Notes under the pieces: model-generated
Databases searched by the model: none
What the model was told of the DNA's origin: nothing
The model's input: only the letters and a program-made list of their open reading frames with translations
Position numbers and translations under genes: made by a program
Shown: one piece after another, positions 1 through 64,000 of the stretch
Numbering within the stretch: position 1 is the stretch's first letter
Layout: each line of letters starts with the position of its first letter
NCBI GenBank assembly: GCA_951799425.1
Contig: OX637399.1
Span: 20,000,001-20,064,000 of the forward strand
DNA: 64,000 bases
Direction: 5' to 3'
From: Ilex aquifolium
Lineage: Eukaryota > Streptophyta > Magnoliopsida > Aquifoliales > Aquifoliaceae

Positions 1-849
1 GCTGGACAGGGGGTGAGGCAGAGCTGTCTGCCCACCCAGCTTCCTTCTTCTTCTCTCCCTTCATTAATTATCAAGACTCATCTAAATCAATGCAGGGGTG
101 AGGGAGGCTCCAGGATGTGTAAGGGATGTCAGGAAGCATGTAGGAGAAGTGCATGTGGGACCCTCCAAGCCGCAAAGTTGAGTTACAGGCTGTCTGGAGA
201 AAAGTGCAAAAACCTTCCGGAAGGTCGACATACACCTACCGGAAGGTCGCTGAAAGAACAGTTAAATGAAAAGAATCAAATGCAAGAACTTCCGGAAGGT
301 CGACATCAGTAGCAAAAATCTTCCGGAAGGTTCATTCCAGTAGCCAAAACCTTCCGGAAGGTTCATTCCAGTAGACAAGTCTTCCGGAAGATTTTGGCAG
401 TCAAAAAGAAACCCAAGGCAAAACCTTCCGGAAGGTCCATTCCAGTCGACAAGTCCTTCCGGAAGGTTTTACTCCAGTAGCTAAAATCTTCCGGAAGGTT
501 CATTGCAGTGGACAAAACCTTCCGGAAGGTATTAGCTGTGAACAAGGCATCCAGGGTTTTTAGCAAAACCTTCCGGAAGGCCGACATACACCTTTCGGAA
601 GGTTTTCAGACTGTGAGCAAAAATTGGATTTCTTTCCCCTCCAAACCATCCTTAAAGCTACCCCATACACTCCATTAGCCTCATATAATACCATGGGGGT
701 TTAAATCATGTCATTTACATCATTTTACATGCATTCACCCAAAATTCCATCAAACCACAATCAAAACCAAAACACTCCCATTTATTGACAAAAAAGGTGA
801 AACAAAAGCACATTAGCACACCATACATGTCATTGTTATGTGCTAATCA
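1..849 (-). mobile_element. LTR of an Athila-type element, first ~850 bp, cut by window start
   Basis: Read on the minus strand, the LTR starts at 849 with TGATTAGCAC and runs off the window at position 1. From 1 to about 680 it is nearly identical to the reverse complement of element A's LTR (58057-58733). Its first ~170 bp (680-849) differ completely from A's. It contains ten perfect TTCCGGAA palindromes and a GTGGGACC box at 155-162. The sequence right of 850 belongs to a plus-strand element, so this LTR appears inserted into it; the other flank is not visible. Whether it is a solo LTR or part of a full element cannot be told. Confidence 0.85.
208..605. repeat. Array of TTCCGGAA palindromes (type A) in LTR 1-849
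   Basis: Perfect TTCCGGAA starts at 215, 290, 321, 352, 382, 426, 457, 489, 520 and 571, with one-mismatch copies at 237 and 593. Most sit inside a longer AACCTTCCGGAAGGTT palindrome. Start-to-start distances are 22, 53, 31, 31, 30, 44, 31, 32, 31, 51 and 22, all close to whole numbers of helical turns. Linkers share a weak consensus with TTCATTCCAGTAG, so part of the array arose by duplication of a ~31-bp unit. Confidence 0.95.
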
Positions 850-1670
850 ACCACCCCAAGGCCCCATTATAACCCTTAAAGTCCTAAGTGATCTAGAGAA
901 GTTGGGAGGTGAATAATTTCAAATGGAATGATGAGTTTAGTCTTACTACCTAATGCCCTAATATTCTGTTCATGAGACTATGCCAAGTTCGCTTCATTTT
1001 CATTTATTAACTTCATTTTTGGATTACATGTGAGCACACTTTGTTTTGAACACAAGACTCTATCTCACATGTACACATGGAGTGCATACCAGGATAACTT
1101 GAGTGTATTTCATTGCTTAAGAGTGTCCCTTGGTGAGTTTTTGCATTGAAGCTGAATTTGTCCAGCTATTCGAATGTGAATTCTGTTGTGTATCTGTTCA
1201 AATTACTTGTTTAATTCACACACACGCAAGTTGAAAATGAATTTGTAGGTGCATACTTTAGATTAGTATCTAAAACTATGGTTTTGCTCATGTTAGCCTA
1301 GTTCAATCATTTGAGAAATTTGTTAAATAACTCCATGCTTGCAAGAATGAGGGAATATTGCTCAAGTTTTTGATATTTGAAAAGGATTAGAACTATGTGT
1401 GTTGTTTGAATCCGTATTTGCATTTTGGATATTCATTTTGATAATTAAGAATAGAAATACATTCCCTGTATGTTGAATGCATCAAAGTTTTAAATCACTT
1501 TGCAATTTCGATAATAAGTTGGGCATGATGGATCAAATTGTGGATAATAAGTGGAGTACATCTTTGGGGAGTGAGTAGAAGTCATAAATTGTGTGGTAAG
1601 ATGTCTAGGAAGGTCCTGAGTTGGAATGGAGTGGAGAGGTATGCTCAGCAGGAGTATTTTGGCAGAAAAA
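850..1670 (+). mobile_element. Conserved 3' noncoding block of Athila-type element B
   Basis: 850 to about 1250 aligns in the same orientation with 62640-63060 of element A (shared CACCCCAAGGCCCCATTATA and the stretch around ACACATGGAG). The reverse complement of D (19680-20430) is similar. No long reading frame follows its path. It leads directly into the palindrome cluster and ORF X of element B, so I treat 850-3608 as one element's 3' part. Its left side is hidden by the minus-strand LTR at 1-849. Confidence 0.7.
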
Positions 1671-1678
1671 GAGAAACC

Positions 1679-1780
1679 GTACTGGTATGCAGTACCGGTA
1701 CTGTACTGTACCGGTACGTAGTACCGGTACGCCTAAGCTACTGGTGTTCGAAGTATGGTATAGTACCAGTACTGTCTGCT
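1679..1780. repeat. GTACCGGTAC palindrome cluster (type B) upstream of ORF X
   Basis: ACCGGT cores start at 1694, 1710 and 1723, with a one-mismatch core (ACTGGT) at 1681, giving spacings 13, 16 and 13. The next ~55 bp (CTACTGGTGTTCGAAGTA and a final imperfect copy) match the cluster in the downstream LTR at 3849-3961. The cluster lies about 270 bp before the first ATG of ORF X, which fits a promoter of that ORF. An A-rich stretch and TTTTTAATTTAAAT follow, but no clear TATA box. Confidence 0.9.
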
Positions 1781-2047
1781 GAAACAAAAAAAAAAAAATT
1801 AGGGCTTTTTAATTTAAATCCCTCGGTGACCCTTTCATTTCCCACCTAAATTCCAACCCTAATTCTCTCTCTCTCTCACTCGAAAATGTCCCAGGCATCC
1901 AAGACCTCCTGCAATCCTAAATCCCTTCTCTTCTTCAAGCTTGGTTCTGTGCAACCCACACCCGAAACCTTAGTTGCCAAAAAACCCTAAAGTCCCTCCA
2001 ATTTCTCCAATCCTCCTGAACTTTCAAATTGCTCCAAGGAATCCCCA

Positions 2048-3331
2048 ATGGCTCGTCGTTTAGAGGTATGTTCTGAAGCCTTTGACCCGATTAAGGGTCT
2101 CCTCCATTTTCTCTTTGCCTTGTTCTTGATTCGGGCAGTGGTGCTCGGTATGGCTCGCACCAAGAGAGCCGGAACCAGTCCCCCACCACATGAGGAACCC
2201 AGTCGCCGCAAGAGAAGCGGCGAAGGGTCAAGCGAGGACCCGAATGAGCAAAGGAAAAGGGCTAGGAAACAGGCACGACTCCAGTGGATTCAGGAGAAAA
2301 ATGTGACCTGTGAGCGTCAACTTGATCGCATTTCACTCACCCCTATGCATCCGGTTGTGAAAATCATTGAAGGGTATGGTATGAATTTCTGGTTCAAAAA
2401 AGTTGAGGGGTATGATTTGGCATTGTGTAGAGAGTTCTACCAATCACTCAAGGTGGTTGTGGAGAAAGGTGGGGAGGTTTTGAGAGCAAACGTTAGAGGC
2501 AAGGGGATCGCGGTAACCCCTGATGTCATTGCCACCCTCCTAGGGGACTATCAGAGACCACCAAACTTCCCACCTGTCTATCCTCACAACATCACTAGAG
2601 CCAAGACCAAAGCTGAGTTTGTTGATCTGATGTATGAGGATCCTTCTAAATTCAGGGGCACTGTTCTGAGTGGAGGGTTGAAGCATGTCTATGGGCTTCT
2701 GAATAAGCTGCTCCATTATAATTTATTCCCAAAGGCCGCGAAAAAGAAGCCGAATATGGAGAAGTTAGCCCTTTTGGACGCTGTTGTGTTAGGCAAAATG
2801 GTTGACTTTGCCCTTTTTATATGGGAGGTGATGAAAGACTTTGCTGAGACAGAGAAGCCTATGACCAATTTTCCATATGGGAGTCTGGTAACCTGGATGT
2901 GCAACCACTTTAAGGTAAAGGGGTACGTCTCTGACAAGCTTACTCCTCCCGAGACAGGGGCTATTGGGAAGGCCAGTAGCAAGAAGAGAAAAACAATGAA
3001 TCGGGGGAAGCAAGCTCTTTTGGATTCTGATGAGGAGGACTTTGCACCGACTGCACCCACCATGCCATTCAAAGCCGTACCAGCACGCTCAGTACCTCGG
3101 CGTCTTGATGCACTAGAGATAGCAGTGCATGAGACCCAAGCTACTGTGCAGGGTATGGCAGCTATGATGAAAGAGTTATATGTGCATACCTTCCCTGGGA
3201 GACCTATCCCAGAAGTTCCCGCTCCACCAGCTGCTCCCTCTACCTCCAGAGTGAATGAGGATGATGATGATGATGGTGATGAGGAGGAGGAGGAAGAGGA
3301 TGATGATGATGGAAAGGGTGATGATGAGTAG
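2048..3331 (+). CDS. ORF X of element B (putative plant transposon protein family)
   Basis: Open frame of 427 codons between the palindrome cluster and the polypurine tract. Order: residues 1-34 hydrophobic extension; residue 35 an internal Met starting MARTKRAG; ~50-80 basic, NLS-like (RRKRSG, RKRARKQAR); ~115-320 a globular region with REFYQSL, NVRGKGIAVTPDVI and FPYGSLVTWMC; C-terminus strongly acidic (runs of D and E). The globular region reads like the domain called 'putative plant transposon protein' (I think PF20167, from memory). ORF X of D and C1 share its layout. Function unknown. The frame looks whole. The long antisense frame here is a shadow of the acidic tail. Confidence 0.8.
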   Translation: MARRLEVCSEAFDPIKGLLHFLFALFLIRAVVLGMARTKRAGTSPPPHEEPSRRKRSGEGSSEDPNEQRKRARKQARLQWIQEKNVTCERQLDRISLTPMHPVVKIIEGYGMNFWFKKVEGYDLALCREFYQSLKVVVEKGGEVLRANVRGKGIAVTPDVIATLLGDYQRPPNFPPVYPHNITRAKTKAEFVDLMYEDPSKFRGTVLSGGLKHVYGLLNKLLHYNLFPKAAKKKPNMEKLALLDAVVLGKMVDFALFIWEVMKDFAETEKPMTNFPYGSLVTWMCNHFKVKGYVSDKLTPPETGAIGKASSKKRKTMNRGKQALLDSDEEDFAPTAPTMPFKAVPARSVPRRLDALEIAVHETQATVQGMAAMMKELYVHTFPGRPIPEVPAPPAAPSTSRVNEDDDDDGDEEEEEEDDDDGKGDDE

Positions 3332-3608
3332 ATTGTGCTAGTGTTGTGCTTTTGTTTAGGTTTGGAATTTATGTAGTTGGGATGGGAACGTAGGCCATTT
3401 TGTACTCCAACTTCGTGCACATGAATGGAAAACCACAGTTTGTTCAATCTAATCCATGTTTATTTTGAAATTGCATTATGATTTTCACTTTGTGAGTGAT
3501 TGATTGGATGAATGGTTAATAATGGATTGTGTGCATGTTGTGCCCATTGTTTTAAGTTGGAGAAATACTCTTTTGCTAAGGGACTAGCAAAACCTAAGTT
3601 GGGGGGTG
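3332..3608 (+). promoter_or_regulatory. 3' noncoding tail and polypurine tract of element B
   Basis: After ORF X there are about 260 bp with no frame, ending in the tract AAGTTGGGGGGTG (3596-3608) directly before the LTR's TGATTAG. The same tract precedes the 3' LTRs of A (63354-63366) and, on the other strand, of I (45070-45082). In this family it primes plus-strand DNA synthesis. Confidence 0.85.
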
Positions 3609-5287
3609 TGATTAGCACAAAATAGTGTATATTCTTGTGTGCTAATCATCTCACTTCATTTGCTTTTGCAGTTTAAATGATGCGAATTGTGTTAGTTGAA
3701 GCATTAACGATGCTATTTGGTGTTTGCAGTTGCAAGGCCCTAAATAAGGCTTCTTAAGGCCTTCCCAAATGCATTGGGATGTTTGGGGGCGAAGGAAAGG
3801 TCAAAGTAAAGCTCAGAAGTTGAAAAAAATCAGAAAGAAACAGAGAAACCATACCGGTATGCAGTACCGGTACTGTACCGTACCGGTACTCAGTACCGGT
3901 ACGCCGAAGCTACTGGTGTTCGAAGTACCAGTACGCAGTACCGGTACGGTACAGTACCAGTAGTGTCTGCTGAGTCTGCCCCGAATCTCTGCATTTCAAG
4001 ATCTGCTGCTCTGAGGGTCCCACCATCAGTTCTCCCTGACACGCCCACAATACTATTCACCACTTTTACACTTTTGATTGGATGTTGGAGGCTTGGGTGA
4101 TCAATGAAGATAGAGAAGAGAGGAGGAGCTGGGTGTGCAGACAAGCTCTACACTCCCCTGTCCAGGCCATCCCTGCTGCACCTTACTGATGGGGGTCACT
4201 TTAGGGAGCTACAGGACCACTCCAGGCACGTTTTTGGGGAGGCCAAGCTCTCCAATGTTCAGCATTCTATAGCATGGAATAGATATCAACATAAGGATAG
4301 AGAAAAAAAAGCTCCAGGCGTAGAAGAAGATGAATAGTAGTTTTAGAGAGAGAAAGTTATGATTTTTGCATTTCTTCTACTGCATTGTCTTGTAATCAAT
4401 GGTATGAACCTTTAGAATTTCATTGAATGTCATTAATGCTAATTACCTTCATGTTCCTGGCTAGTTTAATGCTCTTCTAAAGTTTCTACCATTAATGCTT
4501 CAAGTCTTTCATTGTCTTCGCTGTAAAAAAATGGGATTGAAATGCTTTCACTTTTAGCTTGTGTTTTATTGCATTTAGTGACTCTAGAACTTCATATTTT
4601 TGCAATGCACTCTCTTTACATTGTCACTTTCATTTCAAATATGAGTAGCTAAATCCTTTAGTTGGCAAGACCAAGGGGAATCTCCCTTTGGGTATACCAT
4701 TTCAACTCCTTCTCCTCCCTCCCTTTAGAGTCCAATGGTTCGGTTTGACTAGATTGAAGGTGGATGATTCGGTGAGTCTTTGATAATCCGTAGGCCTAGT
4801 CACGGTTTATGCTTAGATACTCACCGACATCATCCTCGGCTTTCCATGAATCAATCGTTCATTCATGCTCAATCGGAGGAGTGATTTGAGTTGAGATGGT
4901 ATACCCATTGGAGTGACCTCTTGGAATTGCCAACACTTGCTTTCTCATTTCATTTTCACCAAAACACATTTCACCAAACAACTTTCCACCACAAGAATTT
5001 TTACACTTTCTTTTCCCAAAATCACTTTCAAATTGGTTTACTTCCTTCCCCGTGGAAACGACCTTGGAATACCACCAAGTAAAACACGACCCACGAAAGT
5101 CTCCTTGCGATTGTGGAGCATTTTTGTGCATTCACATATCACATTTCCACCAACCTATTTCCTTTCCCCTTGCCCTTTTCTTTTGGCACTATCCCAAGGG
5201 AGAGTGACACTCCCTTTCGTTCATACACTTTGGCTTCTAAGGAATAGTATTTAAGGGGTTAGGAATAACACCGTTTTTGCTCAATCA
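3609..5287 (+). mobile_element. LTR of element B (1679 bp), shared by two element copies
   Basis: Starts TGATTAGCAC right after a polypurine tract and ends CAATCA at 5287, three bases before a primer-binding site. It is thus the 3' LTR of the sequence on its left and the 5' LTR of the sequence on its right. It carries the type-B palindromes (3853-3960) and GGGTCCCACC at 4015-4024. The U5 half (from about 4300) resembles A's LTR. No partner LTR remains in the window, so age cannot be measured. Confidence 0.85.
3849..3961. repeat. GTACCGGTAC palindrome cluster (type B) in LTR
   Basis: ACCGGT cores at 3853, 3866, 3882, 3895 and 3940, with one-mismatch cores at 3912, 3927 and 3955. The first four repeat the 13-16-13 spacing of the ORF X promoter cluster (1681-1723). 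Sequence outside the cluster is unlike the ORF X promoter, so the cluster is what the two promoters share. Confidence 0.92.
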
Positions 5288-5290
5288 TTT

Positions 5291-5308
5291 TGGCGATGTT
5301 GCCGGGGA
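5291..5308 (+). promoter_or_regulatory. Primer-binding site (tRNA-Asp type)
   Basis: TGGCGATGTTGCCGGGGA follows the LTR end by three bases and differs at two positions from A's site at 59795. It pairs with the 3' end of plant tRNA-Asp, the usual primer of Athila-type elements. About 30 bp of leader follow, then the sequence switches to chromovirus coding sequence near 5341. Confidence 0.85.
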
Positions 5309-5340
5309 AGGCAAGTGTCAAACCTAAGAGAGGAGTCCAG

Positions 5341-5890
5341 ATCTGATTAGAGATACCTCAGAGAAGGTGGACTTGATTCGGAAGCGTCTTCTCACGGCTC
5401 AGAGCCGGCAGAAAAGCTATGCTGACAGACGGAGACGACCTCTGGTATTTGAGGTTGGTCATCATGTTTTCTTAAAGGTGACGCATAAGAGAGGAGTGGT
5501 CAGATTTGAAAAGCAGGGAAAGCTTTTGCCGAGGTTTATCGGGCCCTTCGAGGTACTCGAGAAGGTTGGTACAGTTGCTTACATGTTGATTTTACCGCCA
5601 AATCTATCGGGTGTTCACGCAGTGTTTCATGTCTCCATGCTCCGGAAGTATACTCCAGATCCGACGCATGTAGTGGATTGGGGGAGCTGATTGTTGACGC
5701 GGATGGGACCTTCGAGGAGGGACCGGTGCGTATCATTGATGGCTGGGAGCAAGTTTTGCGAGGTAAGACCGTGAGGCTAGTGAAGGTGTTGTGGCAACAC
5801 CGAGGTGTGGAAGAGGCGACATGGGAGCGTGAGGACTCTATGCGTACCAGTTATTCGTTCTTGTTCGAGGATGGAGGTACATTTTCATAA
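5341..5890 (+). pseudogene. Chromovirus G: end of pol (integrase C-terminus and chromodomain)
   Basis: Translations show integrase C-terminal sequence (QSRQKSYADRRRRPLVFEVG, then PRFIGPFEVLEKVGTVAY and HVSMLRKYTPDPTHV) and a chromodomain-like end (VRLVKVLWQHRGVEEATWER). This is the 3' end of a Tekay/Del-type Ty3/gypsy element, a lineage different from its neighbours. Only the last part of pol is present; the element is broken. It abuts element B's leader on the left. Confidence 0.88.
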
Positions 5891-5984
5891 TCATAAATAC
5901 TGCATTACCTGTAGCATATGCATGTGGTTGAATGTGCATGTGTGTGTGAATTTTGGGGACCAAATTCTTTTAAGGGGGAAAGAA

Positions 5985-8165
5985 TGTAAAACCCGGGTAA
6001 ATTTGAACTTTTACAAAAAAGGCTAAAACGGTAATTTATCACTTCGGTACGGGTTGAAAACTAAATTTTTCTAAAACTCGGATGATGAAACGGACCTCAC
6101 CATTGGATTCGTCTCGCGAAATCTAGTTATCCTGTCAAATTTCATCAAATTCCGAGATAGTCAGATTTTTTGCGGTTTATGAAGCGCTCGGGTCTCGGGT
6201 GACCCAAAAACGAAATTTTTATTAAAATTTAAAAATTTGGAAAATAATTTAAAGCAAGTTGAAATAAAAATATTTTGAACTTGAACCGGGGCAAAATTTA
6301 ATCGTTTCGGGGCAAAAACGAACCCGGGGAAAATGAGAATGTGTGGCGCATTGTGAGCCAAGTGTTTGGAGACTACAAAAGGGGAAGAAAAATCAGATTT
6401 CTTCCCCACATTCTGCTGGTCTTCAACGTTGGAGAGAAAGAGAGGAAAAAAGAGAGAAACCCAACCTTCTCTCTACGATCTACGGCCCTACGGTGCTCGA
6501 ATCAACACGAGCCAAGAATTAAAGTTGTTCTACTCGAAGAGGGCTACGCCTACGTACCAAAAAGAGCGAATTTCACCTAAGTTCAAGAAACGGGATTTTT
6601 GGGAAATCAAAAAAGGCTAAGAACTTGGGTTGTGTTCTTGAAACTTCCCACGGATATTTTACGATTCAAGAGATAGGGTTTTCTCCCTAATTAGGTTTAT
6701 TTCCAACCTAGGGTGAATATATGGAATGGGTAGGTTGTTAGAAATTATTAACAATTGCCTATTGTGATGAAATGGGTATTGGAAATGAATAGAAATTAAT
6801 CCTAGTGTGAATTGATAATTAGAAATTGCTAAGCATGTAATTTCTTGGACAAATGTGACGTGTGAGCATGTTATGTGTTTACATGATGCCTTAATGATTT
6901 TAGTGTGTTGATATCATGATTATGTATAACATGCTTGGAAATTGTGTTATATGAAATGTTGATATATACATACTTGTGATTTATTGTTGGGTATAAAATG
7001 TTAATATATATTTATTTATATATTGACATTGAAATGGATAATGGTGATTATATGCTTGGGATATAAATTGTCATGGAGTATGTTGATGTGTGGTTAATTG
7101 GGCCATATAGCATTTATAGCATATTGGACATGATTGTTGTATTGCAAATGTACATTACATTGCATTATGCACGGAGGTATCACATTCATGAACATTGAGC
7201 ATGAGTAGGGGTGTGTATGGAGGGTTGTAATCAAACACCACATATGGTGAATGATGGGTGGGCTCGGGAAGGTTGGATTGAAGATCCGACTGAGTCGCAC
7301 AATTTGCATGGTAAATAGGGTCAGGGTTAGCAAGAAGGGCTACAAGATCCCTCGGGTGCAAGACCCGGTATTTGGGGTACGCACTCTCTTGGTTCGGTCC
7401 ATAAAGTGTGTGGGTGTACGCGGAACCCTCAGTGGAAGTCCATAAATTCCGTGTGGGTTGGGTTACCCTTGGTGTAAGTCCATAAATACCCACTCCAAGA
7501 AAGACCCCGAGATTTTAAAATGGTCATTGGATGTACAACATCTATGGCGGGGCTTGGAATGTCCGGTTTTAAATACATGACATGACATGTGTTGTGGGAG
7601 CCAGTGAGGGCTCGAGTTGAAGTTGCATGAGTGAGTCTCATCTCATTTCATGACATGACATGGTAATTCTTATCATTGAATTGCATATTCTTGATTGGAA
7701 TGGTTGTTGCTTGTTAAATGTTGCATGTGAACATTTCATATGCATCTAGGTTGGGGAGTAGCCTCTTTAGGAGATACCCTATTGAGTGTGGCTCACCCTT
7801 TATGGGAAAACATTTCAGGTGAGGGATACGCGTCGGTAGACGGCTATCAATCGGGCCCCCATGGTTGAAGAAAAGCCGACATGTGGCTTTTAAATCTTAT
7901 TTTTGTAAAACTTCATGTAAATTCGTTTTGGACAAGTAATTGTATGTAAAAGAAGTAATATGGACTATTTTAATGTAGCATTGCATGTTATTATATGAGT
8001 ATGGATAAATGGACCCGGTGTGGTCAATGTTTACTCATAAATGGACCTGGTGTGGTCAATGTTATATGTTTGCGCATGTCGTATTTTTGGGTAGAGCTCC
8101 CCATGCAAAGGAGACTCTCCCCGAATTTTATTAAATTAAAGACCCTCGATTTTTGGGGTGTCACA
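5985..8165 (+). mobile_element. 3' LTR of chromovirus G (2181 bp)
   Basis: A purine tract (AAGGGGGAAAGAA, 5972-5984) precedes TGTAAAACCCGGG; the LTR ends GGGTGTCACA at 8165. These termini are typical of Tekay-like LTRs. A ~30-bp unit containing GGTGTGGTCAATGTT is duplicated at about 8008-8062. A similar motif (TGTGTGGTCAAG) is in solo LTR F near 13520. No family palindrome cluster was seen in this LTR. Confidence 0.8.
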
Positions 8166-8863
8166 TAACCACAATGTACCATTACGCACATTATGTATAT
8201 GTATCTCAAGTAGGAAGTAAGACTTTGCATGAATATACACATTGAGAATATCCTGGCCCACACACACACCCAATCCTCGCAAGGATATACAACTTTAGGA
8301 AAGGCGTATACCGACGCATCGACAGGGACGATCCAACCCAGGAATAATATACCAATCATCAGCCTCGATACCACGTGAGTGAATAGTGGTTTGGTCCTCG
8401 CAAGGCACCAACCCCACTACGAGTGGTAGGGAACCTTCAAACCCACATGGAGTAAGAAACGCATCTACCCACTCTACGATACCCGGTCAACGGCCACCCA
8501 TGTTCATCCAAACATCCACACAAGAGATACAATACCAACCAATTTCTCAAATCACTAGTAAATCAAAAATCCTCAATTCCATAGGTATTTTTTCAACGGA
8601 GAAATTTAAGAAAATAAGCAAGAGATCATCAAATATATAATTTTTAGTATTCAAACAAAGCACTAGAGTTTTGAAATCAAGAACAAAGGAATATCAAGAG
8701 AAAAATCCATATTTCTCAAAAACTAGGGTTTTGGTGTCAAGAAAAAGAATTTTATGGCTATCAAACCATAACTTCATTCAAAACATGGTAAGGTTTGCAA
8801 GAACATCAAGAAACAAGGATTCCATAACATATATCTAAGATTTAGAGTCAAAACATATATATA

Positions 8864-8868
8864 TGTGT

Positions 8869-8900
<32 letters not shown>
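8864..8900. repeat. GT microsatellite
   Basis: About 37 bp of GT dinucleotides with one interruption, preceded by a short AT run. It lies inside LTR H. Confidence 0.95.
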
Positions 8901-9096
8901 TAAGCCCTAGCCTTAATGAACAAGAGTGAGAAGAAACCCCTACCTTTGTTCCTTAGTGTTGTGTGAAAAACTAGAAGATTTGATCCACTTCAATGTGAAA
9001 ATCCCCCTTGATCTTGTGTTTCTTCCCCTCTTTCTTTCTCTCTAAGACTTTCTAGGGTTAGAAATGTTGAAATGATGCTAAAGGGGGCGACCTTAT

Positions 9097-9108
9097 GTAT
9101 TTATAGGG
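9097..9108 (-). promoter_or_regulatory. TATA box of LTR H
   Basis: Minus-strand CCCTATAAATAC. It lies about 40 bp downstream of the nearest type-C palindrome (9148), the same order as in C1, C2 and F. Confidence 0.7.
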
Positions 9109-9140
9109 TGAGAAAAGTAAATATGATACTCTGATTCGTA

Positions 9141-9292
9141 ACTCACGTTCGAACGCCAAATTCGAACGTCATTTTGGTGTTCGAACGTTAGTTGCCCCTA
9201 GTACTTTTGTTTTTCCATCAGACAAAAGTACTGGAACGAACTGTCGTTCGAACGGATTTTCACGTTCGAACGGATTTTCACGTTCGAACGTC
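9141..9292. repeat. CGTTCGAACG palindrome cluster (type C) in LTR H
   Basis: TTCGAA cores at 9148, 9161, 9180, 9247, 9265 and 9283, spaced 13, 19, 67, 18 and 18. The linker between 9190 and 9240 has GTACTTTTG and AAAAGTACTGG, which also occur between palindromes in the ORF X promoter of C1 and C2 (for example 30489-30500). Confidence 0.93.
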
Positions 9293-9793
9293 ATCCCATT
9301 TTCAGCTGAACTTCCAATGAAGTTTTGTCCCATTTAGAGGTCGATTTTGACAATTTTTGTGAAATACACTTTTCTAGCCCTGGAAGTCTAGTGTCTACTG
9401 TAAAAATATCAGATCAAACGGACATTAGAGTAAAAATTTATGGTCCAAATACTAAGGCAGTGTAAAAATTCTTTCTACCCAAGTTTTATCAAAAATGTGT
9501 TTTAACTCCGGAACACTTCCTAACTTCTAATACACCCCATATTACCTCTCGCAATGTTTCTCGATCTTCTGGATTCAATGGACATCTTATTTTGACCTAA
9601 AAATATTTTGAACTTACCTAGCAACCCCTTCTAAGCTTAAACACCTTTGAAACTTAAACTTCACAATCAATTCGTCCCCCAAATATTTATTTCTACTGTT
9701 ATAATCTATATGGTTTATTCTTACGTCATTCCATATATTAGAATTACTAAACAATTATATTACTATATTAATGTAAACATGTGGGGGTTTACA

Positions 9794-10003
9794 AGGTACC
9801 GATACCTGATACCATAGGTACCGACACATAGCACTTGTACCTTAGCTTTTCGAAATGGAAGAAATGAAGGAGGTATTGATACCCTCATCACTTGGTACCG
9901 ACAACTGAGCCTACTACCATCGAGGTATTGGTACCTCATCAGTTGGTACCAGTACCCAAAGCCCATAAGTCCCAGATTACTTTCTCCACGACTCTACAAG
10001 CTA
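9794..10003 (+). mobile_element. Probable U3 remnant of element E's LTR, with GGTACC palindromes
   Basis: Lies between LTR H and solo LTR L2. Because L2 is flanked by CAAGG on both sides, this stretch and 13929-15231 were once contiguous. It holds repeated GGTACC or close variants (GGTACCGATACC, TTGGTACCAGTACC), an E-specific version of the palindrome theme. Its start was not found. Confidence 0.55.
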
Positions 10004-11284
10004 CAAGGTGCTTGACTTCTTCCATCGTTCCTAATTTCTGACCATGATTCCGGTTGTGTGTATGGCTTATATTTTTAGGTGAGTGTCACTCTCCCTCAGA
10101 TGTCATGCAAGAAATGGGAAAATGTATGAGTGAATGAAATGTGTGTGTGTGTGTGTACAAAAGTGTTCCCCAAGCGCAGAGAGACTTTCGAGTGTCGTGT
10201 TGTACTTGAAATTGGTATTCCAAGGTCGTCTCCTCAGGGAAGGAAGGTAAATTATGTTGAAGGTGATTTTGGTGAAAAAGGAAAAGTATAAAAATCTTTT
10301 GAATATGTGTTTTGGTGAGTTGTGTTCTTGATGGAAAATGCAATGGAAACAAGTGTTGGCTAATCCAAAGAGGTCATTCCAATGGGAATGTCAAATCAAC
10401 TCAAGACATTCTTCCAATGGTGCCTAGATGTTCGATTGATTTGTAGGAAACGAGGGACTAAAATAGAGGTGAGGATTAAAGCATACCCCATGATAAGTCT
10501 ACGGTGTATCAAGAACTCACAACCACGTCCACACTCATCCTAGTCAAACTAAACCGTCTTACACTACAAGGAGGAATGAAAAAGAGTTGATTTAGCATAC
10601 CCAAGAGGAATTCTCCCTTGAAATAACCAACTTAACTTTTAACTACTTATATTTAATGCAAGAACATACAATGTGTAAAGAGACATGGTATTGAGATGGA
10701 AATTAAGCTTGTATTAAAGTGAAGAGAAATGAAACTACAACAATAAGTGCATTTAATACCCAACTAAAAAGCTTGAAATGTAAAACTTGAATGTAACAAT
10801 GGTAGGTTGAAAGATACTTGACTAAACTTGCAATGCACTTGAAATAAATGACATTAAGTACAATAAATGAAGCTTACAAGAGTCTTACAGAAGATTACAA
10901 GTGAAATGGGTAAAGGAAATACAAAAATCTAACTTCTCTCTCTAAACTATGTCTTCCTCATTGAGCTTCGCTCTCTACAAATGCAGAATAATGTGAAGTG
11001 TAGCTTGCATTTTCGTCCATGGAGGTCTTCTAGCATGTGTGATAGAATTCCTATCCATAGGAAGCTGAGTTGATGGCTTGGGCAGGCTAGGACAAGCATA
11101 GCCTACAACTTCCCTGGCTTCCCTCTTCTCTCTTTTCCTCATTAATGCCTGGGCCACCAAAGTCCAATCTTAGGCAAGGGGAGGCATGTATGTGTGTAAG
11201 AGATGTCAGGGGACAAGAGGGAGAATCATAGGTGGGACCCCCAAATGGCAGAGCTTGAGTTGCAGGCTGTCTGGCATTTCTGGG

Positions 11285-11392
11285 CAAAACCTTCTGGAAG
11301 GTTTATGTAGGAACAGTGAAAACAGCAGTCCAGTGACCCAAACCTTCCGGAAGGTTCATTCCAGTAGACAAAAGTTTCCGGAAGGTTTTCAT
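11285..11392. repeat. TTCCGGAA palindromes (type A) in L2
   Basis: Cores at 11292 (one mismatch), 11345 and 11376; spacings 53 and 31, again near 5 and 3 helical turns. Solo LTR F inserted about 35 bp beyond the last one. Confidence 0.88.
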
Positions 11393-11733
11393 CCAATTTG
11401 CCTTTTTCTTGGTTTCTTGTAACACCCCTCATTTTCTTTTATATATGCATATAGATATATAGATATAGCAAATAATGGTTGTAAATATGTGGATAGGGGT
11501 ATTGAAGTGTGTTTGAACTTTGTAAATTTGAAAAGTAAAGATTTAAAATGTTAATGAAAATCATAGTTGAAATTTAGTTTTAGTGAGTGAAAATATAAAA
11601 TGTTAGGTCCTATAACTTGTATTAGATAGGTTTGGGGTATAAATATGTGTTGGAGAGGTTTGTGATGGATTTGGTTAGTTTTGGAATGGATTGGAAATGG
11701 AAAACAAAAGAAATAGGCAAAACTGGGTAAATG

Positions 11734-11829
11734 GCACCGGTACTGTGTACCGGTACCCCGATTCCAGAAGGTTTCTTGTACCGGTACTGGGTACCGGTAC
11801 TGAATGGTACCGGTACTGAGTACCGGTAC
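11734..11829. repeat. GTACCGGTAC palindrome cluster (type B) in chromovirus LTR F
   Basis: ACCGGT cores at 11736, 11749, 11780, 11793, 11809 and 11822: spacings 13, 31, 13, 16, 13. The last four copy the 13-16-13 layout of element B (1681-1723 and 3853-3895), and linkers are similar, although F and B belong to different retrotransposon lineages. Confidence 0.93.
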
Positions 11830-11885
11830 TACCGAAACCAGACTGTTTATTTTAAAGTCGCGAATTTCGGCCTCTCTCTCTCTTC

Positions 11886-11895
11886 CTATAAATAC
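11886..11895 (+). promoter_or_regulatory. TATA box of LTR F
   Basis: CTATAAATAC, about 60 bp after the last palindrome. A purine-rich leader (AGAGAGAAAGAGAGGGAGAG) follows near 11950, as is usual after the start site in plant LTRs. Confidence 0.75.
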
Positions 11896-13933
11896 TTAAG
11901 GCCGACTATTTGAGCCCCATTTCAGCCTTCTAAACCCTAGGCACCTTTAGAGAGAAAGAGAGGGAGAGAAGAACATCAAAGATAAGGAGAGATACACCAT
12001 TTTAGAAGATTAAAACCCTAGATTTCTAAGATTTCACTTCTCTATTCATTCTCTTTTCTTCCATTCTTCACCCACTCTCACCCAAATCTTTTGAAAACCC
12101 TAGGGAGAGGAGATTAAAAGGAAAAGAAAGGAAAGCAAGAAGGTCTTGAAACTTGGGTATTTGGCTAAAACTCTTGAGCATTGAGGTAGGGGATTTCTTC
12201 CTATTCTCTTACATTGAGGCTAGGATTAAATTATATGTATTCTTTGGTTCAAAATCATATATACTTGCTATTATTTACTTGATTCTTGATCCTCTTGCAT
12301 TTATTGCCATGTTTTAAACATTGTGGTAGTTGGGTAACCATTGAAGGTCCCTTTTTCATTCTCAAACCCTAGTTTTAAGAAAAATGAATTTTTCCTCTTT
12401 ACATTTTCTTTGTTCTCACCATCAAAACCTTAGTGCTTGATATTGTATAACAAAATGATGTTTATGGTGATCTCTTGCTCTTTTTCTTCAATTATGCTAT
12501 GGTACAAATTGTGAAATTCGGGGATTTTGGGATTTCTGGTAAATTGAGAAAATGTTTGTAATGATATCTCTTGTATGATTGTTGTGATGGACTGGAATTG
12601 CTTTCGAGCATTGCCGTAGAGTGTTAGAGGTTAGTCTATCCCGGTGGGGGTTTATGGTATGGTTAGAATGTGAGATATTTGTGGGAATTTTATCGCTTGC
12701 GTGGTTGTACGATACGAACATGGATTACTATGGACCGGGTATCATGTAGTGGGTATACGTCTTTATATGCCACGCGGGTATGAACTTTTCCTACCACATG
12801 GAGTGGGTAGACGCCTTTGTACGCTGTGTGGGTATAAACTTTTCATATCGCTAATGATCACTGGTTAGTAACGTGGGTTGTATCGGGCACACAGTGTGGG
12901 TCATCGTGCATTGTACCATAAATTGTTTTGACAAGAGTTTCGGGAAGTATGGGATTCTGCGAGAACTTGTTGAAAACGGTTCATGGTAAAATGAATTACC
13001 AATGGTATATGGTGTTTATTTATCCATTTCGATTACTATTGCTACTTAAACTTGAGATCTATTTAAAATGTCCTGCTTTTCCTTCAAAATGTTATATATG
13101 CTATTTGTGAAAATGAGACCAACCGTTTTATATGCTTTCCTAAACCTTGTTTGAGTTTGGGAAGATTTTGCTACAGAGCTTCGTGCTCATCCCCTACAAT
13201 TAACATTTTTTTCAGATTATGCTATAGAGGAGGAGCTTGGCGCTAATGAGCCGGGCCTTGGGGAAGCCTCATTAGAGGGGTACCTGGATCCCGAGTGGGA
13301 CATTTAGAGATGCCCCTTTTATTTTTGTTCTAGACTAGGAGATTTATTTCTGAACAATGTAAAGTCTAGATTCTTTTGAAACTCCGCTGCGATATATTCA
13401 TGTAATTCTTTTGGGGAATGTAATTGCCATATCTGGCCTATTCTTTTGGGATAATGTTAAGGATAGTATAGATGGTAAATAGAAATTTTATTGTTATTGG
13501 ATGGTTAAATGGACCCTGTGTGGTCAAGTTAATAGAATTGCACAGGTTGTGATTTTTGGGTGGAGCTTCCTGTACAAAGGAGACTCTGCCCAAATTTTGT
13601 TAAAATTAAGAATGTTTCTTATTCGATGGATATATATTTAGTTGCTCTCATGACATGAATGGTTTCATAGTGTAATGCCGTCCAGGGTGGTATTTGAGGT
13701 GTTACATTTCTTCACCTTCCAATCCTTCCTTTAAGCTATCCCCTCATCTTCATTGACTTTAAACACTACGATGGGAGCTCAACTCAAGCCATTTACAATT
13801 CTTCACCTAGATTCACACAAAACTTCATTAAAAGGTAGATTAAATGCATTTCTTTCCAAATTCACAACAAAAGCAATTATAAAAAGGGTATAACCACATA
13901 CAATATATACAATATTTTTTGCTAATCACAAGG

Positions 13934-15231
13934 GCCCATTTCTTTGTATCTAATCAATGTTTTGACCACTTCAACACTCCACTTCAGCCTCCTAACCTCT
14001 GCAATTAGCCTTTTTGCATGAAAGAGTGTAGGGTGTAATGATGAGATGATAGGAGAGAGAGAGTGGTTGGAAAAGGAAGGGGCATGCTTTTTGACTAACT
14101 TTGGAAGTGTTTTTGGATAACCTTTCCCCAAGGCAACCTATCTCAGCACACTCAAGAGTAGAAAGAGGGGGATGCACGATTTTACACTTGAATTTTGACA
14201 TTTTATTCAGCTTTTAGAGGGAGAATCTCCAAGGAAGAAGAAGGTAGTTCTAGAGAGAGAAAGCTAGGGTTTTTACATTTTTCTTGCTCATTTCCATTCT
14301 TGTAAGTTACTAAGGCTTGTAATCTTCATTTCTACACTAGATATACCTTTCATTTCCTAGTATGCATGATTTTTGTTAGAGTTCTTCCACATCAAGTGTT
14401 TTAAGGAATTTCCATTTTCAATATTTAAGCTTGTATGTTTTGAGTTTTATGTTTTTAGTGTTTGAATGAAGCTTTAAGTTTGCTCATCTCTTGCTCTCAT
14501 TAGTCTAAGTTAATAGTTACTTCCTTAGCAATGTTTTCTATGTTCTTTAGCATTTCTATTCTATATATGGCCGGCTAGGACACTGGTTGGTGAAATCCAA
14601 GGAAGTATTTCCATCCAGGTATGGAAAAATCAACCCTCACACACATTGTCTTGTTGTGTAGTGTGTTGAATTTGACTAGGTAGATTGAAATATATAGATT
14701 TGTACACATTTGATGCACCATAGACTTTTCGTGGGGCATGCCTTATCATCCCTTCAAATTTATACAAATAAATCTTCCTACGAATCAATTCAACACCAAT
14801 ACACACATTTGGTAATTCTTGATTTTTAATTCCTATCTTCTAATTGAACAAAAGCACTTTTGAGTTCAATTGAGTTATAATTGGGATTGATTAACCAAAC
14901 CCAGTGGAAAGAATTTCGGGGATAGAAAACCCTTTCTATTTATAGATTTTTAACCTCGACTCTCACGATTCAACCACATCTTCAAAGAACAAATTTTCAA
15001 TTTTTATTTTCAAAATCACTTTCAAAACACTTAGTCTTAAACTTCCCTGAGGAGACAACCTCAGAACTTTTTCTGAGTTAAAACACGACACGTAAGCCTT
15101 CCTATGCTTGGGGAGCAACTTTTGCATCACCACAATCTTGAGGGCACACCACTTTTGGATATTCACATACATTCAACCATAACCCCTCAAGCAAACCCCA
15201 AACCCATTGAGGTAGGGAAATAAATCAACCA
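13934..15231 (+). mobile_element. Main part of element E's 5' LTR
   Basis: Continues E's LTR after L2 and ends AACCA just before a primer-binding site at 15236. It has the U5 layout of A and B: TAGAGAGAGAAAGCTAGGG near 14255, then the region with TCTCTAAG-like and CTTGGGGAGCAA sequence near 15110. No frame is expected here. Confidence 0.75.
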
Positions 15232-15235
15232 CTTT

Positions 15236-15253
15236 TGGCGTTGCTGCCAAGGA
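15236..15253 (+). promoter_or_regulatory. Primer-binding site of element E
   Basis: TGGCGTTGCTGCCAAGGA, a diverged form of the tRNA-Asp site seen intact in A. It follows the LTR end by four bases and precedes a leader that resembles that of A (the AAGGTAAGTCTCATGATTTTCATCACG region has a counterpart at 59853). Confidence 0.8.
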
Positions 15254-15469
15254 AGGCACAAGTGCTAAGCAATTGAAGGTAATTCCGACCATCGAAGGTA
15301 AGTCTCATGATTTTCATCACGAGACGAGGTACATTGTTCCTTTGTATATAATTATGCATAATTTTCAATTATAGTTAGTCATTTTTAGTTATTTGTAGTT
15401 AGTACATTTGCATGGGGGGATGTTGTAACCAAAATAGACTAGTCAGATGTGATCAATGACCAAACATGA

Positions 15470-15917
15470 ACATAAATCAAGACCCTCCCGAAGATGTCGA
15501 AGATAATTTTGAGGATAATGGTGCTAACAATCCAAGGGGTGGACGAGTACAAATCCCTTGAGTACAAAACCCCCGAATGTAATTCCCCCTCCAAGAAATG
15601 AAGGAAATAATCTCCCTATTGATCCCCCAGCGAGATCAATGAGAGATTATCTCCAACCCACATGAAGCACCACCCCATCATGCATACTCTTACCAGTGGA
15701 AGTGCATGGTTTTCTTATCAAACCGGGCATGTTAAAACTACTTCCTCAATTTCATGGCATGGAACGAGAAAATCCTTACCTACATATTAAGGAATTTGAG
15801 GAAATAGTTGGAACATTTATTTCAAATCATGCAATAGAAGACATGGCACACATGAAGTTATTTCCCTTTTCTCTCAAGGATGAAGCAAAAACTTGGTTGA
15901 ATTCCATGAAACCACGC
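15470..15917 (+). pseudogene. Element E: start of gag, left of nested element D
   Basis: Translation from about 15696 reads an Athila-type gag N-terminus (KLLPQFHGMERENPYLHIKE, then MKLFPFSLKDEAKTWLNS). Element D interrupts it at 15917 and the gag resumes at 52921. E is broken, with several breaks, and is the oldest layer of the nest. Confidence 0.82.
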
Positions 15918-17629
15918 TGCTTGATGGTTTTCCCTGATGTCCAAACACGAACCCGGATTATGTGTTTATGTCTTATAGAAATTGGTGAGTGTCACTCTCC
16001 CTCGGGTTCAACGCAAGAAATGGGGAAAATCGTGTGGATGAACAAAAACTTGGGTGTGTGTGTGCAAAAGTGCTCCCTAAGTGTAGAGAGACTTGCAATG
16101 TCATGTTTTACTTGGAATGGGTATTCCAAGGTCGTCTCCTTAGGGAAGAAAAGGTCAAATGCTTTTGAAGGGTGATTTGTAAAGAAATGAAAATTGAAAA
16201 ATCTCATGAATTGTATTTTGGTGAGTTGTGTTTTGAGAAATATGCAAGAAAGCAAGGTTGGTTAATCCATAGAGGTCATTCCAATGGGAATGCCAAATCG
16301 ACTCAATTTATTCAACTAATGGTGTCTCGGTGTTTGATTGATTCGTAGAAAGTGAGGTACTAATGTGTTTGTGTTGGACAAAAGCATACCCCGTGACAAG
16401 TCTACGGTGTATTGAGAGCCCACAACCATGTCCGCACTCAACCTAGTCAAACCAAACAATTTACACTATGAGGAAGAACGAAAGAGAGTCGATTTCACAT
16501 ACCCAAGAGGAAATTCCCCTTGGATTAGCCAACTAAAAGTTTAGCTACTCATAGTAAAGGTAAGAACAAACATAATGTAAAGACACATGGTAGTGAAATG
16601 AAACATGAAACTTGTATTGATGCAAGACAAGATTTAAGCTACAAGAGCAAAGTCATTCATACCCAAAATACAAAGCTTGAAGAGGAAATACCCAAATGTA
16701 GAAATGAAAATACAAAAACACTTAGCTAAGCTTGATTACAACTTGAATAAAAGAGATAGAGTGTAAGAGGGAAGGATTACAAGTAAAATAAAGCTTACTA
16801 CAATGAAAATGGTGAAGGAAATGTAAAAACCCAACTTTCTCTCTCTAAAACTTCATCTTCAACCTTGGAGCTTCTCTCTCTAAAAGCATGTAAAAAATCT
16901 AAATAATGGTGTAAGGCTTCTCTAAAATTCATCCATCCTCCCTCCCTTAGCATGTGTGAACGGAATTGGAATGATTGGAGAGAGGTTGGACACTTGAACA
17001 AACAATTTCAGTCCAAGCCTGCTCCTCCCATGCTTTCCCAACCACCCCTCTTCTCTCTCTTACATCAAATCCGACTTTGGGGGTTAGGAGAGCATCATGG
17101 GGTATCAAACATATCAAGGTATAGTTTGGAGGACAAGAGGTGGGCCTCCGGAGTAGGTGGAGTCATGTGAACAGGTGTCTAGCATAAATGAGGGAAACCT
17201 ACCGGTAGAATGTAGAAAACCTACCAGTAGGTTTTTTCCAGTAAGATTTTCTAGCATTAGGTTTTTGCATGGCAGACATTGAAGATTTCCAGTAGCATTT
17301 TCTACCAATAGGTATTGAGTCTTCTACCGGTAGGTCCTGACTGACTTCTACCAGTAGGTCTTGGTTACCTTCTACCGGTAGGTTTTGTCTTGCTTTGGAA
17401 TTTTCTTGGTTCCTTGAGGTCTCGAGCCATCCGTTAAGCAGTCTGTTCTTCCCCATTGACTTTGAGCACTTGATGGGATGCTTTATATATGACCTTACCT
17501 GCTCTTTACCTTCAATCACACAAATCTCCATTAGTTGTGAGTTTGAAACCATTTCCCCCAATTTTCACCACAAAACAAGTAATGTAGGTGCAATAGAGAT
17601 GCATGATGTGCAATATTCTATACTCATCA
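15918..17629 (-). mobile_element. 3' LTR of element D
   Basis: 1712 bp; on the minus strand starts TGATGAGTATAG and ends ATCAAGCA. It pairs with 51187-52915. It contains the type-D palindromes and, at 17138-17149, a diverged form of the GGTCCCAC box found in other LTRs. Confidence 0.9.
17196..17382. repeat. CTACCGGTAG palindromes (type D) in D's 3' LTR
   Basis: Perfect or near cores at 17201, 17223, 17304, 17326, 17350 and 17374. The run 17304-17374 has spacings 22, 24 and 24. The full motif is CTACCGGTAG, often extended to CCTACCGGTAGG. Several copies carry one change at the central CG (ACCAGT, ACCAAT), as expected from methylated-CpG decay. Confidence 0.9.
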
Positions 17630-17650
17630 CACTCCCCAACTTGAGTTTTG
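17630..17650 (-). promoter_or_regulatory. Polypurine tract of element D
   Basis: Minus-strand CTCAAGTTGGGGAGTG directly before the LTR's TGATGAG. It matches the tracts of A, B, C and I. Confidence 0.85.
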
Positions 17651-18021
17651 CTAGTCCCTAACAAACTTTATTTTCAAACAACACTACATAAAAAAATTAA
17701 TTATATCCATATTACACAATTCACATATCAACATCATACTCGTAAATGAACTTGGGGCAAAATGAAACAAACAAAATGTGGCTCTTTCATTCATAATTTT
17801 CATGAGGTTCAGTACAAAGATCTTGTGACAAAAAAAATGGCCTGTGATCCTAGAGACTTTTCTATTAGGCCGACTACCCCTAAACCACTATGTACAATCA
17901 ACCCCAAAACAACAAAATCGAGAGTAAGAACTATCTACTCCTCCGCATCGTCACCGGACTCATTATCATCCCACTCATCATCGTCACCATCCTCGCCATC
18001 AAACTCCTCATCATCGGAATC

Positions 18022-19249
18022 CTACACATCTAAAACAGTCGAGCTCATGAGGATAGAAGTGGATGGCCCAGAGGTGGAAAGTGGTGACACTTCAGGGAGA
18101 GGCTCTCCTGGGAAAGTCCTCTCGAAGATCCTGGTGACCATCAGTGTTAGCAGCTGCATAGTCCCACTAAAGTCTTCCAACCATCCCTCGATCGCATCAA
18201 GGCGCTGAGGGACCATACGAGGTGGGGCAGTAGTGGATGGCCCAGAGGTGGAAGGTCCAGCTGTAGGTGGCTCGACTCTCGATGGCCTAGCTCTCTCTTC
18301 CCTCTATGCAAACCCTTCTATCATGGCCGACCTCTTCATGCTGTTGAACTTGGCTATGGTGCCAAACTCTGGAGGAAGAGTCACATCGGTGGGGCTGCCC
18401 TTCACCTTGTTATGGCGGCAGATCTTTGTGACATGGTGGGCATAAGGAACATTTTCCTTTGGCTTATTAGCCTGGGCGTATTCCTTCATCACCTCCCAAA
18501 TCATGAAGGCAATGTACATCCTCTTGCCCGACATGAAAGCATGGAAAAGGGCTAGCTTTTGCTCCCCCAGAGTCTTCTTCGCACCCCGAGGTAACAAATT
18601 GTAATGAAGCACTTTGTTCATTACCCCGTAAGAATGCCTGAGTGGCCGAACTTGAATTTTTCCATTAAACTATGTCGGGTCTTCATACCTCAAACTTCCA
18701 TATTCCTGGAGTGACCTCCTCCCATGGGTGTTGTGAGGATAGACCGTGGTGTTGGGAGGAGGTCTCTGGTAATGCAATGACTCCCAGTGTGATCTCCATC
18801 ACCTTCCATCTCATGTTGGTCTTCAACAAAAACAAGTCCTCATCCACCACCCCTAGCTTTTGATAAAACTCCCTACACATGGGAAGCCCAAACCACCCCA
18901 CGAGCTTGAAAACATTGATGCCATGGCCCTCTTTCACTCAGACCACGTCATCGTTTGCCCCGAGGGTGAGCCTATCTACCTGCTGCTCGCACGTCACATT
19001 TTTCCCTTTTATACTTTTCATGCGAGCGTCATTTTTTTGCTTTTTCCTTTGTTCCCCACCACTAGGGCTTACCTCCTCAATCCTCTTGCGGGCTCTGGTT
19101 CCCGCAGGAGGTGGAGAGCGGGGGCCCGTTTGCTTGGTACGAGCCATAACAATCAAAAATGACCCTAGGGTGACAAAAGTCAACAACCAACCCCATACTA
19201 TGTCAAAAATATCAAAGGATGCATGAAAAGACTTAACCAATCGAGCCAT
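18022..19249 (-). pseudogene. ORF X of element D (broken)
   Basis: Homologue of B's ORF X, spread over several reading frames. From the start at 19249 a 34-residue hydrophobic extension leads to an internal Met at 19147 reading MARTKQTGPRSPPP, then a basic stretch (RARKR, RKKQKND) and NVTCEQQVDRLTL, which matches B's NVTCERQLDRISL. Further on come CREFYQKL and VLHYNLLPRGAKK (B: LLHYNLFPKAAKK). The extension is exactly as long as in B. The N-terminal six residues after the internal Met equal histone H3's first six. It has several breaks. Confidence 0.82.
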
Positions 19250-19542
19250 TCCTCCAATTTCCAAGCTTTGGGTGAAAATTGTGGTTGTTAATGGTTTGGT
19301 GATGCTTTGTGAAGGAAAAAAGCGTTTTTGTGGGGTAGAGGTAAAGGAAATGAGGAGTAATCACTGTGAATCAAAAACTTGGGGAGGATAATCGGGTGAT
19401 TTGATGAATGTCCAAAGGTTCTTTGAGTATTTGGAGGGTTTTGAGAGATGGGAGAGGGTTTTTAAGGTTGAGATGATTGAGGAAAGTGAAGGGTTTCACC
19501 AATTTTTTGGGTTAAAAACCCTCGTTTTTGGGTTTCTTTGCA

Positions 19543-19609
19543 AAACCTACCGTAGATCATCAAAAACCTACTGGTAGAACTGTGCACTAGAAAATTTCTA
19601 CCGGTAGGT
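19543..19609. repeat. Type-D palindromes upstream of D's ORF X
   Basis: One perfect CTACCGGTAG (core 19600) and two diverged copies (cores 19549 and 19570), about 300-360 bp upstream of the ORF X start on the minus strand. This is the motif found in the same element's LTRs. Confidence 0.8.
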
Positions 19610-21480
19610 TTCAACTTTTTGCAAAAATTTCCCTACGCTGTCATCCTCACCCCCACTCCAAGTTTATTCGACTCCGACACATTCTAATGACCTATTTACT
19701 ATCTCAACTTCACAAAAAACATGATCAATGCTAGTGAACCATAGAGTGTGACCATGTCCAAATTCATTTACAAAATTACAATATGATTTGTGTTTTGATG
19801 CTTTTGAAACACATGACATAGAATTCTAAATTCAACAAAATAAACATCCAATATGTAAAGCACAAACTAAAGTACTAAAGGCATTCCTCTTCCTTTCTCA
19901 TTTCTAAAATTTGAGCAAAATTCCCCTATCCTATAGCTCAAGGTTGCCTGACACAATTTTTCAAACACCCGAACCAATCACACATGAGTTTCATCATAGC
20001 TTTAAATTCTATTCTAGAGTATACACCCACACATTTCTTTTCAAACTCGTGTGTGTGTGAAATGAATATGTAATTTAAGCATTTACTCAACGAAATCCAC
20101 ATTCATTTAGCTATCCAAATTCAGCTTTAATGCAATTCTCACCAAGGGTTTCTGTAAAAAATGACTAACTCTATGATTATCTTGGCATGCTCTCTTGGTG
20201 TATATGTGAGATAGAATATTGTGCACAAACCAAAATGCTCACATATAATCCAAAAATGATGTGCATGCATAACAATTGAAACGACCTTGGCATAATCTCA
20301 TGAATGGAATGTTAGGGCACTAGATAGCAAAACCAACTTTTTTTCTCATTTAAAATGTGCCCTCACCATGCTTTCTCTAGATCATTTGGGGCTTTCATGG
20401 GTTGTAATGAGGCCTTGGGGTGATATTTGGGCTGAGTGAAATGAAGGGTAGAGGGAGACAAAAAGGGTTATTCTGAGAGCATGACCTTTATTATAAAAAA
20501 TCTCCTTTTTGTAGAATTTTCAACTTTACACATTCACTTCACTTTTAGTCTCTTTTTCTTCTTCTTTCCTCAACATTTTTCTTCTCTTTTCTTTCCTTTT
20601 CTTTTTCAACCCCCTGTTTCTCTTTTTCTCTTGGATTTTTGCCTTCTTTTTCATTCAAAATTGGAATTCAGGGCCATTCATCCCTTTATTTGGGTTTCCT
20701 CACCACATTTCTTTTTCTTCATAATTAATCACTGTCAGTCTCGGTAATAATAATCATTTTGCACTGGCTTGGAAAAACGTGTGGCATGGAAATGAATTTT
20801 CAAATAGAGCTAATCACGACACTAGGGATAAATTTTTCACAAGAAAAAAGGCTAAGGCTCAACGCAATTCAAAGATGGCCTAAGATCATCTCTAGATAAG
20901 CATGGGGAGGCATGTTGGAATTTCAAGACAAAGTCAATCAACTATCCACATGCACTCTAACCAAATCAAGCATAATGAGATTATTGAACAGATTCTGAAT
21001 TTGAAAAATATGTTCCTTTGAGTAATTGTAAGTTCCCTCCAACAACAATTGGCACTAAAGCTCAAATGGGTACTTACTTCATCTCCACTACGTATGTCAA
21101 GCTCTAAAATGTGGATCCAATCAGTAAATTGTCGAAATAACACATTCAGGGTACACTATGGTTGAGTTCAAAAGAAAACACATATGTAATACTCAGGCAT
21201 AGGATAAATTTCTATGATGTACTCATGTGTTCAAAGTTCAAAATGAAGATCAAAATATCACTAAACCCATAACACTTTGAATAGGGGAATATGGTTCAAC
21301 ATTCAGATATTTTCTACAAAAAAATTTATAATTTTTCACATTTTTTTCAACTATTCTATACAAAAAAATGGTAGAATATGTGAATGGTGCATTTCACCAC
21401 AAAATGATATTGTCAACAAAAATTGGTTTATCATACAAATGGTGCACCTCACCCCTCCCCCAACTTGAACTATGCGTTGT
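19610..21480 (-). mobile_element. Conserved noncoding block of element D
   Basis: About 1.9 kb between integrase and the ORF X promoter without a supported frame. On the minus strand it begins with an internal purine tract (AAGTTGGGGGAGGGGTGAGG near 21450), then sequence shared with A 61640-63060 and I 45360-46560, including a long pyrimidine/purine-biased stretch (20520-20700). In D and B the block precedes ORF X; in C1 it follows it. Confidence 0.7.
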
Positions 21481-21881
21481 CCTCAATGCAACAAAAAGAT
21501 ATGGAATGCAATGATGGACTTAAAAAGATAAGAAGGGCAAGAGAACACCTCACAATGAGCTTTGACAAAAGCACCACTATTTGTAAATGTGAAGAAAGAA
21601 CACTATGCACAGATGAAAGTAAGTAGACAATTTAACTTGCAAAATAAAGAATAAAGAAAACAATTGTACACTAATATCTACTTGAACAGTTATGTCTCAA
21701 CAAGGTCCGGATAGACCGAATCCACCAACTCCTCTTCCACTGTTTGAATTTCAAAACCCTCAACTAATGGTTTAAGCCTTTGACCATTGACCTTGAATTT
21801 TTTACCATCTTCGGGGTTTTCTACGTCCACGGCTCTGTTTGGGTAGGCCATCTTGACAATATAGGGGCCATCCCAATGTGA

Positions 21882-23105
21882 TCATAGTTTCCCTTGAAAA
21901 ATGGAGATGCGAGAATTATACAAGAGCACTTTTTGGCCGGGATCAAATGTCTTTCTCAAAATGGATTTGTCATGGAAATTTTTTGCCCTTTCTTTGTAAA
22001 TTTTAGAGCTCTTGTATGCATATCTACAAATTTCCTCCAATTCATTCAACTCCAACTTCCAATGTTCCCCAGCTATTTTCAAATTGAAATTCATGATTTT
22101 TATGGCCCAATACGCCTTGTGCTCCATCTCTACTGGCAAGTGACAAGCCTTACCATAGACTAGCTGATAGGGAGACATACCAAAGATGGTCTTATAGGCA
22201 GTGTGGTAAGCCCACAAGGCATTGGTCAATCTAAGTGACCAATCCTTTCGATTTGGGTTAACCATTTTCTCTTGTATGCTCTTTATCTCCTTATTGGCCA
22301 ACTCGGCTTGGCCATTAGTCTGTGGGTGATAAGCGGTGGACACCTTGTGTGTTACGCCATATTTATGCATCAAAGAAACAAATGGTCTATTACAAAAATG
22401 TGAACCACCATCACTTATCATTGCAAGAGGTATCCCAAACCTAGAAAAAATATTTTCTTTTAAAAACATGAACACTACTCGATGGTCATTAGTCTTGGTC
22501 GGGATTGCCTCTATCCACTTGGGTACGTAGTCCACTTCCAATAGGATATAAAGGTAGCCAAAAGACATAGGGAATGGACCTATGAAATCGATTCCCCAAC
22601 AATCGAAGATTTCAATGACTGACACGGGGGAGAGGGGCACCATGTTTCTACGGGTCACACTTCCCAACCTTTGACACCTATCACATTCTTTGCAAAATGA
22701 GACACAATATTTGATCAATGAAGGCCAATAAAAACCGCTTTGTAAAATCTTAGATGAAGTTTTCTTAGAAGAGAAGTGTCCACCACACGCCTCAGAATGA
22801 TAGAAGGAGAGGACATCCTGTTGTTCATGTTCCGGTACACACATCCTCATGACTTGATCAGGGTAATATTTGAACAAATACGGATTGTCGAAGTAGAAGT
22901 ACTTCACATCCGCCATGAATCTCCTCTTATATTTCAGGCTCCAATGTGGGGGTATTTGTCTTGTGGCAAGAAAATTGAAAATATCAGCATACCACGGACA
23001 AACTGAATGGATAGAAAATAAATACTCATTGGGGAAAAAATCAGGGATAGGGATGTGCTCTTCGGTGTCTTGGACAACAATCTGTGACAAATGGTCCGCC
23101 ACCAC
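21882..23105 (-). CDS. Element D integrase region of pol
   Basis: Open frame of 407 codons. An HHCC zinc-binding domain (YHSEACGGH, then CKECDRCQ) is followed by the catalytic core with GIDFIGPF (first Asp), ISDGGSHF (second Asp) and [11 protein letters not shown] (Glu), and a C-terminal part ending [14 protein letters not shown]. It begins inside the RNase H/integrase linker (VADHLSQI), so the Met is not the true start; in this family integrase is cut from a gag-pol polyprotein. Confidence 0.85.
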
Positions 23106-24540
23106 ATTCTCGACTCCTTTCTTGTCCTTGATGATTAGGTTGAATTATTGAAGGAGGAGGATCCACCTAATGAGCCTCAGTTTAGCGTCCAACTTAGACA
23201 ACAAATACTTCAAACTAGAGTGATCAGTGTAGACTACAATAGGTTAACCAATGATCTATGACCTAAATTTATCCAATGCAAACACTACAGCTAGCAACTC
23301 TTTTTCAGTGGTAGTGTAATTCATTTGTGCTTCATTTAGATTTTTGCTAGCATAGTATATTACATATGGCCTTTTTGTCTTCCCTTTGACCTAGCACTAC
23401 GCCGACCGCGTAATCACTCGCATCGCACATGAGCTCAAATGGTAGTTCCCACTTGGGTGGTCGCATGATTGGAGGTGAAGTAGGCATGCTTTTGAGTTTT
23501 TTGAAAGATGCCTCACAACCATCTGACCACACAAAGGGGACATCCTTTGCTAGCAAATTAGTCAAAGGTCTTGCCAATGCACTAAAATCCTTAATGACGA
23601 TAAAAATCTCAATGGCCAAGAAACGACCTAATATCGTTGACGACCCTTGGAGTGGGTAGGTTGAAAATTGCTTCCACTTTAATTTTTCCACTTCAATTCC
23701 CTTTGCGGACACAATGTGTCCAAGCACAATCCCTTGTGTTACCATGAAGTGACACTTTTCTCAATTAAGCACCAAATTCTTCTCTTCACATCTCTCTAGG
23801 ACTCTCTCTAAATTTTCCAAACATCCTTCAAACGAGTCCCCAAAAACTGAAAAGTCATCCATGAAGACCTCCACAATCTTTTTCACCATGTCGCTGAATA
23901 TCCCCATCATACATCTTTGAAAATTTCTTGGGGCATTGCACAAACCAAATGACATTCGGCGATAGGCATAAGTACCAAAGGGGCAGGTGAATGTGGTCTT
24001 ATCTTCATCCTCCAAGGCGATCTCTATCTGATTGTATCCGGAATAGCCATCTAAGAAGCAATAGAAGAGATGCCCGGCTACCCTCTCCAACACTTGATCG
24101 AGGAATGGCAAAGGAAAATGATCCTTTCGAGTGCATGAGTTGAGCCTCCGATATTCGATGCAAACAATCGAACTGGTAGCCACCCTAGTCGAAATCAACT
24201 CATTCGCCACTATAGTGACTCCCAACTTCTTTGGTACCACTTACGTGGGACTAACCCATTTACTGTCGGTAATTGCAAAAATAATGTCCACGTCAAGTAG
24301 CTTGAGCACTTCATCTCTCACCACATTCTTCATAATGGGATTTAGCCTTCGTTGTGGTTGTCGGGATGGCTTGGAGTCTTCTTCTAGATAGATTCCGTGA
24401 GTGCAAATGATGTCGGCTATGGTCCAATCGATGGCTCCTGAAAAGCTTATCACCACTGGAAATGTTTTTTGCTCCCCCAAAAATGCATATTTGAGTGTAA
24501 ATGGCAATGGCTTCAACTCCAAAGTGGGTGTTTGCACCGT
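23106..24540 (-). pseudogene. Element D reverse transcriptase and RNase H
   Basis: Translations show RT motifs (CIEYRRLNSCTRKDHFPLPF, FLDGYSGYNQIEIA, TCPFGTYAYRRMSFGLCNAP, VFMDDFSVFGDSF) and RNase H sequence ([18 protein letters not shown]). The YRRMSFGLCNAP wording fits the Athila group. It is spread over more than one frame and is broken. Confidence 0.85.
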
Positions 24541-24591
24541 TGATGGAAAAATCTTTTTTTCTTGTCTTGGAAGTTTTTTAAATGTTGGGGT

Positions 24592-25440
24592 TTAATTCCC
24601 CACCCCTTGCACACTTTCTGGTTCCGCATCTTCCATAAACTCTTCCTCCTCCAACTTGGCATTACAAAGTAAATCCATGTGATATTCCACCAAAGTGTCA
24701 ATCCGATTGACCTCATGCACTTCCTCATCATCTCCCGGTTGGTTGCAAAGGTTGAACACATTAAGATCTATTGTCATGTTTTCGAATGCAAGCTTCATTA
24801 GGTCATTCCTACAATTTATCATAGCATTAGAAGTAATAAGGAAAGGTCTACCTAATATGACAGGAATCTGTGAACTAGGATTAACAATGGGATGAATGTC
24901 AAGTACAATAAAGTCAACGGGAAAATAAAATTTGTCCAATTGGACCAAAACATCCTTAACTATTCCCCTTGGTGATCTCATGCTTTGATTCGCTAGTTGA
25001 AGAGTAATTGGGGTTGGCTTCAAGTCCTCAAGTTGTAACAGTTGATACACAGAAAAGGCTAGGAGGTTGACACTAGCTCCCAAGTCTAGCAATGCTTGCT
25101 CCACATAGCAATTTCCAATGGTTGTGGCAATTGTAGGGTAGCTGGGATCCTTGAACTTGGGTGGGGTGTTCGTCCCTAAGATGGAGCTCACTTGCTCGGT
25201 GATGAATGTCTTCTTGCGCAAATTCAACTTCCTTTTCACGGTACACAAGTCTTTCAATATTTTTTCATAAGAGGGTATTTGCTTGATGACATCAAGGAGA
25301 GGAATGTTTATCTTCAACTGCTTAAACATTTCAAGAATATCCGAATAGTTAGCAATTTTGGCCAGTGACTTTAAATGTTGGGGAAAAGAGGGTGGGATAG
25401 GTCACTCATGCACATTCAACTCAACAATCTTTGGCTTTTC
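24592..25440 (-). pseudogene. Element D protease and gag-protease linker
   Basis: Frame 24592-25329 carries the retropepsin-like active site (QALLDLGASVNLLAFSVYQ) and VILGRPFLITSNA, with INIPLLDVIKQIPSYEKIL upstream. At 25463 the nested element C1 interrupts D, and the same polypeptide path continues leftward on the minus strand from 49303. The homologous stretch in E (54185-55000) is colinear across this point. Confidence 0.82.
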
Positions 25441-25467
25441 AAGTATTTCACCCTCCTTGGAGCCACC

Positions 25468-27245
25468 TGACTTGATTCGATATGTGTACACCCAAGTGCA
25501 GGTGGTCAAGTTGTAGTCATAATCCGGTTAAGTCTGAAGTCGAATCCAAAGGGAACTGTTGTCGATGTTTTGAAGTAAGCGGTGACAGAGACCAAGTGAT
25601 TGTAACCTTTTAGTTTTTGAAGTTATGTGATGTATGGGATTTTCTAGACAGAATATAGGATTCTTTCCAAAGGGATTTTCTAGAAAAAATATAAGATAAG
25701 CTTAAATGTAAAAAGTTACTCTTTAGTTCGAGGATCTGGACATGTAGTTAATCATCTGGTGTATTATACTTGTACTTGGTAACTCAATTAACCCCTGTGT
25801 CAACAGCAAGTTAATCGAAAGATAAAGGTGGACTAAGAGCATGGTTCTGATGTCTTTCTAGAAGTTTACAAGAATTGTCTGTGCCGAGACTCAACCCGTC
25901 TACAAACAAGCAAGTGTTTCTACAAGGCATCCAACCATGGCATTGATATTCCATTCTTTAAATGAAGCACAATAATGGTGAAGATTGAAGGGTAGTCATG
26001 AAGATCTAGCCGGGGTACTTGCCTTGAACCAATGAGTTTTTCTATGCAAGAGTTATCTATGTTATAGAAAGTACTCACGGTTATACAAAGTACCTTAGCT
26101 TTGCTAGATGCAATCAATCATTTAATAAACAAGGGAAATATAAAGCATTAAGTGTAATAGAAAATGCATAGATATAACTTCTGGATGATTTATACATGTC
26201 CATTACCTCTTACTAAAGAGTGAATGAGAAACTACTCACTCTTCATGGCTTTTGTAAAGCTAGAAAAGTAAGTGATACTCATCCCTCCAAGTAGAGGAGT
26301 TACAAGATAAAACACACTACACAAGGAGCCGATCTTCGATTAAGAATGAGTGAATCACGTTCCACCCTTCATGACTTTGGTAAAGCTCTAGAAAAGTGGA
26401 AGAGTTTCATTCCTCTCAGGGAAGAAAGAAGCTCAAGCAATGGAAGTAAGTGAAACTAATGCTAAAAGTAGAAGAAAGCTAGTCACTTTTGGAGGGTTTC
26501 TACTGCAACCAAAAGATGATCTATCTTCCTTTATGCAAGTAAATATAAACCTAAGTCTAAGACTAAATCTATAACAAGCTAAGAAATGTTGATCTAGTCT
26601 ACCAAAACAAGTCCTCCTTTGAAGCTCCCACAATGGTAGTATTTATAGGCAAAGAGGAGGGGACAACAGAGTGTGAAAGAATAGTGCAAGGCCGCCAAAG
26701 TCCAAGTGAAAGCCAACCACTCTGCAGCCAGTCTGGGAACAACGTTCGAACGTTGTCTATCGTTCAAACGTGTCTTCTGTCTTTGCTTGATGGGTGTTCG
26801 AACGCCATATGGGGTCTGACCTTCCCACTCAAGTGGCCTGTGTTCTTCTGTGAAATCCATTTCCACACTCCATGCACGACTTGACTTTGCACTCAGTAGC
26901 CTTCAATAATTCTGGAGAATGTTCGAACGTGATTTGGCGTTCGAATGTGGTACTCAAGTACCTCAGTGTTTTCCTTCTTGGCTGCAACACGCCATGTCTC
27001 AGCAGCCTGACCCTCAAATAAACCAAGGGGATGTTCGAATGTGAGTTGGTGTTCGAACGTTCTTGCTTTGTTCCAAACTTCTCCTATTTTGCTCCAGGGC
27101 ATACTAGTGTTGCATGAAATTTTGATATTCATTGTCTTTGGTCTCTTGTACAATTTATGTCTTGAAATGTCATCATTTAAACTCCATTAAAGTATAATTA
27201 GTCTTAAAAAGGGCATAGTAATATGCTGATTTTAACTACTAATCA
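25468..27245 (-). mobile_element. 3' LTR of element C1
   Basis: On the minus strand starts TGATTAGTAGTT at 27245 and ends GAATCAAGTCA at 25468. It holds type-C palindromes (26741-27065), then a TATA box (minus-strand CCTATAAATAC, about 26638-26648). The tract TTTAGGCTGGGGGTG lies at 27246-27260. Confidence 0.87.
26738..27065. repeat. CGTTCGAACG palindromes (type C) in C1's 3' LTR
   Basis: Copies near 26743, 26764 (diverged), 26795, 26924, 26941, 27035 and 27054, several with one change. They lie upstream of the TATA box on the minus strand. Matching copies are in the 5' LTR at 37631-37945. Confidence 0.88.
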
Positions 27246-27260
27246 CACCCCCAGCCTAAA

Positions 27261-29200
27261 TATTGCTAATCTCTAGTAATACAACAAAAGTGGAATGTGA
27301 CTTTATTTACAATGCCATTTTTGTAGGTCATCCGGTTGCATTTATCGTATGCAACAAGCCGTTGAACCACTAGTTTTACCCTAGCGGACGAGTGTTGTCT
27401 CGTGAGGGTTTTCAGTGAAGCTACCCACAAACTTCAGTCGAACAGATGTGTATGTGGGATTGTTGTTTAAAGTAAGTTAGCATCATGGTCGTTGGGACAC
27501 CCATCCCTTAATTTCGAATTATCTCCCTCATACTCCTCTTTCATTGGTATTTATTCTATACAAAAATTAGCATCTGTCACATTGGCATTTGGAATTCCAT
27601 GTGTAGTAGGAATGATCATTCTAACAAGAATTGTTATATAACAAACATTCCATTTTACCACCTTCTATGGATAGCTTTGATTTCACAAACCTCTCTTAGA
27701 ATGCTCTCAACAAAAAATTCGCTCCGATTATAGTGACTTGTCTCTCAAGCGGCATGTGATCAGAGGATGGCCAATCGAAAAATGACATGCACAATTAGTA
27801 TGGGAGTGAAGTTTTAAGGAAGCAGACTAATCATGTTTGGCATAATCTCATGGAAGAATATTGATGCAAATAAAGAAATACTTTTTAACATCCCCTAACT
27901 TTTGGTTGACGACCTACACATGCATCAGACTTGAGATCAATTAGGGCTTTTTTTAGGTTGTAATGTGGCCAGAGGCCAATGGCTAACCAAATGACGTCAA
28001 TGGTATTCAAAAGCTATCCTTTCATTATGTAATGTAGCACACCTCTTTCTAGCTTTTCGACATTTTCCTAGAAATGGTATTTCTTTCTTTCATTTTTTTT
28101 CATTTTTCACTTTCTTAGCAATTTCCTGTCTTTCTGTTTCTTTTCTTTTTCAATTGTTTCCACCGACTTTTCTTTTCATTGAATAGCAGCCATCATAGTC
28201 TTTTTCCTTTCTCTTGTATTTCTGTCTCATACTGATTTATAAGAGGGTGCAAGAAAATTAGATAGCAAAGGTATGTCAAGTATATTTTCTTGTGGCTTGG
28301 TAATTATATGGGTTACTTGAAAAAGAGATAATACGTTAAAGGCTCAATCCCGGCTAACTAGGAATATTATTTTGTAAAAGAAATGGCTTAAGGCTCAAAA
28401 TTAAGTCAAAGATGGTCTAAGATCCTTTCTCAAGTACCTGCACATGTATGTGTCGTATGAATAGATTCCTGGGGGGGGGGGGGGGGGATATTTCAATAAA
28501 TCGCTTTAGTTGCATCAATCAAAGCAAGTTTAATGAGATTATTTAAAAATTGAGAGTGAAAGACCTTACTTGAGTAAATGTTGATATCCTCTCAAAAGCA
28601 TCGTAAGGCTCAAAGCTTACCATAGTATTATTTGGTATCTCCACTGTTTATGCCAGGTTTCTCAAGGGATGTCAGTTATATATCAATTCCCTTTTCGATT
28701 TTGGTCATCTTGTACCTTAAGAATAACAAATACCACTATACATTTGACATTTGAAGCATAGAGAAAATACCATTTTTCAAGGATCTGTGGTGGTAAGTCT
28801 AGATTGCTAAGTTAGGTGTCAAACCGATCATGTGATTAGTCACTTTAACAACCAATCTCAGAATCCACATTTGTTCCATCATTCATTAGAAAATAACAAT
28901 ATAATGCTAATTCTACACATGCATTTAAAAAGATAAATGTGATAAAACTAAACCATTCATTTAACCAAACTATGATAGTTTATCACAAAAACAAAGGATT
29001 CAAACCATCCACAAAAAAAGTAACAAACACACAACCACACTCAAAACATAAATCTGTCTCTCACTCTCCTCCAGCTCCACCAGCTCCACCCCTCAGAAGG
29101 CGAAGAATCTTATCCTGCTTAGCTTCGATGCTAAGCATGATCTCTTGAAGTGAGCGCCGAGTGCTAGTGCTGGTACTGGGCCCTGCCTCCTCTTGAGTCT
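27261..29200 (-). mobile_element. Conserved noncoding block of element C1
   Basis: About 1.9 kb between ORF X and the polypurine tract, with no supported frame. It is colinear with C2's block (42560-43172 and about 46575-47190). Near its end is the hairpin ACGAG-loop-CTCGT at 27388-27403. A 17-base G run lies at 28471-28487. Confidence 0.7.
28471..28487. repeat. Poly-G run of 17
   Basis: Uninterrupted G17 inside the C1 noncoding block. On the minus (element) strand it is C17. Confidence 0.97.
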
Positions 29201-29204
29201 GCTC

Positions 29205-30164
29205 CTAGGCTCTCTCAGCCTCTAGCTCTCTCTCCTCCTCCTCGTCTAGCACATCTTGTACCTCATCGGTGCCTCGATTAGGGGGTACCTCCTGTCTAGC
29301 TGTCGGGGGCCCACTATGACCTTGGCTTCGTCTGAAGGAAGCCTTGTTAAGTAGCCCCATCGGCCTCTGTATTGTCATCTCTGGCCTCACCCTAACCCCT
29401 TGGTCTGTGCACATCTTTGTCACCAGGGTGCCAAAAGGGAGTGAGTTCCTCTTCACATCGCATCCCTTCATCATCTCTGTCAATATCAACGAGGGGAGGT
29501 CTATGTTGTGGCCCTTCCCAAGTGTGTATAGTAATCGGGCTGCCTCGGGGAGGATCTTGTTCTTGCATCCTATGGGAGCAAAGTTCATGACCACAATCAA
29601 ATTCAACATTTTATACTTGTCGGTCAACTCCCCTTGCCTAAAAAATCTCCGCCCCATCCATGAAAAAGTGGCTAACCCCTTCAACTCGGCCCCCACATCA
29701 TCCATTCCCACCTTCTTCCTCGGAGGGTAGGTTGGTCTTGGTACCCGAGGCACCTCTTGCATAATCTCCTGGATGTAGTCCTCGTCCACATCTATATGGG
29801 TTCCCCTCATATAAGTTTTTATCCGCCCATTGAGTATTTCGGCGTTGGAGTAGAACTCTCGCACCAAGTCAATCACGGCCTCACCACCGTTTATCAAGTA
29901 CAACATCCACCCCCTCCTCTCCATGTCCTCAAGAATCCACAACTCAGCAAAATCAGTTACTATCACAGTTCGTTCACACACTACGGCTTGATTTCGGTAA
30001 AATTTTTCATACCTGTCCGCTTTGAGGGCTGTAGGGAAGCGAGTCTTGTCATATCTATGGACAATGGGTGGCCTCCCCTCTCGCACTTCGACCACCTCCT
30101 CCACGAAATTGGGTTCTTGATTGATCACATTGCACCTAGCAGGAAGCTTCATTCTTGGAGGCAT
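29205..30164 (-). CDS. ORF X of element C1 (putative plant transposon protein family)
   Basis: Open frame of 319 codons starting MPPRMKLPARCNV. It shares the ORF X layout with B: FYRNQAVVCERTVIV, LVREFYSNAEILNG, TYMRGTHIDVDEDYI, FSWMGRRFFRQGELTDKYK, then NSLPFGTLVTKMC (B: NFPYGSLVTWMC) and an acidic tail (LDEEEERELEAERA). It lacks the hydrophobic extension and MARTK start of B and D. It lies about 220 bp downstream of its own TATA box and palindromes. The frame looks whole; C2's copy is broken. Function unknown. Confidence 0.8.
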   Translation of the reverse strand: MPPRMKLPARCNVINQEPNFVEEVVEVREGRPPIVHRYDKTRFPTALKADRYEKFYRNQAVVCERTVIVTDFAELWILEDMERRGWMLYLINGGEAVIDLVREFYSNAEILNGRIKTYMRGTHIDVDEDYIQEIMQEVPRVPRPTYPPRKKVGMDDVGAELKGLATFSWMGRRFFRQGELTDKYKMLNLIVVMNFAPIGCKNKILPEAARLLYTLGKGHNIDLPSLILTEMMKGCDVKRNSLPFGTLVTKMCTDQGVRVRPEMTIQRPMGLLNKASFRRSQGHSGPPTARQEVPPNRGTDEVQDVLDEEEERELEAERA

Positions 30165-30373
30165 GGCTTCTCGGTTTTGGGGGTTTTTGGGTTTGAAAAG
30201 CTTGATTTCTTGGTAAAAAGGGTGAGAAATGGGGTGGAATGTGTTTGGGTGGCTTGATTTTGGGTGAAAATTAGAAATGGATGGGGTTTTAGGGCTTGGT
30301 AGTGAAGGGTCAACCTAGGGTTTGGAGGTTTTCAAGGGTTTTGGGCATTTTTGAACTGGGGAAGACAAACCAG

Positions 30374-30385
30374 GTATTTATAGCC
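30374..30385 (-). promoter_or_regulatory. TATA box of C1's ORF X promoter
   Basis: Minus-strand GGCTATAAATAC, 13 bp from the nearest type-C palindrome (30398) and about 210 bp upstream of the ORF X start. The homologous box in C2 is TATAAAAG at 41240. Confidence 0.78.
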
Positions 30386-30393
30386 TGGGAGTG

Positions 30394-30700
30394 AACGTTC
30401 GAACGTCAATGACGTTCGAACGTGAACAGAAGGATTTTAAAAGGATCGTTCGAACGTGAACCTGTCGTTCGAACGTGGTGAGCTCCCAGTACTTTTGAGT
30501 TATGCCAGAGACCAAAGTAGTGTAAGCTCATAGCGTTCGAATGTTCTATTAGCGTTCGAACGTGGTATTATCGTTCGAATGTTCTATTGGCGTTCGAACG
30601 TGGTGAGCTCTCAGTACTTTTGAGTTCTTATCAGAGGCTTCATCAGAGGCTGAGTACTGTAAGCAGGAGACGTTCGAACGTAATCTGGCGTTCGAACGCC
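30394..30700. repeat. CGTTCGAACG palindromes (type C) upstream of C1's ORF X
   Basis: Nine TTCGAA cores at 30398, 30415, 30449, 30468, 30536, 30555, 30574, 30593 and 30673, and a tenth at 30691. Pairs are spaced 17, 19, 19-19-19 and 18. Between groups lie copies of CAGTACTTTTGAGTT. Confidence 0.95.
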
Positions 30701-30838
30701 AAAGCAAAAATAAAAAATTTCTATGCAAATTTATGTACACATTAAAGGAAAAGTATACACACAAATTTGATCTAAAAATTCATGGCATCTCAGGATAAGT
30801 CCCTACCCACGCTTAAGGTTGGTATTTTAGGACATTCC

Positions 30839-31361
30839 TTACTCTGCCCATATTTGCATTTCAGTCAAAAGATTTTGTACATTTAACAAAAAGAGTTTTA
30901 CACTTTTTTTACAAAAATTCGGACCCTTGGCTTTCATCCCCAAAACACAATTTTCCACAGTTTTGTTAGAAAGCAGTCTAATCAGAGTCATCCTCTGTCT
31001 TCGTGTCATTTGAACCATTAGTGACTCTTCTAATTTCATGTCGCACAAACCGGTTAAGCAAAGTACCGAAATAGGATGGCGTGGTAAGATAATCCTTACT
31101 CTGCCCATTCACTATCTAGTGTAATCGATCGAGTGCGCAACCGAAAATCGGTTCATAACACTGATTATATTCTTTCATGTGAAAGACCCGGCCACATTGT
31201 TTACAGGCACCAAGTCTTTTGGCATGACGACGTTTAGCAAATGTGCTTCTGCCACATAGTGGTTTCGCTTGCTGTTCTCGGATTTCGTTCTTTCTTACCA
31301 ATCTTGCTTTTCTCATGATTACAATATGCACATCAGATGAAAAAGTGCGTAAAACTCCCAA
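30839..31361 (-). pseudogene. Small ORF Y of element C1, cysteine-containing, unknown
   Basis: Between integrase and the ORF X promoter. The first open stretch (31361-31116) reads a basic Cys-rich peptide (MRKARLVRK, CGRSTFAKRRHAKRLGACKQC, then GRVFH). C2 has the homologous sequence at about 40270-40700 on the plus strand. CxxC with a later Cys/His and many Arg/Lys could bind nucleic acid, but I do not recognise a family. It is broken. Confidence 0.5.
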
Positions 31362-31696
31362 ACTGAACCAAAAAAGTTTAATATCCAGGCTTGCTAAGCT
31401 TTAAGACACTCTATCTGGTTCTTTAACATATGTCAATCACAAAGACGATTGAAGTTGACTTACAGACATGATCATCAATTTATACAAAATATGATCGAAA
31501 GCAACAATAGCAACAATAACAACAAAAAAATTTTACGGGCACAAAATACATAAGATATGAACTGTAGTTCTCACCCCCCAACCTAAACTGAACATTGTCC
31601 CCAATGTTTCGAATTTACCAGTGTATGGAGTTTGGAAATGAGGTTGTAAGGTAGAGATCTATTCATCTGTCGAAACCTACAAAAAAATTACACAAA

Positions 31697-32983
31697 TTAA
31701 TCATCTTTTCGAAGATCTAGGTTTCGGGTAGGATGGAAATCCTTGTGTGTGAGTGCGAACAAGAGTAGAACACCCATGAGCAAATACAAGATTAAAATGC
31801 AAAGCATGAAGCAAAGGATTGTGTCTGTGGAGTATGTGGCCATGGATTTGCAGGGGCTGGGTCTCTTTTGCAGAAAACAGAGAACAACGAAGAAGAAGAA
31901 GAAAAAGAAAAGAAAAAAAGAAGAAGGGGGGGCCAACAGCGGCAGATGGGGAAAAAGGGAAAAAAGGTCGGAGGCCTTATAAAGGCGTCCTCTCGGGTTG
32001 GGTTGGGTCGGATTTTTCCTGACCCAACCCCTTTTTTTGTCGGCAGGCGCGAATCTCGGAGGAATATTCTGGATCATTAAAAGAATGGTTTCCACATTTT
32101 TAACAAAATTTTTCAAGAAAATATTACCGTTTGATGGGTTTTTCACTTCCACTGCTCTGTGTCCAAACACTTTTTTGACAATGTAAGGCCCAGTCCATCT
32201 TGATCTCAACTTACCAGGAAAAAGATGGAGCCTTGAATTATATAACAAGATTTTTTGAGATGGTTCAAAAGACTTCTGCACAATGTCATGAAAAATTTTC
32301 ATTCTGGACTTAGCAATCTTAGCATTTTCATATGCTTCATTTCTCAACTCTTCCAATTCGTTAATCTGTAGTTTCCTTGAAAGTCCAACCTTGTCTAGGT
32401 TAAAGTTCATTGCTTTAATGGCCCAGTATGCTTTGTGTTCCAATTCCACAAGTAGGTGACAAGGCTTGTCATACACTAATCGATAGGGAGACATGCCCCA
32501 AATTGTTTTGAAAGCAGTGCGATAAGCCCAGAGTGCATCAGTTAGTCTTAACGACCAGTCTTTGCGGTCTGCGTTTACCATTTTTTCTAAAATTAGTTTG
32601 ATCTCTCGATTAGCCAATTCTGTCTGTCCACTAGTTTGTGGATGATAAGGGGTTGTAATTTTATGAAAAATCAAGTACTTTTTCATCAAATTCCATAAAG
32701 GATGATTGTAAAAATGAGAACCCGCATCACTTATGATGGATCTCAGAATTCTAAACCGCGACAAAATATTTTCTTTTAAAAACTTGATCACTGTGCGGTG
32801 ATCATTATTTCGGCATGAAATTGCTTCAACCCATTTGGACACATAGTCTACAGCTACTAAAATGTATAGATAACCAAAGGAATGGGGAAATGGTCCCATA
32901 AAATTGATGCCCCAATAGTCAAAGATTTCAATTATCAGAATTGGGTTCAAGGGCATCATGTGTCTTTTAGAAATGCTTCCCAA
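31697..32983 (-). CDS. Element C1 integrase region with hydrophobic C-terminal extension
   Basis: Open frame of 428 codons: integrase core ([56 protein letters not shown]), the C-terminal region ([34 protein letters not shown]), then about 90 more residues. That extension has a Phe run and one strongly hydrophobic segment ([20 protein letters not shown], ~residues 390-410), a possible membrane helix. Integrases of this group do not normally end so. It belongs to a broken element. Confidence 0.75.
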
Positions 32984-34690
32984 CTGCTAGCATCTATCAC
33001 ATGTTAGACAAAGGGCATGGACATCTTTAAAAAGTGTGGGCCAATAAAATCCACACTGCAAGATTTTTACAGCGGTTTTCTTTGATGAGAAATGGCCGCC
33101 ACATGCTTCAGAATGACAAAATGATATTACATGTCTGCTCTCATGCTCGGGGATGCAACACCTTATGATTTGATCCTTACAATACTTAAATATGTATGGA
33201 TCCTCCCAAAAGAAATTACAAACCCCCTCAGAAATTTGTTTCTATCCATCAATGTAAAGGAAGGAGGAAACATACCAGTAGCATGGAAGTTAGCAATATC
33301 AGCATACCATGGTGTTTCCATGACTGTGAACAATTGTTCATTAGGGAAATTCTCATTGATAGGCAGTCCATCCTCATGAAATTCATACGTTAACCTGGAC
33401 AGATGATCTGCCACCACATTCTCAATACATTTCTTGTCCTTAATGATCAGATCAAACTCTTGGAGCAAGAGTATCCATCTTAAGAGCCTTGGCTTGGTAT
33501 CTTTTTTTGTGAGCAAAAATTTTAATGTTGCATGGTCAATGAACACAACAACATAAGATCCAACAAGATAAGAATGAAATTTCTCCAGAGTAAAAACTAC
33601 AGCAAGCAATTCTTTTTCAGTTGTCAAGTAATTCATTTGAGCATCATTCAAAGTTTTGCTTGCATAGTAAATCACATAGGGTTTCTTATCTTTTCGTTGT
33701 CCGAACATAGCACCTACAACATAATCACTAGCATCACACATTAATTCAAATGGCAGCGTCCAATCAGGGGGTTGCATTATTGGAGCAGAAATTAACATAC
33801 CTTTAAGCTTATTGAATGCTTTCTGGCATGCTTCACTTCACATGAATGATACATCCTGACTTAGGAGATGGCACATGGGTTTAGATATAGTACTAAAGTC
33901 TTTTATGAATCTCCTATAGAACCTTGCATGTCCTAGGAATGACCAGACATCCTTTATAGTCTTGGGAGCAGGCAAATTTCCAATCAGATCTATTTTTGCC
34001 TTGTCAACTTTCATTCATTCAGACGACACAATGTGACCTAGGACAATGCCTTGTGTTACCATGAAATGACATTTCTCCCAATTGAGCACTAAATTGGCTT
34101 CCTTACATGTTATCAACACCTTCTCTAGGTTTGTTAGACACAAATCAAACGAGTCACCATATACAGAGAAATCATCCATGAACACTTCCAAAAATTTCTC
34201 AACCATGTCACTAAACAAGCTTAGCATGCACCTTTGGAATGTTGCAGGAATGTTACAAAGTCTGAACGACATCTTTTTGAATGCAAAGGTCCCAAAGGGT
34301 CATGTGAATGTCATTTTCTCCTGGTCATCTAGTGCTATCTCAATTTGATTATACCCAGAATACCCATCCAGGAAATAGTAGAATTCATGACCCGTAATTC
34401 TCTCTAAAACTTGATCAAGAAAGGGAAGAGGGAAATGGTCTTTTCTAGTTACCAAATTGAGTTTTCGATAGTCTATGCACATTCGTCATCCTGTGATGAA
34501 TCGAGTTGGTACTAGTTCATTGGCATCATTCTTGACCACTGTGACTCCAGATTTCTTGGGCATAACTTGGGTTAGACTCACCCATTTACTATCAGAGATG
34601 GGGAAGATTATTCTTGCATCTAATAGCTTAAGCACCTCAGTTCTCATAACTTCCTTCATGTGAGGGTTCATTCGTCACTGCATTTGACGA
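32984..34690 (-). pseudogene. Element C1 reverse transcriptase and RNase H
   Basis: RT motifs (CIDYRKLNLVTRKDHFPLPF, FLDGYSGYNQIEIALDD, FMDDFSVYGDSFDLC) and RNase H ([57 protein letters not shown]) are spread over frames 33163-33798, 34015-34272, 34300-34482 and 34486-34671. Athila group. Broken. Confidence 0.85.
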
Positions 34691-34902
34691 GAGGGTTTTG
34701 AATCCTCTTCAAGGTATATAGCATGATTGCAGATTAGCGGGCTTATACCTTTCAAGTCAACGATGGTCCACCCAATGGTGCTTTTATTTGAGAACTTCAA
34801 TCAACTTAGACTCTTGCAAGTCTGTGAGCTTTGATGAAATTACCACTGGGTATGACTCGTCCTCTCCTAAGAATTCATATTTGAGGTTAGATAGGAGTGG
34901 TT

Positions 34903-36024
34903 TTAGCTCAGACTTTGGTGGCTTGACACTTGATGAGAGTGACTTCGTGCCACTTGGTGAGATTTCTTTGAATTTGGGTGCCCATGTCCCAACAGTGTGA
35001 GCAGGGCAATTCTTTGGGTATCATCTATTGTCTCAGATGTGACAGACTCCAACATATAAGTTTTAGTAGGTTTTTCACAAAATGTGTTATCTAGATGTTC
35101 CTGAATCAGAGACTCAATGAAATTTATTTCTCTCACTTCATTGTCTTCTCCTAGGTGCTTAGCAATATTAAAAATATTCACCTTGAGATTCATATTCCCA
35201 AAAGTTAATTTCATGACTCCATTCCTGCAATTGATTAGAGCATTTGAAGTTGCTAGGAAGGGTCGACCAAGAATAATGGGAATTTGATTCTCTGAATGCA
35301 TTGTTGGCTGAGTGTCTAGAATAATGAAGTTAACAGGGAAGACAAATTTGTCCACTTGGACAAGTACATCTTCAACAATGCCCCTAGGAACTTTGACAGA
35401 TCTGTCTGCCAACTGGAGTGTGACACAAGTGGGTTTCAGTTCACCCAGTCCCAACTGCTGGTAGACAGAGAATGGGAGCAAATTGACACTAGCTCCAAGA
35501 TCTAACAGTGTTTGTTCTATTCTGAAGTTTCCAATGACACATGCCACAATTGGACACCCCGGATCCCTGTATTTTGGAGGGGTTTTGTGTTGAAGTAGAG
35601 CACGGGCTTGTTCTATTAAGAAGACTCTTTTTTTGGCATTCTGGCTTCTTTTAACTGTGCACAAGTCTTTCAAAAACTTGGCATAGGACGGAACCTGCTT
35701 GATTGCATCCAGAAGTGGGATATTGATCTTTACTTGCTTGAAAAGCTCGTAAATTTTTGGCTGGTTATTCAACTTCTGTAATGCTTTGAGTCTTTTGGGA
35801 AAAGGAGCGAGAATCGGACACGAAGGTTCTTTTTCATTTGATGATTCTGGGTCCTGTTCAATTTCAGGTTCAGGCTCAACTGGTTCAGTACATGGAATTG
35901 ACTTAGGTCTTGGCCTTGGAATCAACATGTTTCTGATTGTTTTGTCAATCACCTTGCCACTTCTCAGTGTAGTGATAACTTGGGCTTGGTCTTGTAGGGT
36001 TTCCATGATTGAAGGATTTCCCAC
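34903..36024 (-). CDS. Element C1 gag-protease region
   Basis: Open frame of 373 codons. Retropepsin motif QTLLDLGASVNLLPFSVYQQ and the flap/helix end IPIILGRPFLATSNALINCR are clear; upstream are an acidic Glu/Pro linker (EPVEPEPEIEQDPESSNEKE) and FKQVKINIPLLDAIKQVPSY. It corresponds to 24592-25329 of D and 54185-55000 of E. Confidence 0.85.
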   Translation of the reverse strand: MGNPSIMETLQDQAQVITTLRSGKVIDKTIRNMLIPRPRPKSIPCTEPVEPEPEIEQDPESSNEKEPSCPILAPFPKRLKALQKLNNQPKIYELFKQVKINIPLLDAIKQVPSYAKFLKDLCTVKRSQNAKKRVFLIEQARALLQHKTPPKYRDPGCPIVACVIGNFRIEQTLLDLGASVNLLPFSVYQQLGLGELKPTCVTLQLADRSVKVPRGIVEDVLVQVDKFVFPVNFIILDTQPTMHSENQIPIILGRPFLATSNALINCRNGVMKLTFGNMNLKVNIFNIAKHLGEDNEVREINFIESLIQEHLDNTFCEKPTKTYMLESVTSETIDDTQRIALLTLLGHGHPNSKKSHQVARSHSHQVSSHQSLS

Positions 36025-36072
36025 ATGAAATTGGCCTTATCAAGGTTTTGGTTGGGCAGAAAACTTGCCCTT

Positions 36073-36365
36073 CTAGTGTGTGCTCATGGATTGGGTTACT
36101 TTTTGGATGTGGCTTTTGATATCCTCAAAAAATTGGGTGGTTTGTGCGTTGAAATGGGTGAAAGCCTGCGTGGAATGGGTGTTATAGTTCATTTGAGTTT
36201 GCATGAACTGGTTCAGTGTGTCCTCAAGGCTCCTCTTTTGTGGTGGTTGGTATGGTTGATATGTGGAGGGTCCTTGAGGTGGTGGGTGTGAACCTTGTTG
36301 TGGGTTCATGGGAGTTGGTTGAGTGTTTCTCCAACTGAAGTTCGGGTGATTCCGTCATCCTGGAT
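36073..36365 (-). pseudogene. Element C1 gag C-terminal part
   Basis: Translation reads NHPNFSWRNTQ and PPQKRSLEDTLNQFMQTQMN, matching gag C-termini of D (NHPNFSWKNNNP, HKRNLEVFVHQFIQSQ) and E (SHPKFSWTNENP). It abuts C1's 5' LTR. Fragment of a broken element. Confidence 0.78.
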
Positions 36366-37995
36366 TGTATGTGTACACCCAAGTGCAGGCGGTCGAGTTG
36401 TAGTAATAATCCGGTTAAGTCCGAAGTCAAATCAATAGGGAATTGTTGTCGGTGTTTTGAAGTAAGCGGTGACAGAGACCAAGTGACTGTAAGCTTTTAG
36501 TTTTTGAAGCTATGTGATGTATGAGATTTTCTGGACAGAATATAGGATTCTTTCCAAATGGATTTTCTAGACAAAATATAAGATAAGCTTAAATGTAAAA
36601 AGTCACTCTTTAGTTCGAGGATCTGGACATGTAGTTAATCATCCGATGTATTATACTTGTACTTGGTAACTCAATTAACCCCTGTGTCAACACCAAGTTA
36701 ATCAGAAGATAAAGGTGGATTAAGAGCATGGTTCCGATGTCTTTCTAGAAGTTTACAAGAATTGTCTGTGCCGAGACTCAACCTGTCTACAAACAAGCAA
36801 GTGTTTCTACAAGGCATCCAACCATGGCATTAATATTCCATTCTTTAAATGAAGCACAAAAATGGTGAAGATTGAAGGGTAGTCATGAAGATCTAGCCGG
36901 GGTACTTGCCTTGAATCAATGAGTCTTTCGATGCAAGAGTTATCTATGTTATAGAAAGTACTCATGGTTATACAAAGTACCTTAGCTTTGCTAGATGCAA
37001 TCAATCATTCAATAAACAAGGGAAATATAAAGCATTAAGTGTAATCGAAAATGCACAGCTATGACTTCCGGATGATTTATACATGTCAATTACCTCTTAC
37101 TAAAGAGTGAATGAGAAACTACTCACTCTTCATGGCTTTTGTAAAACTAGAAAAGTGAGTGATGCTCATCCCTCCAAGTAGAGGAGTTACAAGATAAAAC
37201 ACACTACACAAAGAGCCAATCTTCGACGAACAATGAGTGAATCACGTTCCACCCTTCACGGCTTTGGTAAAGCTCTAGAAAAGTGAAAGAGTTTCACTCC
37301 ACTCAGGGAAGAAATAAGCTCAAGCAATGGAAGTGGGTGAAACTAATACTGAAAGTAGAAGAAATCTAGTCAGTTTTGGAGGGTTTCTATCGCAACCAAA
37401 AGATGATCTATCTTCCTTTATGCAAGTAAATATAAACCTAAGTCTAAGACTAAATCTATAACAAGCTAAGAAATGTTGATCTAGTCTACCAAAACAAGTC
37501 CTCCTTTGAAGCTCCCACAATGGTAGTATTTATAGGCAAAGAGGAGGGGACAACGGAGTGTGAAAGAATAGTGCAAGGCCGCCAAAGTCCAAGTGAAAGC
37601 CAACCACTCTGCAGCCAGTCTGAGAACAACGTTCGAACGTTGTCTGTCGTTCAAACGTGTCTTCTGTCTTTGCTTGATGGGTGTTCGAACGCCATATGGG
37701 GTCTGACCTTCCCACTCAAGTGGCATGTGTTCTTCTGTGAAATCCATTTCCACACTCCATGCATGACTTGACTTTGCACTCAATAGCCTTCAATAATTCT
37801 GGAGAATGATCGAACTTGATTTGGCGTTCGAATGTGGTACTCAAGTACCTCAGTGTTTTCCTTCTTGGCTGCAACACGCCATGTCTCAGCAGCTTGACCC
37901 TCAAATAAACCAAGGGGATGTTCGAAGGTGAGTTGGTGTTCGAACGTTCTTGCTTTGTTCCAAACTTCTCCAATTTTGCTCCAGGGCATACTAGT
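36366..37995 (-). mobile_element. 5' LTR of element C1, inner part
   Basis: Matches the 3' LTR (25468-27245) in the same orientation; its outer ~140 bp are at 49156-49297 beyond C2. Type-C palindromes lie at 37631-37945 with a TATA box near 37525-37535 (minus strand). C2 follows CTAGT at 37991-37995. Confidence 0.85.
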
Positions 37996-39911
37996 TGATT
38001 AGTACTTAAAATTAGCATTTTTACTATGCCTTTTTAAGACTAATTGTACTTTCATGGAGTTTAAGTGATGTCATTTCAGGTCTTTAAGTGAACAAGGACT
38101 CAAAGAACAATAAGTATGACACTTGAGTATAACACCAGCATATTAGAGAACAAAATTAGAGAAGCTTAGAGCACTGCAAGAACGTTCGAACGCCAACTCA
38201 CGTTCGAACGTCCACTTGAACTGTGAGCAGACCTGACTGCTGAGAGAAGGCGTGTTGCAGCCAAGAAAGAAGACTCTGAGGTTCTGAAGCACTTGAGTGC
38301 CACGTTCGAACGCCAACTCACGTTCGAACGTCCACTTTAGTTGATTGAAGACCAGACTACTACATAGAGTGTGGAAATGAATTTCACAGAAGACCACAGA
38401 TCACTTGAGTGAGAGGGTCAGACCACATCTGGCGTTCGAACGCCCATAATGCAACGACAAAAGAAACGTTTGAATGGCATACAACGTTCGAACACCCATA
38501 AAGCAAAAACAAAGACAACGTTCGAACGCCAACTCACGTTCGAACGTTCTCCACAGACTGGCTGCAGAGTAGTTGGTTTTTCACTTGGACTTGGGTGACA
38601 TACACTATTCCTTCACCCCCTCTTGTCTCCTCATCTTGCCTATAAATACTCCCATTGTTGGAGAACTAAGGGGAGCAAGTAGAGAGGTTGATGGAGGCTT
38701 AGACTCCCACTCATATTGTAGAATTAGCTTACATTTCCTTGTATGAAGTATTTGTTCTAGAGATTAGTTTGGCTTAGTCCAACATCTCTTAGCTTGTTAT
38801 AAAATTAGTCTTATGCTTATGCTTTTATTTCCATGCATATAGGGAGATAGCTTACATTTGGTTGTGGATCACCCTCCAAAAGTGACTACCTTTCTTCTAC
38901 TTTTAATATGTGTATCATTCACTTCCATTGCTTGAGCTTCTTTCTTCCCTTAGAGGAGTGAAACTCTTCCACTTTTCTAGAGCTTCACCAAAGCCGTGAA
39001 GGGTGGAACGTGATTCACTCATTCTTTGTCGAAGATCGGCTCCTTGTTTTATTGTGCTTTGTTTAGTGAACCCTCTACTTGGAGGAATGAGCATCACTTA
39101 CTTTTCTAGCTTTACCAAAGCCATGAAGAGTGAGTAGTTTCTCATTCACTCTTTAGTAAGAGGAGAAGGGCATGTATAAATTATCCGGATGTTATATTTG
39201 TGCAATTTCGATTATGCTTAATACTATATATTCCCCATGCTTATTGAATGATTGATTGCATCTAGCAAAGCTAAGGTACTTTTTATAACCAGAAGTTCTT
39301 TCTATAACATAGATAACTCTTGTATAGAAAGACTCATTTGGTCAAGGCAAGTACCCCGTCTAGATCTTCATGACTACCCTTCAATCTTCACCATTATTGT
39401 GCTTCAATTAAAGAATGGAAATGGAACATTAATGTCATGATTGGATGTCTTGTAGAAACACTTGCTTGTTTGACGGGTTAAGTCTCGGCACAGACAATTC
39501 TTGTAAACTTCTAGAAAGACATCGGAATCATAGTCTTAATTCTCTTAATCCACCTTTATCTTCCGATTAATCTGCTATTGACACAGGGGTTAATTGAGTT
39601 ATCAAGCACAAATGTAACATACCAGATAATTAACTACATGTCCAGATCCTTGAGCTAAAGAGTGGCTCTTTTACATTAGAACTTATCTCATATTTTGTTT
39701 AGAAAATTCTGTTGGAAAAAATCTTATATTCTGTCCAGGAAATCTCACACCTCACACAACTTCAAGACTCAAGGGTTATAATCAATGGGTCTCGACCACT
39801 ACTTACCCCAAACCTTTTATAGTTCCTTGTGGATTCGACTCCGGAGTCAAATCGGATTATTACTACAGCTTGACCGTCTGCACTTGGGTGTACGCATTTC
39901 GGATCAAGTCA
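37996..39911 (+). mobile_element. 5' LTR of element C2
   Basis: 1916 bp; starts TGATTAGTACTT and ends GGATCAAGTCA. Type-C palindromes at 38181-38548, TATA box TATAAATA at 38641. Its terminal 11 bases agree with C1's LTR end. Confidence 0.88.
38181..38548. repeat. CGTTCGAACG palindromes (type C) in C2's 5' LTR
   Basis: TTCGAA cores at 38185, 38203, 38305, 38323, 38435, 38487, 38521 and 38539, with a mismatch copy at 38469. Spacings: 18, 102, 18, 112, 34, 18, 34, 18. The 18-bp pair CGAACGCCAACTCACGTTCG recurs three times. The 3' LTR copy lies at 47391-47760. Confidence 0.94.
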
Positions 39912-39917
39912 AGTTTT

Positions 39918-39934
39918 TTGCGCCGTTGCAGGGA
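39918..39934 (+). promoter_or_regulatory. Primer-binding site of C2
   Basis: TTGCGCCGTTGCAGGGA, two differences from the tRNA-Asp site of A over this length, six bases after the LTR end. An internal purine tract (TTTAGGTTGGGGGGTGAG) follows at about 40046-40063, as in C1 near 31580. Confidence 0.78.
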
Positions 39935-40924
39935 ACTATAAAAGGTGTTCTAAGGTAAAAGGTTTCGGCAAATGAACAAATCTCCACCATTCAAGTCCAA
40001 GATCCGAAACTAGTAAAATCGAAACATTGGGGACAATGTTCTGTTTAGGTTGGGGGGTGAGAACTACAGTTCATATTTGCCAACATGTGCCCGTAAATTT
40101 TTAAAATTTTTTGTTGTTGTTTTTGTTGTTCTGATCAGACTATATAGCTTGCCTTGTATAAATTGATGATTATGTCTGTGAGTCAGCTTCGATCGTCTTT
40201 GTGACTGGCAGACGTTAAAGAACCAGATAGTGAGTCTTAAAGCTTAGAAAGCATGGATGTTAAACTTTTTTGGTTTAGTCTAGGAGTTCTACGCACTTTT
40301 CCATCTGATGTGCATATTGTGATCATGAGAAAAGCAAGACTAGTAAGGAAGGCCGAAATCTAAGAAAAACAAGCAAAACCCCTCTGTGGCAGAAGCACCT
40401 TTGCAAAACGCCGTCGTGCTAAAAGACTTGGTGTTTGTAAACAGTATGGCAGAGTCTTTCACGAGAAAAGATATAACCAGTGTTCTGAACCAATTTCCGA
40501 TCGCGCACTCGATCGATTAGACTGGATAGTGAATGGGCTAAGTAAGGATTACCCTGATACGCCATGCTATTCCGGTACTATGCTTAACCGGTTTGTGAGA
40601 GAGGAAATTGGGAGAGTAACTGGTTGTTCGAACTACACAGACACAGAGGGAGACTCAGATTAGATTATTTTCTGTAGGAAATTGTACTTTTGTTGGGATG
40701 AAAGCCAAAGGTCCGAATTTTTTGTAAAAAGTGTAAAAATCTTTTTGTACAAACTCTTTTGATTGAAATGAAAATATGGGCCGAGTAAGGAATGTCCCAG
40801 AATACAAACCTGAAGCGTGGGTAGGGGCTTATCCTGAGACGCCATAGGTTTTTGATTTAAAATTGTGTGTTTAACCCTCTCTGATTTTGTATAGTGTAGT
40901 GCAGAAATTATTTTTGTTTTTGAC

Positions 40925-41247
40925 TCAACGTTCGAAAGTTAAGTAACGTTCGAACGTCAGCTGCTTGCAGTACTCAACCTCTGATGAAGCTCCTGATGAA
41001 ACTCAAAAGTACTGGAAGCTCAGCTCGTTCGAACGCCAATAGAACGTTCGAACGAGATTAACGTTCAAACGCCAATCGACCGTTCGAACGAAGAGAACTT
41101 ACAGTACTTTGGTCTCCGACAGAACTCAAAAGTACTGGGAGCTCACAACGTTTGAATGACAACCACGTTCGAACGATCTTTTAAAAATCCTTCTATACAC
41201 GTTCGAACGTTACCCACGTTCGAACGTCACTTTTCAGACTATAAAAG
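40925..41247 (+). promoter_or_regulatory. Promoter of C2's ORF X: type-C palindromes and TATA box
   Basis: CGTTCGAACG or close copies near 40930, 40947, 41028, 41046, 41082, 41167, 41202 and 41219, with CTCAAAAGTACTGG between groups, then TATAAAAG at 41240. It mirrors the C1 ORF X promoter on the other strand (30374-30700). Confidence 0.88.
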
Positions 41248-41462
41248 CCTGGATCGTCTTCCCCATTTCAAAAACCCCAAAACCCTTCAAAATCCCTCAA
41301 ACCCTAGGTTGTCCTTTCGCTACCCAGACCTCAAAGCACCCCTCATTCCCCATTTCTACCTAAAATCAACCTTCCCAAGACCATTCCCACATCAAAAACT
41401 CCCATTTTACAAAGAAATCAAAACTCTCAACACCCTCACAAACTCAAAACTGAAAACACTAT

Positions 41463-42556
41463 GCCAAGGGTCAAGCACCTACCTGGCATACTCCACCAAC
41501 TCAGGAACCCAACATGGTGGACGAAGTCATAGAAGAAAGAGAAGGAAGACCCATTGTAAGGAGGTATGAAAAAACCCGATTCCCTACGGCTCTAAAAGCT
41601 GACAGGTATGAAAACTTCTACCAAAACAAAGCCATAGTTTGTGAACGGGATGTGATCTTGGCTGACTTTGCGGAGTTGGGGATCTTTACGGATATGGAGA
41701 GGAGGGGGTGGTTGTTTTATTTGAGGAACGGCGGGGTGGCCGTGGTTGACTTGGTGCAGGAGTTTTACTCCAACACCGAGATCATCGACGGGGCAATTCG
41801 AACATATGTAAGGGGAGTCCATGTGGACATAGATGAGGATTACATTCAGGAATTGAGGCAAGAAGTGCCTCGAGTGTCAAGACCCACCTATCCCCCGAGG
41901 AAGAAAGTAGACATGGATGTGGTGGGGGCCAATTGACCGGGGTGACTACTTTTTCTTGGGGTGGGATGAAATTCTTTAGACAAGGAGAGTTGAATGATAA
42001 ATATAAGATGTTGAACCTAATTGTGGTCTCGAACTTCACACCGATAGGATGAAAAAATAAAGTCCTCCCCGACATGGCCCGGCTATTGTATGCAATTGGG
42101 AAAGGCCAAAGCATCGACCTCCCCTCTTTAGTTTTAATGGAAATGAAAAAAGGGTGTGATGTGAAGTGAAATTCACTTCCGTTTGGCACCCTAGTAACTT
42201 AGTTATGCAAAGATCATGGGATTAGGGTAAGGCCAGAAGTGGAGATCCAAAAGCCAATGGGGCCACTGAACAAGGCTTCCTTCCGGAGGAGCCAAGGTCA
42301 TAGTGGCACCTCAGCAGCTAGATAGAAGATGCCCCCTACCCATGGAATTAACGAGGTGCAAGAAGAGCTTGATGCAGAGGAGGAGAGAGAGCTACAAACT
42401 GAGAGAGGCCAGGAGCAACCACAGGAGGCAGGACCTAGCACCAGCACCCGACACTCTTTACGAGACATCATGCTTAGCATTGAAGCTAAGCAGGATGAGA
42501 TTCTCAGCCTTCTGAGGGGTGGACCTGGTGGATCTAGTAGAGATGGAGGAGATTGA
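41463..42556 (+). pseudogene. ORF X of element C2 (broken)
   Basis: Homologous to C1's ORF X: VDEVIEEREGRPIVRRYEKT, FPTALKADRYENFYQNKAIV, LVQEFYSNTEIIDG, YVRGVHVDIDEDYIQE, and a C-terminal acidic region (EELDAEEERELQTER). Present over most of its length in more than one frame. The start region reads MPRVKHLPG, again without MARTK. Confidence 0.82.
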
Positions 42557-43172
42557 GAGGGATTCATGTTCTTGATTATGGTTTTTGTGTGTTTATTGTT
42601 TCTTTTTATGAGTTTCTTCTTTAGTTGGGTGTGGACATTTTAAGAGTTTGTGTGTTTAGTCACTTCTTTTGTGGATGAATTGAATCCTTTGTATTTGTAT
42701 TAAACAAGTCATATTCTATGAAATGAATGGTTCAATTTATCACTTTTTATCTGTTTTAAATGCATAGGTAGATTTAACTTAATATTGATATATGATGGAA
42801 CGAATGTGGATGCTGAGAATGTTTGTTGAAGTGACTAAGCACATGATCGATTTGACACCTCCACTTATCAACCGAGACTTAAAACCACAGTTCTTGGAAA
42901 AATGGCATTTTCTCTATGCTTAAATTGTCAAATGTATATTGGTATTTGCAATTCCTAAGGTACAAGATGACCAAGCTCGAAAAAGGAACTGATATATAAC
43001 CAACATTCCACGAGAAACCTGACATAACCAGTGGAGATGACAAGGAATACCATGGTAAGTTTTGAGCCTTGCTTTACTTTTGAGAGACAATCAACATTTA
43101 CTCAAGTAAGGTCTTTCACTCTCAATTTTTGAATAATCTCATTAACCTTGCTTTGATTGACGCAATTAAAAG

Positions 43173-45069
43173 TGATTGATTGATTGGAAAACGTTGTTGT
43201 ATCCTAACCTCTAAACATCATCCCTAAATGTGTGTATGACTTATAGGAATGGGTGAGTGTCACACTCACTCGGAATGATGCAAAAGATTAGGCAACAATG
43301 GAATGGTGATGGAAATGAATGGAATGAACAAAATGTTATGAAATGGAATGCGTGTATGGTGAACAAAAATGCTCCCCAATCGAAAGGAGTCTTTTGTGGT
43401 CGTGTGTTTTACTTGGAAAATATTCCAAGGTCGTCTCCTCAGGGAAGGAAAGGGAGTTTTGTGAAAGTGATTTTGCAAAAGTGAAAAGAAAGTGTAAAAT
43501 CTTGTATTTGTGTTTTGGTGAGTTTTGTGCAAAATGAAAATGCAAGAAAGCAAGTGTTGGCTAATCCAAAGGGTTCATTCCAATGGGAATACCAAATCAA
43601 CTCAAAGCCTTCCTCCGATTGAGCATGAATGAACGATTGATTCGGGGGAAGCTAGGGACGAGATTGGTGAGTATCTAAGCATAAACCGTGACTAGGCCTA
43701 CGGAATATCAAAGGCTCACCAACTCATCCACTCTCAACCCCGTCAAACCGAACCATTTGACTCTAAAGGGAGGAATGAAGAAGAGTTGAAAATGGTATTC
43801 CCAAGAGGAATTTTCCCTTGGATTAACCAACTTAAATCCTAGCTACTCATATTAAAAATGCAAGACAAGCATAAAGGAAATGGACATGGAAGAGAAATGG
43901 AGATTTGAACTTGTAGAAATTGCAAGAAAAGAGCTAAGGTGAAAGAGAAATGACATTCATGAACATAATACACATATTGAAACAAATACCCAAATGTAAA
44001 ACTTGAAAATTAAAGAACTTGAAAACATAAATGGTGAAAGCTAGAACAAAGGATTAAACTTGCAATGAACTTGAAATAGATGAGATTAAAGTGCAAGGAT
44101 TAAGGAATACAAGAAGTTTAAAGCTTACAGCACTTGCAATGGAAAGGAAATGCAAAAAACGAAAATTACTATTCATCTTCTTCCTTAGAGCTTTCTATCT
44201 CTCTCCTAAGCTTAGGTAGCCCACCTCCCATACAATGTGTAATGCTCCATGTATGGAGTGTGGGAGACTTCCCATTTCGTGCATGGTGGTCCCCCCAAGG
44301 TGTGTGCAAAGCCTCCCATCAAGAGGGGGCTGAGTTCATGGGTCTTGACAGGGTAGCCTGCAACCCCATATGGCAGCCCACTTCTCTCTCCTCTTCATTC
44401 AATGCCAAGCCTCCAAAGTCTTCCATTTGTGTAAGGGAGGCATGGTTGTAGGGATAAAATGTCAGGCTAGGCGTGGGAGAAGTGTAGGTGGGACCCCCAA
44501 GCAAGTGGAGCAAGAAAGAAGTCGTTCTGGGCACTTCTGGGCAATAAACTACCGGTAGCTCGGCGGTAGCAGCAACTCCAGAAGCAATCGGCTACCGGTA
44601 GAAATGCGGTATCTGGCTTCGCTGGACCAGTTTTGGTAGAATCGGCATAACTTTTGATCCAACCGTTGGATTGGGCTGAAATTTGGACACAATATATAAG
44701 ACATCCAGATCTACAACTTTCATTTTTTGAAATTTTCCTGATTCTGAGTAGATCATGGCCAAAATGGAGGAAAACCAAGGCAGTGCTTCCAAATGATGTG
44801 GCTGCTGATGCCCTTGTTCCCAAGCACCAATGCCTTATTGATTTCTTCACTTTTAAGCCTCCAATTCTTCATGTATTGTGTCTATGCCTTCACTAAACAT
44901 CCATCATAGTTGCAAGGTTATAAAATACATGATTTAAGGTATAAAAACATGCAACATCAAAATATCAACATTATTGACAATTTTGGCTAACACTAAGTAT
45001 TTAAATGCAAAAGTTGAGTTATAATGCATGTAATGAGCCCTTCAAATATGCAATATTATGCGCTCATCA
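43173..45069 (-). mobile_element. 3' LTR of element I, with two type-D palindromes
   Basis: 1897 bp; starts TGATGAGCGCATAA at 45069 and ends ATCAATCA-like at 43173. CTACCGGTAG occurs at 44549-44558 and 44592-44601, with GCGGTAGC half-sites nearby. GTGGGACC lies at 44489-44496. Confidence 0.85.
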
Positions 45070-46570
45070 CACCCCCCAACTTAAGCTTTGCTAGTCCCTA
45101 AAAAACAAAATGTAAAAGCAAGCAAACAAAAATAAACCTATACTAATTCCGCAATTGCATTTAGCACATGCAACAAGCCTTTAAACCCCTAGGTGATCCC
45201 TAGTGGACGAGTTTTGTCTCGTGAAGGTTTCCAGTGAAGGTACCTACAAACTTCTTGCTAACATCCAATATTTAAAGTATATTCCCCTATCTTAACTAGC
45301 GATGGGATTTCAATAAAAAAACTATGTTCAAAACATCCTAACTAAAAACACATGCAACACATTATAGCTTTAAATGCTATTCTAGAGTATTCACCTATAC
45401 ATTTCCTTTCAAGACTCGTGTGTGTGTGAACTGAACATGTAATTTAAGCATTTACACAACGGAATTCACATTCATGTGGCTATCCAAATTAAGCTTTGAT
45501 GCAAAAACTAACCAAGGGTTTCTCTCAAAAATGAATAACTCAATGATTATCCTAGCATGCACTCCATGTGTATATGTGAGATAGAATCTTATTCACAAAC
45601 CAAAATGCTCACATATAATCCAAAAATGAAGCACATGTATACAAATGAAACAACCTTGGCATAATCTCATGAAAGGAATGCTAGGGCATTAGATAGTAAA
45701 ATTAACTTCTCTTTTTCTTTAAAAGTATGCATCCCCCATGCTTCTCTAGATCTTTTAGGACTTTCATGGGTTATTATGGGGCCTTGGGGTGATGTTGTGG
45801 TAAGGGAAACGAAGGATATAGGATAACAAAGAGGGTTGTTCCGAGTGAGAGACATTAATCTTAGAAAAACACTTCCCTTTTATGGGATTTTGATTTTCAC
45901 ACCATCACCACATCCTTTGTTTCTTTTCTTTCTTTTCCTTTACATTTTTCCCTTTTCTTTTTCTCTTTCTTTTCTTCTTCTCACCCCTTTTCTTCCTTTT
46001 CTTGGATTATCATTTTTTTTTTCTTTCATTGAACTCTATGCGTTCCAACATCATTCACCCCTTTTTGCTTGAGTTTCCACACCATACTTCCTTCTTTTGC
46101 AATCACTCATTTTTGTTTTAGGAACAACCAAGGTAAGGTAGGTATTTCTTATTTTCTTTGGCTTGGTTCAATGTGTGGCATAGAAATGAATTCAATTAAG
46201 GCTCAATCATGGCACTAGGGATAAATTTCACAAGAAAAAGGCTTAGGCTCAAAGCATTCAAAAATGGCCTAAGATCATCTCTAGATAAGCATATGGGAGC
46301 ATTGTACAATCAAGACAAAGTCAATCAACTACCCAAATGCACCTAACCGAAACAAGCATAATGAGACTATTGAACAAATTTGAAAATTAAGAATTGTTCC
46401 TTGAGTAAATGTAAGTTCCCTCCAAACAAGGATTGGCATTAAAGCTCACATGGGTTCTTACTCATCTCCACTATTCATGTCAAGCACTCAAATGTGAACT
46501 CAATCCGTAAATTGTCCAAATTACACATTCAAGGTGCACAATGGTTGAGTTTGAAAGAAAACACATATGG
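43173..46570 (-). mobile_element. Element I: partial Athila-type element nested in C2
   Basis: Minus-strand 3' LTR at 43173-45069, polypurine tract at 45070-45087, then a noncoding block (45100 to about 46560) like A's. C2's own block stops at 43172 and resumes near 46575. No second LTR was found, so it is partial. Its LTR's first ~170 bp are identical to A's 3' LTR. Confidence 0.8.
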
Positions 46571-47063
46571 GGTATGGTAAATAGAATTTCTTTAAATTGC
46601 ATCGATATTCTTTCATGAGATTATGCCAAACATGATTAGTTTGCTTCCATAAACTTCACTCCCTTTCTAATTGTGTATGTGATTTTTTGACTGGCCACCC
46701 TTTGATCACATGCCCCGTGAGAGACAAGTCACTATAATCGGAGCGAACTTTTGCTAAGAGCATTCTACGAGAGGTTTGTGAAATCGAAGCTATCCATGGA
46801 AGGTGGTAAAATGGCGTGTTTGTTATACAACAATTCTTGCTGCTAGAATGATCATTCCTATGACATAGGGAATTCCAAATACCAATGTAACAGATGCTAA
46901 TTTTTGCATAGCATAAATACCAATGAAAGAGGATTATGCGGGAGATATGTCGAAATTGAGGGATGGGTGTCCCAATGACCATGATGCTAATTTACTCTAA
47001 TTAGCAATCTCACATACACATCTGTTTGACTGAAGTTTGTGGGTAGCTTCACTAGAAACCCTC

Positions 47064-47079
47064 ACGAGACAACACTCGT
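47064..47079 (+). other. Conserved hairpin near the 3' end of C2's block
   Basis: ACGAG-ACAACA-CTCGT, flanked by CCCT and AGGG that could extend the stem. The same hairpin is in A (63214-63229), C1 (minus, 27388-27403) and I (minus, 45207-45222), each about 120-150 bp before the polypurine tract. Confidence 0.6.
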
Positions 47080-47205
47080 CCGCTAGGGTAAATCTAGGGG
47101 TTCAACGGCTTGTTGCATACGCTAAATGCAACCGGATGACCTACAAAAATGGAGATTTTCAATTATTGTATTACTAGAGACTAGCAATATTTAGGTTGGG
47201 GGGTG

Positions 47206-49071
47206 TCATTAGTACTTAAAATTAGCATTTTTACTATGCCTTTTTGAGACTAATTATACTTTGATGGAGTTTAAGTGATGTCATTTTCAAGTCTTTAAGT
47301 GAACAAGGACTCAAAGAACAATAAGTATGACACTTGAGTATAACACCAGCATATTAGGGAACAAAATTGGAGAAGCTTGGAGCATTGCAGGAACGTTCGA
47401 ACACCAACTCACGTTCGAACGTCCACTTGAACTGTGAGCAGACCTGACTGCTGAGAGAAGGCGTGTTGCAGCCAAGAAAGAAGACTCTGAGGTTCTGAAG
47501 CACTTGAGTGCCACGTTCGAACGCCAACTCACGTTCGAACGTCCACTTTAGTTGATTGAAGACCAGACTACTGCATAGAGTGTGGAAATGAATTTCACAG
47601 AAGACCACAGACCACTTGAGTGAGAGGGTCAGACCACATCTGGCGTTCGAACGCCCATAATGCAAAGACAGAAGAAACGTTCGAACGACATACAACGTTC
47701 GAACGCCCATAAAGCAAAAACATAGACAACGTTCGAACGGCAACTCACGTTCGAACGTTCTACACAGACTGGCTGTAGAGTAGTTGGTTTTTCACTTGGA
47801 CTTGGGCGGCATACACTATTCCTTCACCCCCTCTTGTCTCCTCCTCTTGCCTATAAATACTCTCATTGTTGGAGAACTAAGGGGAGCAAGTAGAGAGGTT
47901 GATGGAGGCTTAGACTCCCACTCATATTGTAGAATTAGCTTACATTTCCTTGTATGAAGTAGTTGTTCTATAGATTAGTTTGGCTTAGTCCAATATCTCT
48001 TATCTTGTTATAAAATTAGTCTTATATGCTTATGCTTTTATTTCCATGGATAGAGGGAGATAGCTTACCTTTGGTTGTGGATCACCCTCCAAAAGTGACT
48101 ATCTTTCTTCTACTTTTAATATGTGTATCATTCACTTCCATTCCTTGAGTTTCTTTCTTCCCTTAGAGGAGTGAAACTCTTTCACTTTTCTAGAGCTTCG
48201 CCAAAGCCATGAAGGGTGGAACATGATTCACTAATTCTTTGTCGAAGATCGGCTCCTTGTTTATTGTGCTTTGTTTGGTGAACCCTCTACTTGGAGGAAT
48301 GAGCATCACTTACTTTTCTAGCTTTACCAAAGCCATGAAGAGTGAGTAGTTTCTCATTCACTCTTTAGTAAAAGGATAAGGGCATGTATAAATTATCCAG
48401 ATGTTATATTTGTGCAATTTTGATTATGCTTAATGCTATATATTCCCCATGCTTATTGAATGATTGATTGCATCTAGCAAAGTTAAGGTACTTTGTATAA
48501 CCAGAAGTTTTTTCTATAACACATATAACTCTTGTATAGAAAGACTCATTGGTTCAAGGCAAGTACCCCGGCTAGATCTTCATGACTACCCTTCAATCTT
48601 TGCCATTATTGTGCTTCAATTAAAGAATGAAAATGGAACATTAATGTCATGATTGGATGTCTTGTAGAAACACTTGCTTGTTGGTAGACGGGTTAAGTCT
48701 CGGCACAGACAATTCTTGTAAACTTCTAGAAAGACATCAGAATCATGATCTTAATTCTCTTAATCCACCTTTATCTTCCGATTAATCTACTGTTGACACG
48801 GGGGTTAATTGAGTTATCAAGCACAAATGTAACATACCGGATAATTAACTACATGTCCAGATCCTTGAGCTAAAGAGTGACTCTTTTACATTAGAGCTTA
48901 TCTCATATTTTGTTTAGAAAATTCTGTTGGAAAGAATCTTATATTCTGTCCAGGAAATCTCACACCTCACACAACTTCAAAACTCAAGGGTTACAATCAA
49001 TAGGTCTCGACCACTCCTTACCCCAAAAACACCAAGAAGAGTTCCCTATGAATTCGACTCCGGACTCAAAT
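47206..49071 (+). mobile_element. 3' LTR of element C2
   Basis: Follows the tract TTTAGGTTGGGGGGTG and starts TCATTAGTACTT. Type-C palindromes at 47391-47760 and TATA box near 47851. Near 49065 it passes into a 96-bp repeat of C1's LTR sharing CTCAAAT. Confidence 0.85.
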
Positions 49072-49297
49072 AAACCAAGAGGACGTTCGAATGTGAGTTA
49101 GCGTTCGAATGTTCTTGCTTTGTTCCAAACTTCTCCAATTTTGCTCCAGGGCATACTAGTGTTGCATGAAAATTTGATATTCATTGCCTTTGGTCTCTTG
49201 TACAATTTATGTCCTGAAATGTCATTATTTAAACTCCATTAAAGTATAATTAGTCTTAAAAAGGGCATAGTAATATGCTGATTTTAACTACTAATCA
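49065..49297 (-). mobile_element. Outer part of C1's 5' LTR, with a 96-bp repeat
   Basis: Starts (minus strand) TGATTAGTAGTT at 49297. 49065-49160 repeats 37900-37995 without length change but with six base differences, four of them in or beside palindromes. C2 therefore lies between two copies of a 96-bp C1 segment. Confidence 0.8.
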
Positions 49298-49302
49298 CCA
49301 CC

Positions 49303-50970
49303 CTTAGTCTCTTTTTCATTTTTCAATGTGGCTTTGGGAGAGACTTTAGGTAAAATGATTTTATCTATTTTCTTGCCATTCCTAAGGGTGGTGATCGCCT
49401 TGAGTTGCTCACAACTCTCTTTGATAGAATTGGACGATTCAATCACATGTTGACCCCTTGGGTTTTCTTAGGGTTGTGCGGGAAATTTTCCTTTCTCTTG
49501 TTGGACCGACCCTATAGCATTGGTAAACTTAGTGATTTGAGTCTGGATGTCATTAAAAGTGGTGGCGGTTTGATTGTTGATTTTGGTTTGACTCTGAATG
49601 AATTGATGCACGAAAACCTCCAAATTTCTCTTGTGATGAGGTTGGTAGGTGGGTGGGTTGGGTGGTCCTTGTTGACCAAACCCTTGTTGAGATGGGTTTT
49701 GTGAAAACCCTTGTGGATTGGATAGTGGGTATTGGGAACTAGATGAGGGACCATGACCACAATATGATTGGTTTTGCTTGGGCGGAATGGGAGGTGACAA
49801 TGAGGTATACCCATGAGGAATAGGGTTGTTATTCTTCCAACTAAAATTCGGGTGGTTACTCCATCCCTGATTATATGTTTTAGAGTGTGGAGAGAATAAT
49901 TGCCTACTTTGGTTAAAGGCATTCGCTTGATCATGATATACCTCTTTGAGTGCCGGAATGTTTGGGCACTCCAAAATAGAATGCTCAACACTCTCACATA
50001 TTGAGCACGACTCCTCGACCTTAGTGATATTTGACACATCATGCCTCTATTCACCTCTAGAATTTCTACCTTGCTGGACAATTTTGTTATTCTAGCAAGC
50101 AAGTCTTCTTGGTCACGCAAGTTATACATCCTCCCTCCACTTGGTTGACTACTCGGAGAGGACCTTGGCACATCGGTGGGATCCATGATATCCCAAGATT
50201 AGCAATTTTTTGTCAATGTGTTAAAGTACTCATGGGCTTCATCGGGATCCTTACTTAGAAACTCTTCGTTGCACGTCATGTCGTTGAATTTTTTATGGCC
50301 CGGTGTAATTCCTTCATAGAAGAAACTCACAAATTGTCATGGCTCGAATTTGTGATGTGGAATGAAGTGTAACAAGTCCTTGTATCTATCCCAACATTGA
50401 TAGAACTGCTCATTTGGTGTTTCCAAAAAATTTTGAATTTGTTTCTTAAGAGCAATTGTCTTGGGCACCAGAAAAAATTTGTTTAAAAATTTGGATAGCA
50501 TTTGTGCCCAAGAACTTATCGAGCGGGGTTTCAATGAGTTCAACCAAGTTTTAGCTTTGTCCTTCAGGGAAAAGGGAAATAATTTCATACGTGCCAAGTC
50601 TTCCATGGCATGGTTTGTAATGAATGTTTCAACTATTTCCACAAATTCCTTAATGTCTAGGTAAGGATTTTCTCATTCAACTCCATGGAATTGAGGAAGT
50701 AATTGCAACATGCTCGGTTTAACTAGGAAGCCATGGGCTTGCAAGGGTAGAAGTATGTATGAGGGAGTAGTGCTTCGAGTAGGTTGGAGATAATCTCTCA
50801 TTGATCTCGTCGGAGGATCAATTGGGAGATTATTTCTTCATTCCTCGGAGGGGAAAATTGCATTCAGGGATTTGGCACTCGGGGGTTTTGCATTCCCTCG
50901 CCCCTCGGATTGTTGGCACCTTCATCCCCAAAATTGTCTCTGGCATCCTCGGGTGGGTCTTGGTTTATAT
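49303..50970 (-). pseudogene. Element D gag
   Basis: Frames 50337-50642 and 49468-50037 read an Athila-type gag: MKLFPFSLKDKAKTWLNSLK, NEQFYQCWDRYKDLL, then one zinc knuckle (CSICESVEHSILECP) and a Gln/Pro-rich C-terminus (NHPNFSWKNNNP, FGQQGPPNPPTYQP). It continues across C1 into 25440. Broken. Confidence 0.84.
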
Positions 50971-51164
50971 TCATATTTGGTCCTAGGGCACGTCTCACTA
51001 GTCTATTTTGATTATCACGTCCCCACATGCAAAAACACTGCTTACAATTGAAAAAAGAGTATACACAAATATGTACAAAGGAGCAACGTACCTTGGCCCG
51101 TGATGAGAATCATGGGACTTACCTCCGTTGTCTCCAAATCACCTTCGAATTCGATGTTTAGCCT

Positions 51165-51182
51165 TCCCTGGCAACGACGCCA
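51165..51182 (-). promoter_or_regulatory. Primer-binding site of element D
   Basis: Minus-strand TGGCGTCGTTGCCAGGGA, two changes from A's tRNA-Asp site, four bases inside the 5' LTR (which ends at 51187). Confidence 0.85.
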
Positions 51183-51186
51183 ACAA

Positions 51187-52915
51187 TGCTTGATGGTTTT
51201 CCCTAATGTCCAAACAAGAACCCGGATTATGTGTATGTGGCTTATAGAAATTGGTGAGTGTCACTCTCTCTCAGGTTCAATGCAAGAAATGGGGAAAATC
51301 ATGTGGACGAACAAAAACATCTGTGTGTATGTGTGCAAAAGTGCTCCCCAAGTGTAGAGAGACTTGCAATGTCATGCTTTACTTGGAATGGGTATTCCAA
51401 GGTCGTCTCCTCAGGGATGGAAATGTCAAATGTTTTTGAAGGGTGATTTGTAAAGAAATGAAAATTAAAAAATCTTGTGAATTGTGTTTTGGTGAGTTGT
51501 GTTTTGAGAAATATGCAAGAAAGCAAGGTTGGCTAATCCATAGAGGTCATTCCTATGGGAATGCCAAATCGACTCAATTCATTCAACCAATGGTGTCTCG
51601 GTATTTGATTGATTCGTAGAAAGTGAGGGACTAATGTGGTTGTGTTGGACAAAAGCATACCCCGTGACAAGTCTACGGTGTATCAAGAGCTCACAACCAT
51701 GTCCGCACTCAACCTAATCAAACTAAACACTTTACACTATGAGGAAGAACGAAAGAGAGTCAATTTCACATACCCAAGAGGAAATTCCCCTTGGATTAGC
51801 CAACTAAAATTTTAGCTACTCATAGTAAACGTAAGAACAAACATAATGTAAAGACACATGGTAGTGAAATGAAACATGAAACTTGTATTGATGCAAGACA
51901 AGATTTCAACTACAAGAGCAAAGTCATTCATACCCAAAATACAAAGCTTGAAGAGGAAATACCAAATGTAGATATGAAAATACAAAAACACTTAGCTAAG
52001 CTTGATTACAACTTGAATAAAAGAGATAGAGTGTAAGAGGGAAGGATTACAAGTAAAATAAAGCTTACTACAATGAAAATGGTGAAGGAAATGTAAAAAC
52101 CCAACTTTCTTTCTCTAAAACTTCATCTTCAACCTTAGAGCTTCTCTCTCTAAAAGCATGTAAAAAATCTAAATAATGGTGTCAGGCTTCTCTAAAATTC
52201 GTCCATCCTCCCTCCCTTAGCATGTTTGAACTGAATTGGAATGATTGGAGAGAAGTTGGACACTTGAACAAGAAATTTCAGTCCAAGCCTACTCATCCCA
52301 TGCTTTCCCAACCACCCATTTTCTCTCTCTTGCTTCTCCCCTCTCTCTTACTTCAAATCTGACTTTGGGGGTTAGGAGAGCATCATGGGGTGTCAAAAAT
52401 ATCAGGGTATTGTTTGGAGGACAAGAGGTGGACCCCCGGATTAGGTGGAGTCGTGTGAACAGGTGTCTGGCAGATATAGGCGAAACCTATCGGTAGAATA
52501 TAGAAAACCTACCGCTAGGTTTTTTCCAGTAAGATTTTCTAAAAGTAGGTTTTTGCATGACAGATGTAGAAGATTTCCAATAGCATTTTCTACTGATAGT
52601 TATTGAGTCTTCTACCGGTAGGTTTGACTGACTTCTACCAATAGGTCTTGGTTGCCTCTACCGGTAGGTTTTGTCCTGCTTTGGAATTTCCTTGGTTCCT
52701 TGATGTCCCGAGCCATCCTTTAAGTGGTCTCTTCTTCCCCATTGACTTTGAGCACTTGATGGGATGCTTTATACATGACTTTGTCTGCTCTTTACCTACA
52801 ATCACACAAATCTCCATTAGTTGTGAATTTGAAACCATTTTCCCAAATTTTCACCACAAATTAAGTAATGTGGGTGCAATAGAGATGCATGATGTGTAAT
52901 ATTATGTACTCATCA
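51187..52915 (-). mobile_element. 5' LTR of element D
   Basis: 1729 bp, pairs with 15918-17629. Type-D palindromes have cores at 52491, 52509 (both diverged), 52614, 52636 (diverged) and 52660. GGGGGTCCACC lies at 52428-52438 (minus strand). CATGC follows at 52916-52920. Confidence 0.9.
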
Positions 52916-52920
52916 CATGC

Positions 52921-55235
52921 TCGATAATTTCTTGGGCCCAAATGTTATCTGAATTTTTAATCAAGTTTTTCTGGTGCCCAAGACCACTGCTTTGAAAAAC
53001 AAAATTCAAAACATTTTCAAGAAACCAATTGAGCAATTTTATCAGTGTTGGAAAAGATATAAGGATATATTGCACTCCATTCCACATCACAAAATTGAAC
53101 TGTGGCAACTGGTTAGTTTCTTCTACGAAGGAATTATGCCAGGGCATTGACAATTCATTGACATGAGGTGCAATGGAGAATTCTTGAACAAGGACCCCGA
53201 TGAAGCCCTAGAGTACTTTGATACTTTGGCAGAGAATGCTCAATCTTGGAATATCATTGATCCTGCTGATGTACCAAGGTCCTCTATAGGCACTCAACCA
53301 AGTGGGGGTGGGCTATATAACTTGAACCAAGAAGATTTGCATGCTAAAATTGCAAAGTTGTCCCATAAGGTGGAAAGCTTAGAGGTCAATAAGAGGCATG
53401 AAGTGTCAAATGTGACTAAGGCTGAGGAATTTTGCTCAATGTGAGAATGTTGAGCATTCCAGCTCGGAGTGTCCAAACATTCTAGCACTTAAGAAAGTGT
53501 ATCATGAGCAGGTGCATGCATTCAATCAAACTAGGCAGTCATATTCTCCACACTCTAACACGTACAATCTGGGATGGAGCTCCCACCCGAAATTTAGTTG
53601 GACGAATGAAAATCCTACACCTCATGGATCCACTTCATTGCCACATCCCATCCCACCAAAACAAAACCAACCATTTTATGGTCATGGTCCGTCTTCTAGC
53701 ACTCAATATCAAAGGTCCAATCCAAAAGGGTTTTTCTCAAAACCCGCCTCAACAAGGGTTCGGTCAACAAGAACAACCCAATCCACCCACTTATCAACCT
53801 CCTCACAAGAGGAATTTGGAGGAAATCATGCATCAATTCATTCAAAGTCAAACCGCAACCAGTAACCAAAATGCCACAATTTTTAATGACATCCAGACAC
53901 AAATTACCAAGTTGACCAATGCCATGGTGTCATTTCAACAACAAAATTGAAAAGTTTCCGCACAACTCCAAGAGAAATCCAATGGTCAACATGTGATCGA
54001 GTAGTCCGATGCCACTAAAGAAAGTTTTTAGCAACTCAAGGTTGTCAACACTCTTAGGAGTGGAAAGGAAATTGATAAAACCATTTTACCTAAGGTCTCA
54101 CTCAAGGCCACTTTGAAAAATGAAAACGAGACCAAGGGTAACTCTGGAGAGGGTGAACAACTATAGAAGCCCAAGGTTGTCGATTTGATTGTGAATGATT
54201 GTCCTATTCCAACCCCCTATCCTCAACGATTGAGGGCACTTGCTAAGATTGCTAATTATTCTGATATTTTTGAGATGTTTAAGCAGGTGAAGATCAATAT
54301 TCCACTCCTTAATGCCATCAAGCAAATCCCCTCTTGTGGAAAGATATTGAATGACTTATGCACTGTGAAGAGGAAGTTGGATGTGCACAAGAAAACATGT
54401 TCCACCAATCAAAGAGCTCCATCTTGAGGACAGACACCCCAACCAAGTTCAAGAATCCCAGCTGCCCTACAATTTCCATCACCATTGGGAATTTCTGTGT
54501 GGAACAAGCATTGCCAGATTTAGGGGCAAATGTCAACTTTCTACCATTCTTAGTGTACCAACAACTATAGCTAGAGTTGAAACCAACCTCCATCAATCTT
54601 CAGCTAGCAGATTGTATCGTGAGAACACCAAGGAGAGTAGTAGAGGATGTGTTGGTCCAAGTGAAAAAAATTTATTTTTTCGTTGATTTCATTGTGCTTG
54701 ACGCTCACCCCGTTGCTAATACCACTGCAAAATCCCCATCATTCTAGGAAGACCTTTTCTTGCAACTTCTAGTGTCGTGATAAATTACAAGAATGGTCTA
54801 ATGAAGCTAGCATTTAGAAATATGACATTGGGTCTTAATGTGTTCAACCTATGTAATCAACCGGGGGATGACGAGGACATTTATGAAGTCAATAGGATTG
54901 ACACACTTGTGGGGCATCACATGGACTTATTGTGCAACACAATTTTGGGGGAGGAAGAGTTTGTTAAGGATTTGGAACCGAAAATTGTGCAAGGGATTTG
55001 AAAATTTGCCTCCATAAGAGAAGAAAATTTTTTCATTCACTGTGCAACCACCAACTTTGAAGTTAAATCCATTACCATCCACACTTAAATATGCATTCTT
55101 GGGGGAGAGCCAAACATTTTTAGTGGTGATAAGCTCTTGAGCCAAAGCAAGAGGAAGAACTGTTGAGAGTCTTGAGAAAGCATAGAGGAACGATCGGTTG
55201 GACTATTGCCAACATCAAGGGAATTAGCCCTTGAT
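52921..55235 (+). pseudogene. Element E: rest of gag, protease and start of RT
   Basis: Continues the gag interrupted at 15917: SHPKFSWTNENPTPHGSTSL, QFIQSQ, then KINIPLLNAIKQIPSCGKIL, protease-region sequence, and GWTIANIKGISP-like sequence at the start of RT, where recognisable E sequence ends near 55235. Spread over several frames and broken; E's remaining pol and 3' end are not in the window. Confidence 0.8.
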
Positions 55236-56027
55236 AGGATTATATACTAAAAGCTTAACTTTTTTTAGTGAAACTCGTTTTATTAATTAATAGAAGTTTG
55301 GTTTTTCCATTTAATTGAGAATGTATGTGGACAAAATGTTTGCATTTTATTATGATATATGGTATGCGTGTGTCTTATATTTTACATTGTAGATAATCTA
55401 GTGTGTGGAGTTTGGCTTATGCACAGAAGACAAGATTATCGGATCCTTGTATAATATAAGTATAGGTTCACAATCTTAGATGGAATTGGACACACCATCA
55501 GTATGGTTGTAGTGTAGTATTCTGGCATAGTCTGTCTTAACTATAGGAGATGTTTGATGTCTCGGATTATTGCACTAGTACACTTTGTGTATGGAACAGA
55601 CCCATGTTGAGGTTATTATCTTTTACTGATTCAATAAGATAACAAATGCCTCATGATTATTATGATTGTTTATGCTCTTAATCCCAATATATTTAATTTT
55701 CACATGCATATAATGTTTGTTACTTTAATTCATCAAAGAGTGAGATTCATATTGAGTTAATAAGCTCGATGAATTGGGAGACGATATTATTTGTATGGTG
55801 AAAATTAATTATTAGAGGAAACCACATCCTGGTATTTGAATGGGTTGATAATGTCCTCTTGAGGAAGCTCATAAGTTTTGTCTATGTCAAACCCTGCAGG
55901 TGGATTTAATTATCAGACATGATAAATAAGTTGAGTGGTAATGTCTCAAAGAATAAAAAAAAGTCAATTAAATATAATTATCAGCAATTTATTTAATTGA
56001 TGGACATCTGTAATCCTAAGTGTGGTG
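55236..56027. other. AT-rich segment of unknown origin
   Basis: No supported frame. After E's RT start the sequence becomes AT-rich with no match to other parts of the window, and it continues after solo LTR L3 at 57740-57891. The wording (for example around 55400-55560) reminds me of a Ty1/copia LTR or other interspersed repeat, but I cannot support a family. Confidence 0.4.
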
Positions 56028-56032
56028 AGATT

Positions 56033-57734
56033 TGATTAGCACAAATTGGGGAGAAATGCATTTAATCTACCTTTTAATAAAGTTTTGTGTGAATATAGGT
56101 GAAGAGTTGTAAATGGCTTGAGTTAAGCTCCCATCGTAGTGTTTAAAGTCAATGGAGATGAGGGGATAGCTTAAAGGAAGGATTGGAAGGTGAAGAAACT
56201 AAGAAAAAGGCAAATTGGATGAAAACCTTCCGGAAGGTTTGGCCATAAACTTTTCGGAAGGTTTGCACTTGGTCTGCCAATGCACTACCAAAACCTTCCG
56301 GAAGGTTTTGTCTACTAGAATAAACCTTCCAGAAGGTTTGCATCAACCTTCCAGAAGGTTTGGGTCACTGGACAACTTTTTCTCCTTGCTCTGCATAAAC
56401 CTTCCGGAAGGTTTGCATCGACCTTCCGGCAGGTTTTGCCTAGAAATGACAGATAGCCTGCAACTCAAGCTCTGCCACTTGGGGGTCCCACCTATGATTC
56501 TCCCACTTTTCCCCTGACATCTCTTTCACACATACATGCCTCCCCTTACCTAAGGTTGGACTTGTGAGGCCCAAGATTTATGAGGAAGAGAGAGAAAAGG
56601 GAAGCCTAGGAAATTGCAGGCTAGGCTTGTTCAAGCCTGTCAAAGCCATCAACTCAGCCCCCATTGATGGGAGGCCTGTCACACATGCTAGAAGACCTCC
56701 ATGGACGAAAATACAAGTATCACTTGACATTTTTTTACAGATTATTCAGCATTGTTCAGCATTTTAGAGAGAGAACCTCAAGGAGGAAGACATAGTTTTA
56801 AAGAGAGAAGTTATATTTTTGCATTTCCTTCACCCATTTCACTTGAAATCTTCTATAAGACTCTTGTAAGCTTCATTTATTGAACTTAATGTCATTTATT
56901 TCAACTGTATTGCAAGTTTAGTTAAGTAGCTTTCAATCTACCATTGTTACATTCAAGTTTTACACTTCAAGCTTTTTAGTTGGGTATTAAATGCACTTAT
57001 TTTTGTAGTTTCACTTTTCCTCACTTCAATACAAGTTTAAACTTCCATTTCAATACCATGTCTCTCTATACATTGTATGTCTTTGCATTTAACATGAGTA
57101 GCTAAGCTTTAAGTTGACTAATCCAAGGGAGATTTCCTCTTGGGTATGCTAAATCAACTCTTTTTCATTCCTCCTCGTAGTGAAAGGTGGTTTGGTTTGA
57201 CTAGGTTGAGTGCGGACATGGTTGTGAGCTCTTGATACACCGTAGAATTGTCATGGGGTATGCTTGATTCCTCACATCCATTTTAGTCACTCGCTTCCTA
57301 CGAATCAATCAAACATCTATGCACCATTGGAAGAATGTTTTGAGTTGATTTGGCATTCCCATTGGAATGATCTCTTCGGATTAGCCAACACTTGTTCCAT
57401 TACATTTCTATAACCAATCTTCACTCACCAAAACACAAAACTCAAAGACTTTACACTTTTCATTTTTCACAAAATCAGCTTCAACACAATTCACCTTCCT
57501 TCCCGAAGGAGATGACCTTGGAATACCAATTCCAAGTAAAACACGACACTCAAAAGTCTTTCTATGCTTGGGGAGCACTTTTGTACACACACACACACAC
57601 ATTTCATTCACACACCCGTTTTTCCATTTCTTGCATGATATCCGAGGGAGAGTGACACTCACCTAACCGTATAAGCCACATACACATTACTGGAATCATG
57701 GTCGGAAATTAGGAACGACGGAATACTTCAAGCA
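56033..57734 (+). mobile_element. Solo LTR L3 (type-A family, 1702 bp)
   Basis: Starts TGATTAGCACAA and ends CTTCAAGCA. AGATT flanks it at 56028-56032 and 57735-57739. It resembles L2 on the opposite strand. Type-A palindromes at 56228-56432 and GGGGGTCCCACC at 56481-56492. A perfect target duplication and no internal region identify a solo LTR. Confidence 0.92.
56222..56437. repeat. TTCCGGAA palindromes (type A) in L3
   Basis: Perfect cores at 56228, 56296 and 56402; one-mismatch cores at 56252, 56327, 56349 and 56425. Spacings 24, 44, 31, 22, 53, 23. Confidence 0.92.
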
Positions 57735-57739
57735 AGATT

Positions 57740-57891
57740 ATTACGCATATAATAATAAGGAGCTCGGAACTTAATTTTAAGATAAGGCTTACGAGATCAA
57801 TAATAATTTTTTAGTGGATTGACTTATTATTAATGGACTGTAGGATGTTTGTTCTAGGTTGAACGTAGGAATCCAACTGGGTAATGCTAGT
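57740..57891. other. AT-rich segment between L3 and element A
   Basis: Continuation of the unknown sequence left of L3. No frame. Element A's LTR begins directly after CTAGT at 57887-57891; the second copy of that possible target duplication would lie beyond the window. Confidence 0.45.
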
Positions 57892-59791
57892 TGATGAGCG
57901 CATAATATTGCATATTTGAAGGGCTCATTACATGCATTATAACTCAACTTTTACATTTAAATACTTAGTGTTAGCCAAAATTGTCAATAATGTTGATATT
58001 TTGATGTTGCATGTTTTTATACCTTAAATCATGTATTTTATAACCTTGCAACTATGATGGAGTGTATGGGGTAGCTTTAAGGATGGTTTGGAGGGGAAAG
58101 AAATCCAATTTTTGCTCACAGTCTGAAAACCTTCCGGAATGTGTATGTCGGCCTTCCGGAAGGTTTTGCTAAAAACCCTGGATGCCTTGTTCACAGCTAA
58201 TACCTTCCGGAAGGTTTTGTCCACTGGAATGAACCTTCTGGAAGATTTTAGCTACTGGAGTAAAACCTTCCGGAAGGACTTGTTGACTGGAATGGACCTT
58301 CCGGAAGGTTTTGCCTTGGGTTTCTTTTTGACTGCCAAAATCTTCCGGAAGACTTGTCTACTGGAATGAACCTTCCGGAAGGTTTTGGCTACTGGAATGA
58401 ACCTTCCGGAAGATTTTTGCTACTGATGTCGACCTTCTGGAAGTTCTTGCATTTGATTCTTTTCATTTAACTGTTCTTTCAGCGACCTTCCGGTAGGTGT
58501 ATGTCGACCTTCCGGAAGGTTTTTTCACTTTTCTCCAGACAGCCTGTAACTCAACTTTGCGGCTTGGAGGGTCCCACATGCACTTCTCCTACATGCTTCC
58601 TGACATCCCTTACACATCCTGGAGCCTCCCTCACCCCTGCATTGATTTGGATGAGTCTTGATAATTAATGAAGAGAGAGAAGAAGAAGGAAGCTGGGTGG
58701 GCAGACAGCTCTGCCTCACCCCCTGTCCAGCCCATGTTGATGCACCCCTAGTGATGGAGATCAACTCTGTAGACCTCCCTCTCTCTCCAGGCACGTTTTG
58801 GGCGGAAAGCAAGAGTCTCCTTGGGGGGGGTATTGATTCATGATGTATTACAGGATAGAGAGTTGGAAAGGGAGAAGCTCTGGGCGAGGAAGACAATGAA
58901 TAGTAGTTTTAGAGAGAGAAAGTTGTGATTTTTGCATTTCTTTTGCTGCATTGTCTTGTAATCAATGGTAGGAACCTTTATATCTTGAATGAATGCCATT
59001 AATGTCATTTTTCCCTTATGTCATTGCTAGTTTAATGCTCCCATTTAAGTTCTACCATTAATGCTTCAAAAGTTATTCATGTTCATAGCTATAAAACAGA
59101 TTTCCATGCTCCATTTCCCTTCCATGTCCATTTCCTTTATGCTTGTCTTGCATTGTTAATATGAGTAGCTAGGATTTAAGTTGGTTAATCCAAGGGAAAA
59201 TTCCTCTTGGGAATACCATTTTCAACTCTTCTTCATTCCTCCCTTTAGAGTCAAATGGTTCGGTTTGACGGGGTTGAGAGTGGATGAGTTGGTGAGCCTT
59301 TGATATTCCGTAGGCCTAGTCACGGTTTATGCTTAGATACTCACCAATCTCGTCCCTAGCTTCCCCCGAATCAATCGTTCATTCATGCTCAATCGGAGGA
59401 AGGCTTTGAGTTGATTTGGTATTCCCATTGGAATGAACCCTTTGGATTAGCCAACACTTGCTTTATTTGCATTTTCATTTACAAACCAAACACAAAACTC
59501 AAACAATAGATTTTACATTTTCTTTTCACTTTTGCAAAATCACTTTCACAAAACTCCCTTTCCTTCCCTGAGGAGACGACCTTGCGATTGGGGAGCGCTT
59601 TTGTTCACACCCGCATTTCATTCCACATATTTTGTTCATTCAACATTTCCATTCACATTTGTTGTTGCTCCTATATCTCTTGCATTATCCAGAGGGAGAG
59701 TGACACTCCCCCATCACTATAAGCCACATACACACATTGAGGGTGAGGGTGATGTTACGAGATTAGGAACGACGTAATTATCAATCAATCA
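57892..59791 (+). mobile_element. 5' LTR of element A (1900 bp)
   Basis: Starts TGATGAGCGCATAA and ends CAATCAATCA. The first 170 bp equal element I's LTR start; from 58057 on it follows the LTR at 1-849 (reverse complement). Type-A palindromes 58132-58520, GGGTCCCAC at 58569-58577, and a U5 region like B's. No clear TATA box. Confidence 0.93.
58126..58522. repeat. TTCCGGAA palindrome array (type A) in A's 5' LTR
   Basis: About a dozen copies at 22-53-bp spacing, colinear with 208-605 (reversed) and with the 3' LTR array at 63602-64000. Two copies read TTCTGGAA here but TTCCGGAA in the 3' LTR. Confidence 0.95.
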
Positions 59792-59794
59792 TTT

Positions 59795-59812
59795 TGGCGC
59801 CGTTGCCGGGGA
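59795..59812 (+). promoter_or_regulatory. Primer-binding site of element A
   Basis: TGGCGCCGTTGCCGGGGA, a perfect complement of the 3' end of plant tRNA-Asp as I remember it, three bases after the LTR. It is the best-preserved primer site in the window. Confidence 0.93.
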
Positions 59813-59925
59813 AGGTAAAGCATCGAGTTCGAGAGGTGATTTTGGGACGGCATAAGGTAAGTCTTGTGATTTTCATCACGGGCCAAGGTATGTCGTCTAA
59901 CTTGTAAATATTTTTGTTTTAGTTT

Positions 59926-60897
59926 GTGTTTTGTATTATGTCTTATAATTTTTATAAAAATGTATATAGTGCCCCACATTTTCAAAATGTGTGTAAGATT
60001 TGTGATGAGTATGGGCATATTACTAGTGAGTGCCCAAGAATGACCTCTTATTTTGAAAACGTATGCAAGATTTGTGGTGAGTATGGACACATCACTAGTG
60101 AGTGCCCAATAAATGCCCCTTATTTTGAATACGTTTGCGAAATTTGTGGTGAGAATGGACACCTCACTAGTGAATGCCCAATAAATTATCCGGTTCAAGA
60201 CTTTGCATGCGAAAACTTTTACCCCAACCATTATGCTACACCGAGTTACTCGAGTTATGGTTGGGAGAATGAACCTCATGATTTTTCATCCAATTTCACA
60301 CCACCTAATGATTTTTGCCACTATCCAACATATAGGGACTCAACCGAACAAGAATTGGAAAATACGTTGTACGAGTTTATTCAATCCCATATGGAATGCA
60401 ATGCCCAAATGACCCAACAACTTTCTGTAATTAGTGATCAACTTAATACATTGACTAATGCTATAATTGCTATGGATGAAGAATTACACCTTGAGCATAG
60501 TCAATGTATTGAGGATGATCACCCCATTGAAATACATATTGAGGTTGAATCTCCCACCACTCTTGATTGTGAAAAGTTTGATGAAGTGATTATCTCACAT
60601 GAGGCTAATGAGCCCAAGGTCTTTTCTCCATCTAAGAGTGGTGTTGAGATTCACATTTCTCAACTTGGGGAGGGCATTGCAATGGAGTTAAGTGAAGAAA
60701 CTTTGAAAGAAAAATTGTATACTCCATTGTTTGAATTGCATAAACTTGCATACACATCTTTTTGGTTGAGACTTTTGAATAATTATCCCTTGTATTGTTG
60801 GATAGATGGTTTAAGAAGGGCATTTATACAACAAAAAAATTTTAAAATCAAAAAAATTAATGGGCGTAAGGTCATATCCGAATTAAAGCCGGATTGA
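59926..60897 (+). CDS. Gag-like protein of element A with three tandem zinc knuckles
   Basis: Open frame of 323 codons, 114 bp after the primer site; a second Met (MSYNF) lies four codons in. Residues ~22-100 hold three CCHC knuckles (CKICDEYGHITSEC, CKICGEYGHITSEC, CEICGENGHLTSEC) repeated every 72 bp. A Tyr/Asn/Pro-rich part, a helix-prone part (ELENTLYEFIQSHMECNAQM, like gag C-termini of D and E) and an acidic part follow. The gag N-terminal core seen in E and D is missing, so it is not a usual gag. It probably binds RNA; other roles unknown. The frame looks whole. Confidence 0.85.
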   Translation: MFCIMSYNFYKNVYSAPHFQNVCKICDEYGHITSECPRMTSYFENVCKICGEYGHITSECPINAPYFEYVCEICGENGHLTSECPINYPVQDFACENFYPNHYATPSYSSYGWENEPHDFSSNFTPPNDFCHYPTYRDSTEQELENTLYEFIQSHMECNAQMTQQLSVISDQLNTLTNAIIAMDEELHLEHSQCIEDDHPIEIHIEVESPTTLDCEKFDEVIISHEANEPKVFSPSKSGVEIHISQLGEGIAMELSEETLKEKLYTPLFELHKLAYTSFWLRLLNNYPLYCWIDGLRRAFIQQKNFKIKKINGRKVISELKPD

Positions 60898-61097
60898 CAA
60901 GAGCCCTCTTTGTTTGTTTTAATGTACATAGTAAGTAGCCTTCTTTGTTTTTATTTTTGTGTATATATGTGTGATTCAAGTTTTTGATAGGTTATATGTC
61001 TTAGAAAGGGTGTTAAAATGTTTTGGAGTTGAGGAGATTTGGTTTGGTTGAGAATTTTTTTTTTAAAGCAATGGAATGGTTTTGCAGCAAAAGACAA

Positions 61098-61403
61098 TAC
61101 CTTCCGGAAGGTTTCATCGACCTTCCGGAAGGTTTTATTCCAGTGAGCAACACCTTCCGGAAGGTTTCATTGACCTTCCGGAAGGTTTTGCCTACTGGAA
61201 TTTTTTGCCTCAGGCGATAAGCAAAACCTTCCGGAAGGTTTCATCGACCTTCCGGAAGATTTTGCCTACTGGAGTGAAACCTTCCGGAAGGTTTTGTCTA
61301 CTGGAATAAACCTACCTTCCGGAAGGTTTTACCTGTTGACCTCTTTATTCAACTGTTCCTGCTCAAACCTTCCGGAAGGTTTCTATCAACCTTCCGGAAG
61401 GTT
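61098..61403. repeat. Internal TTCCGGAA palindrome array (type A) of element A
   Basis: Ten perfect copies at 61102, 61123, 61155, 61176, 61229, 61250, 61282, 61317, 61370 and 61392. Spacings 21, 32, 21, 53, 21, 32, 35, 53, 22. The linkers differ from those in the LTR array, yet the spacings again fall near 2, 3 and 5 helical turns. Position (upstream of the noncoding block) equals that of the ORF X promoter in C1; A has no ORF X. Confidence 0.95.
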
Positions 61404-63352
61404 TTGCCCAAAATGCTAAAAAAAAAGAGGGTTTTATGTTAAAATTTTTGAAAAACCCTTTACATTTCCCCCAAACCTCAGGCTCCCAAGCTTTCTCCTC
61501 TCCTTCTGCTCTATTCAACTCTTCGACATACCTCCTCTAAAAAAAAAAAAAAAAGAGAAAAAGGGTGTATCTTATTTTTCCACTTTCTTTCATTTTCTCA
61601 TTGCATGATTCTTTGTGCATTGAGGATAATGCATAGTTCAAGTTGGGGGGTGAGGTGCACCATTTACATGTTCCGCCACTTTTTGTATAGAATAAGTTGG
61701 AAATGTGAAAATTTTAAAAAAAAATTTGGAACATTTTTGTGAAAAATATTCAATATTGAACTATATTCCTCTATCTTAGTTGTTATGGGATTTGTGAATT
61801 GCTTGATCTTCATTTTGAACTTTGAATACATGAGCACATTATAGAAGTTTATCCTATTGCCAAGAGTATCACATATGTGTTTTCTTTCAAACTTAACCAT
61901 AGTGCACCATGAACTTGTAATTTTGGTAATTTACGGATTGAGTTCACATTTTAGTGCTTGACATGAATAGTGGAGATGAGTAAGAACCCATGTGAGCTTT
62001 AGTGCCAATTCTTGTTGGAGGGAACTTACATGTACTCAAGGAACAATTTTTCAAATTTCACATTTGTTCAATAATCTCATTATGCTTGTTTTGGTTAGGT
62101 GCATTTGTGTAGTTGATTGACTTTGTCTTGAAATGCAATGTGCTCTCCCATGCCTATCTAGAAATGATCTTAGGCCATCTTTGATTTGCTTTGAGCCTTA
62201 GCCTTTTTCTTGTGAAAAATTTATCCCTAGTGCCATGGTTGAGCCTAATTGAATTCGTTTCTATGCCATACATTTGACCAAGCCAATGAAAATGATAAAT
62301 ATCTACCTTACCTTGGTTGTTCCTAGAGCTAAGTATGAGTAATCATAAAAGAGAAGGAAGTATGGTGTGGAAACTCAAACAAAAAGGATGAATGATGTTG
62401 GAACTCAAAGAGTTCAAACGGAAAAGAATGATAAAATACAAGAGAAGGAGAAAAATGGGTGAAAGAAGAAAAAAAAACAAAAGAATGATAAGGAAAAGAA
62501 AAGAAAAGAAAAGAAACAAAGAATTGGTGATGGTGTGAGAATCAAAATCCCATGAAAAGGGAAGTGTTTGTCCAAGATTTAAAGTCTCTCACTCGGAACA
62601 ATCCTCTTTGTTATCCTATACCCTTCATTTCACCTACCTAGATACCACCCCAAGGCCCCATTATAACCCTTGAAAGTCCTAAATGATCTAGAGAATCATG
62701 GGGAAGGCACACTTTTAAAGAAAAAGTAAAGTTAATTTTGCTATCTAATGCCCTAGCATTCCTTTCATGAGATTATGCCAAGGTTGTTTCATTTGTATAC
62801 ATGTGCTTCATTTTTGGATTATATGTGAGCACTTTGTTTTGAGCATAAGATTCTATCTCACATATACACATGGAGAGCATGCTAGGATAATCATGAGTGA
62901 TTCATTGTTGAGAGAACACCCTTGGTGAGTTTTTGCATCGAAGCTTAATTTGGATAGCCATGTGAATGTGAATTACGTTGAGTAAATGCTTAAATTACAT
63001 GTTCATTCCACACACACACGAGTTTTGAAAGGAAATGTATAGGTGAATACTCTAGAATAGCATTTAAAGCTATAATGTGTTGCATGTGTTTTTAGTTAGG
63101 ATGTTTTGAACATAGCTTTTTATTGAAATCTCATTGCTAGTTAAGATAGGGGAATATACTTTAAATATTGGATATTAGCAAGAAGTTTGTAGGTACCTTC
63201 ACTGGAAACCTTCACGAGACAAAACTCGTCCACTAGGGATCACCTAGGGGTTTAAAGGCTTGGTGCATGTGCTAAATGCAATTGCGGAATTAGTATAGGT
63301 TTATTTTTGTTTGCTTGCTTTTACATTTTGTTTGCTAGGGACTAGCAAAGCT
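61404..63352 (+). mobile_element. Noncoding region and conserved block of element A
   Basis: Begins with a leader-like stretch (CCCCAAACCTCAGGCTCCC near 61471) and an A-run at 61540-61555, then an internal purine tract (AAGTTGGGGGGTGAGG, 61639-61654) and the ~1.7-kb block shared with D, I and B. No supported frame. A hairpin ACGAG-loop-CTCGT lies at 63214-63229. Confidence 0.75.
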
Positions 63353-63366
63353 TAAGTTGGGGGGTG
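63353..63366 (+). promoter_or_regulatory. Polypurine tract of element A
   Basis: TAAGTTGGGGGGTG directly before the 3' LTR's TGATGAG. Confidence 0.9.
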
Positions 63367-64000
63367 TGATGAGCGCATAATATTGCATATTTGAAGGGCT
63401 CATTACATGCATTATAACTCAACTTTTGCATTTAAATACTTAGTGTTAGCCAAAATTGTCAATAATGTTGATATTTTGATGTTGCATGTTTTTATACCTT
63501 AAATCATGTATTTTATAACCTTGCAACTATGATGGAGTGTATGGGGTAGCTTTAAGGATGGTTTGGAGGGGAAAGCAATCCAATTTTTGCTCACAGTCTG
63601 AAAACCTTCCGGAAGGTGTATGTCGGCCTTCCGGAAGGTTTTGCTAAAAACCCTGGATGCCTTGTTCATAGCTAATACCTTCCGGAAGGTTTTGTCCACT
63701 GGAATGAACCTTCCGGAAGATTTTAGCTACTGGAGTAAAACCTTCCGGAAGGACTTGTTGACTGGAATGGACCTTCCGGAAGGTTTTGCCTTGGGTTTCT
63801 TTTTGACTGCCAAAATCTTCCGGAAGACTTGTCTACTGGAATGAACCTTCCGGAAGGTTTTGGCTACTGGAATGAACCTTCCGGAAGATTTTTGCTACTG
63901 ATGTCGACCTTCCGGAAGTTCTTGCATTTGATTCTTTTCATTTAACTGTTCTTTCAGCGACCTTCCGGTAGGTGTATGTCGACCTTCCGGAAGGTTTTTT
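63367..64000 (+). mobile_element. 3' LTR of element A, first 634 bp
   Basis: Same start and palindrome array as 57892-58525, about six substitutions, cut by the window end. Confidence 0.95.

Follow-up and report, generated by a model that had tools for sequence, protein, structure and literature searches.

Palindrome arrays matched between the LTRs and ORF X promoters of Athila-like retrotransposons in Ilex aquifolium, candidate targets of a VANC-like element-encoded protein

The window, i.e., the whole 64 kb stretch of Ilex aquifolium contig OX637399.1 that was analysed (positions 20,000,001 to 20,064,000), holds LTR retrotransposons and their remnants with clustered palindromes (arrays) in the U3 of the LTRs and in front of an additional gene, ORF X. 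The features are:

1679..1772, forward strand: B type array before ORF X of element B (GTACCGGTAC, three of five copies exact)
2150..3331, forward: B ORF X, 393 aa from MARTK, with Transposase_32 domain, long C-terminal helix and acidic tail
3607..5287, forward: B LTR (ends by eye), then a tRNA-Asp-type primer binding site (PBS) at 5291
3850..3963, forward: B type array in the U3 of the B LTR
9146..9290, reverse: C type array in the Del-type LTR G, TATAAATA at 9105
11418..13706, forward: F, solo LTR of Del/Tekay type, TGTAACACCCC...GGTGTTACA, TSD TTTCT
11734..11829, forward: B type array in F, TATA at 11887
15918..17631, reverse: D 3' LTR, D type array at 17199-17381
17932..19147, reverse: D ORF X (ends by eye), interrupted by stops and a frame change
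19547..19607, reverse: D type array before D ORF X (CTACCGGTAG, one exact copy; perfect-palindrome part 19568-19607)
25465..27250, reverse: C1 3' LTR (ends approximate), C type array at 26743-27059, TATA at 26647
29205..30164, reverse: C1 ORF X, 319 aa, Transposase_32
30396..30698, reverse: C1 ORF X promoter with C type array, 8 of 10 copies exact, 13 bp above TATAAATA at 30382
37998..39914, forward: C2 5' LTR (ends approximate), C type array at 38183-38546, TATA at 38641
40929..41226, forward: C type array before C2 ORF X, 7 of 10 copies exact, 13 bp above the TATA box TATAAAAG
41454..42409, forward: C2 ORF X (ends approximate), interrupted by stops and a frame change
43180..45070, reverse: mosaic LTR A', A-like in R/U5 but with a D type array at 44549-44601
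51183..52917, reverse: D 5' LTR, with a PBS at 51182 and a D type array
57892..59794, forward: A 5' LTR, A type array at 58131-58518, exact tRNA-Asp PBS at 59795
61101..61400, forward: internal array of A, relic of an ORF X promoter, all 10 copies exact, then a leader resembling the ORF X leaders of B and D
63365..64000, forward: A 3' LTR with A type array, cut at the window end

Protease, reverse transcriptase, RNase H and integrase of element D follow the Ty3/gypsy order, thus D is not a Ty1/copia Sirevirus. In C1 and D, ORF X lies between the integrase and the 3' LTR, as in the Athila lineage, which is characterized by a tRNA-Asp primer binding site; this site was exact in A, with two mismatches in B and D and three in C2. 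The ORF X proteins of D and B shared 40-43 % identity. The solo LTR F, whose internal domains are gone, was assigned to Del/Tekay since it starts with TGTAACACCCC, corresponding to the Del-type U3 att TGTAACACCC, which in maize and sorghum is the commonest one of Del (PMC4029996). LTR G, of uncertain ends, matched F in three similarly oriented stretches (69-74 %).

One hundred fifty-five perfect palindromes of at least 10 bp were counted in the window, 101 of them CG-centred, against means of 64 and 6 (maxima 78 and 11) in 30 first-order Markov shuffles. Four palindromic 10-mers were present in 43, 12, 8 and 36 copies (expected 0.0). All 99 exact copies lay inside the listed arrays, a confinement that is partly by construction because the list was built from clusters. 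Every array consisted of one palindrome type with its own preferred spacings, and exact copies of two types were not found together in any of the 21 arrays; three half-A/half-D near-copies occurred in A type LTRs (CTTCCGGTAG at 58487 and 63962, CTACCGGAAG at 236), and an imperfect CTACGGTAG was read by eye near 19547-19555 in the D ORF X array. The A arrays exhibited strong helical phasing (R 0.76), but copies of a single repeat unit cannot count as independent, and phasing in the B, C and D arrays was weaker and off-phase. A decayed palindrome cluster at 9788-9960 is outside the placed set.

The original prediction had matched the palindrome type of the LTR to that before ORF X, and this was borne out for B, D, C1 and C2; all arrays it named, those of A included, were present. 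Element A carried CTTCCGGAAG both in its LTR and in its internal array; no likeness of the leader behind the latter to the C leaders was found. A restriction of the types to families had been claimed as well and did not hold: GTACCGGTAC was also present in the solo LTR F, CGTTCGAACG in LTR G and CTACCGGTAG in the mosaic LTR A'. Because two Del-type LTRs share types and have like spacings, the palindrome code is not element-specific. Half-sites of related Athila-like families differed by single steps. A TATA box follows the array in C1 and C2, in the LTR as well as before ORF X, therefore the ORF X arrays of both are outside the predicted ORF X mRNA. No TATA-like box was detected in the 200 bp that follow the LTR arrays of A, E1, A', B and D. 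A small ORF preceding the C1 ORF X array, the candidate ORF Y, was similar to a carlavirus nucleic-acid-binding protein.

ORF X is under purifying selection. The B protein is basic at its N-terminus and strongly acidic in its tail; both traits are weaker in C1. The predicted folds of ORF X from two distant clades both singled out VANC21-DNA (9lnj) among 352 and 365 chains; plain Foldseek had yielded no significant match for them, and VANC21 surfaced only on a second look. PDB sequence searches with ORF X (E ≤ 10) did not retrieve 9lnj. VANC21 contains DUF1985 and other Pfam domains, of which 14 ORF X members had no match at E ≤ 10, a search in which HMMER filters drop weak hits; Pfam DNA-binding domains were not significant in ORF X. 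Protein database searches gave 4, 3 and 10 matches to ORF X, some repeated, and no relatives were found in viral_contigs and genome_contigs. Palindrome-pair patterns retrieved 0, 3 and 0 stretches from viral_contigs. No ORF X relative was encoded on L001, L002 and L003 (tblastn), the first two read around the match only; L003, from a phage-like contig, is a coding repeat. For six ORF X proteins, the highest Kyte-Doolittle averages over 19 residues were 1.98 (B), 1.93 (P0001) and 1.13-1.32 (the other four), so two of the six exceed the usual cut-off of 1.6, with hydrophobic peaks inside the Transposase_32 domain. As far as hydropathy goes, ORF X may be an envelope protein. No constraint (dN/dS 0.93, 39 codons) was seen on a hydrophobic in-frame stretch above the MARTK of B (2.28), which both B and D keep open.

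The VANC proteins of Arabidopsis VANDAL transposons are described, in the available part of the source, as element-encoded, with short motifs that cluster in non-coding DNA and vary between related families, and with a spill-over onto an unrelated element (PMC5735166). Here, too, short motifs are clustered in non-coding DNA and differ between related elements, and the predicted ORF X fold matches VANC21-DNA. In contrast to the Mutator-like VANDAL DNA transposons, the elements in the window have LTRs, primer binding sites, reverse transcriptase, RNase H and integrase. Sequence similarity of VANC to ORF X was not detected, the palindromes are perfect whereas YAGTATTAY of VANC21 is not palindromic, and the arrays stand in the promoters of both the genomic RNA and ORF X. 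The self-encoded VANC-like regulator of the original prediction gains from the fold, the purifying selection, the TATA boxes below the C1 and C2 ORF X arrays, the basic N-terminus with acidic tail and the palindrome conservation between C1 and C2. It loses from types that are not element-specific, from U3 arrays apparently mobile between LTR backbones, from the lack of 9lnj among the PDB sequence matches and from the lack of a significant Pfam DNA-binding domain.

We give a slightly better than even chance to the whole model of ORF X as a VANC-like, sequence-specific DNA-binder on matched palindrome arrays, array exchange included. ORF X of Athila-like elements would bind clustered CG-centred palindromes, probably as a dimer and perhaps via the long C-terminal helix, at one array in the LTR U3 and another in its own internal promoter. 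With arrays at both sites, ORF X is proposed to lift silencing from, or to activate, the genomic promoter and to keep its own gene switched on by feedback. Clades of ORF X and palindromes would have diverged, and arrays would have been swapped as modules among LTRs, those of the Del type and of the gag-only element A included; both of these would be driven in trans. Given the matched arrays and the VANC-like predicted fold, these elements may encode their own on-switch.

A plausible but less probable explanation is the binding of the palindromes by host transcription factors, i.e., several dimeric factors or paralogues whose sites were recruited by LTRs of several lineages, so that ORF X promoter and LTR would answer the same host signal through one site. 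The types and like spacings shared by LTRs of two lineages are consistent with it, as are the arrays of Sirevirus families without ENV in the available part of that work. The D half-site ACCTACC is similar to the plant MYB element AC-I, and TTCCGGAA is compatible with the heat-shock pattern TTCnnGAA. However, a literature motif search matched no known plant site, only oomycete work, several factors would be needed, each with its own spacing, and the VANC-like fold and the single-step half-site differences would be left unexplained.

Improbable is a passive origin, in which a segment rich in palindromes, with no specific binder, was carried among LTR, ORF X promoter and other elements by tandem duplication and recombination or by template switching. 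The surroundings of the clusters had been thought not to be shared, yet the two B clusters align over a 92-bp stretch that takes in most of either one (1664-1755 versus 3836-3927; 92 % identity), and in A the spacers of LTR and internal array are alike with the palindromes masked (z 8.4). Furthermore, the 58-bp spacers of the C1 and C2 ORF X arrays and LTR G resemble each other (0 of 5000 shuffles in each case), and the first 170 bp of the mosaic LTR A' are 99.4 % identical to the A LTR; U3 arrays seem to be transferred from one LTR backbone to another, with A' as a case. No constraint on the palindromes was observed between the D LTR array copies or between the LTR and ORF X arrays of B. The LTR and ORF X arrays of C1, C2 and D did not pair among the 30 best of 91 array pairs in the spacer comparison. 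Against passive spread, palindromic columns are more conserved than spacers between C1 and C2, the same spacings recur in B and F although the 3-bp spacers differ, and all 21 arrays occupy U3 or ORF X promoter positions. Even less credible are CpG-rich methylation or nucleosome-positioning platforms, or DNA/RNA structural signals, that act without sequence-specific dimers: of the 11 arrays measured, all but the D LTR array (0.38) had an observed/expected CpG of 0.68-2.31, above five LTR remainders (0.34-0.52; whole window 0.46) and reminiscent of the CpG islands formed by repeated Sirevirus motifs in the available part of the source (PMC2829016), but type purity and type-specific spacing exceed CpG content, and a structural signal is at odds with the C1 and C2 ORF X arrays being outside the predicted mRNA.

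Sireviruses (Ty1/copia) carry many-copy, element-specific palindromes in the LTR above the TATA box and again 5' of an ENV-like gene, according to the available text (PMC2829016). The C1 and C2 arrays above TATA boxes in the LTR and before ORF X are alike in this respect; in contrast, the elements here are Ty3/gypsy, Athila-like and Del-type, none of the four palindrome types has a CGG-CCG core, types cross lineages, and ORF X is a Transposase_32 protein with VANC-like predicted fold. Among the additional 3' ORFs of Athila/Calypso elements, that of sunflower Athila 14 shares with ORF X the Transposase_32 family (PF20167) and the 3'-terminal position in an Athila element, and it is predicted to be nuclear-localised; the available part of that study mentions neither an array or target motif nor a VANC relation for it (PMC11728184). 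In the accessible literature, palindrome arrays in Athila or Del and a VANC relation of Transposase_32 were not found, and the function of the Athila 3' extra ORFs, often termed env-like, is treated in the available passages as an open question (PMC7264820, PMC11728184). We tentatively suggest, at somewhat less than even chance, that what is called the env-like or additional ORF in Athila encodes an anti-silencing factor with the VANC fold, acting in palindrome-addressed circuits of autoregulation and anti-silencing that the unrelated Del elements parasitise via copied arrays. With a VANC-like fold and matched arrays, the function of ORF X becomes directly testable. If true, abundant plant retrotransposons would join Mutator-like DNA transposons as elements that encode sequence-specific anti-silencing, and array theft between retrotransposon lineages would be demonstrated.

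Four CG-centred palindromes of 10 bp, defining the types A to D, occurred in 43 (CTTCCGGAAG), 12 (GTACCGGTAC), 8 (CTACCGGTAG) and 36 (CGTTCGAACG) copies, with 0.0 copies expected for each. All 99 exact copies lay inside the 21 listed arrays, a list drawn up from palindrome clusters, so that their absence elsewhere holds partly by construction. None of the 21 arrays contained exact copies of two types, and one, on a detached piece of the 5' LTR of element C1, contained no exact copy. The arrays started 184-250 bp inside the LTR in six Athila-like LTRs, at 316 bp in the Del-type solo LTR F and at 469 bp in A', a mosaic Athila-like LTR. The types in the LTR and in the promoter of ORF X, an extra 3' gene, agreed in five of five Athila-like elements (A, B, C1, C2 and D), representing four families since the type is common to C1 and C2. 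Many decayed sites, at 17199-17381 and in other arrays, had transitions in the central CG (CTACTGGTAG, CTACCAGTAG), which would fit methylation of the palindromes once the elements had inserted; the scan let such changes pass free.

The window content was nested plant Ty3/gypsy elements. Self-comparison revealed LTR pairs for C1, C2 and D, and the breakpoints suggest an insertion of C1 into D and of C2 into the 5' LTR of C1. Element D presented protease, reverse transcriptase, RNase H and integrase in the gypsy order. A primer site of the tRNA-Asp type, which we take to be an Athila feature, followed the LTRs of A exactly, those of B and D with two mismatches each and that of C2 with three.
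57892 to beyond 64000: element A, with gag at 59926-60897 (forward strand)
Neither pol nor ORF X was found in the part of A within the window (57892-64000). Its gag encodes three CCHC zinc knuckles, and 634 bp of its two LTRs were 99% identical; A looks young and is probably a recently mobile non-autonomous element.

ORF X of B, C1 and C2 was affiliated to Pfam Transposase_32 (PF20167), the C2 fragment scoring under the curated cut-off. Identity between B and C1 was 23-24%; the decayed ORF X of D retained two stretches 40-43% identical to that of B. The dN/dS ratios of 0.106 (C1/C2, 295 codons) and 0.179 (B/D, 351 codons) are rough, as synonymous sites were near saturation. A further small ORF preceded the ORF X array.
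31116-31361, reverse strand: small ORF of C1, between integrase and ORF X array
40241-40663, forward strand: pieces of the C2 copy, broken by a stop
The C1 protein resembled nucleic-acid-binding proteins of carlaviruses (PF05515 at 30.9 bits, over a cut-off of 23, E 3.3e-7; PF01623 at E 5e-6), while the C2 piece 40364-40663 fell slightly under both cut-offs. Possibly, a plant-virus gene was captured by the retrotransposon.

Each type had main centre-to-centre distances of its own, besides further ones: 21/22, 31/32 and 53 bp for A, 13, 16 and 31/32 for B, 17-19, 34 and 67/68 for C, and 22-24 for D. The target specificity of VANC, the anti-silencing proteins of VANDAL DNA transposons, reportedly depends also on motif density and helical periodicity. 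Comparison of the ORF X arrays of C1 and C2 showed differences in 6 of 100 palindrome columns and in 59 of 241 columns of the spacers (p 3e-5); for their LTR arrays the counts were 7 of 70 and 67 of 301 (p 0.02). This contrast of palindromes and spacers was absent between the two LTRs of C1, of C2 and of D, between two near-identical A LTR copies, and between the LTR and ORF X arrays of B. So the sites were maintained between the C families and decay once inserted.

TATAAATA stands after the arrays in the LTRs of C1, C2, F and the Del-type LTR G. In C1, a copy also lies downstream of the ORF X array, 13 bp from its final site; in C2 this position is taken by TATAAAAG, so a promoter of its own is predicted for ORF X in both elements. 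Scanning below the ORF X arrays of A, B and D revealed no TATA-like box. The internal array of A had 10 of 10 sites exact; we read it as a putative ORF X promoter relic, since the leader behind it resembles the ORF X leaders of B and D (0 of 300 shuffles each). A motif GGGTCCCAC, which fits the class I TCP consensus GGNCCCAC, was observed below the arrays in the LTRs of A (58569-58577), E1 (56483-56491), A' (44488-44496) and B (4015-4023).

Arrays were also shared across lineages.
11418-13706: F, solo LTR with target site duplication TTTCT, starting with TGTAACACCC
TGTAACACCC is the U3 end most often seen in Del elements of maize and sorghum (PMC4029996). F and G were 69-74% identical over three stretches in like orientation; a fourth match of F (79%) lay outside G in opposite orientation. 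With the Athila-like LTRs both matched in the arrays only, besides short low-complexity hits of the G region to E1. F had a type B array with five of five spacings within 13/16/31/32 (61 of 200000 random placements) and G a type C array with C-like spacings (97 of 200000), the spacing sets being chosen after the data had been seen. A 57-bp spacer of G resembled the 58-bp spacers in the ORF X arrays of C1 and C2 (0 of 5000 shuffles each) and their longer spacers (6 and 1 of 5000). In the type C arrays at 30396-30698, 40929-41226 and 9146-9290, the long spacers contain another inverted pair, AGTACTTTTG...CAAAAGTACT; the pair is perfect in G, and those of C1 and C2 are imperfect. Adjoining G, a decayed array at 9788-9960 showed by eye GTACCGGTAC-like sites with CpG transitions, two of them also in the palindrome scan. 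A' shares the first 170 bp of A at 99.4% and has an A-like R/U5, yet it carries a type D array; over the first 400 columns of the alignment downstream of the array, its closest relatives are E1 and E2 (58%), both type A. Thus, from the sharing with F and G and the mosaic A', the arrays seem to behave like exchangeable modules. Distant Athila families are known to recombine in Arabidopsis (PMC2410132).

Element-specific palindromes in the LTR and before a 3' gene were described in 2010 for the Ty1/copia Sireviruses (PMC2829016), the same architecture as here. As far as the literature searched reaches, new are this architecture in Athila-like elements, the type purity and spacing rules, the arrays that Athila-like LTRs have in common with LTRs of the Del type, and the predicted VANC-like fold of the protein encoded downstream.

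We lean slightly towards ORF X being a VANC-like binder of its own palindromes: the protein would bind those of the LTR as well as the array in its own promoter, and act on both promoters. Cautions on hydropathy and on the helical model weaken this reading marginally. Binding by host factors, which we consider rather unlikely, has its best argument in the occurrence of the same types across lineages; however, an element-encoded factor can also serve other elements, as VANC6 motifs are present in the unrelated AT9TSD1, which is hypomethylated by VANC6 (PMC5735166). For a VANC-like ORF X protein, the half-sites of the related families form a one-step series, GGAAG (A), GGTAG (D) and GGTAC (B), found in 0.0055 of random trios (0.021 for any three of four), a series picked after the data had been seen. 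Hybrid A/D sites were present in type A LTRs. Series and hybrids are as expected for one binder family that may be drifting in specificity.
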